Part shown: positions 1-64,000 of the stretch, piece after piece
Layout: each line of letters starts with the position of its first letter
How positions within the stretch are numbered: the stretch's first letter is position 1
Source of the DNA: Candidatus Omnitrophota bacterium
GTDB lineage: Bacteria > Omnitrophota > Omnitrophia > Omnitrophales > JACROU01
Direction of reading: 5' to 3'
Assembly (NCBI GenBank): GCA_029261035.1
Contig: JAJDCD010000004.1
Span: forward strand, 1-64,000
DNA length: 64,000 nucleotides
Translations under genes and position numbers: made by a program
The notes under the pieces: model-generated
Databases searched by the model: none
What the model was told of the DNA's origin: nothing
Seen by the model: the letters and a program-made list of their open reading frames with translations, nothing else

Positions 1-141
1 AAATGCTTTTGCATCTGCCCAACCCTTTTTTGCTAGCGTTGTTGTGATCGCTGCTGTCAACGTTGTTTTTCCATGGTCAACGTGACCTATTGTTCCAATA
101 TTTACATGCGGTTTTGACCGATCAAATTTCTCTTTAGCCAT
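1..141 (-). CDS. tuf: Elongation factor Tu, N-terminal 47 codons (3' part outside the window)
   Basis: The reverse strand from 141 reads [20 protein letters not shown] and continues with [13 protein letters not shown], the N-terminus and G1 P-loop (GHVDHGKT) of EF-Tu, the GTPase that delivers aminoacyl-tRNA to the ribosome. The frame is open to the window edge, so about 350 residues are missing. The ATG at 139-141 is preceded by a purine-rich AGGAGGCTAG stretch. A tRNA-Thr gene lies just upstream on the same strand, a common tRNA-tuf arrangement. The family is certain; whether the rest of the gene is intact cannot be seen. Confidence 0.97.
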
Positions 142-241
142 CTCTAGCCTCCTTCATGATTCAGATAAAAATTATAATAAAATATTATTTTAAAATTTCT
201 TAATTAATCAAAACTTAAGATTTGTTCTCTTAAGTAAAATC

Positions 242-317
242 TGGAGCTGCTGACCGGGATTGAACCGGTGACCTCATCCTTACCAAGGATGTGCTCTACC
301 GACTGAGCTACAGCAGC
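242..317 (-). tRNA. tRNA-Thr (anticodon GGT)
   Basis: The reverse strand folds into a full cloverleaf: acceptor GCTGCTG pairing with CAGCAGC, D-arm with the AGCTCAGT..GGTAGAGC signature, anticodon stem CATCC/GGATG around loop TTGGTAA (anticodon GGT, reading ACC/ACT), and T-arm ACCGG-TTCAATC-CCGGT. The 3' CCA is encoded, giving 76 nt. It lies between nadD and tuf on the same strand and may be co-transcribed with tuf. Confidence 0.97.
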
Positions 318-524
318 AATAACTAAGCAGCTCAGACAAAAAACAACTTCTAAAGCTATTTAAAACATTAAGAAGAGACAGACTTCCCCTAAAGATAAAG
401 AGCCAAATTCTACCAGAAGTTACGATAAAGTCAAGTACTTATGTTGAATTTTTTAATGATTTTTATGAAAATATTCTAATCTTTGATATTCCCTTTAATT
501 GCAAGAGGTCCGGCAGGGTCCTTT

Positions 525-1109
525 TTAGGAATAAAGGTCTTTTAGCCTAATATAGGCCAAAACAGGCCCTGGAATCTCCGGGGTGAGATCACCACCTTCT
601 TTCAGCTTCTTTCGGATTTCCTTAGATGCCAAGTCCATCTTCTCTATAGACAAAGTCTGAAATGGGATTTCTTGAAGCTTTTCCAATAAAGTCCCTGGGC
701 GTTCTGCTACAACCAGTTGGCAAAGGTTTAAAATATCTTCATAGTCTTTCCAACCTTTGAACTGCTGATAACTATCAGCACCCATTATAAAGAACAACTC
801 TGAACCTTCCCTTACCTTATCCTTTAAATAACGAAGTGTCTTAATCGTATACGAGACACCTTTTTGCTTAATTTCATAATTCTCTATCTGAGCCCAAGAA
901 AATGGTTTAATCGCTAACCGTAGCATTTCTAGCCGGTCTTCAGGAGGTGCTACCTTGTTTTCTTGCTTAAAAGGAGAAACAAAGGATGGAACAAATAATA
1001 CCGTGTCTAATTGAAAAGAATCCTTAGCTTTCTTAGCTATTTCCAAATGAGCATGATGAACTGGGTCAAAAGTCCCACCTAACACTCCAATTCTTTTTTC
1101 TGAACTCAC
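525..1109 (-). CDS. nadD: Nicotinate-nucleotide adenylyltransferase
   Basis: This 194-residue protein adenylylates nicotinate mononucleotide with ATP to give deamido-NAD, a late step of NAD synthesis in the cytoplasm. The N-terminus has the nucleotidyltransferase signature GGTFDPVHHAHL (residues 11-22), with the HxxH-type motif that binds ATP phosphates; FFIMGADSYQQFKGWKDYE matches the family's substrate region. The SxxxR-type ATP loop near the C-terminus is present only as ASKEIRKKL. Its GTG start overlaps the proA stop by 4 nt (GTGA), so the two are translationally coupled at the end of an obgE-proB-proA-nadD run. Length is normal for the family. Confidence 0.95.
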   Translation of the reverse strand: MSSEKRIGVLGGTFDPVHHAHLEIAKKAKDSFQLDTVLFVPSFVSPFKQENKVAPPEDRLEMLRLAIKPFSWAQIENYEIKQKGVSYTIKTLRYLKDKVREGSELFFIMGADSYQQFKGWKDYEDILNLCQLVVAERPGTLLEKLQEIPFQTLSIEKMDLASKEIRKKLKEGGDLTPEIPGPVLAYIRLKDLYS

Positions 1110-2362
1110 GAGCGAATTTGTCCTTTACCAAAAACAACATACTTATACGAAGTTAGCCCTTCCAACCCCATAGGTCCACGGGCATGAATTTTATCTGTAG
1201 AAATTCCAATCTCAGCACCAAGACCATATTGGTTTCCATCCGCAAATCGAGTAGAAGCATTCACCATAACAGACGATGAGTCCACACGGCGAACAAACTT
1301 ATCTTCAGCTTTTTTGTTTTTAGTCACTATAGCTTCGGTATGCCCCGAACCAAAGGTTTGTATATGATCAATAGCCTCTTCAATCGAATCCACAGTACGT
1401 ATAGAAAGAATCAGATCCAAGTACTCCGTAGACCAATCTTCTTTGGAAGCTTTTTTAATATTTTTTAAAATTTTCTTAGTGTTCACATCTCCTCTAATTT
1501 CACATCCCTCTTCTATTAATTTTTTTTCAATAAGAGGAAGAAAACGTTTCGCAACCGACTTATGAACTAGCAAAGTTTCACAAGCATTACAAACTCCAGG
1601 TCTTTGAACTTTAGCATTAACCGCTATTTTCTCTGCTTGTTTTAAATCGGCATCTTTATCAATGTACACATGACAAATCCCTTTATAGTGCTTAATCACG
1701 GGTACCCTAGAATTCTGCACCACTCTTTGGATTAAAGTTTCTCCTCCACGAGGTATCACCAAATTAACAAGCCCTTCCATTTGAATTAAGAAGTCCACAG
1801 CAGCACGGTCTGTTGTTTGGACCAAACTTACAACGTCTTCAGAAACACCAAACTTCTTTAAAACCTTTCGGTAAATAGAAGTAATAATTTTATTAGAATG
1901 AAAAGCTTCCTTCCCTCCTCTAAGAACAACAGCATTTCCACTCTTGATACATAAAGAAGCACACTCGGATGTCACGTTTGGTCTGGATTCGTAAATAATA
2001 ACAATTACACCAAGAGGCACCGATACTTTCCTAATTTTTAATCCATTATCCGTTTTGTGTTGCCCCAGTATTTTCGCGATAGGGTCTTCTAATTTTTGAA
2101 CCTCTTCAACAGAAGACGCCATTCCTTCTATTCGACTTGGGTCCAGAGTTAATCGATCAATCATGGCTGAAGAAAGCTTTGCTTTCTTTGCATAATCAAG
2201 ATCTTTCTGATTTTCAATTTGAATCTTCTGAGCACTTTTTCTTAATTCTTGAGCTACTGCTTTTAAAATTTTATTTTTCTTATCTGTAGATAAGACCGCA
2301 GACTGAATAGATGCCTTTTTAGATTTAACAACTAATTTTTTTATTGTATCTCTTAAACTCAT
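1106..2362 (-). CDS. proA: Gamma-glutamyl phosphate reductase
   Basis: The 418-residue ProA reduces gamma-glutamyl phosphate to glutamate 5-semialdehyde with NADPH, the second step of proline synthesis. It is a member of the aldehyde dehydrogenase superfamily: the PLGVIVIIYESRPNVT segment and the catalytic cysteine in QRPGVCNACETLLVHK (near residue 257) are both present. The C-terminus carries the usual NASTRFADGNQYGLGAEIGIS stretch. It sits 18 nt downstream of proB, encoding the kinase that makes its substrate, and overlaps nadD by 4 nt. The length is typical, with no sign of decay. Confidence 0.97.
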   Translation of the reverse strand: MSLRDTIKKLVVKSKKASIQSAVLSTDKKNKILKAVAQELRKSAQKIQIENQKDLDYAKKAKLSSAMIDRLTLDPSRIEGMASSVEEVQKLEDPIAKILGQHKTDNGLKIRKVSVPLGVIVIIYESRPNVTSECASLCIKSGNAVVLRGGKEAFHSNKIITSIYRKVLKKFGVSEDVVSLVQTTDRAAVDFLIQMEGLVNLVIPRGGETLIQRVVQNSRVPVIKHYKGICHVYIDKDADLKQAEKIAVNAKVQRPGVCNACETLLVHKSVAKRFLPLIEKKLIEEGCEIRGDVNTKKILKNIKKASKEDWSTEYLDLILSIRTVDSIEEAIDHIQTFGSGHTEAIVTKNKKAEDKFVRRVDSSSVMVNASTRFADGNQYGLGAEIGISTDKIHARGPMGLEGLTSYKYVVFGKGQIRS

Positions 2363-2380
2363 TTCTAAAATCCTCCCTCT

Positions 2381-3511
2381 CTAAATCAATACCAGATTAT
2401 CTCGATGAACCACTTCATCATAAAACTTATAACCCAAAATATCTTTGATTTCACTCGTCTTTCTTTTCTTAATTTGCTTTACTTCCTCACTCGAAAAATG
2501 GGTTAGACCTCGAGCAAATATATTTTTTGCTCCATAACTGATCTGAACAGCATCCCCTGCTTTATAATTTCCTCTTGAAGAAACAATCCCACTTGGCAAT
2601 AAACTTTTACCATGATTTTTCAGAGCGTCATAAGCTCCTCTGTCTACCTGAATCAAGCCCTTTGTCGAAGCCGAGTGAATCAACCAAGATCTTGTCACAC
2701 TGGTCTTCTTATCAGAAGGCATAAACAACGTTCCAACATCTTCTCCATTTATAATTTGTTCTAAAATTTTACCGTTCTTTCCATCAGCAATAATCATGGG
2801 AGTCCCTGATTGCATTAGCACCCTAGCCGCTTCTAATTTACTTTTCATCCCCCCAACAGTTTTCTGATTTACTTCATCAAATAAATGATGCGTTAATTTG
2901 CTCAACTCCGAAGATGAGCTCACAGAGCCAATCACTCTTTGGTTAGAACCCAGAACGCCTTCTACATTTGAAAGATTGATCACTAAATCTGCCCCCATAA
3001 TTAAAGCAACCATCGCAGACAAACGATCATTATCACCAAATTTAATCTCATCCGTTGCTACGGTGTCATTTTCGTTCACAATAGGAAGCGCTCTCAGTTT
3101 AATCAAAGATAGAAGCGTATTTCTTGTGTTTAAATACCGCATACGATCATGCAAAATATCTTGAGTTAAAAGCATTTGAGCTGTATGCAATTTTCGTTTC
3201 ACAAAATAATCTTCATATACTTTCATCAATTTACCTTGCCCAATTGCAGCGCAAGCTTGTAGCATTGGCAACTCAGAAGGTCTTTTCTTCAAATGCAACA
3301 TATCCATTCCGCATGCAACAGAACCCGAACTCACCAAAACAACTTTTTTATTTTGTTTTAATAAATAAGAAAGTTCAGAACAAATTATTTGAGCTCTTGT
3401 TTTAGAAAAATGGCCTTTCGCATCACACAAAATACTAGACCCAACTTTAACAACAATGCGCTTAGCTTGTTTTATTAATTGCTTTCTAGATATGATTAGA
3501 TTCTTCTTCAT
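2381..3511 (-). CDS. proB: Glutamate 5-kinase with PUA domain
   Basis: The 376-residue ProB phosphorylates glutamate with ATP to start proline synthesis. The amino acid kinase domain begins with RIVVKVGSSILCD and includes VSSGSVACGMD, VNENDTVATDEIKFGDND and GGMKSKLEAARVLMQSG, all family hallmarks. From about residue 283 a PUA domain follows (GLIQVDRGAYDALKNHGKSL, then GDAVQISYG), the part linked to feedback control in this family. The start overlaps the end of obgE by 26 nt, giving tight coupling. The order obgE-proB-proA-nadD is a known conserved arrangement in many bacteria. Confidence 0.96.
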   Translation of the reverse strand: MKKNLIISRKQLIKQAKRIVVKVGSSILCDAKGHFSKTRAQIICSELSYLLKQNKKVVLVSSGSVACGMDMLHLKKRPSELPMLQACAAIGQGKLMKVYEDYFVKRKLHTAQMLLTQDILHDRMRYLNTRNTLLSLIKLRALPIVNENDTVATDEIKFGDNDRLSAMVALIMGADLVINLSNVEGVLGSNQRVIGSVSSSSELSKLTHHLFDEVNQKTVGGMKSKLEAARVLMQSGTPMIIADGKNGKILEQIINGEDVGTLFMPSDKKTSVTRSWLIHSASTKGLIQVDRGAYDALKNHGKSLLPSGIVSSRGNYKAGDAVQISYGAKNIFARGLTHFSSEEVKQIKKRKTSEIKDILGYKFYDEVVHRDNLVLI

Positions 3512-4481
3512 TTTTCTCTTTCCTTTCCTGCTCCAATAAAGCTTGATCTAAATCGTGCTTTAATTGATCAATGCCTTCTTCCGTTGTTGCAGAAACATCA
3601 TAAACATGCGTTCCTAATTTTTTTATCTTCCCCTTTTCACCCCCCTCTTTTAGGTCTGATTTATTCACAATATAAAAACGAGGTATAGATAAAAAGTCCG
3701 GATTAAATAGTTCTATTTGATTCTCAATTACTTGCTTACCCTCTAAAATATCTTCCACAAATTTCGACTTCCAATCCAGCACCACCCATATCAATTTAGC
3801 TCGTTTCAGATGCTTAAGAAAGCGATTTCCCAAACCCTTACCTTCATTTGATCCTTTTTCTAAAGAGGGTAATTCACAAAACGAAACACGCTGATACAAA
3901 TCATTCTCATAAGTCCCCAACAAAGGAAATCGAGTAGAAAAAGGGTACTCTTCAATGGTAACTCCAGAATTTGAAATCGCTTTTAAAATAGATGATTTCC
4001 CAGAATTAGGTAACCCCACCATAAAAACATCTGCAACGATTGTATAATCTAAAATAATTTCCTGCTCTTCACCCGGTCTACCATTATGAGTTTGCTTTCC
4101 ATGCTGATTACCAGCACCCCCACGCCCCCCTTTACATAAAATCACTTCATCTCCATGCTGAGTTAAATCTCTAATCAAGAACTGTTCATCCGAACTCATT
4201 ATGGTAGTACCGCAAGGAACTTTTAGAATAAGATCTTCTGCCGCACGGCCCGTCTTTTGATTACTGCTACCAAAATTGCCTCGCCCAGCTTCATACACAC
4301 GACCATTTTGAAAAAATTTTAAGCCCGATACATTTTGATCTGCTCGAATTAAAACATCTCCACCTTTTCCACCATCTCCTCCATCAGGAATCAGTTTCTT
4401 ATCTTTTCGGTGAAAAATGCTTTCACATCCCTTACCTCCAATACCCGATTTTACGATTATGCGCGTTCTATCAATCAACAT
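3486..4481 (-). CDS. obgE: GTPase Obg/CgtA
   Basis: Obg is an essential GTPase of late 50S ribosome assembly and growth control. The N-terminal Obg fold is glycine-rich (SGIGGKGCESIF, PDGGDGGKGGDVLI, GGRGGAGNQHGKQTHNGRPG). The G domain has G1 GLPNSGKSS and G4 NKSD. The product is about 331 residues and lacks a large C-terminal OCT domain. An upstream in-frame GTG at 4493 exists, but GAGG lies 6 nt before the ATG at 4481 and the family begins with F/L-D-x-x, so 4481 is preferred. It follows rplU-rpmA, its usual ribosomal neighbours, after a terminator-like hairpin. Confidence 0.95.
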   Translation of the reverse strand: MLIDRTRIIVKSGIGGKGCESIFHRKDKKLIPDGGDGGKGGDVLIRADQNVSGLKFFQNGRVYEAGRGNFGSSNQKTGRAAEDLILKVPCGTTIMSSDEQFLIRDLTQHGDEVILCKGGRGGAGNQHGKQTHNGRPGEEQEIILDYTIVADVFMVGLPNSGKSSILKAISNSGVTIEEYPFSTRFPLLGTYENDLYQRVSFCELPSLEKGSNEGKGLGNRFLKHLKRAKLIWVVLDWKSKFVEDILEGKQVIENQIELFNPDFLSIPRFYIVNKSDLKEGGEKGKIKKLGTHVYDVSATTEEGIDQLKHDLDQALLEQERKEKNEEESNHI

Positions 4482-4520
4482 CTCAACCCTCACTATTTAA
4501 ACAATCTATTTCGCTATAAA

Positions 4521-4570
4521 ACAAAAAAGGCCAAAAGACACTCTTAGTATATAAGTATCTTTTAGCCTTT
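4521..4570 (-). terminator. Intrinsic terminator downstream of rpmA
   Basis: On the minus strand a long hairpin pairs AAAGGCTAAAAGATACT with AGTGTCTTTTGGCCTTT, with small mismatches, and runs into a T-rich tract (TTTTTTG). It lies 17 nt after the rpmA stop and before obgE, so it probably terminates or attenuates rplU-rpmA transcription ahead of obgE. Confidence 0.75.
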
Positions 4571-4586
4571 AAAAAGAAAAAATGAA

Positions 4587-4835
4587 TTAATTATTTGGAG
4601 AAATAATATCGACGGTCTTGTTAGGTCTAAACTGAACCACACCATCTTTTAAAGCAAATAAAGTATCGTCATTAGCTCTTTTTACTGAAAAACCCGGTTT
4701 AAAACGAGTTCCTCTTTGTCTAATGATAATACTTCCAGCAGTCACATACTGACCACCAAATGCTTTTACTCCAAGTCTCTGTGCGTTAGAGTCACGGCCG
4801 TTCTGAACACTACCCTGACCTTTTTTATGTGCCAT
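4587..4835 (-). CDS. rpmA: 50S ribosomal protein L27
   Basis: L27 (82 residues) sits at the peptidyl-transferase side of the 50S subunit. The sequence [20 protein letters not shown] followed by LGVKAFGGQ and [10 protein letters not shown] is diagnostic. An in-frame ATG at 4883 would add 16 unrelated residues; the ATG at 4835 has GAGGAG (4844-4849 region) at good spacing and matches the family N-terminus. It lies downstream of rplU on the same strand, the standard rplU-rpmA pair, though here the two are separated by about 180 nt holding a dispersed repeat. Confidence 0.97.
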
Positions 4836-4900
4836 AACCACTCCTCGAATTTGATTGATCTCACATGATTCCGTGGGCTTCAAATCAAATCATTTTATTT

Positions 4901-4968
4901 GGTACCCATAAGTTGGGTACCGAGTGTGCCGGGTCTTTAGACCTGGCATACATATAAGTGTTATTTTC
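4901..4968. repeat. Dispersed palindromic repeat, family C (copy 1)
   Basis: About 68 bp containing two hairpins: GGTACCCA/TGGGTACC and GTGTGCCGGGTCT/AGACCTGGCATAC. A close copy lies at 50849-50917; both share AGTTGGGTACCGAGTGTGCC in full and are preceded by a similar TTCATTT..GG flank. This copy sits between rplU and rpmA and would be transcribed as part of that mRNA. Confidence 0.85.
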
Positions 4969-5013
4969 CAAGCTATTACTACAACTCAAATCAATGATAT
5001 AAAACGATACTAT

Positions 5014-5328
5014 TTATGCTACGATTTCTTTAACTTTAATTTCTGTAAGATCTGCTCGAAAACCTCTTTTAACTTTAGTATCTTTTCTTTTCTTAAATTT
5101 AAATGCAATTTTTTTCTTTCCTCGCATATGACGAATCACTTCACAAACTACTTTCGCCCCTTTAACTTCAGGTTGTCCCACTTGAGGGGAACCATCTTTG
5201 TTTACGAGTAATACCTTATCAACAACGAGCTCATCTCCTGGTTTAGAAGACTCTAATCGGTCAATAGATAAGATCACATCATTTTCTACTAAAAATTGTT
5301 TATTTCTAAATTCGATTACTGCGTACAC
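5014..5328 (-). CDS. rplU: 50S ribosomal protein L21
   Basis: L21 (104 residues) binds 23S rRNA in the large subunit. The N-terminus MYAVIEFRNKQFLVENDVI and the C-terminal KFKKRKDTKVKRGFRADLT-type basic segment are typical, and the length matches the family. It is followed by rpmA and obgE, its usual partners. Upstream, 107 nt separate it from frr; no unambiguous promoter was recognised there. Confidence 0.96.
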   Translation of the reverse strand: MYAVIEFRNKQFLVENDVILSIDRLESSKPGDELVVDKVLLVNKDGSPQVGQPEVKGAKVVCEVIRHMRGKKKIAFKFKKRKDTKVKRGFRADLTEIKVKEIVA

Positions 5329-5435
5329 GGCAATTTCCTTCCTTTTCCAATAAAGCGGCAGATTTTAGGTAAAATCGTGGTACATGTCAACAATTTTACA
5401 CCTTCACTCTATTAGCTTATTAGCTTTTAATTTCC

Positions 5436-6008
5436 TTAGATCTCTCTAATATCCTTTTCCTTCTGCTCCAGAAGACTCTCTACATCTTTCACAAATTGAT
5501 CTGTAACTTTCTGGATATCCTTCTGAGAGTCAAACAAATCGTCTTCTGTAATTTCTTTAGCTGACTCAAGCTTCTTACAAGCATCAATACCTTCGTGCCT
5601 TGCAGCTCTTAAAGAAATTTTTCCTTCTTCAGCTACCTTTTTAATTAACTTAGACAACTCATTTCTTCTTTCATCCGTAAGTTGCGGAACTGATATTCTA
5701 ATTACTTTTCCATCAACAATTGGGTTTAAACCCAAATCTGACTTCTGAATCCCTTTTTCTATCTCTCCCAAAGCTCCGGCATCCCAAGGCTGAATTAAAA
5801 CCGTTTTAGGATCTGGAATAGAAAGATTTGCTAAATTTTTAATTGGTGTAGACGTTCCGTAATAATCAACTGTAATTCCTTCAACAATTGCAACGTTGGC
5901 TCTTCCTGTTCTTAAAGAGCTAAAATCTTTCTTAACTGCCTCTACAGATTTGTTCATTCTAGATTCTACTTCATTTAACACATCTTGAACTGTTTTAACA
6001 TCTTCCAT
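5436..6008 (-). CDS. frr: Ribosome recycling factor
   Basis: RRF (190 residues) splits post-termination ribosomes together with EF-G. Diagnostic segments are VEAVKKDFSSLRTGRANVAI, DYYGTSTPIKNLANLSIPDP, IQPWDAGALGEIEKGIQKSD and LTDERRNELSKLIKKVAEEG. The length is normal. It is the last gene of the rpsB-tsf-pyrH-frr group, 15 nt after pyrH, a gene order conserved across most bacteria. Confidence 0.97.
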   Translation of the reverse strand: MEDVKTVQDVLNEVESRMNKSVEAVKKDFSSLRTGRANVAIVEGITVDYYGTSTPIKNLANLSIPDPKTVLIQPWDAGALGEIEKGIQKSDLGLNPIVDGKVIRISVPQLTDERRNELSKLIKKVAEEGKISLRAARHEGIDACKKLESAKEITEDDLFDSQKDIQKVTDQFVKDVESLLEQKEKDIREI

Positions 6009-6023
6009 TGAACGGCTCTCTTT

Positions 6024-6800
<777 letters not shown>

Positions 6801-7394
6801 CTATTCAGCGCCTAGCTCAAAACGAGCAAAGCGACGAACAATTATATTTTCGCCAATCTTAGCAACAATTTCAGTTACCATTTCTTTAATGGTTTTACTG
6901 TCATCTTTAATATACTTCTGATTCAGCAAGCATATTTCTTCGTATTTCTTTTCGATCTTACCTTGCAAAATTTTCTCTATGACTTCTTCTGGTTTTCCTT
7001 GGACCTGAGCTCGAAGAATCTCTTTTTCCTTTTCAATAAACTCTTGCGGAACTTCATCAGATGAAACATATTGAGGGTTTGTAGCTGCAATCTGCATTGC
7101 TACTTCTTTAACAAAAGAAGCAAAATCTTCCGTCCTCGCAACAAAGTCCGTTTCACAATTCACTTCAAGCAAAACACCTATCTTCCCACCCATGTGGATA
7201 TAAGAGGTAACAAGCCCATCATTAGCTGCTCGACCCGATTTCTTGGTCGCCTTGTCCATTCCCTTTTTTCTTAAAAACTCTATCGCTTTATCTAGATCTC
7301 CATTAGATTCTGACAAAGCCTGCTTGCAGTCCATAATACCTGCACTCGTTCTTTCTCTTAATTCTTTAATTGTCTCTGAAGTTACTGCACTCAT
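6801..7394 (-). CDS. tsf: Elongation factor Ts
   Basis: EF-Ts (197 residues) is the nucleotide-exchange factor for EF-Tu. The UBA-like N-terminus is clear (ETIKELRERTSAGIMDCKQA, then GDLDKAIEFLRKKGMDKA), followed by a single short core domain with LLEVNCETDFVAR. The length matches short-form EF-Ts of many bacteria rather than the 283-residue E. coli type. It is 15 nt downstream of rpsB in the standard operon; its partner tuf is also in this window at the left edge. Confidence 0.97.
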   Translation of the reverse strand: MSAVTSETIKELRERTSAGIMDCKQALSESNGDLDKAIEFLRKKGMDKATKKSGRAANDGLVTSYIHMGGKIGVLLEVNCETDFVARTEDFASFVKEVAMQIAATNPQYVSSDEVPQEFIEKEKEILRAQVQGKPEEVIEKILQGKIEKKYEEICLLNQKYIKDDSKTIKEMVTEIVAKIGENIIVRRFARFELGAE

Positions 7395-7409
7395 AGCTAG
7401 TTACCGTCC

Positions 7410-8231
7410 TTAAGATTTAGTTGTTGAAGCAGCTTCAGAATCAGAGGATTTTTTATCCTCACCTTTTACGGGTTCTTTGGATTCTTCTATAACTTCTTCA
7501 GATACTGGTTCTGGTTTTTCTGATTCAGGAGTTGGTGAAGTTCTGTCGAACGTTTTTCTTCCTTCTAGAACAACCTCACTCATGACATGACAAAATAATT
7601 TCACAGCACGAATCGCATCATCATTGGCTGGAATTGGAAAATCAATTGGATCTGGGTCACAATTTGTGTCTACAAGAGCTATTACTGGAATTTTCAACCT
7701 ATTCGCTTCTTTAACAGCAATCTCTTCTTTTTTAGGATCAATCACGAAAACAGCTGACGGAGTACGGTTCATATTTCTAACACCCGCTAAGTTCTTGTTC
7801 AGCTTTTCTCTTTCTTTCTTAAGCTGAAGAACTTCTTTCTTCGTAATAAAATCATATGTGCCTTCTCTTTCCATCTTATCTAATTCATCCAGACGAGAAA
7901 TGCTCTTCCTCACGGTAGAGAAATTGGTCAACATCCCACCCAACCAACGTTCGTTCACGTAAGGCATACTGCATTTTTCGGCAGATTCTCTTATAGGGTC
8001 TTTCGCTTGTTTCTTAGTCCCTACGAACAAAACTTCTTGACCATCACTTGCAACAGACAATAAAAAATCACACGCTTTTTTAAAGCTAACCAATGTCTTT
8101 TCTAGGTCAATAATATAAATGCCATTTTTTTCTCCAAAAATAAACTTAGACATTTTTGGATTCCATCTTTTAGTCTGATGGCCAAAATGGACACCTGCTT
8201 CTAATAATTGTTTTAAATTTAGCTGAGCCAA
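7410..8231 (-). CDS. rpsB: 30S ribosomal protein S2 (TTG start)
   Basis: S2 (about 273 residues) is identified by [36 protein letters not shown] and [20 protein letters not shown] chose the TTG at 8231: a perfect AGGAGG lies 10 nt upstream and the protein then begins [12 protein letters not shown] as in the family. The further upstream GTG at 8258 would read through the Shine-Dalgarno itself. The C-terminal 45 residues form an acidic, proline- and serine-rich tail ([20 protein letters not shown]) beyond the conserved fold. It is first in rpsB-tsf-pyrH-frr, with a sigma-70 promoter about 60 nt upstream. Confidence 0.95.
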
Positions 8232-8287
8232 TGAATTCTTTCCTCCTGTGTTATGCACACTTTTTACTTATGACAAATTGGCCGGTT

Positions 8288-8315
8288 ATTATACTAAATT
8301 AAAGGTATTCGGCAA
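8288..8315 (-). promoter_or_regulatory. Sigma-70 promoter for the rpsB operon
   Basis: On the minus strand TTGCCG (8310-8315) and a perfect TATAAT (8288-8293) are separated by 16 nt, 57 nt upstream of the rpsB TTG start. No other element in this 180-nt gap between rnpB and rpsB looks as good. Confidence 0.7.
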
Positions 8316-8410
8316 GTATTTTTTAACTAGGGTTTTGATATCACGAGCTTAGATTTGATTTATACCTAATTAGCCTATAGAACACTCTTTGGTAGGGAGT
8401 CGAAAGTAAA

Positions 8411-8789
8411 GGTGGAATGCGAATAAGCCGGATTCTGTCATCTTAGGGATATTTCCCTAAGAAGAGTTATCATTTATCTAGGGTTTCCCTCTCAAGAAAC
8501 CTCATACGGCCAACCCGAAGCTCATAACGGAATGGGTCATTCCTCGCTCCCTATTGGGCCTTTCTTCAGGCGGGGTTTACCAAGCAGACCTCATCACTAA
8601 GGCCTCTGGTGGTCTCTTACACCACCTTTTCACCCTTACCTTGACGAATCAAGGCGGTTTATTTTCTGTGGCACTTTCCGTCTATTCTAAAAGAATAGCC
8701 TGGGAGTTACCCAGCGCCACACCCTGCGAAGCCCGGACTTTCCTCATCCTTGAACAAATTCAAGAACGCGATAACTACTGCATTCCACC
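8411..8789 (-). ncRNA. rnpB: RNase P RNA (bacterial class A)
   Basis: The reverse strand has the universal RNase P RNA core: GAGGAAAGTCCGGGC near the 5' end, GGGTAACTCCCAG, the GGGTGAAAAGGTG segment, GTAAGAGACCACC, and ACAGAATCCGGCTTA near the 3' end. The ends GGTGGAATGC and GCATTCCACC pair as helix P1. About 379 nt, the normal size for the catalytic RNA that matures tRNA 5' ends. A plus-strand open frame at 8554-8808 is only its antisense shadow. Confidence 0.97.
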
Positions 8790-8864
8790 TAGAACTCAAT
8801 TCCAATGAACGTTTCACATTGGGAATCCCCTTATTTCCCTTACACTACAATTAAACACAATCCT

Positions 8865-9962
8865 CTAACTTCTCACAACCTTAAAAATCAAAAAAGACCC
8901 AATAGAGCCCAAAACTATATTGGGCAACCATAAAGCTATCGCAGGAGGTACTACGCCTCCAATAGCAAGCGTATCTGTCCAAACGAAAAAGACGTAATAG
9001 ATACAAATCAACCCCAAGGCAATGCTAAAACTAATTATAGGCTCACCTCTTCGAGTTATAATCGCCAGAGGGAGGCCTAAAAGAATAAAAATAATGGGTG
9101 CCATGGATATAGAAATCTTTTTGTAAAGCTCTGACTCTATCTTAAGCCTTCCCTTTTCTTCTTTAACGTTAGGTAGCTTCAACATCAATTCATCCAAACT
9201 CATATCTTTTTCCTTTTTATTCACCTTCCCATTTTGAGGTTGGTTATTGCCGGTAAAAAGAGGGGGTAACTCAAATGTTTCAAAATCTAATTTATAAAAA
9301 ACATTGGGATCATCTGGGTTTCCTTCATCAATTGTTCCATCGTAAAGCTTTAAGCTCAACATTCTTTCTTCCGGTGAAGAAAGAATCTCTCCTCTGTCTG
9401 CAAGTATCGTTCTAATTGGCTTATCCCCTTCAGATTGATAAATGGTAATTCCCTTTAGATTCTCACCATCAATTTCCTGAATTAAAATCACATAACCTTT
9501 AAATTCTTTAATAAATCTCCCCGCTTCCAAATAAGCAAGTGGTTTGTTTAAAAACATATTTTTTACTTGCTCTCTATATTCATGCCTTGTTTTTGAAATG
9601 AGATGATCATTAATAAACAAAGACACAAAACTAAGCAGAACCCCAACAAGAAGGGTCGGTATCATAACTCGAAAAATATTAATCCCACAGGCCTTCATCG
9701 CAATAACTTCGTTGGATTGCGCAAAACCACCATACACAAGCAGAACAGCCGTTAAGGCGCTCATAGGCAAAGTAAAGCTAAGTAGTTTAGGCATTAACAG
9801 TAACAATAGTTTTGCAACATCAAAAATATTAACACCCTTATTTAATAAAAGGTCCGCTAACCTCACCAAATTCCCCACCAAAAACATAAAGGTAAACACC
9901 CCTAAGGAAATCAAAAAAGGCAATATAAGCTGCTGCAATGTATATTTTCTTAAAATTTTCAT
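8865..9962 (-). CDS. LptF/LptG-family LPS export permease
   Basis: The product (about 365 residues) belongs to the YjgP/YjgQ (LptF/LptG) family, inner-membrane halves of the ABC system that extracts lipopolysaccharide towards the outer membrane. It begins MKILRKYTLQQLILPFLISL, with three N-terminal membrane helices including LPMSALTAVLLVYGGFAQSNE, a middle periplasmic beta domain (residues about 130-270) and three C-terminal helices. NEVIAMKACGINIFR is a family motif. The ATG at 9962 is preferred over an upstream ATG at 10025 because the family starts exactly there. Which of LptF or LptG it is cannot be decided; only one is in the window. It implies an LPS-type outer membrane. Confidence 0.9.
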   Translation of the reverse strand: MKILRKYTLQQLILPFLISLGVFTFMFLVGNLVRLADLLLNKGVNIFDVAKLLLLLMPKLLSFTLPMSALTAVLLVYGGFAQSNEVIAMKACGINIFRVMIPTLLVGVLLSFVSLFINDHLISKTRHEYREQVKNMFLNKPLAYLEAGRFIKEFKGYVILIQEIDGENLKGITIYQSEGDKPIRTILADRGEILSSPEERMLSLKLYDGTIDEGNPDDPNVFYKLDFETFELPPLFTGNNQPQNGKVNKKEKDMSLDELMLKLPNVKEEKGRLKIESELYKKISISMAPIIFILLGLPLAIITRRGEPIISFSIALGLICIYYVFFVWTDTLAIGGVVPPAIALWLPNIVLGSIGSFLIFKVVRS

Positions 9963-10147
9963 AAATAATTCCGTCTCATAGACATCCATCTTAGTCCAAA
10001 ATGAAGAGCTTAGTATATCACACAAACAAAAAGCTCGAATACTTCTAAAATAGGGTCAAAGTTATAGAAATGATATTTAAAACGGTAAAAACTGGAATGA
10101 AAAGGGGTATCCAGAACGAGAATAAATCCTCGTTCTGGAAAAAGGAA

Positions 10148-11989
10148 TTACTCGCTGAGACGAATATCTAAAAAGCTCTTAAGCTTTCTAGATCGGGTTG
10201 GGTGACGCAATTTACGAAGCGCTTTTGCTTCAATCTGACGAACCCGTTCTCGAGTAACATTAAAAATTTTACCAACTTCCTCAAGAGTTCTAGGATAACC
10301 ATCTCCGATCCCGAATCGAAGCCGTAAGACTTTCTCTTCTCTTTCAGTCAAAGATTCAAGAACATCATCCATTTGCTCTTTTAACATAGAATAAGCGGTT
10401 GCATTCGCAGGAGAAATCGCAGACTTATCTTCAATGAAGTCACCAAAATTCGTGTCTCCTTCATCCCCAATAGGGGTCTGAAGACTAATCGGTTCCTGAG
10501 CGATCTTCAAGATACCTTTTACTTTTTCAATAGGCATCTTCATCACTTTCGCCACTTCTTCAGGAGTTGGTTCCCGTCCTGTTTCTTGAACTAAATGACG
10601 AGACGCACGATAAAACTTATTAATGGTCTCAATCATATGTACAGGAATACGAATCGTTCTCGCCTGATCCGCAATACTTCGCGTAATAGCTTGTCTAATC
10701 CACCAAGTAGCATAAGTTGAGAATTTATATCCTCTTTTATACTCAAACTTATCCACGGCCTTCATCAAACCAATATTCCCTTCTTGAATCAAATCCAAAA
10801 AGGTTAAACCGCGATTGGTATACTTCTTGGCTATACTAACAACCAAACGAAGGTTGGCAGCAACAAGATCTTTTTTAGCTAAGATCAATTCTTTCTGGCA
10901 TTTCGAAACTCCTTTTAAATGAGTCACGATAGCCGCTTCATCCTCAGCTAAATATTCTTGTAGTTCCTTAACACTTTCTTTTACTTCAGCTAATCGTTTT
11001 TTCTGCTCTTTATCTTTACTCGCCTTAAGCTTAGCAGCCTCTTTCTTTCGAGCTCGCAGTAATTCTAGCTTAGAACGAATATCAATAACTGTTTTTTCAA
11101 CGATATCAATTTGAATTTTAAACTGCATTAAAAGATCAACTAGGTTAGCTCCTTTTTTACTAGCTTTTAATTTACGAGTTAAACTTTTCATCTTCTTGCT
11201 AGTAACAGGGTTGGTTTGTGTAATATCACCATCAACGACACTTTCCAAGGTAATCTCGCCCTTTGAAATTCTATTCGCAATATCAAGAAGCACCTGCCTT
11301 GACACAGCTGCTTTATAAACGGAAATCTTCACTTTATCTTCAGCCTCTTCAATACGCTTAGCTAATCTAATTTCTTCTTCACGACTCAAAAGAGGAATCT
11401 GCCCCATCTGTCTTAAATACATACGAACAGGGTCATCCATCTTAGCTGCACGCTCTAACTCACCGGCTGCTTCAATACCATCTCCCTTAGATTCTTTAGA
11501 GTCAGCAGCAGCTCCCGCTACGGGCTTTTGACCTGGTTTACCTGCAGGACGGTCCGTTAGTTCAATTTGTTGACTCGCAAGCAAAGTCACCACATCTTCA
11601 ATCTTATTAACAGAATTCACAGCCCCTGGTAAAAAATCATTGATTTGCTCATAGGTCATATAACCTTGTTTTTTACCTACCGCCAAGAGTTTCGAAAGAG
11701 ATTTTTCATAATCATTCTCACTATACTTCCCTTGGTGTTTTTTCTTATCTTGTTTTTTGTCTACCTTAGATTCTTTTACTTTTTTAGACGAAGAAACTTT
11801 TTTAATAGGTTTTTTAGTCTTAAGCGTTTTTTTAGAAGCTTTTTTAGTTGCAGTTTTTTTAACTGCCTTTTTTTTAGGCTTCTTACTAGACGCAGACTTA
11901 GGCTTAGACTTAGCGACTACTTTCTTCTTAGCCTTTTTCACAACTTTCTTTTTCGAAGTTTTAGATTTCGTTTTCTTGTTTTTTTTCAT
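10148..11989 (-). CDS. rpoD: RNA polymerase primary sigma factor with lysine-rich N-terminal tail
   Basis: This 613-residue protein is the housekeeping sigma-70 factor. Region 1.2 ([20 protein letters not shown]), region 2 ([39 protein letters not shown]), region 3 ([15 protein letters not shown]) and region 4 ([20 protein letters not shown]) are all conserved. Residues 1-85 are unusual: a low-complexity lysine/serine/alanine tail of the histone-H1 or PAKKA type ([20 protein letters not shown]). A region 1.1-like segment ([20 protein letters not shown]) follows it. The gene lies downstream of dnaG with a 93-nt gap, the classic dnaG-rpoD order. The ATG at 11989 has GGAG just upstream (CAAGGAGAGCG). 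Confidence 0.96.
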
Positions 11990-12082
11990 TAGAGAACGCT
12001 CTCCTTATAAATTTATACTCTTACCGCTAAAGCCAAACGCTTCAAAGGTATTTCTCTATTACAACTTCATTACAAAAAACAA

Positions 12083-13879
12083 CTAAGCAACTACTTTTCT
12101 CTCAGATAACAATGTTTGATAAAGCTTCATATATTTTGAGGCTTCGACTTTATTGCCGTTCGCCTCTGCTTGCTTCATCTTGGACATCAAATCTTTTAGT
12201 TTTATATCGTAATTACTCAACTGCGCTTTTTTTAAACAATCATGAAATGCTTTATGAACATCCTCTTCAGACATATCCATAAAGGACAAACTCACAAAAT
12301 AAGATTTTTTCTTCTCATCTACTATCTGCGGAAGAATTTCATTTATAGAAACATTCCCGCCTTCATCCATTTGTTTCTGTTTTAAAAAACGAAACACTTT
12401 TCTGGCTTCTAAATCAAAAAAGTCCAACTCATTAAGATGACTTAAAAGCGTTTCTTTGTACTCTTTATACTGCGTTACAAGCTGAAGTAATTGCCATTCA
12501 TGCTGCACCAATGAAGTTTTTTCATTTTGAGAACCCTTAGAAACAGAAGCTGTCACATTAGGTGACTTTTTTTGCTTAGCAATAAATTTCTTATACTCGT
12601 TTCTTAAAGATACTTCATCAACACTTATTTCATGGCTCAATCTTCTCAAATAACGATCTACCAAAACTGAATTCTTAACCTTCGACAACAATTCCAAAAA
12701 CTCATTTGTTATTTTCACCAGACCTGTTGCATCGTTAACATCATGAACTTTTAACAGATAGGCTAATTTATAATCAAAAACATCTTTAGCTTCATTTAAT
12801 AAATTTTGAAATGCCTCCCGTCCCTGTTCTTTCAAAAAATCGTCCGGGTCTTTCCCCGAAGGTAATGACAACAACTTTACATTCATTCCTTCTTCTATCA
12901 AAACATCTATTCCGCGTAGACTCGCCGCTTCTCCAGCTTTGTCCCCATCATAAATTAATATTGCTTCATCCACATAACGCTTCAGCAAATAACAATGCTC
13001 TTTAGTCAGAGAAGTGCCTAAAGTTGCAATTGAATTTGTAAACTCATATTGCGTTAAAGATAAAACATCTAAATAACCTTCAACAATAATCAGTTGAGCT
13101 TTATCCGTGCGTAGATTTTTTTTTGCTAAATCTAAACCATAAAAAATACTTCGTTTTTGAAATGTTTCCGTTTCCGGAGAATTTAAGTATTTAGGGTTTC
13201 CGTCATTACCCAGGATACGGCCTCCAAAAGCCACTACTTTTCCCTGCGTATTCAATATAGGAAAGATAACACGTTTTCTAAAAAGGTCAAATAATCTCCC
13301 TTTTTCACTCTTTCGTATTAAACCCGAATCCAATAAAAGGGCGTCCGAATAACCCTTTTTCCTTAAAAACTCATATAGTCCCTGCCAAGCATCCGTAGCA
13401 TACCCAACCTTATACATATCAATTACTTGGGGTGAATAGTTTCTATCAAGCATATATTTTTGAGCCTGAGCCCCAAGCTGAGGGTCTTTATATACATTCT
13501 GATAATACTCTGCTGATAAACGACCTATTTCGTATAACTTCTCTTTTTTCCCAGTAGGAGCACCTCCAATCCTTCCCCCACCTTGCTTTCGATCTGGCAA
13601 TACCATCTGAACTCGATTAGCCAGTTTTTGGAGTGCCTCGGGAAAGTTTAAATTCTCCACTTTCATAACAAAACTAAAAACATCTCCTCCAGCATGACAA
13701 CCAAAACAATGAAAAATCTGACGTTCAGGATTTACCACAAACGAAGCAGACCTTTCTTCATGAAAAGGGCAACAAGCTTTAAAGTTTCTTCCCGCTTTTT
13801 TTAAGGGTAAATACTCCGATATAATTTCCACAATATCATTACGTGATGCGACCTGATTAACAATAGGGTCTAACGACAA
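12083..13879 (-). CDS. dnaG: DNA primase
   Basis: DnaG (598 residues) makes RNA primers for replication. The N-terminal CHC2 zinc finger is intact (CPFHEERSASF ... FHCFGC, residues about 37-61). The catalytic core has LFRKRVIFPILNTQGKVVAFGG, and the TOPRIM domain shows IIVEGYLDVLSL and the metal-binding IYDGDKAGEAA (around residue 310). The C-terminal part (from about 440) is divergent, as expected for the DnaB-binding region. It precedes rpoD on the same strand. Confidence 0.97.
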   Translation of the reverse strand: MSLDPIVNQVASRNDIVEIISEYLPLKKAGRNFKACCPFHEERSASFVVNPERQIFHCFGCHAGGDVFSFVMKVENLNFPEALQKLANRVQMVLPDRKQGGGRIGGAPTGKKEKLYEIGRLSAEYYQNVYKDPQLGAQAQKYMLDRNYSPQVIDMYKVGYATDAWQGLYEFLRKKGYSDALLLDSGLIRKSEKGRLFDLFRKRVIFPILNTQGKVVAFGGRILGNDGNPKYLNSPETETFQKRSIFYGLDLAKKNLRTDKAQLIIVEGYLDVLSLTQYEFTNSIATLGTSLTKEHCYLLKRYVDEAILIYDGDKAGEAASLRGIDVLIEEGMNVKLLSLPSGKDPDDFLKEQGREAFQNLLNEAKDVFDYKLAYLLKVHDVNDATGLVKITNEFLELLSKVKNSVLVDRYLRRLSHEISVDEVSLRNEYKKFIAKQKKSPNVTASVSKGSQNEKTSLVQHEWQLLQLVTQYKEYKETLLSHLNELDFFDLEARKVFRFLKQKQMDEGGNVSINEILPQIVDEKKKSYFVSLSFMDMSEEDVHKAFHDCLKKAQLSNYDIKLKDLMSKMKQAEANGNKVEASKYMKLYQTLLSERKVVA

Positions 13880-13934
13880 CTTTTTTCTCCTCGATTACCT
13901 AAAACTCAAGATGCTCTTTTAAGGTTTTTGATTT

Positions 13935-14516
13935 TTATGTCACAATTATTTGAGGTTCCATTCGAATAGGCGGCAACTTAATAACCTTATTCACCTGTTT
14001 ATATAAATTGGGAGCCAATGTTGAAATAAAAGGGCCTACCATTGAATTTTTTGAGTAAGACTTACTAATAAAAGACATGTTCAATAATAACAATATAGTT
14101 GAAAATAAGGAAAAAATAACAACATACCGTCCAAAACCTAAAAGCAAACCACCTATCTTATCCAAAACATGTGCAAATCGAACTTCAGCTAATTGTCCTA
14201 ATAAAAGTAATGCATAATAAAAAAAGATCGTACTAAAAGTAAGCAGTACAAAGAAAGCAACCGGCATGCCTAATCCTTGTGGTAAAAATGCATTTCGTTT
14301 AATCCAAATCCCCATAGGATCATAAAAATAGAATGCCACCATCAAAGCTCCTACCGTAGAAATGACTTTCAACGTTTCTTTGGCTAATCCGTGACGGTAC
14401 CCGGAAAACATCCCCAAAACAACAAATAGCATAAAAACCACATCAACCCAACCAACCTTCATAGTTTCAATTGTTTCTGTAACATTTTGTGCTATCACTA
14501 AAAAAGCAAAGTCCAT
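13935..14516 (-). CDS. CvpA-like integral membrane protein
   Basis: The 193-residue protein has four to five predicted membrane helices and the CvpA-type N-terminal pattern (GWVDVVFMLFVVLGMFSGYR, with HGLAKE following). In the best-known case CvpA is needed for colicin V production, and the wider family has unclear envelope roles. VLDKIGGLLLGFGRYVVIFS is the family's second conserved block. The last 30 residues are hydrophilic. It lies between mtaB and dnaG on the same strand with short gaps and could belong to that transcription unit. The precise role is unknown. Confidence 0.7.
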   Translation of the reverse strand: MDFAFLVIAQNVTETIETMKVGWVDVVFMLFVVLGMFSGYRHGLAKETLKVISTVGALMVAFYFYDPMGIWIKRNAFLPQGLGMPVAFFVLLTFSTIFFYYALLLLGQLAEVRFAHVLDKIGGLLLGFGRYVVIFSLFSTILLLLNMSFISKSYSKNSMVGPFISTLAPNLYKQVNKVIKLPPIRMEPQIIVT

Positions 14517-14547
14517 ATCAGTTCCTTTACCGTTTTGAAAAAATTAA

Positions 14548-15888
14548 TTATGAAACAAGCTCTCCAAAAACACGATCTTTTCTATTCTCTTTAACTTCAA
14601 CCCAAGCAAATTCCCCAACATTCACATCTTCAGCATTAAACTCCACCAAAATATAATTAGGGGTTCTCCCACGATAGAAAACCTCACCTGTCTCTTTCCG
14701 ATCCACTTTTTCTTCTACCAAAACGTGAAGCCTTGTGTTTATTGTTCCATCCAAATATTCGGATTGCCACCCTCTTCCTTCAGCCTGTAAAAACTTGATG
14801 CGTCTATCTGCTTCTGAATGTTCAATCGTATCTTCCATGCGAGCTGCTCGAGTTCCCTCTCGAGGGCTGTACGGAAAGGCATGAATTTTTAATGGCTTTA
14901 ATTCATTTAAAAGCTCTATCGTATTTTGAAATTGCTCTTGCGTCTCCCCAGGGAAACCCGTCATAACATCACAGGTCAAAGCAAAGAAATCAACTTTACG
15001 ATTAATTTTATGGACCAATTCCTTATAAAATTTAGGGCCATAACGTCGATTCATATTTTTCAAGACTTCTGCGTCTCCGCTCTGTAAAGCTATGTGCAAA
15101 TGCGGGCAAAATTTAGGACTTTCTGCCATCAACTGAATGAGCTCATCTGAAACATCCGTAGGCTCAATAGAGGAAAGTCTTAGTCTTTCTAAACCAGAAA
15201 CCTCTAACAACCTTCGACACAAAGAAGCCAACGATTCCGAATCACCCAAACCATCTCCATAAGCCCCCAACTGAATCCCCGCTAATACAACTTCTTTAAA
15301 ACCTGCTCTAACTAAAGTCTCAGCCTCCTCAACCACTTCATCAAATCTTCGACTCCGTGCACGACCTCGAACTATCACCACTTTACAAAAAGCACAAGCG
15401 TGATTACATCCATCCTGAATTTTAACAAAGGCACGTGCTCGCCCTTCAAAAGAAGATACGGACAAATCAGAATAACGATCCCTTCCATGCATCTTATCTT
15501 CCTCTTGACCTCGACATTGAGAAAACTCCGAGTTCTCAATATCAAAATGCAGCAACGCTTTCTCAACAATCAAATCTTTTTCATTTTGTCTTAAAACTTC
15601 AGTAACACCTTCAATTTCTAAAATTTCTTCCACATTTCTCTCAGCATAACACCCTGTCACAATAATCTTAGTCTCAGGATTCACACGATGCATTTTTCGA
15701 ATTAAGTATCTACTCTTACGATCACTTTCAGCTGTCACCGTACAGGTATTTAAAACAAATAGATCGGCTTCGTCTAAATTTTTAGTCTCCACAAAACCGG
15801 ACTTAAAGAGTTTTTCTCTCATAGCCTGCGTTTCATATTGATTCACTCTACAACCCAACGTTTGAAATTTTACTTTTTTAAGCTTCAT
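14548..15888 (-). CDS. mtaB: tRNA t6A37 methylthiotransferase, MtaB type
   Basis: MtaB is a radical-SAM enzyme that adds a methylthio group to t6A37 of tRNAs. The N-terminal UPF0004 domain begins VKFQTLGCRVNQYETQAM with cysteines near residues 12, 48 and 79; the radical-SAM cluster motif is CNHACAFCK (CxxxCxxC). A C-terminal TRAM domain is visible (RLHVLVEEKVDRKETGEVFY). The VNQYE signature favours MtaB over MiaB. I start at 15888: the upstream ATG at 15930 lies inside rsmE, whereas 15888 falls 5 nt beyond the rsmE stop and gives the family N-terminus. About 446 residues. Confidence 0.9.
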   Translation of the reverse strand: MKLKKVKFQTLGCRVNQYETQAMREKLFKSGFVETKNLDEADLFVLNTCTVTAESDRKSRYLIRKMHRVNPETKIIVTGCYAERNVEEILEIEGVTEVLRQNEKDLIVEKALLHFDIENSEFSQCRGQEEDKMHGRDRYSDLSVSSFEGRARAFVKIQDGCNHACAFCKVVIVRGRARSRRFDEVVEEAETLVRAGFKEVVLAGIQLGAYGDGLGDSESLASLCRRLLEVSGLERLRLSSIEPTDVSDELIQLMAESPKFCPHLHIALQSGDAEVLKNMNRRYGPKFYKELVHKINRKVDFFALTCDVMTGFPGETQEQFQNTIELLNELKPLKIHAFPYSPREGTRAARMEDTIEHSEADRRIKFLQAEGRGWQSEYLDGTINTRLHVLVEEKVDRKETGEVFYRGRTPNYILVEFNAEDVNVGEFAWVEVKENRKDRVFGELVS

Positions 15889-15892
15889 TTTC

Positions 15893-16639
15893 TTACACCA
15901 ATAATTTGAATATGGAAGATAAAGCAACAAATGCTGTTTCTGCTCTTAAAATACTACTTCCTAATTGCACAATAGAAACATTAGCAGCTTTCATACTCTG
16001 AATCTCTGATTCGGAGAAACCACCTTCAGGTCCAATCAACAACAAAATCTTTACAGGGCTAACTGACCCAGCTTGTTTTTGTAAGATTTTCTGAACTACT
16101 TCTTTCAGAACTAAAGCATCCCTATCCGGATGAAAAGCAAAACTATAATCAAACTCTGCCGTTTGTTCAAGCACCTTCTCTAAAGAACTTAATTCCCCTA
16201 GGGAAAATGGCCTAATATTTCCACTTTGTTTTCGAGCAGCTGTCAAAATCCTCTTCCACCGCTCTAGAACCTTTGAATAGGCACTTTGTTTTAATTGATA
16301 TGCTGAAAACTCTGTCATTACAGGAATAAGCTCATGCAAACCAATCTCACAAGCCTTTTCAACCAACTCATCCATTTTCTGTTTATGTAAGAATCCTTGC
16401 GCTACAGAAAGAAGGATATTCTCTGGCTTTTTTTGAACTTCTTTCAAAATACGAACTTGCACTTTGGAATCACTAGAAATAGAAGATATCTCAGCTTCAT
16501 ATTCTTTTCCTGAGGAATCAAATACAAGCAGCTTGTCTCCTTCTGAAAACCGCAAAACTTTAACTGCATGACGACTTTCTTCAGCATTCAACCAAAGACA
16601 ACATTCTTCTTCTATGTGGTCAACAAAAAATCTTCTCAT
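15893..16639 (-). CDS. rsmE: 16S rRNA m3U1498 methyltransferase
   Basis: RsmE (248 residues) methylates N3 of U1498 in 16S rRNA using S-adenosylmethionine. The PUA-like N-terminus begins MRRFFVDHI; the SPOUT knot at the C-terminus carries the SAM-binding motifs LLIGPEGGFSESEI and LGSSILRAETA, nearly perfect matches to the family. It is immediately upstream of mtaB, a second RNA-modification gene, and the two are likely co-transcribed. Length and motifs are normal. Confidence 0.95.
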   Translation of the reverse strand: MRRFFVDHIEEECCLWLNAEESRHAVKVLRFSEGDKLLVFDSSGKEYEAEISSISSDSKVQVRILKEVQKKPENILLSVAQGFLHKQKMDELVEKACEIGLHELIPVMTEFSAYQLKQSAYSKVLERWKRILTAARKQSGNIRPFSLGELSSLEKVLEQTAEFDYSFAFHPDRDALVLKEVVQKILQKQAGSVSPVKILLLIGPEGGFSESEIQSMKAANVSIVQLGSSILRAETAFVALSSIFKLLV

Positions 16640-16683
16640 TGAATATTATTAATATCAGGAAGGATCATAATTAGAAAAATAAA

Positions 16684-16935
16684 CTAACCTTCAACAACAA
16701 CAGGCTCTTCTACCTCTCTACTGACTGGGGAAGTTTTTTTAACAACATGCGTTGCACAAAGGCCTCTGTCGCCCTCAATGGTATCAAACTCTACTTCTTC
16801 ACCCTCTTCAAGTTTACGGTATCCATCTGATTGGATTTCGGTATAGTGAACAAATACTTCATTACCATCTTCTGTTTCCAAAAAGCCGTACCCTTTAACA
16901 TTGGAAAACCACTTTACCGAGCCTTTATTAGGCAT
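16684..16935 (-). CDS. Cold-shock domain protein
   Basis: This 83-residue protein is a single cold-shock domain, which binds single-stranded RNA or DNA. It starts with GSVKWFSNVKGYGFLETEDG, so RNP1 (KGYGFLE) and RNP2 (VFVHY) are both present. The last 15 residues form an acidic/valine-rich tail (SREVEEPVVVEG) not found in short CspA types. It lies 16 nt after the HU/IHF-like gene on the same strand, pairing two small nucleic-acid-binding proteins. Cold induction cannot be judged from the sequence. Confidence 0.93.
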   Translation of the reverse strand: MPNKGSVKWFSNVKGYGFLETEDGNEVFVHYTEIQSDGYRKLEEGEEVEFDTIEGDRGLCATHVVKKTSPVSREVEEPVVVEG

Positions 16936-16951
16936 TAAATCTCCTTAAGAG

Positions 16952-17230
16952 TTATTTAACTTTATACTTCAATACAAGACCAGGTTTAAAAACAACTACT
17001 TTTTTCTCTGGTACAGCAACTTCTTGACCTGTTCTTGGGTTTCGGCCCAATCTTCCTCTACGGTTTTTCACTTTGAAAACTCCAAAGTTTCTCAATTCAA
17101 CCGTTTCACCTTTTTCAAGACTTTCCACAACAGCATCCAACGTTTTTTGGACAATTTTTTTGACATCAATCTGTGTCAAATTTGTATCGTTCGATACTTT
17201 AATGACAATGTCTTTTTTGGTCATAGTCAT
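16952..17230 (-). CDS. HU/IHF-family DNA-binding protein
   Basis: The 92-residue protein is a histone-like DNA-bending protein. After the helical part (DIVIKVSNDTNLTQIDVKKI), the beta arm segment FGVFKVKNRRGRLGRNPRTG and EVAVPEKKVVVFKPG match the family; the conserved arm proline is in GRNPRTG. An upstream start at 17323 adds 31 hydrophobic residues without support. The ATG at 17230 has GGAAGGTG 7 nt ahead; a second ATG two codons on is an alternative. IHF and HU cannot be separated reliably here. Confidence 0.93.
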   Translation of the reverse strand: MTMTKKDIVIKVSNDTNLTQIDVKKIVQKTLDAVVESLEKGETVELRNFGVFKVKNRRGRLGRNPRTGQEVAVPEKKVVVFKPGLVLKYKVK

Positions 17231-17468
17231 GGGTAAATCACCTTCCCTTCCAATCCAGAATTTGTAGTAACTTATTACAATACAAATAGTAACAAACTTT
17301 TCTGGGCCTGTCAAGAAGACCAATTCTATAACTTATTATAAATAAATGATTTACAATTTTGTGAAGCCGCCTCAAAATCACTCAAAATCATGGCAAATAC
17401 CCATAATCAAAGAACTTAGCTCTATTACTAAAAGAGAAGGATCCCCAACTAAACCCAAATTCCTTATT

Positions 17469-20400
17469 TTAGGTTCTAACTCGGATGGACCCCTCACCCA
17501 AAACACCCTTCACCTGCTCAAACAACTCCTCGCTGGAATTAACACGAAAACTCTCTCCAGAACTCATAATTGTCTTCTTACCTTTAGCATCTTGAAAGGT
17601 TAAGTAAACAGGTGTCGACCCTCTATGGTCTAGTAATATTTGTCTCACTTGTTCTAAAATCTTTTTGTCCAAACCTGGAGTACTTAAATCTATGGTTAAA
17701 ACACGCGTTAATTTTTTTGTCGCCTCTTCTAATGGAAAAATGTCTGTGGCAATCACAGATGCAATATCTTCTCTTAAATTAATTCTTCCTTTTAAAAAAA
17801 TAGTTTGGTCTTCAATCAAAAGAGATTGTACCTTTTCATAAATATCCGAAAAAACAACAATTTCACAAGCCCCGTCCAAATCTTCAAGTGTAACAAAAGC
17901 CATTTTACGACCTCTTTTAGTCATAATTTCTTTTGAAGTTTGAATAAGCCCTCCCATACTCACTTCTTCTTGGTCCTTAAACTCCCCTAGATTAGAAGAC
18001 GTCGCAGAAGTATATGTATCCAAAATCTTAGAATAGCGTGTTAACGGATGAGAAGTTACATAGAAACCCAACATCTCTTTTTCATATGCCAATAATTGAC
18101 TCTCAGGCCACTCTTCAATTGCAGGCATCTCTGCTAAATCAGCCTCAAAGGATGAGTTTTCATCCATAACATCAAATAAAGATGTCTGTCCTAAATTCCG
18201 ATCCTTTTGTCGTTGATTCGCCATATCAAGAGATCGATCGAGTACAGCCATCAACTGCGCTCTTTTGTTTCCAAAACTATCAAAAGCACCTGCCTTAATT
18301 AAACTTTCAAATACTTTCCGATTCACCACTCTTAAATCTACGTTTTGAGTAAATTGAAAAATAGACTTATACTCCCCATGGTCTTTTCTAGACTCCACAA
18401 TAGCTTCAATAGCAGCGATCCCCACATTTTTTACAGCAGACATTCCAAAACGGATTTCATTATCCGTACAAGTAAAAACAGAATCACTTTCATTCACCGA
18501 AGGGGGTAACACCCCTATCCCTAAACGCTTAGCTTCATCAATATATCTAACTAACTTATCCGTGTTATCTTTTTCCGAAGTCAACAAAGCCGTCATAAAT
18601 TCAATAGCATAATTTGCTTTTAAATACGCCGTCTGAAATGAAACAACTGCATAAGCTGCTGAATGCGATTTGTTAAAACCATACCCTGCGAAATACTCAA
18701 TCAAACTCCAGATTTTTTCAGCTACTTTCACACTCACTTTATTAGCTTTTGCACCTTCAAGAAATTCAATACGTTGCCTCTCCATAACTTCTGGAATTTT
18801 TTTACCAATCGCACGACGTAATAAATCTGCTTTTGCCAAATTAAAACCTGCCAATTTACTCACGATCTGCATCACCTGTTCTTGATATAGAATAACACCA
18901 TACGTTTCTTTTAAAATGGTCTCCAAATCAGGATGATCGTATTGAATAAGGGATGCATCTTGCCTTCTTCGGATAAAATCATCGACCATACCACTTCCCA
19001 AAGGACCTGGTCGGTATAGAGCTAACAAAGCTACAATATCTTCAAATTGAGAAGGTTTCATTTTTTTTAAAATATCTCTCATTCCAGAACTTTCCAACTG
19101 AAACACACCAAATGTCTCTCCATTTGCTAACAGCTCATAAGTTTTATCATCTTCGAAAGACATCGTAGAAAAATCAATTTCTACATTAAGATTCTTTTTT
19201 AGAATTTTTAATGTCTCATCAATAACCGTCAATGTCTTCAGACCCAAAAAATCCATTTTCAACAAACCTATTTTTTCTACAGCCCCCATAGAATACTGAG
19301 TGGAAACAATATCTCCTTGTTTAAAAAGAGGTACATACTCTGGTAAAGGAGCATCTGAAATCACAACACCCGCAGCATGGGTCGATGCGTGGCGAGTATT
19401 CCCTTCTAACATCTTAGAAACATCCATTAAATCCTTAATTTTAGGATCCGAATGAACTTGCTTCTTCAGTTTAGGCTCTTTCTTTAAAGCCTGCGCCAAA
19501 GTAATATTCAATTCCATAGGAATCAGCTTTGCAACCAGGTCGACATCTCCATACGGTATTCCCATAATACGCCCCACATCGCGTATCACACCTCGAGCAG
19601 CCATGGTTCCAAAAGTAATAATTTGAGCCACATTCTCAGTCCCATATTTTTTCTTAACATATTCAATCACTTCGTCACGACGAGCGTAACAAAAGTCGAT
19701 ATCGATATCGGGCATACTTACACGGTCTGGGTTCAAAAACCGTTCAAAAATCAATCCATATTGAATAGGATCCAAGCTTGTAATCCCCAAAGAAAAAGCA
19801 ACAATACTCCCGGCAGCTGAACCTCTACCAGGCCCTACAGGAATATCATTTTCACGGGCATAACGAATAAAATCCCATACAATTAAAAAGTAACTGACAT
19901 AACCCATCTTTTCGATGATAGTTAACTCATAATCCAGTCTATCTTGATATTTCTTAGTTAACTTTCCTACTCTTTCATTTAATCCTGCATCACATAATTC
20001 TCTAAGATATTTTTCTTTTGTTTTTTTCTCAGGAGGAGTAAATAGTGGAAGGTGGAACTTACCAAATTCCAATTCAACATTGCATTGATTAGCAATCTCG
20101 TGTGTCGTTTCTAAACTCTCGGGAAAATCTTTAAATAAAGATTTCATTTCATCTTGGGACTTTAAATAATAATCATCCGAAGACATTCTCAATCGCGCAG
20201 GATCATCTAAAGTGGACCCCGACTGAATACAAATCAAAGCCTCTAAAGACCTAGCATCTTTTCGATGAACATAATGCACATCATTTGAAGCAACAAGTTT
20301 TGCTCCTAATTTTTTCGAAAGAGAACTCAGACCTTCTCTAATTTGAGCTTCTTCAGGAATTCCATGATTCTGAATTTCTAAATAAAAATTATCTTCACCT

Positions 20401-20903
20401 AAACAATCCTGATACTCTTTTATCGTGTTCTCAGCTTCCTCAAATCGTTCTCGAGAAACATAATAACCTGTCTCTCCTTTCAAACCAGAAGAAAGTCCAA
20501 TTAAACCTTCCCCATATTCTTTTAAAGTTTCCTTATCTATTCGAGGCTTGTAATAAAAACCCTCGGTATAAGCAAGACTTGCTAATCTCATCAGGTTTTT
20601 ATAACCCGTTTCGTTTTTTGCCAAAAGAACTAAACGGAAGGAAGCATCTTTAATACCATGCGTAGAACGCTCAAATCGGGAGCTCGGAGCCACGTAAGCT
20701 TCATAACCAAGAATAGGCTTTATTCCTTGGTTCATACATTCTTGATAAAACTCGATTGCCCCAAACATGTTGCCATAATCAGTCATAGCCAATGCTGGAA
20801 AACCTAGCTTTACGGCTTGGCTCACAAGGTCTTTGATTTTACACGCCCCTTCTAAGAGGCTGTATTGAGTATGAAGATGAAGATGTACAAAACGTTTATG
20901 CAT
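17469..20903 (-). CDS. dnaE: DNA polymerase III alpha subunit
   Basis: DnaE (about 1144 residues) is the replicative polymerase. The PHP domain opens with FVHLHLHTQYSLLEGA; the palm holds PDIDIDFCYARRDEVIEYV and GPGRGSAAGSIVAF; the finger and HhH regions follow (YGVILYQEQVMQI, LLRRAIGKKI). An OB fold (MGGLIQTSKEIMTKRGRKMA) lies near the C-terminus. I moved the start from 20963 to the ATG at 20903 because the upstream codons (VTVTSVTVTDQ) are a translated dispersed repeat. No strong Shine-Dalgarno precedes 20903, so its translation signal is weak. No separate proofreading exonuclease domain is present, as in the DnaE1 class. Confidence 0.95.
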   Translation of the reverse strand: MHKRFVHLHLHTQYSLLEGACKIKDLVSQAVKLGFPALAMTDYGNMFGAIEFYQECMNQGIKPILGYEAYVAPSSRFERSTHGIKDASFRLVLLAKNETGYKNLMRLASLAYTEGFYYKPRIDKETLKEYGEGLIGLSSGLKGETGYYVSRERFEEAENTIKEYQDCLGEDNFYLEIQNHGIPEEAQIREGLSSLSKKLGAKLVASNDVHYVHRKDARSLEALICIQSGSTLDDPARLRMSSDDYYLKSQDEMKSLFKDFPESLETTHEIANQCNVELEFGKFHLPLFTPPEKKTKEKYLRELCDAGLNERVGKLTKKYQDRLDYELTIIEKMGYVSYFLIVWDFIRYARENDIPVGPGRGSAAGSIVAFSLGITSLDPIQYGLIFERFLNPDRVSMPDIDIDFCYARRDEVIEYVKKKYGTENVAQIITFGTMAARGVIRDVGRIMGIPYGDVDLVAKLIPMELNITLAQALKKEPKLKKQVHSDPKIKDLMDVSKMLEGNTRHASTHAAGVVISDAPLPEYVPLFKQGDIVSTQYSMGAVEKIGLLKMDFLGLKTLTVIDETLKILKKNLNVEIDFSTMSFEDDKTYELLANGETFGVFQLESSGMRDILKKMKPSQFEDIVALLALYRPGPLGSGMVDDFIRRRQDASLIQYDHPDLETILKETYGVILYQEQVMQIVSKLAGFNLAKADLLRRAIGKKIPEVMERQRIEFLEGAKANKVSVKVAEKIWSLIEYFAGYGFNKSHSAAYAVVSFQTAYLKANYAIEFMTALLTSEKDNTDKLVRYIDEAKRLGIGVLPPSVNESDSVFTCTDNEIRFGMSAVKNVGIAAIEAIVESRKDHGEYKSIFQFTQNVDLRVVNRKVFESLIKAGAFDSFGNKRAQLMAVLDRSLDMANQRQKDRNLGQTSLFDVMDENSSFEADLAEMPAIEEWPESQLLAYEKEMLGFYVTSHPLTRYSKILDTYTSATSSNLGEFKDQEEVSMGGLIQTSKEIMTKRGRKMAFVTLEDLDGACEIVVFSDIYEKVQSLLIEDQTIFLKGRINLREDIASVIATDIFPLEEATKKLTRVLTIDLSTPGLDKKILEQVRQILLDHRGSTPVYLTFQDAKGKKTIMSSGESFRVNSSEELFEQVKGVLGEGSIRVRT

Positions 20904-20928
20904 AATGAGGTTCGTATGGGTTAAACGT

Positions 20929-20963
20929 TGGTCCGTGACAGTCACTGAAGTGACAGTCACCAC
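20929..20963. repeat. Dispersed repeat family A (GTGACAGTCAC), dnaE leader copy
   Basis: Two palindromic cores GTGACAGTCAC separated by TGAA, preceded by TTGGTCC and followed by CAC. The same unit occurs at 26301-26336 and, with small changes, at 25862-25913 and 28141-28173. All copies lie just upstream of minus-strand coding starts and generate false start codons if translated. Confidence 0.9.
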
Positions 20964-21035
20964 TAGCGCAACGCTGGTTTGTGATAACGTGTTCGATTAA
21001 ATGCTGCTCTGTTGTCTGCAAGCCTTCAGGCTTGC

Positions 21036-22571
21036 TTATTCCCATTCAATTGTGGCAGGTGGTTTTGAAGATATGTCGTAGCAAACGCGGTTAATCCCTT
21101 TTACCTCGTTAATAATACGATTCGATATACGAGCCAAAACGTCGTAGGGCAACTTAGCCCAATCTGCTGTCATACCATCTTGGCTCGTTACTGCTCTAAA
21201 AGCCACAGCATTCTCATACGTTCTTTCATCCCCCATCACGCCCACACTTTGAATCGGTAGTAAAACTGTAAATGCTTGCCATACTTTAGAATAAGTCTTC
21301 GAATTTCTAAGTTCTTCAATAGCAATATGATCTGCTTTCCTCAATAAATCACAGCGTTCTTTTGTGATATCCCCCAAAATCCGTACAGCAAGACCTGGGC
21401 CTGGAAATGGGTGCCTATCGATTAAATCACTATGAAGTCCTAATTTTCTTCCAATAACACGAACCTCATCCTTAAACAATTCACGCAAAGGTTCTATTAA
21501 TTTAAATTTTAAATCCTTAGGAAGTCCCCCAACATTATGATGACTCTTAATGACGGCTGTAGGTCCACCATGAGCAGAAACCGATTCGATCACATCTGGA
21601 TAAAGTGTGCCTTGCGCTAAGTATTTTACTTTTCCAATCCTACGCGCTTCTTTAGCAAAAACATCAATAAAAACATGGCCAATAATTTTTCGTTTCTTCT
21701 CTGGATCTGACACATTCTTTAATTTTTTCAAAAACAGATCTTCCGACTTAGCAACTTTAAGATCAATACGGTAATGTTTTTTAAATAAGTCGACAACAGC
21801 TTCTCTTTCATACAATCGAAGCAAGCCATTATCAACAAAAATTGCCTTCAATTGTTTTCCAATAGCTTTATGGATCAAAACAGCAGCAACCGAAGAATCA
21901 ACGCCACCAGACAAACCTAAAACAACGTTATCTTTTCCAACGGTTTCTTTAATTTGTTTAATAGATTCTTTAATAAAATTAGCGGGTGTCCAATTAGGCT
22001 TCAGCCCCGCAATACGAAACAAGAAGTTAGAAATAATCTTAGCTCCTTGAGGTGTATGAACCACCTCTGGATGAAACTGAACACCATAAATTTTTCGTTT
22101 AGAATCTTTCATACTAGCGATAGGAGAATTAGAAGTATGTGCAAGTCGTTTAAACCCAGGAGGTAAACGATCAATATGATCTCCATGGCTCATCCAACAA
22201 TTAAGCTTCTTCCCCAAACCATAAAATAAGTCTGTTCGATCATTCACTAAAAGAGCGGCTGGTCCATACTCTCTAAGCTTCGTTTTGCGCACCTTACCTT
22301 TAAAATGATACCCCAAGAATTGCATTCCATAACATATTCCAAGAACAGGAACACCTAAATCAAAAATGCGTTTATCAGGAAGAGGAGCTTTCTTTGCGTA
22401 CACATTAGAAGGCCCACCAGAAAGAATAATAGCTTTTGGATTGATTTCTTTGATTTTTTTAAAAGAGATATTGTAGGGATGGATTAAACTAAAAACCTTG
22501 GCTTCACGCACTCTTCTAGCAATTAGCTGTGTATACTGTGAACCAAAATCTAGAATTAAAACTTTATCCAT
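21036..22571 (-). CDS. guaA: GMP synthase (glutamine-hydrolysing)
   Basis: GuaA (511 residues) aminates XMP to GMP using glutamine and ATP. The class-I amidotransferase domain has [18 protein letters not shown], the catalytic cysteine in [12 protein letters not shown] and GVQFHPEV. The ATP pyrophosphatase domain has the P-loop [15 protein letters not shown]. The C-terminal dimer domain ends [18 protein letters not shown] as usual. It lies downstream of guaB3 on the same strand, separated by a dispersed repeat, so purine genes cluster here. Confidence 0.97.
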
Positions 22572-22591
22572 TATTTTCTCTTGTCATTGTA

Positions 22592-22704
22592 GCGCATAGC
22601 GTAGAGCGTTTAGCGGATAGAAAAACTAAAAGCAAAAACAAAACTCATAAAATCTATTTCTGACCAAGGATCCTATACGCTCTACGCTAAACGCTACCCG
22701 CTAG
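22592..22704. repeat. Dispersed inverted repeat family D (guaA-guaB3 gap)
   Basis: Outer arms AGCGTAGAGCGTTTAGCGGA and its near-reverse complement TACGCTCTACGCTAAACGCT flank about 55 bp. The right arm ends at the guaB3 stop. A related copy occupies 28317-28405 and ends at the stop codon of the first giant gene. The folded RNA would make a long hairpin, possibly acting as a transcript end. Confidence 0.85.
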
Positions 22705-22707
22705 TTG

Positions 22708-23871
22708 TTATTTTTTTCCCATTCCAACTTTTTGTGCAGACTGAAAAACCTTACCTTCTGTTTGAATCGAAGGAGCAATAATAATTTCAGCTAATTGAAA
22801 TTCTCTAATATTTTGAGCTCCAATATTTCCCATACAAGTTCTGATAGCCCCAACCAAGTTCTGAGTTCCATCGTCTAAACGTGCTGGCCCATAAAGAATT
22901 TCTTCCAAGGATCCAGTTGTTCCAACTCTAATACGAGTTCCTCTTGGCAGATTAGCGTGTGGCGTTGCCATTCCCCAGTGAAAACCACGACCTGGAGCTT
23001 CTTGGGTACGCGCAAAAGCAGAACCAACCATCACCCCATCCGAACCGGATGCAAATGCTTTACAAACATCTCCACCAGTAGACATGCCTCCGTCAGTAAT
23101 AATAGGAACGTAACGACCTGTTTTCTTATAGTAGTATTCTCTTGCCGCAGAACAATCTACTGTTGCTGTAACCTGCGGAACACCAATACCCAAAACTCCA
23201 CGAGTGGTACATGCCGCACCTGGCCCAATACCAATTAAGAGACCTGCTACCCCAGTTTCCATCAACTCTAAACAAACCTTATATGTAACACAATTTCCAA
23301 CCACAACAGGAATCTTAAGATCTTTACAAAGGTCGGCAAAATTAACAACCTGATAGGCTTTAGAAATATGTTTGACTGTAGTCACTGTAGATTGAACAAA
23401 AAAAGCATCACAACCCGCTTCTTCAGCAATCTTACCGAACTTAGGAGCGTTTTGAGGAATGGTGCTAACAGCACAAGTTACACCCGCTTTTTTAATCTCT
23501 TCTACTCTTTGACTAATTAATTTTTCCTGAATCGGTTTGGTGTATAACTTTTGAACTAATTCTGTAGCTCGCTCTGTACTTGCATCTGCAATTTCATTCA
23601 GAATAGATTCTGTATCTTCATAACGCGTTTGAATTCCTTCTAAATTTAAAACTGCAAGACCACCTAATTTTCCCATAGCAATTGCAAACTTAGTATCCAC
23701 AACTCCATCCATAGCAGAAGCGATAACCGGAATATCTAACTCAACCCCACCTAAATTTAAAGAAATATCTACTTCATCAGGATTCAAAGTCACATCCCCT
23801 GGAACCAATGCAATTTCATCAAAACCATAACAACGTCTAGCCTTACGACCTTTACCTAGCCACTCTGCCAT
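22708..23871 (-). CDS. GuaB3-type IMP dehydrogenase family protein
   Basis: The 387-residue protein is an IMP dehydrogenase/GMP reductase-family TIM barrel. It has DIPVIASAMDGVVD, the substrate loop with the catalytic-type cysteine in GIGPGAACTTRGVLGIG, PIITDGGMSTGGDVCKA and SDGVMVGSAFA. There are no CBS (Bateman) domains between barrel strands. The MAEWLGKGRKARRCYGFDEI start and overall length match the GuaB3 group of actinobacteria and cyanobacteria rather than canonical GuaB. It lies upstream of guaA, so a role in guanine nucleotide synthesis or recycling is likely; the exact reaction is uncertain. Confidence 0.88.
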   Translation of the reverse strand: MAEWLGKGRKARRCYGFDEIALVPGDVTLNPDEVDISLNLGGVELDIPVIASAMDGVVDTKFAIAMGKLGGLAVLNLEGIQTRYEDTESILNEIADASTERATELVQKLYTKPIQEKLISQRVEEIKKAGVTCAVSTIPQNAPKFGKIAEEAGCDAFFVQSTVTTVKHISKAYQVVNFADLCKDLKIPVVVGNCVTYKVCLELMETGVAGLLIGIGPGAACTTRGVLGIGVPQVTATVDCSAAREYYYKKTGRYVPIITDGGMSTGGDVCKAFASGSDGVMVGSAFARTQEAPGRGFHWGMATPHANLPRGTRIRVGTTGSLEEILYGPARLDDGTQNLVGAIRTCMGNIGAQNIREFQLAEIIIAPSIQTEGKVFQSAQKVGMGKK

Positions 23872-24043
23872 AATATAAAGTCCTCCTGTAGAAAATAAGG
23901 AAAAAAGAGCTTATTTCATGTTTCAAAAATGATAAATATTAGAATTCCTTCACTCCGTTAGGATGACACGGAAGCGGTAGAAGAATCCGACAATCATATC
24001 GAAGTATGGGGTTTTAGTAAAGGGTTTTTTAGCCTTAAAATGA

Positions 24044-24153
24044 GTCATTGCGAGGTATTTCCAAAATGAGCCGCGGCAATCTCAGATAGAATGGGCTTAT
24101 TAGTAAATATCCCGAGATTGCCGCGACTCCAGTCTCACCTACCTCGCAATGAC
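24044..24153. repeat. Dispersed inverted repeat family B (full copy) in the 370-nt guaB3-groEL gap
   Basis: A 110-bp element with terminal inverted repeats GTCATTGCGAGG/CCTCGCAATGAC and inner arms CCGCGGCAATCTC/GAGATTGCCGCG. Part copies lie at 53052-53096 and, in frame, inside the third giant gene at 60785-60824. It contains no open frame and behaves like a small non-autonomous mobile palindrome. The rest of the gap 23872-24241 holds only a terminator at 24170-24204. Confidence 0.88.
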
Positions 24154-24169
24154 ATCGTAAAAAAAAGCA

Positions 24170-24204
24170 TAAAAAAAGGGGTTCCCAAAATGAGGAACCC
24201 CTTA
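24170..24204 (-). terminator. Intrinsic terminator after groEL (24242-25828)
   Basis: On the minus strand AAGGGGTTCC and GGAACCCCTT form a 10-bp stem closed by a short loop, followed by a run of seven T. It lies 38 nt beyond the stop of the second groEL and should end the chaperonin transcript. Confidence 0.88.
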
Positions 24205-24241
24205 AAACTAAAAGCCAAAAACCAATAGCTAAAAACCGTTT

Positions 24242-25972
<1,731 letters not shown>

Positions 25973-25979
25973 CAAATCA

Positions 25980-26267
25980 CTATTCAAAAACTGCTAAGAT
26001 TTCATTTTCTTTTAAAATTTTATGCTTTGTTCCTTCAATAACGATTTCATCTCCGGAATATTTTCCAAAAATAACTTTATCACCTGCTTTAACTTCAAGA
26101 GGTTGAAAGCTTCCGCTTTCCAAAGATTTTCCAGGACCTACAGCAACAACTTTACCTTCCGTCTTTTCTTCTTTAGCTGTATCTGGAAGAATAATTCCAC
26201 CTTTGGTTTTTTCTTCAGCTTTTAAAACTTCAACTAATACTTTATCGCCTAATGGTTTTACTTTCAT
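25980..26267 (-). CDS. groES: Co-chaperonin GroES
   Basis: GroES (95 residues) caps the GroEL ring. MKVKPLGDKVLVEVLKAEEK, the mobile loop KTKGGIILPDTAKE and GDKVIFGKYSGDEI are diagnostic. The start at 26267 (AGGAGAAAGAAAA before ATG) replaces an ATG at 26357 whose first 30 residues (VTVTSVTVTDQ) come from a repeat. It is the only groES in the window and stands between two groEL genes, so it may serve both. Confidence 0.96.
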   Translation of the reverse strand: MKVKPLGDKVLVEVLKAEEKTKGGIILPDTAKEEKTEGKVVAVGPGKSLESGSFQPLEVKAGDKVIFGKYSGDEIVIEGTKHKILKENEILAVFE

Positions 26268-26300
26268 TTTTCTTTCTCCTTTGTCTATCTGAGTTATAAG

Positions 26301-26395
26301 TTGGTCCGTGACAGTCACTGAAGTGACAGTCACCACGAAACTAATCTTTGTTATCAAATTTAAAAGTGACTGTCACCTTGGTGACTGTCACTTTT
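26301..26395. repeat. Dispersed repeat family A, groEL-groES spacer
   Basis: Left block 26301-26336 is identical in pattern to the dnaE leader copy (TTGGTCC, two GTGACAGTCAC cores, CAC). Right block 26364-26395 has two GTGACTGTCAC cores separated by CTTG. The blocks flank about 27 bp and would form nested hairpins in the mRNA ahead of groES. Confidence 0.88.
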
Positions 26396-26430
26396 AAGTA
26401 CCTAAAAGCCAAAAAGATGCTTAGCACTTT

Positions 26431-28107
<1,677 letters not shown>

Positions 28108-28140
28108 TTATCTCCTTAGATTTATTTCTATTTTAAACAT

Positions 28141-28220
28141 TGATCCGTGACAGTCACTAAAGTGACAGTCACCACGAAACTAAACTTATTTAAGTGACTG
28201 TCACCTTGGTGACTGTCACT
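28141..28220. repeat. Dispersed repeat family A, groEL 5' leader copy
   Basis: Blocks 28141-28173 and 28191-28220 carry the same GTGACAGTCAC and GTGACTGTCAC cores as the copies at 26301-26395. They lie between the CIRCE element and the groEL start, so they are within the untranslated leader. Confidence 0.88.
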
Positions 28221-28233
28221 GGCTTTTTCTTTA

Positions 28234-28260
28234 TTAGCACTCTTTGCATCTGAGTGCTAA
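28234..28260 (-). promoter_or_regulatory. CIRCE operator (HrcA binding site)
   Basis: TTAGCACTC, nine spacer bases, GAGTGCTAA: a perfect match to the CIRCE consensus. It sits just downstream of a TAGAAT -10 box, covering the likely transcription start, as expected for HrcA repression. The hrcA gene itself is not in the window. Only the groEL at 26431-28101 has a CIRCE directly upstream. Confidence 0.96.
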
Positions 28261-28269
28261 GGGAAAGAT

Positions 28270-28297
28270 ATTCTATTTATATATAGTTTTTCGTCAA
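28270..28297 (-). promoter_or_regulatory. Sigma-70 promoter of the groEL-groES-groEL locus
   Basis: On the minus strand TTGACG (28292-28297), a 16-nt spacer and TAGAAT (28270-28275). The -10 box ends 10 nt before the CIRCE operator. The 304-nt gap 28102-28405 is thus filled by leader repeats, CIRCE, this promoter and a family D repeat. Confidence 0.8.
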
Positions 28298-28316
28298 GTA
28301 AAAAAATAATAATAGC

Positions 28317-28405
28317 AGGGAGCGTAGAGCATTTAGCGAATAGGCCCTATGTCTTTTTCAAGACAAATGATCCTATCCGCTCTACTCTAAACGCTATCCG
28401 CTAGT
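28317..28405. repeat. Dispersed inverted repeat family D, abutting the first giant gene
   Basis: Arms GAGCGTAGAGCATTTAGCGA and its near-reverse complement CGCTCTACTCTAAACGCTAT flank about 40 bp. It is related to 22592-22704. It ends directly at the giant gene's stop codon and could serve as the 3' hairpin of its mRNA. Confidence 0.85.
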
Positions 28406-31400
28406 CTACGCTGCTTGAGCCGTTCTGATATACCCTTGGAATTCGGTCCAGAGAGATTGCATCAATTGGACGAATTGATCATTGAAGGTAAATACATTGT
28501 TCGCTGCACCCCTTTTAAGGGCAATTTTGATATCTGCTGCCAACTTGTCATAACCTCCTGCTACAGCTAGTTTTGCAGCAACAGAACCAGCAAATAACTG
28601 ATAGGTTGTCCACTGAGAATCTGACAATCGACTTCGGTCTACCGAAATTAACTGAGTTCCATTCAGAAATGCCGCATCTTCCAAATTACTTTTCTCAGCT
28701 AATACCACAAGATGTTTTCCGATATTTTGAGAAGAAACTTCAAGGTCAATGGATGATTTTAATGCATCCACCAATCGAGATAACTTCAAAGACTTTCCAG
28801 AAACATCTTTAAACTCACTGTTTTGTGTAATTAGTTTAATCGTACTCTTAACAGAATCATCAACAACATGAACCAAAACAAGTCTTTGTCCAAGAGCCTG
28901 CTTATCTTTATCGGAAAACTTTAACTGATTAAGAGCATCACCAAAAGCCTCGACATTAGCTTCAGGAGAATCTAAAACCACGACTGCAATATTACCCTCA
29001 TTCGAAAGCAAACTTGTTACAACTTCTTGAGGAGATGTCACCGAAGCCTGTCTTACGGTTACACCCAACTGAGGTTGTGAGGTTCCAAAAAGAGAAGCAA
29101 AAAGACTGTCTTTATTATCCCCCAGATAACCTTCCAAACCTCTAAGCGCTTTTATAACTTCATTCTCTAAACCAAAAATCTGTTTATACATATACTCAAA
29201 TTGCTTATCACTCAACTCAGGTCGTATCAGTTTACCAGCTGCATGCGTTGTTGCTTCAACAACCCCCTCCAATGTTAACCCATATGGATATTCAACAACA
29301 GCACCCAGTTTATTATTTAAAATACTAAGAATACTTTCTTCAACCCCCAAACTCTCTGCGGAAATAACAGACTCATCTTTTTCATCAACTGGCTTAGTTC
29401 CTTCTAATAAATACCAAGGTGTTCTCGCAACTTTTTCAATAAATTCAATCAGTTCACTACGACTCATTGTTTTAGGTAAATTAAAAGAAATTAACTTATC
29501 CCCCATAACAACAGATGGTTCAAAATTTTCCCCCATTAATGGTTTAAAAGCTCCTCTGCTTAATGTATCCACAATTCTTAACCCCAGTTTATTTGAAGTT
29601 GGAGCTATAAGAAATACAGAGCTTACGATGTCTTTCCCCTTACCATCAGAGGAATAACCAACAAAAAAATGAAGCCCTTGTTCTTTAGCAGCACCATTAA
29701 CATCAGATCCAAACAATTTAAAAAAATCAGGAAATAAACCGTCCTCATAATAAGACAGCCCATAAGAATACAAATCAGTATCAAATAGATTCACTTTCTC
29801 AACGGAAACAACGCCCAAACTAGACGCTTCAACAAACTTCGTCTTAGCCAATTCTTCTGCTGGGATTACAAAAGGAATTCCTTTTTTAGCAGCAGCTGTA
29901 GCTGCGATACGAATTGGACGTTCGGTTTGATACTGAATATCTTCATCAGAAATTATGCGGCCATTTACGTTCTCTACTTCTTGTGTCATCATTTCACTCG
30001 TTACCTCAGCAACATCTTGAATAGAAAGAAAGGATATTCTTCGCTCTGTCTGTAAAATTTCGCTTAATTCCATTAAATTCGATATCGATTGAATATCCAG
30101 CCCAAGCTTAACATCGCTCAGACCAGCTTCATCCAGTAATTCAATAACTTTATCAATGTCTGAATAGATTCGAACTAATTTTAATGCTATAGAAAATTCG
30201 ACGTCTGAAAACTCCTCAGACAATTGTTTAATAATGCTAAGTTGAATTTTAAAAAATTCAAGATCTCTATTTAAACTTTTAACAATACCCTTAACACCAA
30301 AATCAGGATTCGCTTCAAAAGGCTCATAACGCAAACCACCAATCAAACCTCTCATCCCGCCTGTTTTAAGTGTGTTTCCTTCCTCATCTTCTCCCACTTC
30401 TGTGCTGGTAGGCGCATCATCTGTCCCAATAACCAAAGATAAATTTCTTGATCTAGCATCGGTAAAAGCCTTATGTAGTGCTGATCTCATTACATTTTTA
30501 TAATGCAGCATCCCTTCTTCAAGGCTAAGCCCTAACGAAGTTAAAACTCCACCTGCACTTGCAGTAAGAACAAGCTTTTCAACGTCATCCATCGCATCGT
30601 CACGTTTAACAACTAGAGCTTGTTTTTTTACTGTCATCTCAGCTAAAGTCCTTTTCTCTTCATTAATCTGCTCTTCTATTTGATCAACAGACTCACTGCG
30701 AGATACTGCTTCTTTTCTTTTTATTAATGTTGATAACTCTTCTCTTAATACGTTAATCCTTCTATCAAGTGAATCAATTTCAATGACTAATGTATCTAAT
30801 TCCTCATCTAAGGTCTCTCTAGATTTCTCTACATTCAACTTATCTTGAGATAAATCTCTAAGTAACCATGGATGCACTTTCATATCATTTAAAAGAATAT
30901 CTCCTATGTCCATTCTTAGAGAAGCATCAACTGTAGGTTGAGCCTCTGAGTCAATATTAAAAGTAAAACCAGCCGCATCTTCAAATAACGCATACTTTTC
31001 TTGTGTTGAAGCACCACCTAAATCACTTATATTCTCAGCCGCTAAATTCTTAGCCACTTTTTCAAATGCCTCAATCACTACCGAAACTGAAGAATAACCT
31101 AATGCCGCCAAACCTTTTCCATATTCTTCCTGCCCTGGAACAGAAGGATCATTACCACAGTAGCCACACTTCACTATACTTGAAAGAATCAAATATGCTT
31201 TATCTCGATCACCTTCTTTTAAAGCTGCCTTCGCCTCTTTAATTGCACTTTCATTAAAAATCTTTGCTTGCCCCGTCACCATCGCATTCCAACGAATAAC
31301 TGCAGGACCATAAGCGGTTGCATTATTTTTTAACGAAGGATCTCCTGTGTTACGATCAATTCGGTAAATCGTTTGCAATGCATCATTACCACCCGTTGAA

Positions 31401-34400
31401 GTAAAAAAGCGAATCGGAATTCCTGCATCTCTAAAAGACTGCACTACTGCTAAAAAGTCATTAATATTAATAGCGTTAGTTGGGATCTCGGTCATCATTC
31501 CAATCTGAACCAAATTCGCTAATTCCACATTGGATATCCCTAAATTTTCACCTACCTTAAGAAAACGTTCGATCATTTGTTTTAAATCTGAAGGACGACG
31601 CACAATAGGAGCAAAGATACCGATTTTGTGCCTCTTGAGCATCGCAACACGAATCATTGCTTCAAGTTGCCATTCCATCGTTGGCGAATCTAAAAGAAGC
31701 TCTAAACCACGATACCCTTTCATCGCATTCAGTTCTTCTTTTACAAATAATTCGGATCCCTTAACAGCTTTGTATTCATCCGATTTTCTATCATCCAATC
31801 GAATTTTTAAATGCTTGTCTAAAAGACCTATAATTTCTTCAATTAATACCCTGACATTTGGATCATCTTGTGCTTCTTTTAAAATTTTCAACGATGTTAA
31901 TAGAGGATCCGAGCTGTGCCCTAACCCTACTTCATACATCTGTTCTACAATGTCTTTAACTGCCAATCTTAACTGTTTATCTTGAATCTGCTGATAGCGA
32001 TAAGCGACCTCAACAAAATCAGGATTTAAAGGTTCAGCAGTAGCCAGAATACCCTGGGTAATAATCGATTGATAAAAATGTTGCCCCGAGTTATATCCGG
32101 CAATCTGTTCTTCAATAAACTGAATTAGTTTTACATTTTCTTTGCGGTTTAAAATATATTTAGAAGCCACACCTTCCTCTAGCTCTCCCTTTTCTTGGGC
32201 CACCATATTGTCATAAGCAAGTAATGCATCCGTATAAATACCAATATTTGCTAAATCAATCTCAAGTCGTTTCAACCCAACACCTTCATAACTAGGAATA
32301 TTACGGGTCGCATAACTAGCCAAAGATTTTTCAGGAGAAGCCACAATAGATGCCGACCGAGTTGAACCATAAGGCGTATTTGGAATATCTCGAACAGAAA
32401 AGTCATTCCCTGCAATCTTAACTTTATGATCATAACCCAACAAAATCTTACCGCGCTCAGCATCAACGGTGATTTGCATACCCTCTTTCAACACAGTCAT
32501 CAACTGATCCGAAGTTCCTGTAACCGCCACTAAACCATACTCAGAAGCAACAATCATCGTATGAGAATTTTGCCCTCCAAGGATCGCAATAACACCTTTA
32601 GCCTCTAGCATCGCACGATTCATATCGGGATCGGACTGAAAAGTCGCTAAAATTTTACCCTTAGCTTTAGCTAGCTCTGCAGGGTCTGTTTTATCCAACA
32701 CCCAAGCAACTTCACCTTGAGCCGTTCCACCCGTTTTCGCAATAAAAGTAAAATCAAGAACATTACCTTCTAATTCAGCTTTTTTAAAAGCCTGATCTGT
32801 GACAACCACTCTTTTTAATTTAATTACATCCGGGTCTTGTAAACTAATAACTGTTTCGGGACGCGCTTGAGTACTAACCACATTCCAATCATATCGATCA
32901 AACCCCCGCTCGTCTTTTAAAATTTCTCCGTCTTCTCCAACTAATTTAATTGAAGTTCCTTTAGATTCTTCTTTGGGTCTAAAAGCCCCTTCTAAGTCAA
33001 CATAACCTTGTCCATAAAAACGGTCAATTTCACTTAAGAGTTCGGCATACTGTCCTAATAGTCTTTGATCTGTAACAGAGAACTCTCTTTTTTCTTCTTC
33101 TGTCAGAGGAAGCTCTACTTTCCCCATTCGATCTTCTGTTTCTACAATCTTATACCTTCTTTCTCCTTTTTGTCTGATGATCACAGCCTGTCCGTCAAGA
33201 GATAAGATAAACTTACTTCCACTTTCGTCTCCAGACACAATTTTTTCTCCCTGACCTTCATGAATATTTGAAGAAATGGATGGGTAACCCGTTTGTTTAT
33301 CCGCAGTCATAGCAACAAAGGATAGCTTACTTAAAAACATTCTTTGAAACAATGTACTAATTTCAACAGAATCATCAAAAGTAGGCAATCCTTCTAAGAA
33401 TCGATAATCAATCGCTCGATTATTAAAAAGAGATGCTTGGTTAAAAACCCACTCGGTAATGAAATTATCAACACCGGTCTCATCCATCCTCACAACACCA
33501 TTCGCATTTACTTTTTGAACCCACTCTGGAGATGTTGCTGTCACAAAAATAGATGTGTCTTGCATTCCTGCAAAAGAAGCCTCTTCTGAATCTTCCCCTA
33601 CAGCAGAAGATCGAATTGCTAGAACGAGCTTGTCTAAAGAAATTTTTAAGCGCTCAGCAAGAATCATAAGATTTTTCTTAATTTCTTCTTCTACTTTGGG
33701 AGGAACGACAAGGTTACGAGCAGTGTAAAGAAATTTATTTGAATTTCTTTGTGTTAAGTCATGGCGTTGCTCCGAATACTCTTTTGCTTCTTCTTCCAAA
33801 CGTTGAATCGTTTTCTGTGACGCTTCAATCTCAGACTGCTTTCTCGCAATTTTTAGATTATTGCCGACTATCTTAATGCTATTAACCAGAATAACCGACT
33901 CTATAAACGCTTGGTTGAACACAAAAGTATTTGTAGCTTCATCATGGTCCACCAATTCGTCTTCCGTTTCACCCCATTTAATTTGGAATAATTGCTTATC
34001 TGTGCGATTTTTAAAAAAGTCTCTAATATTTTCATACAAGGTATTATCATCTCGATAAGCCCTTAACAAATCAATAGCAAGAGGAACAACGGTTTGAACA
34101 TCTTCCAAAAATAGTTCAGGACGATGATTAATATAATTTAGTATCTCTATATCTTTCTTCAACTCCGAAATCCGACTTTTAACAATAGAAACTTCGGTTT
34201 CATTACTTTTTATCTTTTCTTTAATCTCGACAACACGTTGATCTAGAGACTTTCCTAGAAAAGCAAAGTAATCCGTAATCCCATCAATCTTATGTCCCTT
34301 AGCAGGATAATAATCTTGAATATCTAAAATGACTTCCGATAGAACCCCAATCACTTCTTGAATCATCTTAGATAAAGGCTGTTTTTTCTTCTTGTCATCT

Positions 34401-37400
34401 AATTTTCTAAAAGTAACCCTCAACGCCTGAAGCTCTTCTCTTAAAATAATAGCTTCTTCATCCCCATTTTCAACCTTATCCAAAAATTGTTCTACAGAAA
34501 GACGTGTAAATTTCTTATATTTTTTCAATAAGTTTTGAAGCTGTGTAATATTTTGAATCAAGCTATCAGAAATCACATCTGTCGTATTGTGCTCTAATAA
34601 TTGCTTAAAACCTTGAGAGCCTGTAGCAAAATTTGCCAAAGTCACTGCTCTAGGGGTATACATCAATTCCCCTGTATGTGCCGTCTTACCACCAAAATTC
34701 ACCTCATCTTGACGCTCAACTTCAACGTCCCATACAATAATGCGATCTTTAAATGCAGGATCAGCAACATATTCTGTTTTAAAACTATAACGCGCTGTCG
34801 TTGTCGTCTTATCTTCTATATCTTGAAGGCTTACTTCTGTCGTATCCGCTAATTTTTTCCTCAAGTCTTCCACATCTTCTTTTGTAATCACTTCTCTACG
34901 ATCTATTTTATCTTCGTGTTGATTATGAAATGCATCAAGCAACACTTCTAACTCTTCAACATTAAAATCCCTCGTTGCATAAAACCCGTATTCATTTCGA
35001 AGCATTTGGTATAAACGAGGAGCATCTAAAATACGTCCTCGATGCATAAAATCAGAGATAATCAATAAAATATCATTTTGATTTAAGAAATACCTATCCG
35101 AGACTTCTTTTGTATCATTCAACTTCACATTTTCTTTAATATCAAATATTTCTTTTGTATCTCTAAGTCGTGTTGAATGTTGACGTGTCAAACTCTGTTG
35201 CCCGCCTATTAATAAAATCCCTAAAACTTTTCTTTCCCCAGCACCCAACTCTTCACCTTGCTCAATATGCCCAGCAATCATTGCTAACCATGACATAGCT
35301 ATTTTCTTACGCCCTGTTTCTAACAAAAAGTCTACAAACTGCTGGTTTAATAATAAGGTTTTAGTTTCAAAATCAAAGTCATAGTACATATCTTCAGTTT
35401 TTCCTACAGCAACTGTAACTCCTTCTAAAACATCCCCGTATTTCCTAATATCTTTATATTCTTCTTTACTACCCCCATAAAGTCTAAAAAAGTTTACAGC
35501 TAAAGGTATCAGTTTTTGATGCTTATCAAATGCTACTCGCCCTTCTCGAATATCTTCAAAAGATAGAACTTGCATATCTTTCGATGGTTCAGAAATAACC
35601 ATAGCTGCTTTATATCTAAATTCTTTTGCTATTTCTTCTTCTGTTTTATGTCCATCTCTCAATTGTTCTGCCCACCAACTTAAATCTCCAGTAGTCATAA
35701 CTCCCGATTGACCTACAACTCGATAACCCGTTTCTGCAGCCAAAGTTCGTATGGTTAACCTAAACTGAAATTCCTTTATTAACTCATCTTCTGTTAATGC
35801 TTGAGTAGCCCACCATGCCAAATCACCATCCGATGCATGAGCAGAAAAAGGGTTTTCTGTAATTAAATCATATTCATCTGCAAGCGCTCGTATGGTTTCA
35901 AGATCTGTAACCTTTTCTCCCAAACTGCTAGCCCTACGTTCATAATTCTGCCCATTCCAATATAATTTTATTTCTCTTGTTCTTTTATCCGCTTGTTTTG
36001 TAAATTCAAATTTCAAAACAACATCTCCAGCTTCTTTTTCTAACGTTAAGATGATAGACTCTATATATATTCCCGTCCCAATAGATGTATTAGTTCCTAT
36101 CACTCCTCCTCCAGGCGCTGGAAATATGTCTTTTAATTTTCCATGCAACATATTTACTAACAAGCTTACATCCCCTATAATTACCGGAACTTCCCCTTTT
36201 TCTAGACTCGCTAAACCCTCTCTTACTTTATTAATTACTTCTTCCTTTTCTCCCAAACTGGATCCTACTTGCTTCTTAGCATCTATCGCTTGTTGAGCAC
36301 GATGTGCAGCATACGCTTTAGCAAACTCAGTAATCTCTTCTTGATTAAAAAGAAATCGATACTGTTTTCTCTCAATCCATTGATAAATGTTAAATGCTTC
36401 ATTTGGAATAAAACCATCTTTAGGTCTAAACCATCGTGAAAAACTAAATTTATGATTTTTAATTCTTCTTTTTTGATCTTCAAGAGAAGCCTTCACATCA
36501 AGATATTGAACATTCTTAATGTCAACTTCTACAAAATGATTGTCTCTCAATAATTGAGGAGTCATCAGAGTAATATACCCAATTCCATGTCGGACTGGAT
36601 CATACATATCTAACGCAACCAATTCATTTATAACTTTGCTCGATTTTGCTTCGAGAAATGTTTGAGCTTGTAATAATCGATCCGCTTGAGGATCCCTAAT
36701 ACGAGCTGAGGTCACAGCTTGAGTCCCATCATAAGCAGCTGCAAGAATACGAACCAATTTTTCTAAATAAGGGCTGTCTTTCAAACGTTCCACTAAGCTT
36801 TCCGGAGCTCCCGGTATAGAAGAAAGACTAATCTCAGCTTTTCGCTTTTCAGCTTGTATTTGAATTAACTGATTAATTAAATCTTTTTCATCAAGTCCCC
36901 TACTAGCAAGTTCTTCAAAATCAGATTCTTTAAGAGGTTCAGAAAATAAATTTTTATCCGTTAAATAAAATCGTTCCGCTAAATACTGTACTGTTTTGGG
37001 GTTTTCAATTACCCCAAGGCTTGAAGCTTCCGAAGACGCATCTTCACCTTCCAAAGCGGCTAAAAGACTTTGCCGTTCACCTGGCTCTTCAGTAAAAATC
37101 TCGATATAACCTTTAATTTCAGCCCATTCTGTACTTGTAAATAAAAGTCTATTTGTTTCCAAAGATGGTAAAGCATCCATCTCCACCTTTTCACCTATAC
37201 GAAACAAAGGAACACCTCCAACTGCACCGGAGTAAGCAACAGCTCCATCTACTTCCATTGGTTCTTTAGGGGATAATAATGCTATTGGGTAGTCCTCTTT
37301 AGCAATACCTGCTTCTTCATAAACTGGAAGTTTTTTTATTTCTGATTTAAATTCTTTTTCTTTACCTGAAAGATATTTCAAAATCAAAGCAACTTGATCT

Positions 37401-40400
37401 GTTAAACCATTATTTGTATCACCAAACTTTTCTACTTTATTTTCTAAATAAATTAAAGCCAATCTAAGAACAACCTCAAGCAAAATAGGTTTGTTTTTCA
37501 ACCGTTTATTGAAAGCACTTAATCCTGTTATACCGGTAAGCCCTCCGGTTAATTCTAAAATACCTAAGCTAGAAGCTTCCGTTTTATATTTTTCAGGATT
37601 ATCTTTAATATCAAAAGCCAAAGAAAGAACGGTTTGATCCTCTGTTGAAATAAGTACTCGATAACCTTGCTGTTGAAATCGATCCAGAGTTCCTTGCGCC
37701 CCGCCTTTCCATTCATATTGAGCAGAAGCACGGTTTAAAACATCCGCATAAATGGAAGCACTTCCATTCTGACTCACATAAACAAGCTGAAGGTCACCTT
37801 CTCCATTAGTTTTAGGGTGAATCAAGAATAGGCCACCTTTTCCCAACACAGATTTAAGTGCAGAAGGGTCAAATAGAGGTAATGATTCTATTTCAGATTT
37901 TAAAGCTTCTTTCTTTTCTATAACTACTGTTCTAAGAGCTTCTAAATAACCCTTAATTTTATCTGAGTCAGCAATGTTATGATTATTTACAGTATAAGGA
38001 CCACTCATATACGCTAACTGAGTTATAACTTCAGACAAAACAGGCTTTTCAACAAGTCTTCCTTTTAAATTTTGCAACGTTTGAATCGCTGAACTTCCAC
38101 GGCGACGAACTAAGTAAGAATCTGTATCATCCGGTATAGACAAATCTAAATATGGGATAAAGAGTGCCTTTTTTTCTTGCTTTCCAGCTTCTTCAATTTG
38201 TTTATTTCTTGAAAATATTTCCCCAAACCCCTCTAACAACAGATTGATATTTGCTCGAGAATCATCCAGACGAATAAATAACCCAGCGCCACCTTGATCT
38301 TTTCTAAGCTCTGCCAAAGCCTTATAGGAAGCCTCAGCAAATGCATCTCGAACTAAATGCGAAGGTAATCCATGAAGATAAGACTTTGCAAAACCAATGG
38401 CTGGATTTGCTTCTAATGGCTGTTTAGGAACAAAAGAAATAATAATAGGAAAATACTTCTGAGGCTGAGACAATACTTGTTGATAACTAATATGTTGATC
38501 TCCTGTACCCTGCATCACCCATTCCATTCCCATGTTAATTAAAGCATCCCTTAAAGAATAAAAACGATCTCCTTCTAAATAAATAAAAGGAATTATTTTC
38601 CTTCCGTCTTTCTCTGTAAAAATTTTAGCTTGCGATAACAAAAGAGATAAGGCGGTATCATCAAAAATTCGCTGAACTCTTCGCTCGTATCCAGGAACAC
38701 CCCCTAAAAGCTCTCTTATCACTGCTTTTTTAGAAACCTCATCATATCGTCTCTTCACAGCACCCGGATTCCCTCTCTCTTCTTCTTGCAAAGCTTCTAA
38801 CTCTGTCTTCAAGATTCCTTTTCCTAATTCCACAAAAGGTTGTCTTAAATATAAATTTTCTTGCAAAATTCTAGTGATCGGATTATCTAAGTCGCTCACA
38901 TCTACAAAATTGGGATCCAATCCCTGAGAACGAATATCCCGAGCTATTAATCGAGTTCCTGCGGTATAAGTCATCCCATAGAACGTCGTAAACCATTCCC
39001 CTAATTTTTCAGCCGTATATTGACGTATTAAACGTAATTTTCTTTCTGGAACTAGTGAAGATTGATTCACCGCCTGAAGTAATGAGTGATTTTCAAAAGG
39101 TTCTGAAGGAATTTGAAACACATTATAATCTGCGCTCGAAACTTCAAAATTACCTAAAGTAACTACCAATCTCTTATCATCTTGAAAATAATTCTTCTTC
39201 TGGGCACCCCAGTCACTTTGTCTCACTGCAACCAAGTTTGCAAATCCAGCCTGCCAAATACTTTCATTAAAATTTTGTTCGATTGCTTTCCCAAACCAAA
39301 AAGCTTCATCTGGGACAACAAGAGCTATATCTTTATACCCACCATCCAAAACATGATGTGCCAAACGATTTCCAATGTGAGTTCCGCCTCTAACCTTTTC
39401 AATACCTGCTTTTCTAACTTCCCAATAACGCTTCGAATCCAAATCATAGTAAGAGAGAAATGTCATCATATGGAGGTCTGCTGTCCAACGGCCACCTACA
39501 TTATTAAACATAGCTCCAAAACCAGGTGCATTTTCACCCAACTCCTCTTTCAATCCAGAATTCCGAATAAATGCCGATAGACGACTTTTTTCAGGGGTAT
39601 CTACGGTCTCAAAAAACATATTTCCCAGAACTGTTCCTAACACATCTTTGATGTTTTCTTGAGAGATCTCCAAACCTTTATCTTTTGCTTTCAAAGCTAA
39701 TAACTCCACAAAACTACTTGTTAAAAACCAATCTTTATTAATTGTAAATAATTTTTTTTGCTCCACACCTTCTTTGTTTACATTAATTTCATTAAGTGTA
39801 TTAAAAACTAAGTTAGAAAAAGAAACACCATCCAACGCTTTCTTCTCAGCCACCTTTTTTAACAACACTTTAAAAATAGACTCAAACACCATCATCGTTT
39901 CATCCGTAGAACCTGATTTAGAACTAGGAATCAAAGCAACCTCCTCCCAATCCGCACCTAACTGAGCCAATTGACTTTCGATAGAAACTTCAAAGTTTTT
40001 TCCTAATTCGTATTCACCAACAATAATGGATTCTTTTTCAGAAGGATCTTTAAGCTGTCCAAACATCGTGGCTATACCTTCAAACGGCGTATGTTGTCCA
40101 CCAATGCCTGTTTTTATAATTAAACGAATTTTCTTATCTGGATCAACAGCACTCAGTTTCTTATTTCTATTAGCAAAAAATTCTCGCATCATCTTAACTA
40201 CACCGAGGAAAATTTCTTTTCCACCATTCACATAGTATCCTTCATTCCCCTCGTCACCCATTGCGTGGGACCCATCATTCACAGCACCTTCTGGCACACC
40301 ATAGCCCTCTTGTTCATAGCCGCCCTGTGTGAAACGTTTCTTCAGGCCAGAATCTCCTCCTGCGTCTAAAACGGTATGTAATGCTTCTCCAATAACAAGA

Positions 40401-42532
40401 GCATCTTGTTTTTCTAATATGGAATTAGCCCCTAAACTAGAAGCTAAAGAAACTCCTAATTCCAAAGTTTGACGTGATTCCAGCCGGATTTGCACTTCGG
40501 AAGTTTTAGGATCAACCCAAGCGTTAAAGATGTAGAGCTCCCTATTAGCAACAATTGAAAAACGTCCTTGAACACCCTTCTCTGAAGCTTCAATAGATAG
40601 AAAATTGAGGTCAGATATGCTTTGAGGCAATAGTCCCTTTCCTCTTAAAGCAAGAACGCTCGCATTCAATTGACTCAATACACTCACTGCTTCTCTGCGG
40701 GATACCGATGAAATAAATTGAGGAAAAGAGCGAATCATCGCTCCCAGAACTGCTTCCCCTTGAAAATTCGGTTTATCAACATCCAAATACGAAGGAGACA
40801 AAATACGAGCAACGTCAATGAACTGCATTGCAGGCACTGAAACCGTATTTAAAATATTAGAGGAAGTACTTGAAACATCTTCTAATTGAAGAAGACGATC
40901 TAAAAATGGCGTATTCCCTAAAATTAAATTGAGATAACGATCTCTCGTAAACTTCTGAGTCATTTGCGGAACAACGACCACATAGCCCATTTGACTCTTT
41001 TTCAATTCTTCTTTAATACCTTCCGTATGAAAACCACCCGAAATCAAAACACTTTTCTTAATATTGTCTTTCTTCATTTTTGAACTTAAATTAGAAACAA
41101 ATGCCTTGTCTCTTTCTTTAGCTCCTGAATAAAAAGCCTTCGCCAAGCCAAACACTTTTTCCACTTGTTCTAAATCACTTTTATTCTCTATTTCTTTTTT
41201 TAAATTTCGTTTAACTTTAAGCGCATTCAATTCAGAGAGCAAGGATTGAGGAGTTAGATTTAAACTAGAAAAATTCTCAACGTCGGTTCTTACCGCCTCT
41301 AACGAAAGAACTCTTTGCGTTAACTCCGTTTGAAAGAAAAGATCAATCCATTGCCTTTGATCTTCGTTCGAAACCAAAACATCCATCAATAAACGTTCTA
41401 CCGTTTCAATTTCATTAAAAAGCTGTGAAGATACCATTTCTTTTTTAGCTATCAAATATTGGGCAAAACCCATTAATGCTTTTTTGTCAGAAACAGAAAA
41501 ATTGTTCTTAAGAGCAAAATCAAATAAAAGCTCAAATACAAGGCGAGGGTCTTGATGCAATAAAGAATCTAGAGAGGGTTGAAATTGATTGTTTTTTTGA
41601 AGCGCTTTAAATTCTTTGAGTAAGAGTTGCACTAGGTTCACATTCGAGGCCCTAAACCGATTCAACAAAGAAGCTACTTCATCCGATTCTCGTTTAACCT
41701 CTTTAAAATCAAGTCGAGCCTCTAATTCTTTAAGAGAAAAAATTCGAACAAAATTTGGATAACTTTTTTGCTGTTTAGGGTCCGATAGATCTGTTTTTAA
41801 AACGTCAAAACTCCATTGCAATAAATCATTCACATACGTGAGTAAATTTATACGTTGATTGTCATGTGCTGATTTACGGTCAACAAACTTTTTCAAGTCC
41901 CCTACAATAACGCGTCCTTTAACCAAATTGAGATAGCTTTGGACATCTCCTAAAAATTGGTCCGATTGGGGTTTTAATTTGAGAACATTTCTAAAATCAC
42001 GTAAATTTTGGATATACAAATCCCTATCTTCAACACCAAAAGCATTCACTTTCTTCGGCTCAGCAATAGCCCATGCTTCTGCTCCCGATAGCATCCCTTG
42101 CTTTAACAAAGAATCTGCTATTTTTAGATTCCACTCTTGATTGGGATATAAATTTAAAATAGACGGATCTATCTTAGAATCCGCAGATTCCAAGCCAACA
42201 TGTCCGATGTCATGTTTATCTAAAAAGTACTTAAGGAGAGATTTAATATTTTGCTGTGCTTCTAAATGTGCGTGTGCATCTTGGATATAAATAACTAGAG
42301 GGGTATCTTTATCTGCATTCAATGGCAAATAAACATCCTCTACCTTCCCTAACTTCTCTGAAATATTCAGATGATCTAAAGGAAAAGAACGCAAAGACTC
42401 CTCTTTAGGCTGAAATAATTCAAGACTTTCTAACGGGGCTGACCAAGCCAAAGTTGTAGTCGTAAAAAGAACAACAACGCACAGAGCCATTCCTCTCATA
42501 AAATTTTGCACAGCATTATTAAATAATGTCAT
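28406..42532 (-). CDS. Giant fusion: signal peptide, TraB-like module, glucose-6-phosphate isomerase, PEP synthase, shared C-module
   Basis: About 4708 residues. A signal peptide (GMALCVVVLFTTTTLAWSA) leads into a TraB/ChaN-like module (about 80-530; VIYIQDAHAHLEAQQNI, SGGFHTEGIKEEL). Residues about 740-1480 are glucose-6-phosphate isomerase: TGIGGQH, SSKSGSTDE, VGGRW, GTGDQH. Two homologous units follow (about 1488-1660, 1674-1840), then unassigned segments with WW-type tandem repeats (2210-2310). PEP synthase spans about 2600-3830: FGGKTAHTGEL, RSSAVGEDSEEASFAG, the phospho-histidine loop GGQNSHTMIVAS, MMTEIPTNA, GYCGNDPS. A coiled coil (3894-3987) and a possible degenerate second PEP-utiliser barrel (about 4055-4155) precede the C-module (4393-end), shared with the next giant. 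ASSLG-like motifs recur at about 702, 1657, 1836, 2092, 2203, 4240 and 4393. AAAGGAG is 10 nt before the ATG at 42532; the ATG at 42541 is too close. Enzyme assignments are strong; export and purpose are inferred. Confidence 0.85.
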   Translation of the reverse strand: MTLFNNAVQNFMRGMALCVVVLFTTTTLAWSAPLESLELFQPKEESLRSFPLDHLNISEKLGKVEDVYLPLNADKDTPLVIYIQDAHAHLEAQQNIKSLLKYFLDKHDIGHVGLESADSKIDPSILNLYPNQEWNLKIADSLLKQGMLSGAEAWAIAEPKKVNAFGVEDRDLYIQNLRDFRNVLKLKPQSDQFLGDVQSYLNLVKGRVIVGDLKKFVDRKSAHDNQRINLLTYVNDLLQWSFDVLKTDLSDPKQQKSYPNFVRIFSLKELEARLDFKEVKRESDEVASLLNRFRASNVNLVQLLLKEFKALQKNNQFQPSLDSLLHQDPRLVFELLFDFALKNNFSVSDKKALMGFAQYLIAKKEMVSSQLFNEIETVERLLMDVLVSNEDQRQWIDLFFQTELTQRVLSLEAVRTDVENFSSLNLTPQSLLSELNALKVKRNLKKEIENKSDLEQVEKVFGLAKAFYSGAKERDKAFVSNLSSKMKKDNIKKSVLISGGFHTEGIKEELKKSQMGYVVVVPQMTQKFTRDRYLNLILGNTPFLDRLLQLEDVSSTSSNILNTVSVPAMQFIDVARILSPSYLDVDKPNFQGEAVLGAMIRSFPQFISSVSRREAVSVLSQLNASVLALRGKGLLPQSISDLNFLSIEASEKGVQGRFSIVANRELYIFNAWVDPKTSEVQIRLESRQTLELGVSLASSLGANSILEKQDALVIGEALHTVLDAGGDSGLKKRFTQGGYEQEGYGVPEGAVNDGSHAMGDEGNEGYYVNGGKEIFLGVVKMMREFFANRNKKLSAVDPDKKIRLIIKTGIGGQHTPFEGIATMFGQLKDPSEKESIIVGEYELGKNFEVSIESQLAQLGADWEEVALIPSSKSGSTDETMMVFESIFKVLLKKVAEKKALDGVSFSNLVFNTLNEINVNKEGVEQKKLFTINKDWFLTSSFVELLALKAKDKGLEISQENIKDVLGTVLGNMFFETVDTPEKSRLSAFIRNSGLKEELGENAPGFGAMFNNVGGRWTADLHMMTFLSYYDLDSKRYWEVRKAGIEKVRGGTHIGNRLAHHVLDGGYKDIALVVPDEAFWFGKAIEQNFNESIWQAGFANLVAVRQSDWGAQKKNYFQDDKRLVVTLGNFEVSSADYNVFQIPSEPFENHSLLQAVNQSSLVPERKLRLIRQYTAEKLGEWFTTFYGMTYTAGTRLIARDIRSQGLDPNFVDVSDLDNPITRILQENLYLRQPFVELGKGILKTELEALQEEERGNPGAVKRRYDEVSKKAVIRELLGGVPGYERRVQRIFDDTALSLLLSQAKIFTEKDGRKIIPFIYLEGDRFYSLRDALINMGMEWVMQGTGDQHISYQQVLSQPQKYFPIIISFVPKQPLEANPAIGFAKSYLHGLPSHLVRDAFAEASYKALAELRKDQGGAGLFIRLDDSRANINLLLEGFGEIFSRNKQIEEAGKQEKKALFIPYLDLSIPDDTDSYLVRRRGSSAIQTLQNLKGRLVEKPVLSEVITQLAYMSGPYTVNNHNIADSDKIKGYLEALRTVVIEKKEALKSEIESLPLFDPSALKSVLGKGGLFLIHPKTNGEGDLQLVYVSQNGSASIYADVLNRASAQYEWKGGAQGTLDRFQQQGYRVLISTEDQTVLSLAFDIKDNPEKYKTEASSLGILELTGGLTGITGLSAFNKRLKNKPILLEVVLRLALIYLENKVEKFGDTNNGLTDQVALILKYLSGKEKEFKSEIKKLPVYEEAGIAKEDYPIALLSPKEPMEVDGAVAYSGAVGGVPLFRIGEKVEMDALPSLETNRLLFTSTEWAEIKGYIEIFTEEPGERQSLLAALEGEDASSEASSLGVIENPKTVQYLAERFYLTDKNLFSEPLKESDFEELASRGLDEKDLINQLIQIQAEKRKAEISLSSIPGAPESLVERLKDSPYLEKLVRILAAAYDGTQAVTSARIRDPQADRLLQAQTFLEAKSSKVINELVALDMYDPVRHGIGYITLMTPQLLRDNHFVEVDIKNVQYLDVKASLEDQKRRIKNHKFSFSRWFRPKDGFIPNEAFNIYQWIERKQYRFLFNQEEITEFAKAYAAHRAQQAIDAKKQVGSSLGEKEEVINKVREGLASLEKGEVPVIIGDVSLLVNMLHGKLKDIFPAPGGGVIGTNTSIGTGIYIESIILTLEKEAGDVVLKFEFTKQADKRTREIKLYWNGQNYERRASSLGEKVTDLETIRALADEYDLITENPFSAHASDGDLAWWATQALTEDELIKEFQFRLTIRTLAAETGYRVVGQSGVMTTGDLSWWAEQLRDGHKTEEEIAKEFRYKAAMVISEPSKDMQVLSFEDIREGRVAFDKHQKLIPLAVNFFRLYGGSKEEYKDIRKYGDVLEGVTVAVGKTEDMYYDFDFETKTLLLNQQFVDFLLETGRKKIAMSWLAMIAGHIEQGEELGAGERKVLGILLIGGQQSLTRQHSTRLRDTKEIFDIKENVKLNDTKEVSDRYFLNQNDILLIISDFMHRGRILDAPRLYQMLRNEYGFYATRDFNVEELEVLLDAFHNQHEDKIDRREVITKEDVEDLRKKLADTTEVSLQDIEDKTTTTARYSFKTEYVADPAFKDRIIVWDVEVERQDEVNFGGKTAHTGELMYTPRAVTLANFATGSQGFKQLLEHNTTDVISDSLIQNITQLQNLLKKYKKFTRLSVEQFLDKVENGDEEAIILREELQALRVTFRKLDDKKKKQPLSKMIQEVIGVLSEVILDIQDYYPAKGHKIDGITDYFAFLGKSLDQRVVEIKEKIKSNETEVSIVKSRISELKKDIEILNYINHRPELFLEDVQTVVPLAIDLLRAYRDDNTLYENIRDFFKNRTDKQLFQIKWGETEDELVDHDEATNTFVFNQAFIESVILVNSIKIVGNNLKIARKQSEIEASQKTIQRLEEEAKEYSEQRHDLTQRNSNKFLYTARNLVVPPKVEEEIKKNLMILAERLKISLDKLVLAIRSSAVGEDSEEASFAGMQDTSIFVTATSPEWVQKVNANGVVRMDETGVDNFITEWVFNQASLFNNRAIDYRFLEGLPTFDDSVEISTLFQRMFLSKLSFVAMTADKQTGYPSISSNIHEGQGEKIVSGDESGSKFILSLDGQAVIIRQKGERRYKIVETEDRMGKVELPLTEEEKREFSVTDQRLLGQYAELLSEIDRFYGQGYVDLEGAFRPKEESKGTSIKLVGEDGEILKDERGFDRYDWNVVSTQARPETVISLQDPDVIKLKRVVVTDQAFKKAELEGNVLDFTFIAKTGGTAQGEVAWVLDKTDPAELAKAKGKILATFQSDPDMNRAMLEAKGVIAILGGQNSHTMIVASEYGLVAVTGTSDQLMTVLKEGMQITVDAERGKILLGYDHKVKIAGNDFSVRDIPNTPYGSTRSASIVASPEKSLASYATRNIPSYEGVGLKRLEIDLANIGIYTDALLAYDNMVAQEKGELEEGVASKYILNRKENVKLIQFIEEQIAGYNSGQHFYQSIITQGILATAEPLNPDFVEVAYRYQQIQDKQLRLAVKDIVEQMYEVGLGHSSDPLLTSLKILKEAQDDPNVRVLIEEIIGLLDKHLKIRLDDRKSDEYKAVKGSELFVKEELNAMKGYRGLELLLDSPTMEWQLEAMIRVAMLKRHKIGIFAPIVRRPSDLKQMIERFLKVGENLGISNVELANLVQIGMMTEIPTNAININDFLAVVQSFRDAGIPIRFFTSTGGNDALQTIYRIDRNTGDPSLKNNATAYGPAVIRWNAMVTGQAKIFNESAIKEAKAALKEGDRDKAYLILSSIVKCGYCGNDPSVPGQEEYGKGLAALGYSSVSVVIEAFEKVAKNLAAENISDLGGASTQEKYALFEDAAGFTFNIDSEAQPTVDASLRMDIGDILLNDMKVHPWLLRDLSQDKLNVEKSRETLDEELDTLVIEIDSLDRRINVLREELSTLIKRKEAVSRSESVDQIEEQINEEKRTLAEMTVKKQALVVKRDDAMDDVEKLVLTASAGGVLTSLGLSLEEGMLHYKNVMRSALHKAFTDARSRNLSLVIGTDDAPTSTEVGEDEEGNTLKTGGMRGLIGGLRYEPFEANPDFGVKGIVKSLNRDLEFFKIQLSIIKQLSEEFSDVEFSIALKLVRIYSDIDKVIELLDEAGLSDVKLGLDIQSISNLMELSEILQTERRISFLSIQDVAEVTSEMMTQEVENVNGRIISDEDIQYQTERPIRIAATAAAKKGIPFVIPAEELAKTKFVEASSLGVVSVEKVNLFDTDLYSYGLSYYEDGLFPDFFKLFGSDVNGAAKEQGLHFFVGYSSDGKGKDIVSSVFLIAPTSNKLGLRIVDTLSRGAFKPLMGENFEPSVVMGDKLISFNLPKTMSRSELIEFIEKVARTPWYLLEGTKPVDEKDESVISAESLGVEESILSILNNKLGAVVEYPYGLTLEGVVEATTHAAGKLIRPELSDKQFEYMYKQIFGLENEVIKALRGLEGYLGDNKDSLFASLFGTSQPQLGVTVRQASVTSPQEVVTSLLSNEGNIAVVVLDSPEANVEAFGDALNQLKFSDKDKQALGQRLVLVHVVDDSVKSTIKLITQNSEFKDVSGKSLKLSRLVDALKSSIDLEVSSQNIGKHLVVLAEKSNLEDAAFLNGTQLISVDRSRLSDSQWTTYQLFAGSVAAKLAVAGGYDKLAADIKIALKRGAANNVFTFNDQFVQLMQSLWTEFQGYIRTAQAA

Positions 42533-42795
42533 TGGACACATTCTCCTTTAAAGAATAGTTTGAATTTTCTTCGGACACACGAATACTAACAAGATGATTA
42601 TTTGGAAATAAATAGAAATTGAGATTTAAAAAAAACTCAGAAATTAGATTTAAGAATAGAAATCGAAACAAGCTTTCAATTCTCCCCTATCACATAGCCT
42701 TTATGAAAAAGCTGTATTTTAAGTCATCCCTGAAAAGCAACTGTCACATCCTAATGACAGGAAAGACTAAAAGCAGTTAACTTTTAGCTAGTACT

Positions 42796-42861
42796 GTCAT
42801 CCCCGCGAAAGCGGGGATCCATAAAGCACATAAACTAGATTCCCGTCTACACGGGAATGAC
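42796..42861. repeat. Dispersed palindromic repeat family E in the 329-nt gap between the giant genes
   Basis: GTCATCCCCGCGAAAGCGGG begins a first hairpin and GATTCCCGTCTACACGGGAA a second; the ends GTCAT and ATGAC are complementary, so the 66-bp element is palindromic overall. A related GTCATCCCGG..CCGGGATCC unit lies at 52344-52373. Apart from this element, the gap 42542-42870 is A+T-rich with no gene or clear promoter. Confidence 0.85.
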
Positions 42862-42870
42862 AAATTTGTA

Positions 42871-45800
42871 TTATGCAGATTCGCGAATACGTTGATATCC
42901 TTGAAATTCGTTCCAAAGCCCTGACATCAACTGCATGAACTGATCACTAAATGTAAATACGTTGTTACCACGAACTTTCTTCAAAGCTCCTCTAACATCG
43001 GTTGGCAACTTATCAAAACCACCCACAACAGCTAGTTTCCCAGCTAATGCCCCTGCAAATAGTTTATAAGAATCCCATTGCACATCACTTAAAGCTTTAC
43101 GCTCTACAGAAATAAGTTGTTTTCCTTTTAAACGATCGGCATCCGGAAGCAACTCTTTCTCTGCCAAGACAACTAAGTGTTGATTCAACCCCTTACTTGG
43201 AGCGCTCACATTCAAAGTTTGAGATAAATTATTTACCAGTTTTGTCAGCGTTACCTTGCGCCCTAAAATGTCTGTGAACTTCGAGGTTAAAATACTTTCT
43301 ATCGCATCTTGAATACCTTCAACACTAAACTCTCTAGGTTCCACAAAAACAATTCTATCTGAAATGGATTGTTTCTCTTCTTCAGGCAAGTCTAAAGCAG
43401 CAACTTCTGATGTGAAACGAGAAAGGTCTTGATTTAATTGGTCTAAAACCAACACCGTCAAACTACCTTCATTTGCAAGAGCCCCCGTCACAACTTCTGA
43501 AGCAGAAGTAATCGATGATTGTCTTACAGTCACACCTAACTGTGGTTTAGAGGTTGCAAATAATGAAGACAACAAACCTGCAGGATTATCCTTAAGATAA
43601 CGAATTAAAACATCTGTGGAATCAACATCATTCTCAGACACTCGATTCAACTCTGCAAGTAACGCATCCGCACTGTCTTCTGCATATACAGAAGAAGCAA
43701 AAGCATTCCCTGCGGCAATCATCTGTTCTGGCGTTAAAAAGTAATCACCTGGTAAATTAGAAACATCCCCAGATGCCAAAGCATCCAGAATAGACTGTTC
43801 TCCCAAAAGAATTTGTTGAACACGGTTTATTTTCGCACCACCCAAAGAATTCGCTTCAACACCAGCCTCAGACTGTGGTGCTGCAATAGGAGTCCAGCTA
43901 TAACCTTCTCGAGAATCTACTTTAACATTGAAGTACTCGACCCAACGATGCAATTCTGTTTGTGAAGTACGAACAATACGAACCAAAGGAACAACAAACT
44001 CTCGATTATTAATTTCTCTAATTCCTGGTAAATTCAAAGCAGGGTTCGCTGTAACTGGAACAAGTGTCGCTTCAAAGTTTCCATTAAAATTATGAATAGT
44101 ATCAAATATCTTTTTAGGTGTTGATGGACTTTTTGACCTTTTGGGTAAAATTTCACCCGCTAACTCTCTCTGAAAAGAACCTATCTTACTCGATTCTTGT
44201 CTGGAAAAGTTATAAGCAAATTGAGGTTCTATACTTTGAGCATTCTCCAAACCTGCTCGAGACATCACCCTAAAAGAACCATAAGAACTTTCACGGCCTG
44301 CAAGCGTCATAGCCGTTAAAATTTCAGCAATACCTGATGTACTTAGAAAAATATGAATTCGATCATCCGAATTCCCCCAGACGGCTTCTAATGCTGGTTC
44401 TAATGTTCCATGCTGTATTTTATCAATTTCAATACCGGATTCCTGTTTAAACTCTTCCAACGCATTAATACGTGCGGTTTCATGCTGACGATCACCAACC
44501 GAATCAAGGACATGTACTGTAACATTTGAAAGTTGTCCTGGTTGATTGGAGGTTGGGTTATAAACAACCCCATTCACACCCGCCCAAAACTTAATTGTTT
44601 CTATAGGATCTGCATCTGGATCAATAGGATTCTCCGCCAACTGCTCTAGAATTCTTTGTTTCATCTCAGAACTAACACCCTTCTTAAAACTTCCAAAAAA
44701 AGCATTTCCATATAACATTGGGAAAGCTCTAGGAGCATTAACTGAATCTTCAGGCTCATCAAAAACAATAAATGAAGATATAGCACCAGGCTCATCAACC
44801 TCTCCAGATCTAAGCAAAGCACGTTTCTTATCTAAAGGGTTTACAATAATTCTGGCAATATCGTCTTTACCACTTCCAATCATATGACCAGGGTCCAACT
44901 TAGACTGATCTTTTACAGATCCACCCGTTGCAATAGGAAGCACCGAAAGGTCTCTAGACCCCAATAAGCCTTTTATTTGATCTGTTGTTGTAGAATCTAA
45001 AAGACCTGTTAGCAAATGATCATCCAAAGGTTTCTGTAACGAAACACCTCTAAACCTTTGAACCACCGGAACCATAGATGCAGCTGCTACTAAATCTCTA
45101 GATAATGAAGCTTTTGATAAAACTTCTGTAGGTATTTCGTTTTGAGAAACTAAATTATCTGCATTCAGAACAGAAACCAACTCCTGTGGTGTTGCAGGAA
45201 TTCCCTTACCATTCACAACAGGTCCTGCAATATACCCATTAATTAAATGCGCCATAACGGTAAGTTCGTTACGAATTGTATTCATATACTCTGGAGCAGC
45301 TCTTCTTTTGACCAAACTATTTCTTACAGTCTCTCCAAAAACAAACCCAACATTATCTTTCATAGCACCATTAAGATAATCTCTAGCTTCATCATCACTT
45401 TTTGCCTGCTCTCTCATAAGGTCAAGCATAGCACGAGTCATATCGGGTAAATCAGAAACACCTTGCGTCGCTTCTTTATTATAATGTTTAGCTGCAACCA
45501 AAGCTTCTGGGTACGATAAGCCCATTACTTCTTGAAAAATACCCATAAGAATCAATTGATAATACGCATGATGATCATCCGTTGTCACTACCTTTTCTAC
45601 AAAACTAAAAGGTATATTAATATTTAAAAACCCTTCATCTGCAATGTATTGAGGCAACATAAAGTATTGATGGCCCTCTGTTGAAGTAAAAGACATAACA
45701 TCCTTAATACCCGTAACCTGCAAACTTTTAAAAGACCTTCCTTTATGGTACAGACTTGGGAAACCTTGTTTTAAATCTCGTGCTCTTTGTAGAACAGGCA

Positions 45801-48800
45801 CTAAAAATTCATCAACCATTCTTTTTAAATATTTTTTTTGCTCAGATGTAAAAAAAGCAGGTGGCTGTTTCTTTAACAAATTAATGAGCGGAATATAAGT
45901 CACATTAGGGCTTGCTATAATCGTTTCCTTCCCTACGACTTGATCCTTAATAATTGCTTCAGCATCTCCATTATAAGTATGCAAATAAGGCTGACCTGGT
46001 AACTTAACCGCACTAACAACCGAAGGACCATAATCCGTATCATCTTCAATAAGTCCACGACTTAAAAGTGCTGCATACTTCTCAACATCAATCACACGAT
46101 GGGTATAACCCATTTCGTTGTCATACCATTCTTTAATCTGAATCACAACATAGTCTTTGTCTGGAGAAACAGTAACAGATGTTCCTGATGGATCAAAGAT
46201 TGAAGATTCGGATCTATTATGAAGCTGACTCGTATTCTGTATTTCGTCATATCCAAAAATACCTCTTAAGGCATCCGAATTGGCCCACGAGTAAGCTTGA
46301 GCATTTACTTGTTCAACCGTAGGGACATCATTTATATTATTAATACCTATTCTCAAACTGGTCCAAACTGCAGAACCATCTGGATTAGCTAATCTTCGAG
46401 AAGCACCTTCAAACTTCCCTTTAAATAAAGGGTCCGCTTTAACATAAGCCTTGCTCGCCCCTGTTGTAGAAATAGCCCCTAACATTGTAGGGTCATTAAC
46501 AAGAGATGGACCTTTTTTAGGAACTCTTGACGCTGAACCTAAGCTCGATTGCGACAATGTATAGCCATGTTCTGTAATGAAAACAGCATCAAACATTGAA
46601 GGAAAACCCTCATCCAACAAATATCCATTCAAGCGGCTCAACCCAGGACCAACACCATTGGTTGTACAAGAAGCACAAGAAATAGTTTCCACCACCAGAG
46701 GAACTTCTTCAGGTATAGCACCATATGCACTTGTTGGAATAATTCGTTGATATTCTTCTTTTGCCATGTGAGCTCTCTCAATTTCTTCTCGAATATCTTC
46801 AACATGATTAATTCCAAACACAATGTTCTTAATACCATCTTTCTTAGCTGGATATGTTTTTATTATTCTTTGAACACCTGCAATAGCTAATGAATGATGT
46901 AACGGTCTATTAAAACCATCATCTTCTCCAACAGCATCAAATAATACTTCGATGTTAATAGCCTCCTCATTAGGCCCTTTAAGACCTCTCAACATGGTTA
47001 CCATATCTCTAATAAATTTAGCAGCAGCATCTTCTTTATTACCCGACCTAGCTAGACGAATATTAAATATAGGTATTTTATAAACAACTTCGTCTGTTTG
47101 CTTATCTTTAAGAACCAAAAAGTCTTTTCCTGGCCCTTCTTTTACAGCTTCAGCAACCCAAGGATATGCCTTGTGAACAATGTCCGCTTGCATCTGTTGT
47201 ACCAACGCAATAACATCAGAAACTCCATTTAGAAAAGCCGGGTAATAGTTAGGGTCTTTATAAAGCAATCTCAAGATACCTTTTCCTATACGGCCTCTAC
47301 CCCCCGTTATCCCATAATAAATACGTTCCCCTTCAGGAAGTTGTGCTGGCATATATTTAGTATCACTAGAATCTACAACTGGAATCGAATTAGAAGGCAC
47401 ATTATCCTGAGAAGTTGTTTCGATAGGATAATTTGATCGATCATTTACAAGCATATTCATAAATGTTTGAACACGACCCAGCTCGTTACTCCAAACAGGT
47501 ATCAATACCTGCCCCTCTCCTCCAACAATCATATCCTCTATCCCAATAATAGCTAATTCTCTATGATCCGATAACATTAAGGACTCTAAAGGCTCTCCTT
47601 CTTTTTGTAAACGCACGAAGTTTTCACTACCCGTTCTTTTTAAACCTGCTTGCAATGCAGCAATAATTTTTTTCTTTCTCTCTTCAGGGTTTAATTTTAA
47701 TAATTCAGAATCTGCTTTAAGCTGAATGGTAAAGTCAACAATCGAAGCTCCTTTAAATGGAGCTGCAAAGTTCATAGAATTCAAGGAAGCTTGGACCAAC
47801 TCTCCATCATTTGTTTTGTTATATCCAGCCCATTCAGGAAATTCTAGACTTAACGCTGTTCCCATACCCGCTCTTAAAGTTTGCAGTTCTCTGTCCATTA
47901 ATTCTGCTGGTGTCTTCACACTCAAACCTGTGTACGCTGAAATATCTTCATTAAGATCAGATCGTTGTAATAGTGCTAATACATTTCCTGCAACCTGAGT
48001 TCCTAAAGAAGGTACAAAATGCACTTCATCTTCACGAAGTAAAACTTCAGAATTTTGTCCATATATAATAGGTCTTTTTGTTTTAAGGTCTGATAATGGA
48101 TTATAAGAAATAACCGAACTTAATGATGATTTAGAACGCAAATCTTCTAATCGTTTCAATAAATTTTCTTCTGATTCACCCGAGTTACGAGAGTCAGACA
48201 TGTCAATAAGTGTGTCATAACCATCCACATTATCATTATGAGGTAATTCTGGATTTAATTTAATTCTCTTATCATTAATAGACAAATAAAACACACCCTC
48301 TTCTTCAATTAATAATAGTTTCCCTGGCAACCTTCCAAATACCGTGTTACTCACAACCAAGTTAAAAAGTGATTGAGGGTTAGCAACACCAAAAATTTCA
48401 TTCAAAGAAATGTTTGGATCTCCAATAAGAGCCCATAACATCGAAATTAAGTCTCTGTTGTATAAGGTGTATGGATTCACATTCGTATTTTTTGGAAAAT
48501 TTGATGCAACAGATCTAAACTCTTCTACTTGAGGTTCAGATAATTGAGTCACTAACTGAATCTGACTTAAATCTTGATAATAGTCAGGGGCACCTACGTT
48601 AATAGCCAATTGAATAGGTTGATCAAGCACTTGTTCTCTAGCCACAGCGACACCCAAACTATTTGCTGAAGCAACACCACTATAAAGAACATTCGCTTCT
48701 CCCGTAACTGGGGAAGTTTCTAAAATAATAGAAACCAATCTAGACGCCCCATTACCAGAAACTCTAAACACAGACTCCGAAACTCTTGAAGAATGGCTTC

Positions 48801-50571
48801 GAGCTGCTTCCAATTCAATACGATCAAAAGCTGCAAGATTAGCATTTAATTTCAAACGGCTATTTACGCCTGAAGAAATAACAGGAAAAACAGAATCCCC
48901 TACCGTATTAAAAGTATTATGAACACCCAACGCGATACTTTCTAAATGAAATTGAAGCAATGATGTTGGGTCATCTAAATAAGTTCCAGCACTCACTCTT
49001 GCACGGTCTACTGTATCCCGAGCCAAAGGTTTTAGAGAGTCAAACTTTTGTTTGGTCATTAATTCTCTGTACTGATTAGGATTAAACTGAGAAACATTTG
49101 GAGAAACAATCACATAAGACCAATCACTAGCTCTAAGTAAAGAGCTAATTCCTTCACTATGAAAACCTCCAGCAACCAAAGCCATTTGCTTGATTTGTTT
49201 ATCAGAAGTATGCTGTTTTAGATTACTAACAAAAGATTCATCACGAGAACGAGCCAATAAATAAAATTCCATAACATCATTTAGCAAAAGATTCATTTTG
49301 AATTCTTGATCTTCATTCAATTGCACCAATCCTTCAAACAATGAAATTAATGTAGTTTCTTTTAAAACGCGTGAAAGCTCTTCTAAATCTTTTCGAGTTA
49401 GCTCTAACTTAAAAGCATTTTCAATCAACTGAATCATTTCAGACTGAACAAAAACCTTCTTTGCTTTTTCAGCAATAAGTAACTTTTGATAAATATGATT
49501 TTCAATAGAATCAAGCTCTTCAAATAACTGTGTCCCCACCAACTCTTCTTTCAAGATCAAAGAAGAAGAAAACTGAGTTAACTGTGGATAAGACTTCCAA
49601 TCGATGGAAAGACCTTCTGTAGCAAGGTACAACTTATCAAAATAATGACGTGCTCCTAAAGGAAACTGAGATTCACCTAAATTATTGAGAATAAATTCTT
49701 TCTCAGGAGAGTCTAGCAACTTTTCTGACAATACAACTTTCAATGCTTCTACTTCTGCTTTTAACTTCTTCATATTCACATTCTTACCAGAGTCTTGAAG
49801 TTTCAAAATACGCACTAAATGAGGAAAGCGTGCTTGAGCATCAGATTTACTTAGATCCATACTCAACATTCTTTTAGTCAGCTTAGAAACCGTGTTGATA
49901 TAAGCAATCGTTTGATCTGAAGTATTAAATGCTGCCTCTTTTTGTTTTTCTAACTCTCTTAACTTTACATCATAATAGGTTTTTTTTAATTCTTTGATTC
50001 TTGCTTTAACAGGCTCTAATAGGGGAAGGTAAAGAGCTGCTTTTTTACTAATATCTCTATAAGCTTTAATGTTCTTTTGATATAACTTCCTGTCATCCAC
50101 ACCAACAACATTGGTTTGACCCTGAGTCTGATAAGCAAACCATTCTGTTCCAGACAACTCACCTTTATCTACTAGCTGCTGCAACACTTGTTTATTAATT
50201 TCAGGCAAAGGAAGAAAGTTTAAATTAATAGGATCAATCGGTGTATCTGCTGCCTCAACACCCACATGATTGATTTTATGTTGATCAAGAAGATGATTTA
50301 AAATCGAAGAGATGTTCTTTTGCGCACTTGGATTTGTATGTGCGTCCTGAATAAATACTAGAGTAGGTTTTGCTTGATCCCCTACATGAACGTCTTCAAT
50401 CACCCCGAATTTTTCTGGAATCGATATATCTAAAATTTTTGATTGCTGGTTTGCAACTTGCTGTAGCACATTCACAGATGGATTTGCATAAACGGAATTT
50501 GATAATGTAAATACGGCGATGAGCGCCCAAACTATAGACTTGAACTCCACAGATGTTTTACCTAATGACAT
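42871..50571 (-). CDS. Giant fusion: signal peptide, TraB-like module, partial plus complete GAPDH, GlpX-like pseudo-bisphosphatase, shared C-module
   Basis: 2566 residues. Signal peptide IVWALIAVFTLSNSVYA, then the same N-module as the preceding giant (FIQDAHTNPSAQKNI near 72; AGGFHSEGISSLL near 466) ending at ANSLG (about 633). Residues about 925-1040 resemble the C-terminal half of GAPDH (ASIVDFTIQL; WSNELGR for WYDNE.GY). A full GAPDH follows (about 1080-1505): GGRGRIGKG, active-site SCASCTTN (Cys about 1301), TEHGYT, STTGASKA, SSIFDPSGT, WYDNEMGYTHRV. Residues about 1505-1780 are unassigned. About 1790-2200 align in order with class II (GlpX) fructose-1,6-bisphosphatase, but the metal motifs are lost (NPLDKK for DPxEGT). 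A second ANSLG (about 2238) opens the 330-residue C-module (QLGVTVRQSS ... FTFSDQFMQLMSGLWNEFQG). GGGGAGG precedes the ATG by 8 nt. It lies directly upstream of the other giant on the same strand. Confidence 0.85.
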   Translation of the reverse strand: MSLGKTSVEFKSIVWALIAVFTLSNSVYANPSVNVLQQVANQQSKILDISIPEKFGVIEDVHVGDQAKPTLVFIQDAHTNPSAQKNISSILNHLLDQHKINHVGVEAADTPIDPINLNFLPLPEINKQVLQQLVDKGELSGTEWFAYQTQGQTNVVGVDDRKLYQKNIKAYRDISKKAALYLPLLEPVKARIKELKKTYYDVKLRELEKQKEAAFNTSDQTIAYINTVSKLTKRMLSMDLSKSDAQARFPHLVRILKLQDSGKNVNMKKLKAEVEALKVVLSEKLLDSPEKEFILNNLGESQFPLGARHYFDKLYLATEGLSIDWKSYPQLTQFSSSLILKEELVGTQLFEELDSIENHIYQKLLIAEKAKKVFVQSEMIQLIENAFKLELTRKDLEELSRVLKETTLISLFEGLVQLNEDQEFKMNLLLNDVMEFYLLARSRDESFVSNLKQHTSDKQIKQMALVAGGFHSEGISSLLRASDWSYVIVSPNVSQFNPNQYRELMTKQKFDSLKPLARDTVDRARVSAGTYLDDPTSLLQFHLESIALGVHNTFNTVGDSVFPVISSGVNSRLKLNANLAAFDRIELEAARSHSSRVSESVFRVSGNGASRLVSIILETSPVTGEANVLYSGVASANSLGVAVAREQVLDQPIQLAINVGAPDYYQDLSQIQLVTQLSEPQVEEFRSVASNFPKNTNVNPYTLYNRDLISMLWALIGDPNISLNEIFGVANPQSLFNLVVSNTVFGRLPGKLLLIEEEGVFYLSINDKRIKLNPELPHNDNVDGYDTLIDMSDSRNSGESEENLLKRLEDLRSKSSLSSVISYNPLSDLKTKRPIIYGQNSEVLLREDEVHFVPSLGTQVAGNVLALLQRSDLNEDISAYTGLSVKTPAELMDRELQTLRAGMGTALSLEFPEWAGYNKTNDGELVQASLNSMNFAAPFKGASIVDFTIQLKADSELLKLNPEERKKKIIAALQAGLKRTGSENFVRLQKEGEPLESLMLSDHRELAIIGIEDMIVGGEGQVLIPVWSNELGRVQTFMNMLVNDRSNYPIETTSQDNVPSNSIPVVDSSDTKYMPAQLPEGERIYYGITGGRGRIGKGILRLLYKDPNYYPAFLNGVSDVIALVQQMQADIVHKAYPWVAEAVKEGPGKDFLVLKDKQTDEVVYKIPIFNIRLARSGNKEDAAAKFIRDMVTMLRGLKGPNEEAINIEVLFDAVGEDDGFNRPLHHSLAIAGVQRIIKTYPAKKDGIKNIVFGINHVEDIREEIERAHMAKEEYQRIIPTSAYGAIPEEVPLVVETISCASCTTNGVGPGLSRLNGYLLDEGFPSMFDAVFITEHGYTLSQSSLGSASRVPKKGPSLVNDPTMLGAISTTGASKAYVKADPLFKGKFEGASRRLANPDGSAVWTSLRIGINNINDVPTVEQVNAQAYSWANSDALRGIFGYDEIQNTSQLHNRSESSIFDPSGTSVTVSPDKDYVVIQIKEWYDNEMGYTHRVIDVEKYAALLSRGLIEDDTDYGPSVVSAVKLPGQPYLHTYNGDAEAIIKDQVVGKETIIASPNVTYIPLINLLKKQPPAFFTSEQKKYLKRMVDEFLVPVLQRARDLKQGFPSLYHKGRSFKSLQVTGIKDVMSFTSTEGHQYFMLPQYIADEGFLNINIPFSFVEKVVTTDDHHAYYQLILMGIFQEVMGLSYPEALVAAKHYNKEATQGVSDLPDMTRAMLDLMREQAKSDDEARDYLNGAMKDNVGFVFGETVRNSLVKRRAAPEYMNTIRNELTVMAHLINGYIAGPVVNGKGIPATPQELVSVLNADNLVSQNEIPTEVLSKASLSRDLVAAASMVPVVQRFRGVSLQKPLDDHLLTGLLDSTTTDQIKGLLGSRDLSVLPIATGGSVKDQSKLDPGHMIGSGKDDIARIIVNPLDKKRALLRSGEVDEPGAISSFIVFDEPEDSVNAPRAFPMLYGNAFFGSFKKGVSSEMKQRILEQLAENPIDPDADPIETIKFWAGVNGVVYNPTSNQPGQLSNVTVHVLDSVGDRQHETARINALEEFKQESGIEIDKIQHGTLEPALEAVWGNSDDRIHIFLSTSGIAEILTAMTLAGRESSYGSFRVMSRAGLENAQSIEPQFAYNFSRQESSKIGSFQRELAGEILPKRSKSPSTPKKIFDTIHNFNGNFEATLVPVTANPALNLPGIREINNREFVVPLVRIVRTSQTELHRWVEYFNVKVDSREGYSWTPIAAPQSEAGVEANSLGGAKINRVQQILLGEQSILDALASGDVSNLPGDYFLTPEQMIAAGNAFASSVYAEDSADALLAELNRVSENDVDSTDVLIRYLKDNPAGLLSSLFATSKPQLGVTVRQSSITSASEVVTGALANEGSLTVLVLDQLNQDLSRFTSEVAALDLPEEEKQSISDRIVFVEPREFSVEGIQDAIESILTSKFTDILGRKVTLTKLVNNLSQTLNVSAPSKGLNQHLVVLAEKELLPDADRLKGKQLISVERKALSDVQWDSYKLFAGALAGKLAVVGGFDKLPTDVRGALKKVRGNNVFTFSDQFMQLMSGLWNEFQGYQRIRESA

Positions 50572-51002
50572 AAATATTTCCTCCCCTTGGAAATCATTTT
50601 ATTTTATTATTATTAAGAGTGTCTGAAATCTTTTATTAAAGTCTTAACTGCATGACCAAAAAAAATCGTTTCCCAATAAGGTACTGAGAAACAATTACTT
50701 AAGATAGCTAACGATATCTCAACAAAAATCCATTTTACTCAAACTTTCTCCATGAAATATGACTGGAAGTTTACACTGTATTTAAGAAATGTCAAGCCAC
50801 CGGTTTAACTCAAAAACATAAGGTAGATTCATATTGAATTACTTCATTTGGCACACCCAAGTTGGGTACCGAGTGTGCCGGGTCTGGAAGACCTGGCACA
50901 CAATAAAGTGATAATTTAAAACAAATATGAAAGGAATCTATATCGATATGTAAGTAGTTTAAATATAAGAGGATAAGAAAATTAACTAAGAGCCAAGGTG
51001 AA
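50572..51002. other. 431-nt intergenic region upstream of the GAPDH-type giant
   Basis: This stretch holds the giant gene's Shine-Dalgarno (50579-50586 area), an A+T-rich leader with several TAATAA-like boxes but no convincing -35/-10 pair, and a family C repeat at 50849-50917. An open frame at 50810-51025 is composed largely of the repeat and is not accepted as a gene. Confidence 0.6.
50849..50917. repeat. Dispersed palindromic repeat, family C (copy 2)
   Basis: Contains AGTTGGGTACCGAGTGTGCC and GGGTCTGGAAGACCTGGCAC, matching the copy at 4901-4968 with only a few changes, some of them compensatory within the hairpin (GTGTGCC/GGCACAC here). Confidence 0.85.
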
Positions 51003-51482
51003 TTACTCGCGAAAATCCGGATCAATTTTGCGTATTTTAGCCAAAACGCGGTTTAATTCCTGAGCTACTTCAGAGAAAAAATCTCCTGTTCTCAGCTTAA
51101 TATCATTTTTAGGGGTGTGCCCATCCGCTGTTCTTTTAAGAACCGACTGGATACGAAAAATAGGTCCAACCACTTTTCGCAAGAAGAAAATACTAGACCA
51201 AGCCGCTATAAGTACTGTAACTAAAACAACTAAGAAGATTCGAATCAAGATCTCCTGCTCTACAATATTAAGCACTTCCATAATACTCACCTTAGAAGTA
51301 CGAGCCAATTCCTGAGCCAGAATATCTGCAACCGTATGATGCACAACAATACTTAATGCAAACCCTGTAAAAATAGTAACAATAATCATCCATATAAAAT
51401 ACTGTCTCTGAATAGGTTTATAAAGACGGAGATGCTCGAGGGATTTTCTTTTATTGAGTTGTTTTTTAAAGTCATATTTCAT
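51003..51482 (-). CDS. Small membrane protein with HAMP domain, no output domain
   Basis: The 159-residue protein has a cytoplasmic basic N-terminus, two membrane helices (residues about 28-48 and 76-100, LIRIFLVVLVTVLIAAWSSI) with a roughly 27-residue extracytoplasmic loop, and then a HAMP-like segment beginning VVGPIFRIQSVLKRTADGHT and ending VAQELNRVLAKIRK. HAMP domains relay signals in kinases and chemoreceptors, but here nothing follows, so it could act as a partner of another protein or as a truncated sensor. No cognate signalling gene is adjacent. Confidence in the architecture is good; function is unknown. Confidence 0.75.
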   Translation of the reverse strand: MKYDFKKQLNKRKSLEHLRLYKPIQRQYFIWMIIVTIFTGFALSIVVHHTVADILAQELARTSKVSIMEVLNIVEQEILIRIFLVVLVTVLIAAWSSIFFLRKVVGPIFRIQSVLKRTADGHTPKNDIKLRTGDFFSEVAQELNRVLAKIRKIDPDFRE

Positions 51483-51568
51483 AAAAGCCTATTACCTATT
51501 TAAATATAAAGACTTATGAACATAAAAAATAAAAACGGCTTAGATCCTACTGTAAAGATAAGTATAAC

Positions 51569-52330
51569 CTATTTTAACTTATTTTGCTGAAGAAGTGCTA
51601 ATCCCTTTAAAGTGAGATGTTTATCATATTTTTTATCGACTTTTCTTAGGAAGGGCTTAATAAACTCATAACCCCCACCTGTAATAATAACCCTTAGCTT
51701 CTTCTTCCAACGAGATCGAGCCAATTCTTGATATTCCTTAATCATATCTCGTATCATTACCCCATAGCCATAGGAGATGCCGTAATTAACACAATCCTCT
51801 GTGTTTTTACCTATAATTTTAGGGTTTTTAGGGAATTTAAGAGGAAATCGAGATAACTTAGCAGCCCCATCCTGAAGTGCCCTAAAAGCCAATTCACGGC
51901 CAGGAAAAATCAACCCTCCATCAAAGCTCTTTTTAGGTCCTCCAAGGTCAAAAGAAACAGCCGTCCCCAAATCTATCACCAAACAAGGCCAACCGTATAG
52001 GTTCCCTGCACTATATACATTAACCGTTCGGTCTACTCCAAGTTTATCTAAGTTACTATAATTATTAGAGATAGGTATACTTTTATTATTAATAATCTGT
52101 ATCTTACACTCTGGAAAGGAGTTAGAGATGATTTTCTTCAATTTAACATTAATTGTGGGATTTACAGAGCATATAGAGGCTTTTTTAGGGTTAAACCTCC
52201 CACTTTCAATCCATTTAGGCAGTTTATTTGGGAACTCCATATAATTGAAGCTTTTAGCGTCCAAAACCTTTGTTTTAGACACCTTCCCCACACTCAACGT
52301 CGTATTCCCAACATCAATCACTAAATTCAC
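51569..52330 (-). CDS. coaX: Type III pantothenate kinase (GTG start)
   Basis: CoaX (about 253 residues) phosphorylates pantothenate, the first step of coenzyme A synthesis. It has the ASKHA-fold motifs NLVIDVGNTTLSVGK, GVDRTVNVYSA, VIDLGTAVSFDL and GGLIFPGRELAFRAL, and VIITGGGYEFI. An ATG at 52348 lies in the end of a family E repeat; AAAGGAG sits immediately after it and 6 nt before a GTG at 52330, so the GTG giving NLVIDVGN is the likely start. It is followed at some distance by birA upstream in transcription order, pairing two cofactor genes. Confidence 0.92.
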   Translation of the reverse strand: MNLVIDVGNTTLSVGKVSKTKVLDAKSFNYMEFPNKLPKWIESGRFNPKKASICSVNPTINVKLKKIISNSFPECKIQIINNKSIPISNNYSNLDKLGVDRTVNVYSAGNLYGWPCLVIDLGTAVSFDLGGPKKSFDGGLIFPGRELAFRALQDGAAKLSRFPLKFPKNPKIIGKNTEDCVNYGISYGYGVMIRDMIKEYQELARSRWKKKLRVIITGGGYEFIKPFLRKVDKKYDKHLTLKGLALLQQNKLK

Positions 52331-52343
52331 ACCAAACTCCTTT

Positions 52344-52373
52344 GTCATCCCGGACTCGATCCGGGATCCAGCG
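52344..52373. repeat. Dispersed repeat family E (short copy) at the coaX 5' end
   Basis: GTCATCCCGGACTCGATCCG begins this copy; CCCGGA/TCCGGG arms form a hairpin. It abuts the coaX Shine-Dalgarno and supplies a false upstream ATG. Confidence 0.8.
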
Positions 52374-52390
52374 TCTTTACGCAATATTGT

Positions 52391-52498
52391 TATTTGGGAC
52401 AGTCCCCAAAAAAGGGACAGTCCCTTTAACAAGCCAATCTAAAACTCTTTTGCCATGACAGCACTTAAGGGACTGTCCCAATGTGGGACTGTCCCTAT
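52391..52498. repeat. Dispersed palindromic repeat family F (GGGACAGTCCC) between birA and coaX
   Basis: Two GGGACAGTCCC cores at the left and two GGGACTGTCCC cores at the right flank about 40 bp, so the whole element is an inverted repeat. The layout parallels family A (GTGACAGTCAC), suggesting related origins. It lies 2 nt from the birA stop. Confidence 0.88.
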
Positions 52499-52500
52499 AA

Positions 52501-53037
52501 TCACGAAAACTCTTTCACTATTTCTTCACAAACACATCTAATCACTGGCAAGACTTCAATTTCGTTACCCGAAACCTCATAAAATGAAATAGCATCCTCA
52601 ATAGAACTGCTAGGTTTGCTATTGATGTTAATTCCAATCCCTATGATAACAAATTCTAGCTTTTCAGAACATGTTCTCGATTCCGTTAAGATCCCACAAA
52701 CCTTTTTTCCTCTCAGTAAAATATCATTAGGTTCTTTTATCGATAACTCCTCTTTCAAACAATCCAACTTATCTACGAAAATAGGAATTAAAATTTCAGC
52801 AACTTTTTTTGTAATCTGAGGAGCCTCTGCAGGAACTATCGAAGGTCTAAGCAACACAGAAAAAAGAGCGTCCTTCCCTTTTTCAGACAACCACTTTCGA
52901 TCAAACTGCCCTCTTCCTTTAGTTTGTTCATCTACCCATAAAACAGTGCCGTGCTCTCCACCTTTTTCGGCAAGCTTGATTAACTCTGTATTGGTTGATG
53001 GAAGAGAAGCTGCATGAATCAAAGTTAAGGAACTCAT
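52501..53037 (-). CDS. birA: Biotin-protein ligase, short catalytic-only form
   Basis: The 178-residue protein activates biotin with ATP and attaches it to a lysine of carboxylases. The catalytic core shows STNTELIKLAEKGGEHGTVL, the biotin loop TKGRGQFDRKW, and EPNDILLRGKKVCGILTE with VIIGIGININ. The family's KWPND motif reads KEPND here, an unusual change at the tryptophan. There is no N-terminal DNA-binding domain and no C-terminal SH3-like domain, so it is probably not a repressor. It lies between coaX and alr. Confidence 0.88.
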   Translation of the reverse strand: MSSLTLIHAASLPSTNTELIKLAEKGGEHGTVLWVDEQTKGRGQFDRKWLSEKGKDALFSVLLRPSIVPAEAPQITKKVAEILIPIFVDKLDCLKEELSIKEPNDILLRGKKVCGILTESRTCSEKLEFVIIGIGININSKPSSSIEDAISFYEVSGNEIEVLPVIRCVCEEIVKEFS

Positions 53038-53051
53038 ATTTCCTCTTTTCA

Positions 53052-53096
53052 GTCATTGCGAGGCTTTAACAAAAGAGCCGCGGCAATCTCGGATGG
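53052..53096. repeat. Dispersed inverted repeat family B, half copy
   Basis: GTCATTGCGAGG followed by AGCCGCGGCAATCTC, matching the left half of the 110-bp element at 24044-24153; the right half is missing. It lies between alr and birA. Confidence 0.85.
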
Positions 53097-53143
53097 TATT
53101 TTTTCCATACTCGGTTTTCTATACTCTATATTGATGATCGAAC

Positions 53144-54274
53144 TTATTCATCAATATAAAATCTCGGGATCTTTTCTGATAAACCCGTTAAAATTTCATA
53201 AGGGATGGTATTTGCTTTTTCTGCCAACTCACTTACTGTAATTTTGTTTTTTCCCTGAGTTCCAATTAAAACAACTTCATCATTTTCTTGGACATCTGTT
53301 TTATTTCCTAAATAAATGATTATTTGATCCATACATACATTACCCACCACAGGATAATAAACTCCTCTGATCAGAACTCTTGATTTATTGGATAACGCAT
53401 AAGGATAACCCTGCCCATAGCCAATCGGGAGAACTCCAACAAAACCTTCATCAGGCATTGTGAAATGGCATCCATAACTTACGGTATGCCCCTTGGGCAA
53501 TTTCTTTTTTAGGTGCACCTGCGTTTTTAATTCTAAGACAGGAATAATTTCATCCGTAAATTTTGAAATTCCATACAAGGATAAACCAGGTCTCACCATA
53601 TTAAAATGAGACTCTTCACTGTTAAAAAGAGAATCACTGTTAGCCATATGATAAAAAGGAACTTGTATTCGATTATCTTCAACTTGTTTAATGAAAGATT
53701 GAAACAGATTTATTTGAACTTTATTTAAAGGGTCGTTCGAATCATCCGCAACAGGACAATGCGTCATCAAACCTTCTAATAATAGAAAAGGAAGATCCTT
53801 TATTTCTAACACCAAAGACAAAGCATCTTCACAAACAACCCCCATACGCCCCATGCCCGTATCTACTTTTACATGTACCTTTAAGGGCTTTTGGTAAACA
53901 TCCGCATAAGCATGTAGCTTTTTAGCATGTTCCAAAGATGAAACAACCACCGCGTAATCATTCTCAATACAACGCTCTACATCTTCCTCACGAATAATCC
54001 CAAAAATTAAAACTGGGACATCAACACCCGCTTCTCTAATGGAATCAGCCTCTTGCACTTGTGCCACTCCAAAACAGTCCACAAAAGAAGATAAACACTT
54101 AGCCACAGACTGAACGCCATGACCATAACCATTAGCCTTAACAACGCTTAAAATTCGTGTCTTAGAACCTACTTTATGACGGATATGTGACAAATTGGTT
54201 AGTAAATGAGGAAGGTTAACTTCAATCCAAACATTATCTTTTATCTCTTGTTTAAGATCGAGAAGATTTGACAT
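53144..54274 (-). CDS. alr: Alanine racemase
   Basis: Alr (376 residues) makes D-alanine for peptidoglycan using pyridoxal phosphate. The PLP lysine is in VVKANGYGHG (near residue 44). The fold III barrel has VHVKVDTGMGRMGV and YHMANSDS, RPGLSLYG, and the C-terminal beta domain has VGNVCMDQI. The catalytic tyrosine is in VSYGCHF. The start overlaps tsaB by 23 nt, indicating coupling in the thiL-tsaE-tsaB-alr group. It shows the organism makes peptidoglycan with D-alanine. Confidence 0.97.
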   Translation of the reverse strand: MSNLLDLKQEIKDNVWIEVNLPHLLTNLSHIRHKVGSKTRILSVVKANGYGHGVQSVAKCLSSFVDCFGVAQVQEADSIREAGVDVPVLIFGIIREEDVERCIENDYAVVVSSLEHAKKLHAYADVYQKPLKVHVKVDTGMGRMGVVCEDALSLVLEIKDLPFLLLEGLMTHCPVADDSNDPLNKVQINLFQSFIKQVEDNRIQVPFYHMANSDSLFNSEESHFNMVRPGLSLYGISKFTDEIIPVLELKTQVHLKKKLPKGHTVSYGCHFTMPDEGFVGVLPIGYGQGYPYALSNKSRVLIRGVYYPVVGNVCMDQIIIYLGNKTDVQENDEVVLIGTQGKNKITVSELAEKANTIPYEILTGLSEKIPRFYIDE

Positions 54275-54977
54275 GCGCTACTTTCGATTTTTTAAAATTA
54301 GGTTCCTGTAGATAAAGAGGTAACATTTCTAGCGGCTTAAGCGGTTTCAAAATTTCTTGCCTTTCTAAAAAAAGCTCTGCTAAATAACTACTCATAGGAT
54401 AATTATATTTAGTCTCTACAAAATGAGATCCCGACAAACTCTTCTTAAATTCAGAATCGTATTTCTCTAACGCATTGCCTACAACACATAAATTAGCCCC
54501 AGAAACTGCTTTCAGCTTCTCCAAACCTTTTTCCAACAGCAGGCACTGAGGTTTCCACTTTTGTTTAAAACCCGTCTTTTTCATTTCGTACAAAGCCAAA
54601 TAGACTTTACCCTGGTGAGCATCCAACGCAACAGCAACTTGTCCTGGAAAAGAACTAAGCCTTCTCCCAAGAACATCCATAGTACAAATGGAATAACAAG
54701 GCTTTCTATTCGCCGTTGCCAACCCTTGAAGTGTAGCAAAACCCACTCGTAGCCCTGTAAAAGAACCCGGCCCAGAACCAATAACAAAAGCATCGCAATC
54801 TTTAATCTCTAAATTAACATTGGCTAACGCTTTTTCAAAAAATGGAATTAACTTTTCTGCATGTTGATAAATACCCGAAAAGTTAATCTCACTACTAATT
54901 CGATTACCCCCTTGAAGATCCGAGAAAGCCGTCACACTCAAATTTGCAGAAGAAGTATCAAACGCTAATATGTTCAT
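54252..54977 (-). CDS. tsaB: tRNA t6A biosynthesis protein TsaB
   Basis: TsaB (241 residues) is the inactive-kinase partner of TsaD in making N6-threonylcarbamoyl-adenosine in tRNA. It starts MNILAFDTSSANLSVTAFSD and has the strongly conserved GSGPGSFTGLRVGFATLQGL. TsaE is encoded directly upstream with a 4-nt overlap, another subunit of the same complex, and mtaB elsewhere in the window modifies the t6A product further. The C-terminus overlaps the alr start. Length is typical. Confidence 0.95.
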   Translation of the reverse strand: MNILAFDTSSANLSVTAFSDLQGGNRISSEINFSGIYQHAEKLIPFFEKALANVNLEIKDCDAFVIGSGPGSFTGLRVGFATLQGLATANRKPCYSICTMDVLGRRLSSFPGQVAVALDAHQGKVYLALYEMKKTGFKQKWKPQCLLLEKGLEKLKAVSGANLCVVGNALEKYDSEFKKSLSGSHFVETKYNYPMSSYLAELFLERQEILKPLKPLEMLPLYLQEPNFKKSKVAHVKSSRS

Positions 54978-55438
54978 TTAATCTTTCCTAAAATACTCTT
55001 AGATAATTTACCTGAAGCTGTGATATCCACATCTCGCTCGGTGGGTTTATCCCCATATTCTAATCGAATGGTCAAGTAATCTGAAGGGTAAAAAGACTCT
55101 CCCTTTTCGGCCCATTCAGCCAAAACAACCGCCTCTGGAGAATCAAAAAACTCGGTCAAGCCCAAAGCCTCCAAATCCTGCTCCGTCTCCATACGATACA
55201 AGTCGTAATGATACACAGGAAACTTAGCATCATAGATATTCATGATCGTAAACGTAGGGCTATTAACCTCATCTGGGTTAATCCCAAGTCCTTTAGCAAG
55301 ACCTTTGGTAATTAAAGTCTTTCCTGCTCCTAAAGGCCCTATTAAAGCAATAAACAAAGGGGGTTCTATCAATTTCCCAATTTTATGCCCCAACCGCAAA
55401 GTCTCATTAATTGATTTTGATAAAAATGTTTTTCTCAT
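54974..55438 (-). CDS. tsaE: tRNA t6A biosynthesis ATPase TsaE
   Basis: TsaE (154 residues) is the small P-loop ATPase that resets the TsaBD complex. The Walker A motif is GPLGAGKTLITKGLAKGLGI; SPTFTIMNIYDAKFPVYHYD and LYRMETEQDLEALGLTEFFD are diagnostic, as is VLAEWAEKGESFYPSDYL. It overlaps tsaB by 4 nt (ATGA) and follows thiL by 7 nt, so the three form one transcription unit. Confidence 0.96.
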   Translation of the reverse strand: MRKTFLSKSINETLRLGHKIGKLIEPPLFIALIGPLGAGKTLITKGLAKGLGINPDEVNSPTFTIMNIYDAKFPVYHYDLYRMETEQDLEALGLTEFFDSPEAVVLAEWAEKGESFYPSDYLTIRLEYGDKPTERDVDITASGKLSKSILGKIK

Positions 55439-55445
55439 GACACCA

Positions 55446-56390
55446 CTAAAAGTGATTGTACCCCTTTTTTGAAATTTTGATTTTACGAGTATCTACAGGA
55501 GATGGAAATACATTTATCCCCTTTTTCACATCAACAACTTCCCCGATACATGTCACGGGTATCTTTCCAATCAAATTAGGTATTTTGCTTAAAACCTTTG
55601 GCGAAGCTGTAAACAACAACTCAAAATCCTCTCCGTCCGTTAAAGCATGCTCGATTGGCTTTTTCCGTGATTTTTTTGATAACGTTACAGCATCTTTAGA
55701 AACGGGAATCCAATCACTAAAAATCGCTGCCCCTACCCGAGATTGTTTCGTGATGTGTCCCAAATCTTGCAGCAATCCATCCGATACATCAATCATAGCT
55801 GTAGGAGTAAAAGAAGATAATAACTTCTTCACTTCTTTAATTCTAGGACTAAAAGTTAAATGCTTTCCTAAAATAGAGCCTCCTAACAACCCTGTTACAA
55901 AAATCAGATCTCCTTTTTTCGCCCCATTTCTATAAATACATTTATTCTTAGAAACATTGCCCATTAAAGACAACGAACCCGATATCTCTTTCGAAGAAGA
56001 AACATCTCCTCCTACAAGCATAATGCTCTGCTCTTTCAAAGCTTTAACAACACCATCCAAAAAGGAATTCACCCATTTCCACTGAGTTGCGCTAGGTAAA
56101 GACAGATTGAGTAAAGCATACTGAGGAACACCCCCCATAGCAGCAATATCACTCACATTCACATTCACTAACTTCTTTCCTATTTCTATAGGTTTTTGTT
56201 TCTTAGACAGAAAATCCACCCCATCAACCAAAATATCCGAAGTCATTAACTGAACTTCATTTTTCTTTAGTGAAACAGCCGCACAATCATCCCCTATCCC
56301 TTTGAGAACAGTGGAGTGCCGTATAACTCCAATTTTTTTTTGGATGCGTTCTATTAACCCAAACTCACCCACGTCTTTCATTCTATTCAT
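55446..56390 (-). CDS. thiL: Thiamine-monophosphate kinase
   Basis: ThiL (314 residues) phosphorylates thiamine monophosphate to the active diphosphate. It belongs to the PurM/AIR-synthase-like ATP-binding fold: LIERIQKKIG, GIGDDCAAVSL, the metal-binding TSDILVDGVDF, NVNVSDIAAMGGVPQYALLN, LVGGDVSSS and MIDVSDGLLQDLGHI are all clear. It heads the thiL-tsaE-tsaB-alr run; an M50 protease gene lies 9 nt upstream in transcription order. Confidence 0.95.
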   Translation of the reverse strand: MNRMKDVGEFGLIERIQKKIGVIRHSTVLKGIGDDCAAVSLKKNEVQLMTSDILVDGVDFLSKKQKPIEIGKKLVNVNVSDIAAMGGVPQYALLNLSLPSATQWKWVNSFLDGVVKALKEQSIMLVGGDVSSSKEISGSLSLMGNVSKNKCIYRNGAKKGDLIFVTGLLGGSILGKHLTFSPRIKEVKKLLSSFTPTAMIDVSDGLLQDLGHITKQSRVGAAIFSDWIPVSKDAVTLSKKSRKKPIEHALTDGEDFELLFTASPKVLSKIPNLIGKIPVTCIGEVVDVKKGINVFPSPVDTRKIKISKKGYNHF

Positions 56391-56399
56391 ACTAAATCC

Positions 56400-57005
56400 T
56401 TAATATATAATTTTAGGCACATCGTACAATTGACAAAAAAAGTTAATTCCCGGAATCACCAATTTCTGCAGATATCCAAACCAAAATAAAACAAAAACAA
56501 TAACAACTCCCAAATACTCTATCTTCCAAATTTTTTCCGCTATCTCCGTAGGAAGCAAACCCATTAAAACCCGAGAACCATCTAAAGGCGGAATAGGCAA
56601 AAAATTAAAAACAGCTAAACCAACATTGAAATAGATACAAAAGAGCAACACCTGCATCCCAGACATCTTATAAAAAATAACCAATAAGCAAGCCAACAAT
56701 ATATTAGAAATAGGGCCCGCCACAGCCACCAAAATCATATCTTGTCTCGGGTTTTTTAAATTAAGGAAATTCACAGGCACAGGCTTAGCCATCCCTATCG
56801 GAGGTAACCCTAAAAAGAAAAGCGCGACAGGAAACACAACCGTCCAGATAGGATCAATATGCTTCAAAGGATTCAATGTCAAACGACCCAACCTTTTGGC
56901 CGTATCATCTCCCCTATAGTAAGCCACCACCCCATGAGAAACCTCATGAACCGTAATCGTCATCAAGAATATAAATATGAATAAAGAAATATTAAGAGCT
57001 GTCAT
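56400..57005 (-). CDS. Site-2-type membrane metalloprotease (M50 family)
   Basis: The 201-residue protein has about five to six membrane helices and the zinc motif HEVSH in TVHEVSHGVVAYYRGDDTAK (residues about 19-38), with the third ligand region NFLPIPPLDGSRVLMG. GPISNILLACLLVIFYKM is another family block. It is the compact M50B type (YwhC-like) without PDZ domains, which cleaves substrates within the membrane; its targets are unknown. It lies 9 nt upstream of thiL and ends the minus-strand run; a divergent plus-strand lipoprotein gene follows. Confidence 0.9.
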   Translation of the reverse strand: MTALNISLFIFIFLMTITVHEVSHGVVAYYRGDDTAKRLGRLTLNPLKHIDPIWTVVFPVALFFLGLPPIGMAKPVPVNFLNLKNPRQDMILVAVAGPISNILLACLLVIFYKMSGMQVLLFCIYFNVGLAVFNFLPIPPLDGSRVLMGLLPTEIAEKIWKIEYLGVVIVFVLFWFGYLQKLVIPGINFFCQLYDVPKIIY

Positions 57006-57086
57006 AGCTTTATATTATAACATTCCTACAAAGAGCGGAAAACTACTCAAAATAGGGTAAATAGCCCTGGGAAAGTACAATTTCTA

Positions 57087-57114
57087 TTGAATTTACATCT
57101 ATATTTGATAGGAT
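57087..57114 (+). promoter_or_regulatory. Possible promoter of the lipoprotein gene
   Basis: TTGAAT (57087-57092), 16 nt, TAGGAT (57109-57114) with an upstream TGA that gives an extended -10 pattern. It lies 48 nt before the ATG at 57162. The match is modest. Confidence 0.35.
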
Positions 57115-57161
57115 GCCGCTCTTAGGTGATAAAACTAAATTTAAAATTACAGGAGAAAAAA

Positions 57162-57542
57162 ATGAAATTTCACGAGAGTAAGTCATTCTGTTTGGTACTT
57201 ATTTTATGTGTTGCCCTCAGCGGTTGTTCTGCCTTTAGAGACTCAACGCAAAACATTAGTGTATCATCAGACCAATCCGATGCTCAGATCTTTATTAATG
57301 GTCAATTAGCCGGAACAGGTACAGCAAGTATGGCTGTAAAACGAAATGAAAATGTTCAAATTATGACTAAAAAAGATGGGTATGTAACAAGTCAAAAAAC
57401 TATAGGTAAATCTCTTAACACTACAGGTGTCCTAGATATAATCGGAGGAGTATTATTCCTAATACCCCTTTTTGGATTACTATCACCCGGCGCCTACAGT
57501 CTCGACCAAACAAACGTAAGTATAATGCTGGTTCAAGAATAA
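57162..57542 (+). CDS. Lipoprotein with PEGA-like domain and hydrophobic C-terminal segment
   Basis: The 126-residue product has a lipoprotein signal MKFHESKSFCLVLILCVALS followed by GC, so the lipobox LSGC is clear. Residues about 32-75 resemble a PEGA domain (DAQIFINGQLAGTGTASMAV), a surface carbohydrate- or wall-associated fold. A hydrophobic stretch (VLDIIGGVLFLIPLFGLLSP) follows, like a second membrane contact. The ATG at 57162 is chosen over 57126 because AGGAG lies just upstream and the signal peptide starts there. It is the only convincing plus-strand gene. A perfect hairpin follows the stop. Function is unknown. Confidence 0.85.
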   Translation: MKFHESKSFCLVLILCVALSGCSAFRDSTQNISVSSDQSDAQIFINGQLAGTGTASMAVKRNENVQIMTKKDGYVTSQKTIGKSLNTTGVLDIIGGVLFLIPLFGLLSPGAYSLDQTNVSIMLVQE

Positions 57543-57543
57543 C

Positions 57544-57584
57544 TTAAGAAGCACTCCAAGTACTACACTTGGAGTGCTTCTTAA
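57544..57584. terminator. Perfect 18-bp hairpin, bidirectional terminator
   Basis: TTAAGAAGCACTCCAAGT and its exact reverse complement flank a 5-nt loop (ACTAC). It starts 2 nt after the lipoprotein stop. The convergent minus-strand gene ends at 57649, so the symmetric hairpin may terminate both. T-runs are short on both sides. Confidence 0.8.
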
Positions 57585-57648
57585 CCCCTTAGCAACGTTA
57601 CCTGATATTAAATGTTAACAAACCAACACAAAGACCTTATGAGGAAAA

Positions 57649-57963
57649 TTATTTAGATTTTCTGAAATATGTAACTACGTCAAGGATGAATCCAAGAAAA
57701 AAACCGCTAATGCTATAAATCAAAATTGTAACTATACAGCTAACCCAAAAAAACATGCGTGGGGAAAGAAACTCATAAAAGCCCATCAACTTTGACAATT
57801 CAAACCCCAAAGACCAATGCACATATGTAAATGGAAAAGCAAAAATTAGATACGGTGCTGCAGAATGAGGACTATAGACAGAAATCAATTGATGTATAAT
57901 GAAAAAAAACAAAACAAACAGTGTAAAAACAATAGTCGATAAAAATGAAAGTTTGAACTTCAC
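57649..57963 (-). CDS. Small three-helix membrane protein, candidate immunity protein (GTG start)
   Basis: The 104-residue protein starts MKFKLSFLSTIVFTLFVLFF and has three predicted membrane helices (about 6-29, 36-54, 72-95). I do not recognise a family. Its GTG start shares one base with the TAG stop of the giant YD-repeat gene (TAGTG), with GGAGG nine nt upstream inside the giant's last codons, so it is translationally coupled. In polymorphic toxin loci a small immunity gene directly follows the toxin tip, and a membrane immunity protein fits. That role is inference. Confidence 0.65.
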   Translation of the reverse strand: MKFKLSFLSTIVFTLFVLFFFIIHQLISVYSPHSAAPYLIFAFPFTYVHWSLGFELSKLMGFYEFLSPRMFFWVSCIVTILIYSISGFFLGFILDVVTYFRKSK

Positions 57964-60900
57964 TAAGCATCCCCTCCAGCAAAACGAACCTCAATCTGAT
58001 GACCAATAATGTTATTAACTGAATTATTAGGATAGTCATCAATATGGAAAAATAAAGCGTTATCAAGTATGTTATGAAAATGAGGGCCTGTCCCAATTCT
58101 TACTTGGCTAACTTGACTACTAAATTCTTTTAAACCATTCATTAAATATCCTGTTTCTTGTACATCAAGAGCAATGCCCTCAATTGATCTCATCACAATA
58201 TCCTGTCCATTTAAATCAGTAAATGGTCGATGGTCCCCTCCTAACATAAGGCTATTCCTGTCACGACTATTTGTAATGCCTTCTTTATGTATCATATGCT
58301 CTAAAAGTCCACTTGTGTTTCCTGAATACAAATAAAATTTGCTATTCGGATATTTTTCTAGCACTCTGACAAACTCTTCACGATTTCTAGGGGTATTAAT
58401 TATACTCCAATTGTCTTCACCAACAGTATCTCTAATTTGATTTTGCATTTCTACATTACTAACATCTAAGTACTGTTCTACAGTATAAATTTCTGGGTGC
58501 ATTTCTGGAGAAGAAACATCAAAATTTTCTAATTCCAAAACATTAAACATTACTTCTTCTGGTGTCCAAAAATCATGTTTTTTTCTGCCAACAATGGAAT
58601 CATAAGCACTTTCATCTAATTGATTATAAATTACTGGTAGCATTTGATTAAAAACAGGCTCTACTACTCCAATTACACCAGGTGAATTTAAAATTTGCGT
58701 CGATACTCCATGATTCAAAGCATTGAGTATAGTTGTAATGTTTTCTACTGTAGTCCCTGACCAGTTTCCTGACTCAATTTCTAATCCAATAGTTTTATCT
58801 AATAAATAAATCTTCCCATCTTTTATTTCACTACCCCCGCCAACCCCAACAACGCCTGAGTTTAAAGGTTCTATGGTGAGAAAATTATATCCTTGGTCAC
58901 CTTGAACTTGAATCTGAGACAGTTCATTATTTTGGTAACTATAGTTTAGAGTTGTTCCCTCTGAAATTTGTTCAGCAAAAGCAACATTGCCTATTGAAAA
59001 AAGTCCTGTTGATGTTCTTTTGACGTTTTCATAAATTTCTGTGGAAATTTTACCCTTAATGTTTTTGGTAATAGTTATGTTATTACTTCCTAACACACTC
59101 TCAACATTAATGGTATCTCCCGAATTATTTGAATATATTGTCGTTACAAAACCATTTTGATCCGTCAAACTTCCTATTTTCTGCCAGCCGGATGCTCCAG
59201 TGAAGGAGTTAGCTTCATGCAACACTTCTTGAGTTTCTCGACTAAAAAGCCCTCCGAAAAATTCTACTGTTTTATCAAACCCCTTTTGAAGGACTTCTAC
59301 TCCAAAAGAAATAGCATTTTGTGCTCCGTTTATTACTTTTGAAGCTAATGTTTGTGCTGTGTTGGTTATTCTTTGAAATAAACTACTTCCTAATTGATTT
59401 GCATCCGTTTGATCCGCATTTGGAATAGACGCATTATTTACTAGGAGTTGTCCTAGCAATCCTGAAACAAGTCCACCTACTTCTAAAGGCGCTCCTGCTC
59501 TGTTAAGGCCGATGTTGGCTCCTACTGAAACGAGCCCTGCAGCTGTTTGGGTATTAAATAGAGCATCTTTAATACTGCTAAATAATCCTGCACTAGGATT
59601 TGCAATGCCTTGAATACCTCCGCTGATGGTTACTCGTATCGGTATGGAGAGTAATGATGTCAGTTCTGAACTAGCACCTAAAGCATCCAATCCTGTGATG
59701 GCTATGTCACCAAGAATATTCTTAGCGGTTCCACTTTGTAAGAAATCAAGACTACCGCTGAGATCAAACCCACCGAGTCCAAAACCTGAAAACAAACTAG
59801 CTCCACTCGAAATTAAACTAATGGCTGTTGGGTTCAGGTCGGTATGTCTAGAAAGAATCCCATTAACCCCGTTCCCTACTAAAGCTAGACTTGCTCCTGC
59901 TGAAAAGGGTGCAGCAACAATACCACCGACGATTTTAATACTGTCAAAGACCGTTCGAAATACTTTTGTGTTTAATACATTATCATATAGTGTATCGGCA
60001 ACTTTCTTGGCACCTCTTATAACTTTATGTCCTATTTTACCAAGAAATGGGATTACCTTACCAATACCACTGGCTATTTTATCTAATCCATTAAAGAAGT
60101 TGTCTTTAAAAATGCCAACAGCTGAGATTAAATCCAAGCTGGCTATAGAGCTTATAAGATTGACTGTGCTATTAAATGCCTGCTTAAAACTACCTGTCGA
60201 AATTAAACTAAAAGCAAAATTAGCCAATGCTGATATGGCTCCAAATACGAGACCCGCAAGAACAATGGCTGTGATTCCGAAAAAAGCGCCTCTTATTTGA
60301 GTTTGTTCAATTTCTGTCAGCTCACGAATTTCATTGTTTTGATTTTCTGATGGTGGTGCTCGAGTGCTTAAAACAACTCCTTCCCAATCCGTTAAAAACT
60401 CATCTTTGGTCAATGTGACTATTTCCAAATTATCTTCTGGGCCGTGACCTGGGTTTCTATAAACGATACCCTCTTCCGTTACTTGAGTGAGTTCGATGTA
60501 ATGATTTCCATCAATATGTGCAATAACACTCATTTCACAATCAGGACCTTGTTCTGAACAAGCTTCTTGATACATAGCTCTCAGAGATTCATAATTAAGA
60601 TTTAAGGCATGTACACCCTCACCTCTATCCTCTCCCTCTGAAGAGGGAGAGGAAGATAAAACTCTTTCCGCATAGCGTTTCATGGAGAAAAGGCTGATAA
60701 CTAAATCACCTTCTTCTAATGGCGTTAGTATTCCTTTTAAGATGTCCATCACGATTAAATCCCTAGCTAAGGTAACTCGATCTGGAGATTGCCACGCACC
60801 ATTGTCATTGCTCGCAATGACAGAATCTTCCAATAAAGCTTCTAAAGCAAGAAAGGCAGATTGTCCAAAGTGAAGGTCTTGATTATCCAAATATTCTAAA

Positions 60901-63900
60901 ATAGATTCTGCTTCACCTTCTGTTAAAGAAAGGGCTTCCTCTGAAGTTAAATTTAAATCTGAAAGTATATTCTCTTTATCACCCTCGGTTCCATTCAGAT
61001 ACGTTTCTATCAAAGTTCTAACAGAGTCTTTAATGGAGTTTACTTCTAACGTACGGTCTGCTCTTTCTGTTGAATTAAGCAGTATCGTTGCTAAGGTGCC
61101 AGGCACCTCACTTTTAGTGAGAGAGCCAGGCACTTGAGATATCCAATAATTAATTTCATCTTGAGAGGGATCTCGACCCAATTGAGTTCTGAATTGATGT
61201 AAGATAATGGGTGTTAATTCTTGTAATAAGATCTCGTGTTCGATCTGCTCTTTATCTTGCAAGACTTGAAGATTTGCAGTATCTACTTCTAATTGAATGT
61301 CATCATAAGCCGTGGCTACATTTTGATCCAAATCACGTAAAGCCTGACTTCTCGTTTCAGCAAGGTCAAAAATCATTTGTTCGACAGTCGCTACCTGCGA
61401 ATCGATACTCCCCAGAACATCTGCAATTTGGCTTTTAACCTCTTTGCCTGCTCTTTTTGGAATTTCTATAGATGAGACCTCGTTTCTTTGACCTAAAAGT
61501 CTATCGCGTTCTCTAATTAAACGTTCTAAATTAGCTTCATAACTACCTTCAATCGTCTCATGTACGATAAACTCCCTTTCTGCAACGACTGCCAAAGCTT
61601 CTGCTCTCTTAATTTCAATATCGGTGTTAATTAAAGAAATTTCTCGTTCCAGAGCTGCCCTTGTTTGAACCATCGTGATTTTTGCTGGGTTACCTTCACT
61701 GTCGTACTCGTACTGTATTTGAGTATTGCCTTCACCATCTACAACTTCTTCCAACAAACCATTATCGTCATAAAGAGAAACGGTATTATCTGCTTTCCAT
61801 TCGGTAATAGGTTCTCCTTCTAAGGTGAACTCCCCTAAAACAGAGGTTTCTGGATCTAGTTGATACTCTAATTGTTTTGATTGAATCAATTGATAGGCAT
61901 TCACCGCCTCTTGATAATGAAAGTCCAACGCGTCTACGGCACTTTTAGAATTAAAGTCTTTCGTTAAACCTGTCGTCGATCGGAGTTGTTTTGGAACTCC
62001 ATTTTCATATTCAATCTCAATTCCATCAGGGTAGACAATCAATGCTTTTTGATTACCCTCTATTTCCTCCCAAAATATTTGAGAGTCATCCTCTAAAATA
62101 AGCTGCGTAAGAACCCCTTCTTCATATGAAGCTTTAGGTGCATTGGGATTAATCGCTTTCTCGATCAATTTAACGCGATGAATCTTTTCTTTGGATGTAT
62201 CTTGAACAATCTCGACTTGATGTTCCTCAAAACCTTCTGCATTCAGGGATACGGTATCAATCACTTTGTCGGGATAAACGTACTCATGCTGATATCTCAA
62301 CCCATTAGGCAATGTATGAAATAAAAGAGCACCTTCTTCACTGTACTCTTCGCGGATGCCATTACTTTGAATCACAACTTCTCTATCTTCAACTCGTTCA
62401 TGCTGAAAAACCTGTTTAACACTTCCTTTATATTGCAACGAAGAAGACGTTAATTTTCCATGTTCATCATATTGATAAACGGTTTCTATTCCATTGGGTT
62501 TTACCGTACTCATCAGCAAGGAATCTAAATACCGTTCTTTTATTCCTGTTTCTGGATCCTCAATCACTGTGATTTCCCTGCCTAAAGCATCAAATTCATA
62601 ACTGTAGTTTAAACTAGGCTTGTTTTCTCTAGAAACCTCTCGAATTCTTCCATAAGCATATTCCACTAACGCATCTGGGGTTTCATTAAAGTGGTTAAAA
62701 TTAGCCCCTTCGCTTAGGTTTCCACTTTCATCATAAGACAGTTCCAAGATAGAACCATCTTGATGTCTAATTTGTGTGATATTACCATTGCTAATTTCCG
62801 CAACCCTTCCATCTGCCGTTTCCACCTGTGTCGCTTTTCCTTCGTCAGAATATCGAAGCACTGTTCTTGCTTTTAATATTTCGCTTTCATGTACTAAAGA
62901 CAGATCCTTTTGAACAATCAATTCATCACGATCATTTACAGATTGAGGAATAAGACTTAAATTAACTGATTGTGTTATGGATGGGATTTGGTTCTGAGTA
63001 ATAAATAGGTCGGTCATCCAATCACTAGCACTTACTTTTCTTTGATTGACCCATGTAATATTATCAACCAAGATTTCGTTATTCGAAGAGTTTAGAGAAT
63101 TAACTGTAACAGTGTCTGAAACCGTAACAGAATCTAATGGAAGGTAGAAATCTTTCCATTCGTTTCCTACATTATTGAGAGTGAATTCAGCATCGCCAAC
63201 CGTAACGATAACGGTCTCTAACTCACTCGACATTAGATCTTCTTGTTTTAAACTAACGTGAAGATACTCATAATCTTCTCCATTCCCTTCACTACGCGCA
63301 ATTAAAGAATCCATATGCATTGCTCTAAGCGGTTCAAAACCATTTCCATTATTAAACTGAACTAACCATTCTTCATTTCCTGGTTGATAAATAATACGAT
63401 CGACTAAGCTATCTCCATTAATATCAATCAGTTCATTTTGAATCAGAGGAATACCGTTATTGGTACTTAACGTAGAGTGCCAAAGCTCGTTGTCTGCACG
63501 GATTCCTATTGTCTCTGATCCGTAATTTTCAACCCCTTGCCACTGAACAGCTTCATTAAAGCCGCTGCCATTATTCAGCTCGACCCACCAAAAAGTAGGG
63601 CTGTTTTCTGAAGATACTGTTTGATCCACAGTAATACGATCGATCAGGCCATCTCCATTGATATCCATAGACTCAACCCAAACCTGCCTATTGTTTTCTA
63701 CATATCGAATGCTTGAAGCAACATCAATCTCAGCAACCCCATCAAGTAAACGAACATCATCATCCCAGAGAATCGAATCATCAAAGCCTTCTCCATTATT
63801 TATCTGCACATACCATTCCATACCTAATGTAGGGTCAGAAACATCGTTCCATTGGTTAAATACACGATCTGTTCTGCCATCTCCGTTCATATCTTGAAGC

Positions 63901-64000
63901 GTACTTAACAAAGCTGCTTTCTGTTCCGTTGTAACGGATAAAGATCCATCTAAATCATGTTCTTGATAATAAAATTCATTAACAACGTTATCCCAGACAA
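57963..64000 (-). CDS. Giant FG-GAP/YD-repeat (RHS-like) protein, 5' end outside the window
   Basis: The frame stays open from 63911 to the right edge (reading WDNVVNEFYYQEHDLDGSL before the TTG at 63911), so this is a partial gene of more than 2010 codons. In order: three or more FG-GAP/EF-like calcium repeats (DMNGDGRTDR, DINGDGLIDR, DINGDSLVDR; 63400-63900); YD/RHS-type repeats (YSYEFDALGREITVIEDPET, YQYDEHGKLTSS; about 62300-62870); a coiled coil (about 61250-61680); a DUF4214-like segment (GRDPSQDEINYW; about 61060-61200); a C39-like peptidase segment (DGNHYIELTQVTEEGIVYRN; about 60360-60560) whose catalytic cysteine I could not place; a long hydrophobic/glycine-rich stretch (about 59400-60300); and a C-terminal region of about 240 residues with no recognised family. 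Such proteins are surface-associated or secreted. The tip and coupled small gene suggest a polymorphic toxin. Confidence 0.8.
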   Translation of the reverse strand, partial: VWDNVVNEFYYQEHDLDGSLSVTTEQKAALLSTLQDMNGDGRTDRVFNQWNDVSDPTLGMEWYVQINNGEGFDDSILWDDDVRLLDGVAEIDVASSIRYVENNRQVWVESMDINGDGLIDRITVDQTVSSENSPTFWWVELNNGSGFNEAVQWQGVENYGSETIGIRADNELWHSTLSTNNGIPLIQNELIDINGDSLVDRIIYQPGNEEWLVQFNNGNGFEPLRAMHMDSLIARSEGNGEDYEYLHVSLKQEDLMSSELETVIVTVGDAEFTLNNVGNEWKDFYLPLDSVTVSDTVTVNSLNSSNNEILVDNITWVNQRKVSASDWMTDLFITQNQIPSITQSVNLSLIPQSVNDRDELIVQKDLSLVHESEILKARTVLRYSDEGKATQVETADGRVAEISNGNITQIRHQDGSILELSYDESGNLSEGANFNHFNETPDALVEYAYGRIREVSRENKPSLNYSYEFDALGREITVIEDPETGIKERYLDSLLMSTVKPNGIETVYQYDEHGKLTSSSLQYKGSVKQVFQHERVEDREVVIQSNGIREEYSEEGALLFHTLPNGLRYQHEYVYPDKVIDTVSLNAEGFEEHQVEIVQDTSKEKIHRVKLIEKAINPNAPKASYEEGVLTQLILEDDSQIFWEEIEGNQKALIVYPDGIEIEYENGVPKQLRSTTGLTKDFNSKSAVDALDFHYQEAVNAYQLIQSKQLEYQLDPETSVLGEFTLEGEPITEWKADNTVSLYDDNGLLEEVVDGEGNTQIQYEYDSEGNPAKITMVQTRAALEREISLINTDIEIKRAEALAVVAEREFIVHETIEGSYEANLERLIRERDRLLGQRNEVSSIEIPKRAGKEVKSQIADVLGSIDSQVATVEQMIFDLAETRSQALRDLDQNVATAYDDIQLEVDTANLQVLQDKEQIEHEILLQELTPIILHQFRTQLGRDPSQDEINYWISQVPGSLTKSEVPGTLATILLNSTERADRTLEVNSIKDSVRTLIETYLNGTEGDKENILSDLNLTSEEALSLTEGEAESILEYLDNQDLHFGQSAFLALEALLEDSVIASNDNGAWQSPDRVTLARDLIVMDILKGILTPLEEGDLVISLFSMKRYAERVLSSSPSSEGEDRGEGVHALNLNYESLRAMYQEACSEQGPDCEMSVIAHIDGNHYIELTQVTEEGIVYRNPGHGPEDNLEIVTLTKDEFLTDWEGVVLSTRAPPSENQNNEIRELTEIEQTQIRGAFFGITAIVLAGLVFGAISALANFAFSLISTGSFKQAFNSTVNLISSIASLDLISAVGIFKDNFFNGLDKIASGIGKVIPFLGKIGHKVIRGAKKVADTLYDNVLNTKVFRTVFDSIKIVGGIVAAPFSAGASLALVGNGVNGILSRHTDLNPTAISLISSGASLFSGFGLGGFDLSGSLDFLQSGTAKNILGDIAITGLDALGASSELTSLLSIPIRVTISGGIQGIANPSAGLFSSIKDALFNTQTAAGLVSVGANIGLNRAGAPLEVGGLVSGLLGQLLVNNASIPNADQTDANQLGSSLFQRITNTAQTLASKVINGAQNAISFGVEVLQKGFDKTVEFFGGLFSRETQEVLHEANSFTGASGWQKIGSLTDQNGFVTTIYSNNSGDTINVESVLGSNNITITKNIKGKISTEIYENVKRTSTGLFSIGNVAFAEQISEGTTLNYSYQNNELSQIQVQGDQGYNFLTIEPLNSGVVGVGGGSEIKDGKIYLLDKTIGLEIESGNWSGTTVENITTILNALNHGVSTQILNSPGVIGVVEPVFNQMLPVIYNQLDESAYDSIVGRKKHDFWTPEEVMFNVLELENFDVSSPEMHPEIYTVEQYLDVSNVEMQNQIRDTVGEDNWSIINTPRNREEFVRVLEKYPNSKFYLYSGNTSGLLEHMIHKEGITNSRDRNSLMLGGDHRPFTDLNGQDIVMRSIEGIALDVQETGYLMNGLKEFSSQVSQVRIGTGPHFHNILDNALFFHIDDYPNNSVNNIIGHQIEVRFAGGDA
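60628..60653. repeat. In-frame palindrome inside the giant YD-repeat gene
   Basis: TCCTCTCCCTCT, GA, AGAGGGAGAGGA: a 12-bp-arm palindrome of the CTCTCCC type that is dispersed in many genomes. It is translated as SSSPSSEGEDRGEG within the giant protein, just before the C39-like segment. Confidence 0.8.
60785..60824. repeat. In-frame family B repeat fragment inside the giant gene
   Basis: GAGATTGCCACGCACC followed by GTCATTGCTCGCAATGAC matches the right half of the 110-bp element at 24044-24153. It is translated as part of VIASNDNGAWQSP without breaking the frame. Confidence 0.8.
61093..61135. repeat. In-frame GGTGCCAGGCACC repeat inside the giant gene
   Basis: AGGTGCCAGGCACCT, then TCACTTTTAGTGA, then AGCCAGGCACTT: nested palindromes of the GTGCCAGGCAC type. 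Translated as SQVPGSLTKSEVPGTL within the DUF4214-like segment. Confidence 0.8.

Follow-up and report, generated by a model that had tools for sequence, protein, structure and literature searches.

The 64,000-nucleotide stretch of DNA analyzed here (the window) comes from a 2.70-Mb genome of Candidatus Omnitrophota (G000). Two adjacent giant ORFs were identified at exactly the positions originally predicted: giant 1 (P0001; 28406 to 42541; 14.1 kb) encodes 4711 amino acids (aa) and giant 2 (P0002; 42871 to 50571; 7.7 kb) encodes 2566 aa. Both of them, and all of their features listed below, are on the minus strand. As had been claimed, each protein starts with a signal-peptide-like segment, which covers approximately aa 1 to 35 in giant 1 (42437 to 42541; hydrophobic, with small residues at the end) and was recognized by a simple hydropathy test in giant 2 (50482 to 50571). 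The segment is followed by an N-terminal module (N-module) at aa 60 to 560 of giant 1 (40862 to 42364) and aa 40 to 540 of giant 2 (48952 to 50454). A C-terminal module (C-module) occupies the final 300 aa of giant 1 (28409 to 29308; ending in AQAA) and the end of giant 2 (42874 to 43746; ending in RESA). In pairwise comparison, the two N-modules share 32% identity (E = 3.9e-53) and the two C-modules 48% identity over 222 aa (E = 6.6e-61), so the significant similarity of the ends, on which the idea of a common carrier depended, is present, and the idea survives.

Between these modules, giant 1 contains a glucose-6-phosphate isomerase (PGI) unit (aa 705 to 1470; 38132 to 40429) and a PEP synthase unit (aa 2912 to 3834; 31040 to 33808). 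The chain is punctuated by a five-residue motif, [AG]xSLG: ASSLG at aa 700 to 704 (40430 to 40444), immediately at the N terminus of the PGI unit, and at aa 1656 (37562 to 37576) and 1839 (37013 to 37027); GSSLG at aa 2093 (36251 to 36265); ASSLG again at aa 2204 (35918 to 35932) and 4239 (29813 to 29827); and AESLG at aa 4395 (29345 to 29359), where the C-module starts. The sites at aa 2093 and 2204 flank, on both sides, a small recurring module (aa 2098 to 2203; 35933 to 36250; IGDVSLL...LYWNG) that was detected by self-comparison. A module of ~110 residues of this type (IGDVSLL...FPTPDG...LYWNG) is also present in giants L040, L041, L051, L057, L058, and L076.

In giant 2, ANSLG is located at aa 636 (48652 to 48666) and aa 2240 (43840 to 43854). 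The ends first assigned to the N-modules (residues ~700 and ~633) coincide with the motif sites at residues 700 and 636. The GAPDH unit (aa 1085 to 1510; 46042 to 47319) is preceded by a partial second GAPDH C-terminal-like stretch, recognized by eye (approximately aa 960 to 1060; 47392 to 47694; ..VWSNELGRVQTF..), and the stretch preceding GAPDH is conserved together with GAPDH in other giants. A domain conserved in relatives (44872 to 46041) lies between the GAPDH unit and a GlpX-like (class II fructose-1,6-bisphosphatase) unit (aa 1901 to 2200; 43972 to 44871).

All four enzymes named in the original prediction were recovered, with evidence of differing strength. The PEP synthase unit matched PF01326 (PPDK_N; 6e-30), PF00391, and PF02896, all above the Pfam cut-off; its ATP-grasp, swivelling His, and PEP-binding domains are in order, and the catalytic His and the ATP-site motifs are retained. 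GAPDH was identified on the basis of Gp_dh_C (PF02800; 1.1e-5, above the Pfam cut-off) and TIGR01534 (4.8e-27), and its catalytic Cys (SCTTN, within SCASCTTN) and His (HGYT, within EHGYT) are present. The GlpX-like unit did not itself reach PF03320 in a direct profile search and was assigned through a homologue, L181, which matches PF03320 (1.1e-19) and to which P0002 is similar (26% identity; E = 1e-16); in giant 2 itself, the signature of GlpX is degenerate. For the PGI unit, neither Pfam (PF00342, in P0001 and two relatives) nor a PDB sequence search gave a match. The AlphaFold2 model of the unit (mean pLDDT 71) matched PGI structures (Foldseek E of ~1e-6, prob 1.00; VIA-align Z of up to 15.0), which made up nearly the whole match list, and the PGI-like motifs GIGGQ, SKSGSTDET, GGRW, and GTGDQH were found by eye in this order. 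Stand-alone ORFs, as well as units of giants from other families and classes, share ~50% identity with the PGI unit, and this conservation, which far exceeds that of the N-modules, speaks for function. One stand-alone PGI relative (L193 in G018; 5595 to 7867) is broken into two overlapping frames, perhaps by a frameshift or an assembly error.

The two giants belong to a large family. The N-module is present in 45 ORFs of the genome, ranging from 497 to 16,198 aa and totaling 139,587 aa (15.5% of the genome; two or three of the ORFs end at contig ends). A signal-peptide-like start was found in 41 of the 45 by the simple hydropathy test, and family self-comparison showed that the middles of the ORFs are mostly unrelated to one another, which supports the proposed common carrier with interchangeable cargo. 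The N-module was also found in 54 of the 58 genomes of relatives searched, all independent assemblies, many of which have at least 20 copies, and the open frames extend up to 24,618 codons. PGI and GAPDH units also occur in giants with the N-module that belong to other families and classes, and the arrangement of P0002 recurs in genome G002 at ~41% identity. All 29 loci retrieved in a scan of genome contigs with an N-module pattern, built on an alignment of three sequences, belong to Candidatus Omnitrophota. The exceptional length of the ORFs and the partial degeneracy of two cargo units could be taken as signs of misassembly or of decaying gene fusions. However, the presence of the N-module and of the same arrangement in independent assemblies, the frames that stay open for as many as 16,198 codons, and the level of PGI identity across families refute this explanation, which we regard as scarcely credible.

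The view of the cargo as gluconeogenic holds for the four named enzymes but not as an exclusive description, since kinases, regulators, and other domains are found elsewhere in the family. Pfam matches revealed (i) isocitrate lyase, malate synthase, GTP-PEPCK, and a Glu-dehydrogenase-like unit in a single protein, L063; (ii) phosphoglucomutase and UGPase in L075; (iii) a carbamate kinase in L044, with its GGNA retained; (iv) a PAS-HisKA-HATPase-receiver protein in L045 and Ser/Thr protein kinases in five stretches of L074; (v) WD40 in L050 and L059 and LRR in L054; (vi) a macrodomain and a histidine phosphatase in L038; (vii) ARMT1-like and methyltransferase units in L062 and DnaJ and phosphoesterase units in L060; and (viii) HTH and sigma-region-4 units in L034 and L070. 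Much of the cargo gave no Pfam match (for example, in L035, L039, L048, L058, L064, and L119), and the content listed here is therefore a lower bound.

Together with the window giants, the family cargo accounts for a large part of the pathway leading from acetyl-CoA to UDP-glucose. Catalytic residues are retained where checked in isocitrate lyase (KKCGH) and phosphoglucomutase (TASHNP and DPDADR), whereas the cargo PEPCK has Ser in place of the P-loop Cys; given this replacement and the degenerate GlpX signature, some of the cargo may be inactive. The genome also has ordinary PEPCK and GAPDH genes besides the cargo copies, and its only full isocitrate lyase is that of L063. In L063 (G000:C4:35000-46600), isocitrate lyase is joined to malate synthase with no junction motif between them. 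Bifunctional isocitrate lyase-malate synthase proteins occur in nematodes and Euglena, and L063 resembles these in having the two enzymes joined as one unit. Unlike them, the unit of L063 is part of a bacterial giant of the exported type and is followed by PEPCK and the Glu-dehydrogenase-like unit.

The C termini of the giants also have common features. With iterated profiles, the C-module (~300 residues) was recognizable in 24 of the 57 C termini compared, including those of both window giants, the others being below detection, and a single-sequence search detected it within this genome only in the two window giants. Among the 44 giants that could be judged, 42 end in Ala and 33 in Ala-Ala, compared to 5 and 1, respectively, of the 81 controls. 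Across the phylum, the tail follows a pattern of Leu at position -15, Ala at -9, Ile, Leu, or Val at -5, and Ala at -4, as seen in relatives preselected for a final AA or SA. In sortase and exosortase (PEP-CTERM) substrates, the C-terminal motif precedes a transmembrane helix and a basic tail. The giants were rejected as such substrates on the basis of their polar-amphipathic C termini ending in AA and of a motif that is internal and repeated.

The cassette originally proposed for this locus thus stands as a common carrier, but the junction motif had been missed, and it turns the cassette into a probable polyprotein. The 45 giants contain 209 [AG]xSLG sites, versus 7.9 expected. The background, measured on the window and on ten 15-kb stretches of the genome, comprises 4 sites in 88 further ORFs of this genome (44,942 aa; 3.5 expected) and a single site in the 11,621 aa of the other genes of the window. 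A site is located after the N-module (median residue, 582) and another ahead of the C-module (median of 264 residues from the end), and the remaining sites divide the middles with a median spacing of 415 residues, some of the spacings being very short (18 to 30 aa). Recognized domains contained 0 of 73 sites, with 10.1 expected. The isocitrate lyase/malate synthase junction and the borders between units in giant 2 lack the motif. Elsewhere, it coincides with native protein ends: the cargo PEPCK can be aligned over its full length with the ordinary PEPCK of the genome and has the motif at both native ends, the native N terminus of PGI is the motif position, at which a stand-alone PGI relative also begins, and the native N termini of carbamate kinase and of a macrodomain coincide with the motif. 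Two hallmarks of a polyprotein, several complete proteins in one ORF and a recurring motif at the unit borders, were consequently found in the giants.

The cargo has clearly been swapped among giants and genomes, as would be expected if the motif were a DNA-level recombination or shuffling site from which giants are built out of cassettes. However, the 209 sites are encoded by 194 different 15-mers, with mild codon bias and no nucleotide word in common. This diversity points to selection on the protein, the level at which alone the motif is conserved; it largely refutes a recombination site, which we consider highly improbable.

The motif word differs by genome. In giants of five genomes from two other families, xSLG is replaced by R[S]E[LVM]R-type words, with 65 sites in 9 proteins of G021, 46 in 4 of G015, 26 in 5 of G036, 25 in 6 of G022, and 17 in 4 of G018, and xSLG occurs only 0 to 4 times in each of these genomes. 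Conversely, RxE[LVMI]R is absent from G000 and from its family member G001, which have 209 and 38 xSLG sites, respectively (247 in total). In three loci of a further lineage (L104, L106, and L109), the word is GARLA, often SGARLA, and some giants of more distant classes, such as L185, contain none of these three words. In an N-module tree, a FastTree reconstruction with long branches from which only the interleaving and not the fine branching was used, the members from xSLG and RSExR genomes are interleaved, and G000 requires 17 changes and the motif at least 9. The word is thus a property of the genome and not of the N-module, and the simplest reading of this is a single trans-acting recognizer in each genome.

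The location of the motif outside domains would also be expected of a linker, and the giants could accordingly be uncut surface multi-enzyme or scaffold proteins in which the motif serves as a linker, a hinge, or a docking peptide to which a partner such as a secretion or anchoring machine binds. Giant ORFs of Omnitrophota have indeed been proposed to encode adhesion or coat proteins, and the peptides of one of them increase upon attachment (PMC10066038). Linkers, however, are not normally one five-residue word in 45 proteins and another word in the next genome, nor do they explain a motif at native protein ends, and metabolic enzymes and kinases would be odd coat material. We therefore consider uncut scaffolds unlikely.

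A polyprotein could also be processed in cis by its own N-module. Tiki relatives have been reported as proteases, and the structure predicted for the N-module (pLDDT 83) points to this fold. Foldseek alone gave no significant match for the module, and in VIA-align the first four rows were EreC (Z = 8.9), HopBA1 (8.9), ChaN (8.9), and EreC (8.8), followed by a Tetrahymena complex IV subunit (8.6) and a Bacillus cereus Ere-like protein (8.2 and 8.0); six of the first seven rows were thus EreC, HopBA1, ChaN, or Ere-like, and the first clearly unrelated row had a Z of 6.8. His90, Glu118, Arg477, and His505 (giant 1 numbering) are invariant across 25 aligned N-modules. H90 and E118, as well as R477 and H505, are 28 residues apart, the same spacings as those of the catalytic residues H50, E78, R261, and H289 of EreC (PMC7979712). 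As judged from the model, which has the alpha/beta fold common to EreC, ChaN, and HopBA1, the N-module is a predicted member of the Ere/ChaN/Tiki fold, and the match in active-site residues and spacings to EreC suggests that it is probably an active hydrolase. It resembles the Ere, ChaN, HopBA1, and Tiki-fold proteins (PMC7979712) in fold and in the His-Glu-Arg-His active site and differs from them in having a large helical insertion and in invariably occupying the first position in a giant protein of the exported type, with 45 copies in this genome.

The hydrolase fold, the active site that is intact in all aligned N-modules, and the constant position as the first unit would all suit a protease that cuts its own chain. 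However, the interleaving of N-modules from xSLG and RSExR genomes would require many cis-acting proteases to switch specificity together, and the Ere members are esterases, while ChaN binds haem (PMC7979712). Cleavage in cis consequently appears rather improbable.

Taken together, we consider it likely that the giants are exported polyproteins whose junction word is recognized, and probably cleaved, by a trans-acting factor specific to the genome. The signal-peptide-like start would direct export, and the leading N-module would contribute to export, to processing, or to both. In each genome, a single trans-acting factor, most likely a protease, would then recognize the junction word and cut the exported chain there into separate proteins. 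The site of action of the products would be one that provides ATP, GTP, and NAD, in the simplest case another cell (host or prey). Cargo enzymes that need these nucleotides keep their catalytic residues, which makes a second cell or a nucleotide-containing compartment likelier than the periplasm; such a site of action is the most likely one, although it is the weakest step of the scheme. Action in another cell would fit the host-dependent traits that have been proposed for Omnitrophota (PMC10066038).

More tentatively, and as a possibility that we hold short of probable, the phylum may export whole metabolic routes (from acetyl-CoA to UDP-glucose through the glyoxylate shunt and gluconeogenesis), kinases, and regulators as polyproteins, which would be cut by a dedicated protease whose specificity has switched between lineages and delivered to run or reprogram another cell or compartment. 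The N-module, the C-terminal signature, and the junction word give the giants a shared grammar from which the start and end of each protein can be predicted, so that their contents become readable one unit at a time. If cleavage does occur, the giants would constitute a bacterial polyprotein system with a rare genome-wide switch of the junction code (AxSLG, RSExR, and GARLA lineages), and the question becomes why second copies of central-carbon enzymes that require ATP, GTP, or NAD are exported.

To our knowledge, polyprotein systems of such scale are known only from viruses and from eukaryotic precursors. The giants resemble viral polyproteins and eukaryotic prohormone precursors in having several complete proteins per ORF and a recurring short junction motif. 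They differ in being chromosomal and bacterial, in occupying dozens of loci per genome, in having an export signal of their own, in carrying housekeeping-type enzymes and regulators as cargo, and in that their cleavage is a prediction. In Plasmodium (PEXEL) and Toxoplasma, a short export motif is shared by many unrelated exported proteins and is read by one trans-acting protease. The giants are similar in having one short motif on many unrelated proteins of the exported type, for which a trans-acting protease is proposed here; unlike in these parasites, the motif is repeated along the chain at unit borders and varies among related bacterial lineages. Our literature search, which covered open papers, found no report of polyproteins in Omnitrophota or of bacterial polyproteins of this kind, which suggests a polyprotein system of virus-like layout not previously described in bacteria.

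Giant ORFs of Omnitrophota have been described as very long, poorly conserved, and possibly adhesive, with few annotated domains (PMC10066038). The giants studied here are from the same phylum and are likewise very long with few annotated domains; beyond that description (PMC10066038), an N-module, a C-terminal signature, a junction motif, and enzyme cargo were identified in them. Assignment of the window giants to adhesin or coat giants (ORFs of >20 kb with adhesion domains) was rejected on the basis of their lengths and the absence of Pfam adhesion domains.

Other giant ORFs were also observed. The window ORF at 57963 to 63911 encodes a 1982-aa protein with YD repeats that has neither the N-module nor the junction motif and is a giant of another kind. 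The control stretches of G000 contain ORFs of 4150 to 4972 aa (L204, L206, and L208) that lack the N-module and show no enrichment of the motif, and the genome therefore has at least one further class of giant proteins. Directly downstream of the two giants, on the same strand, are two full-length Cpn60 (GroEL-type) genes (24242 to 25912 and 26431 to 28101), with a small ORF between them (25980 to 26357). It is conceivable that this pair provides a dedicated chaperonin for the giants.
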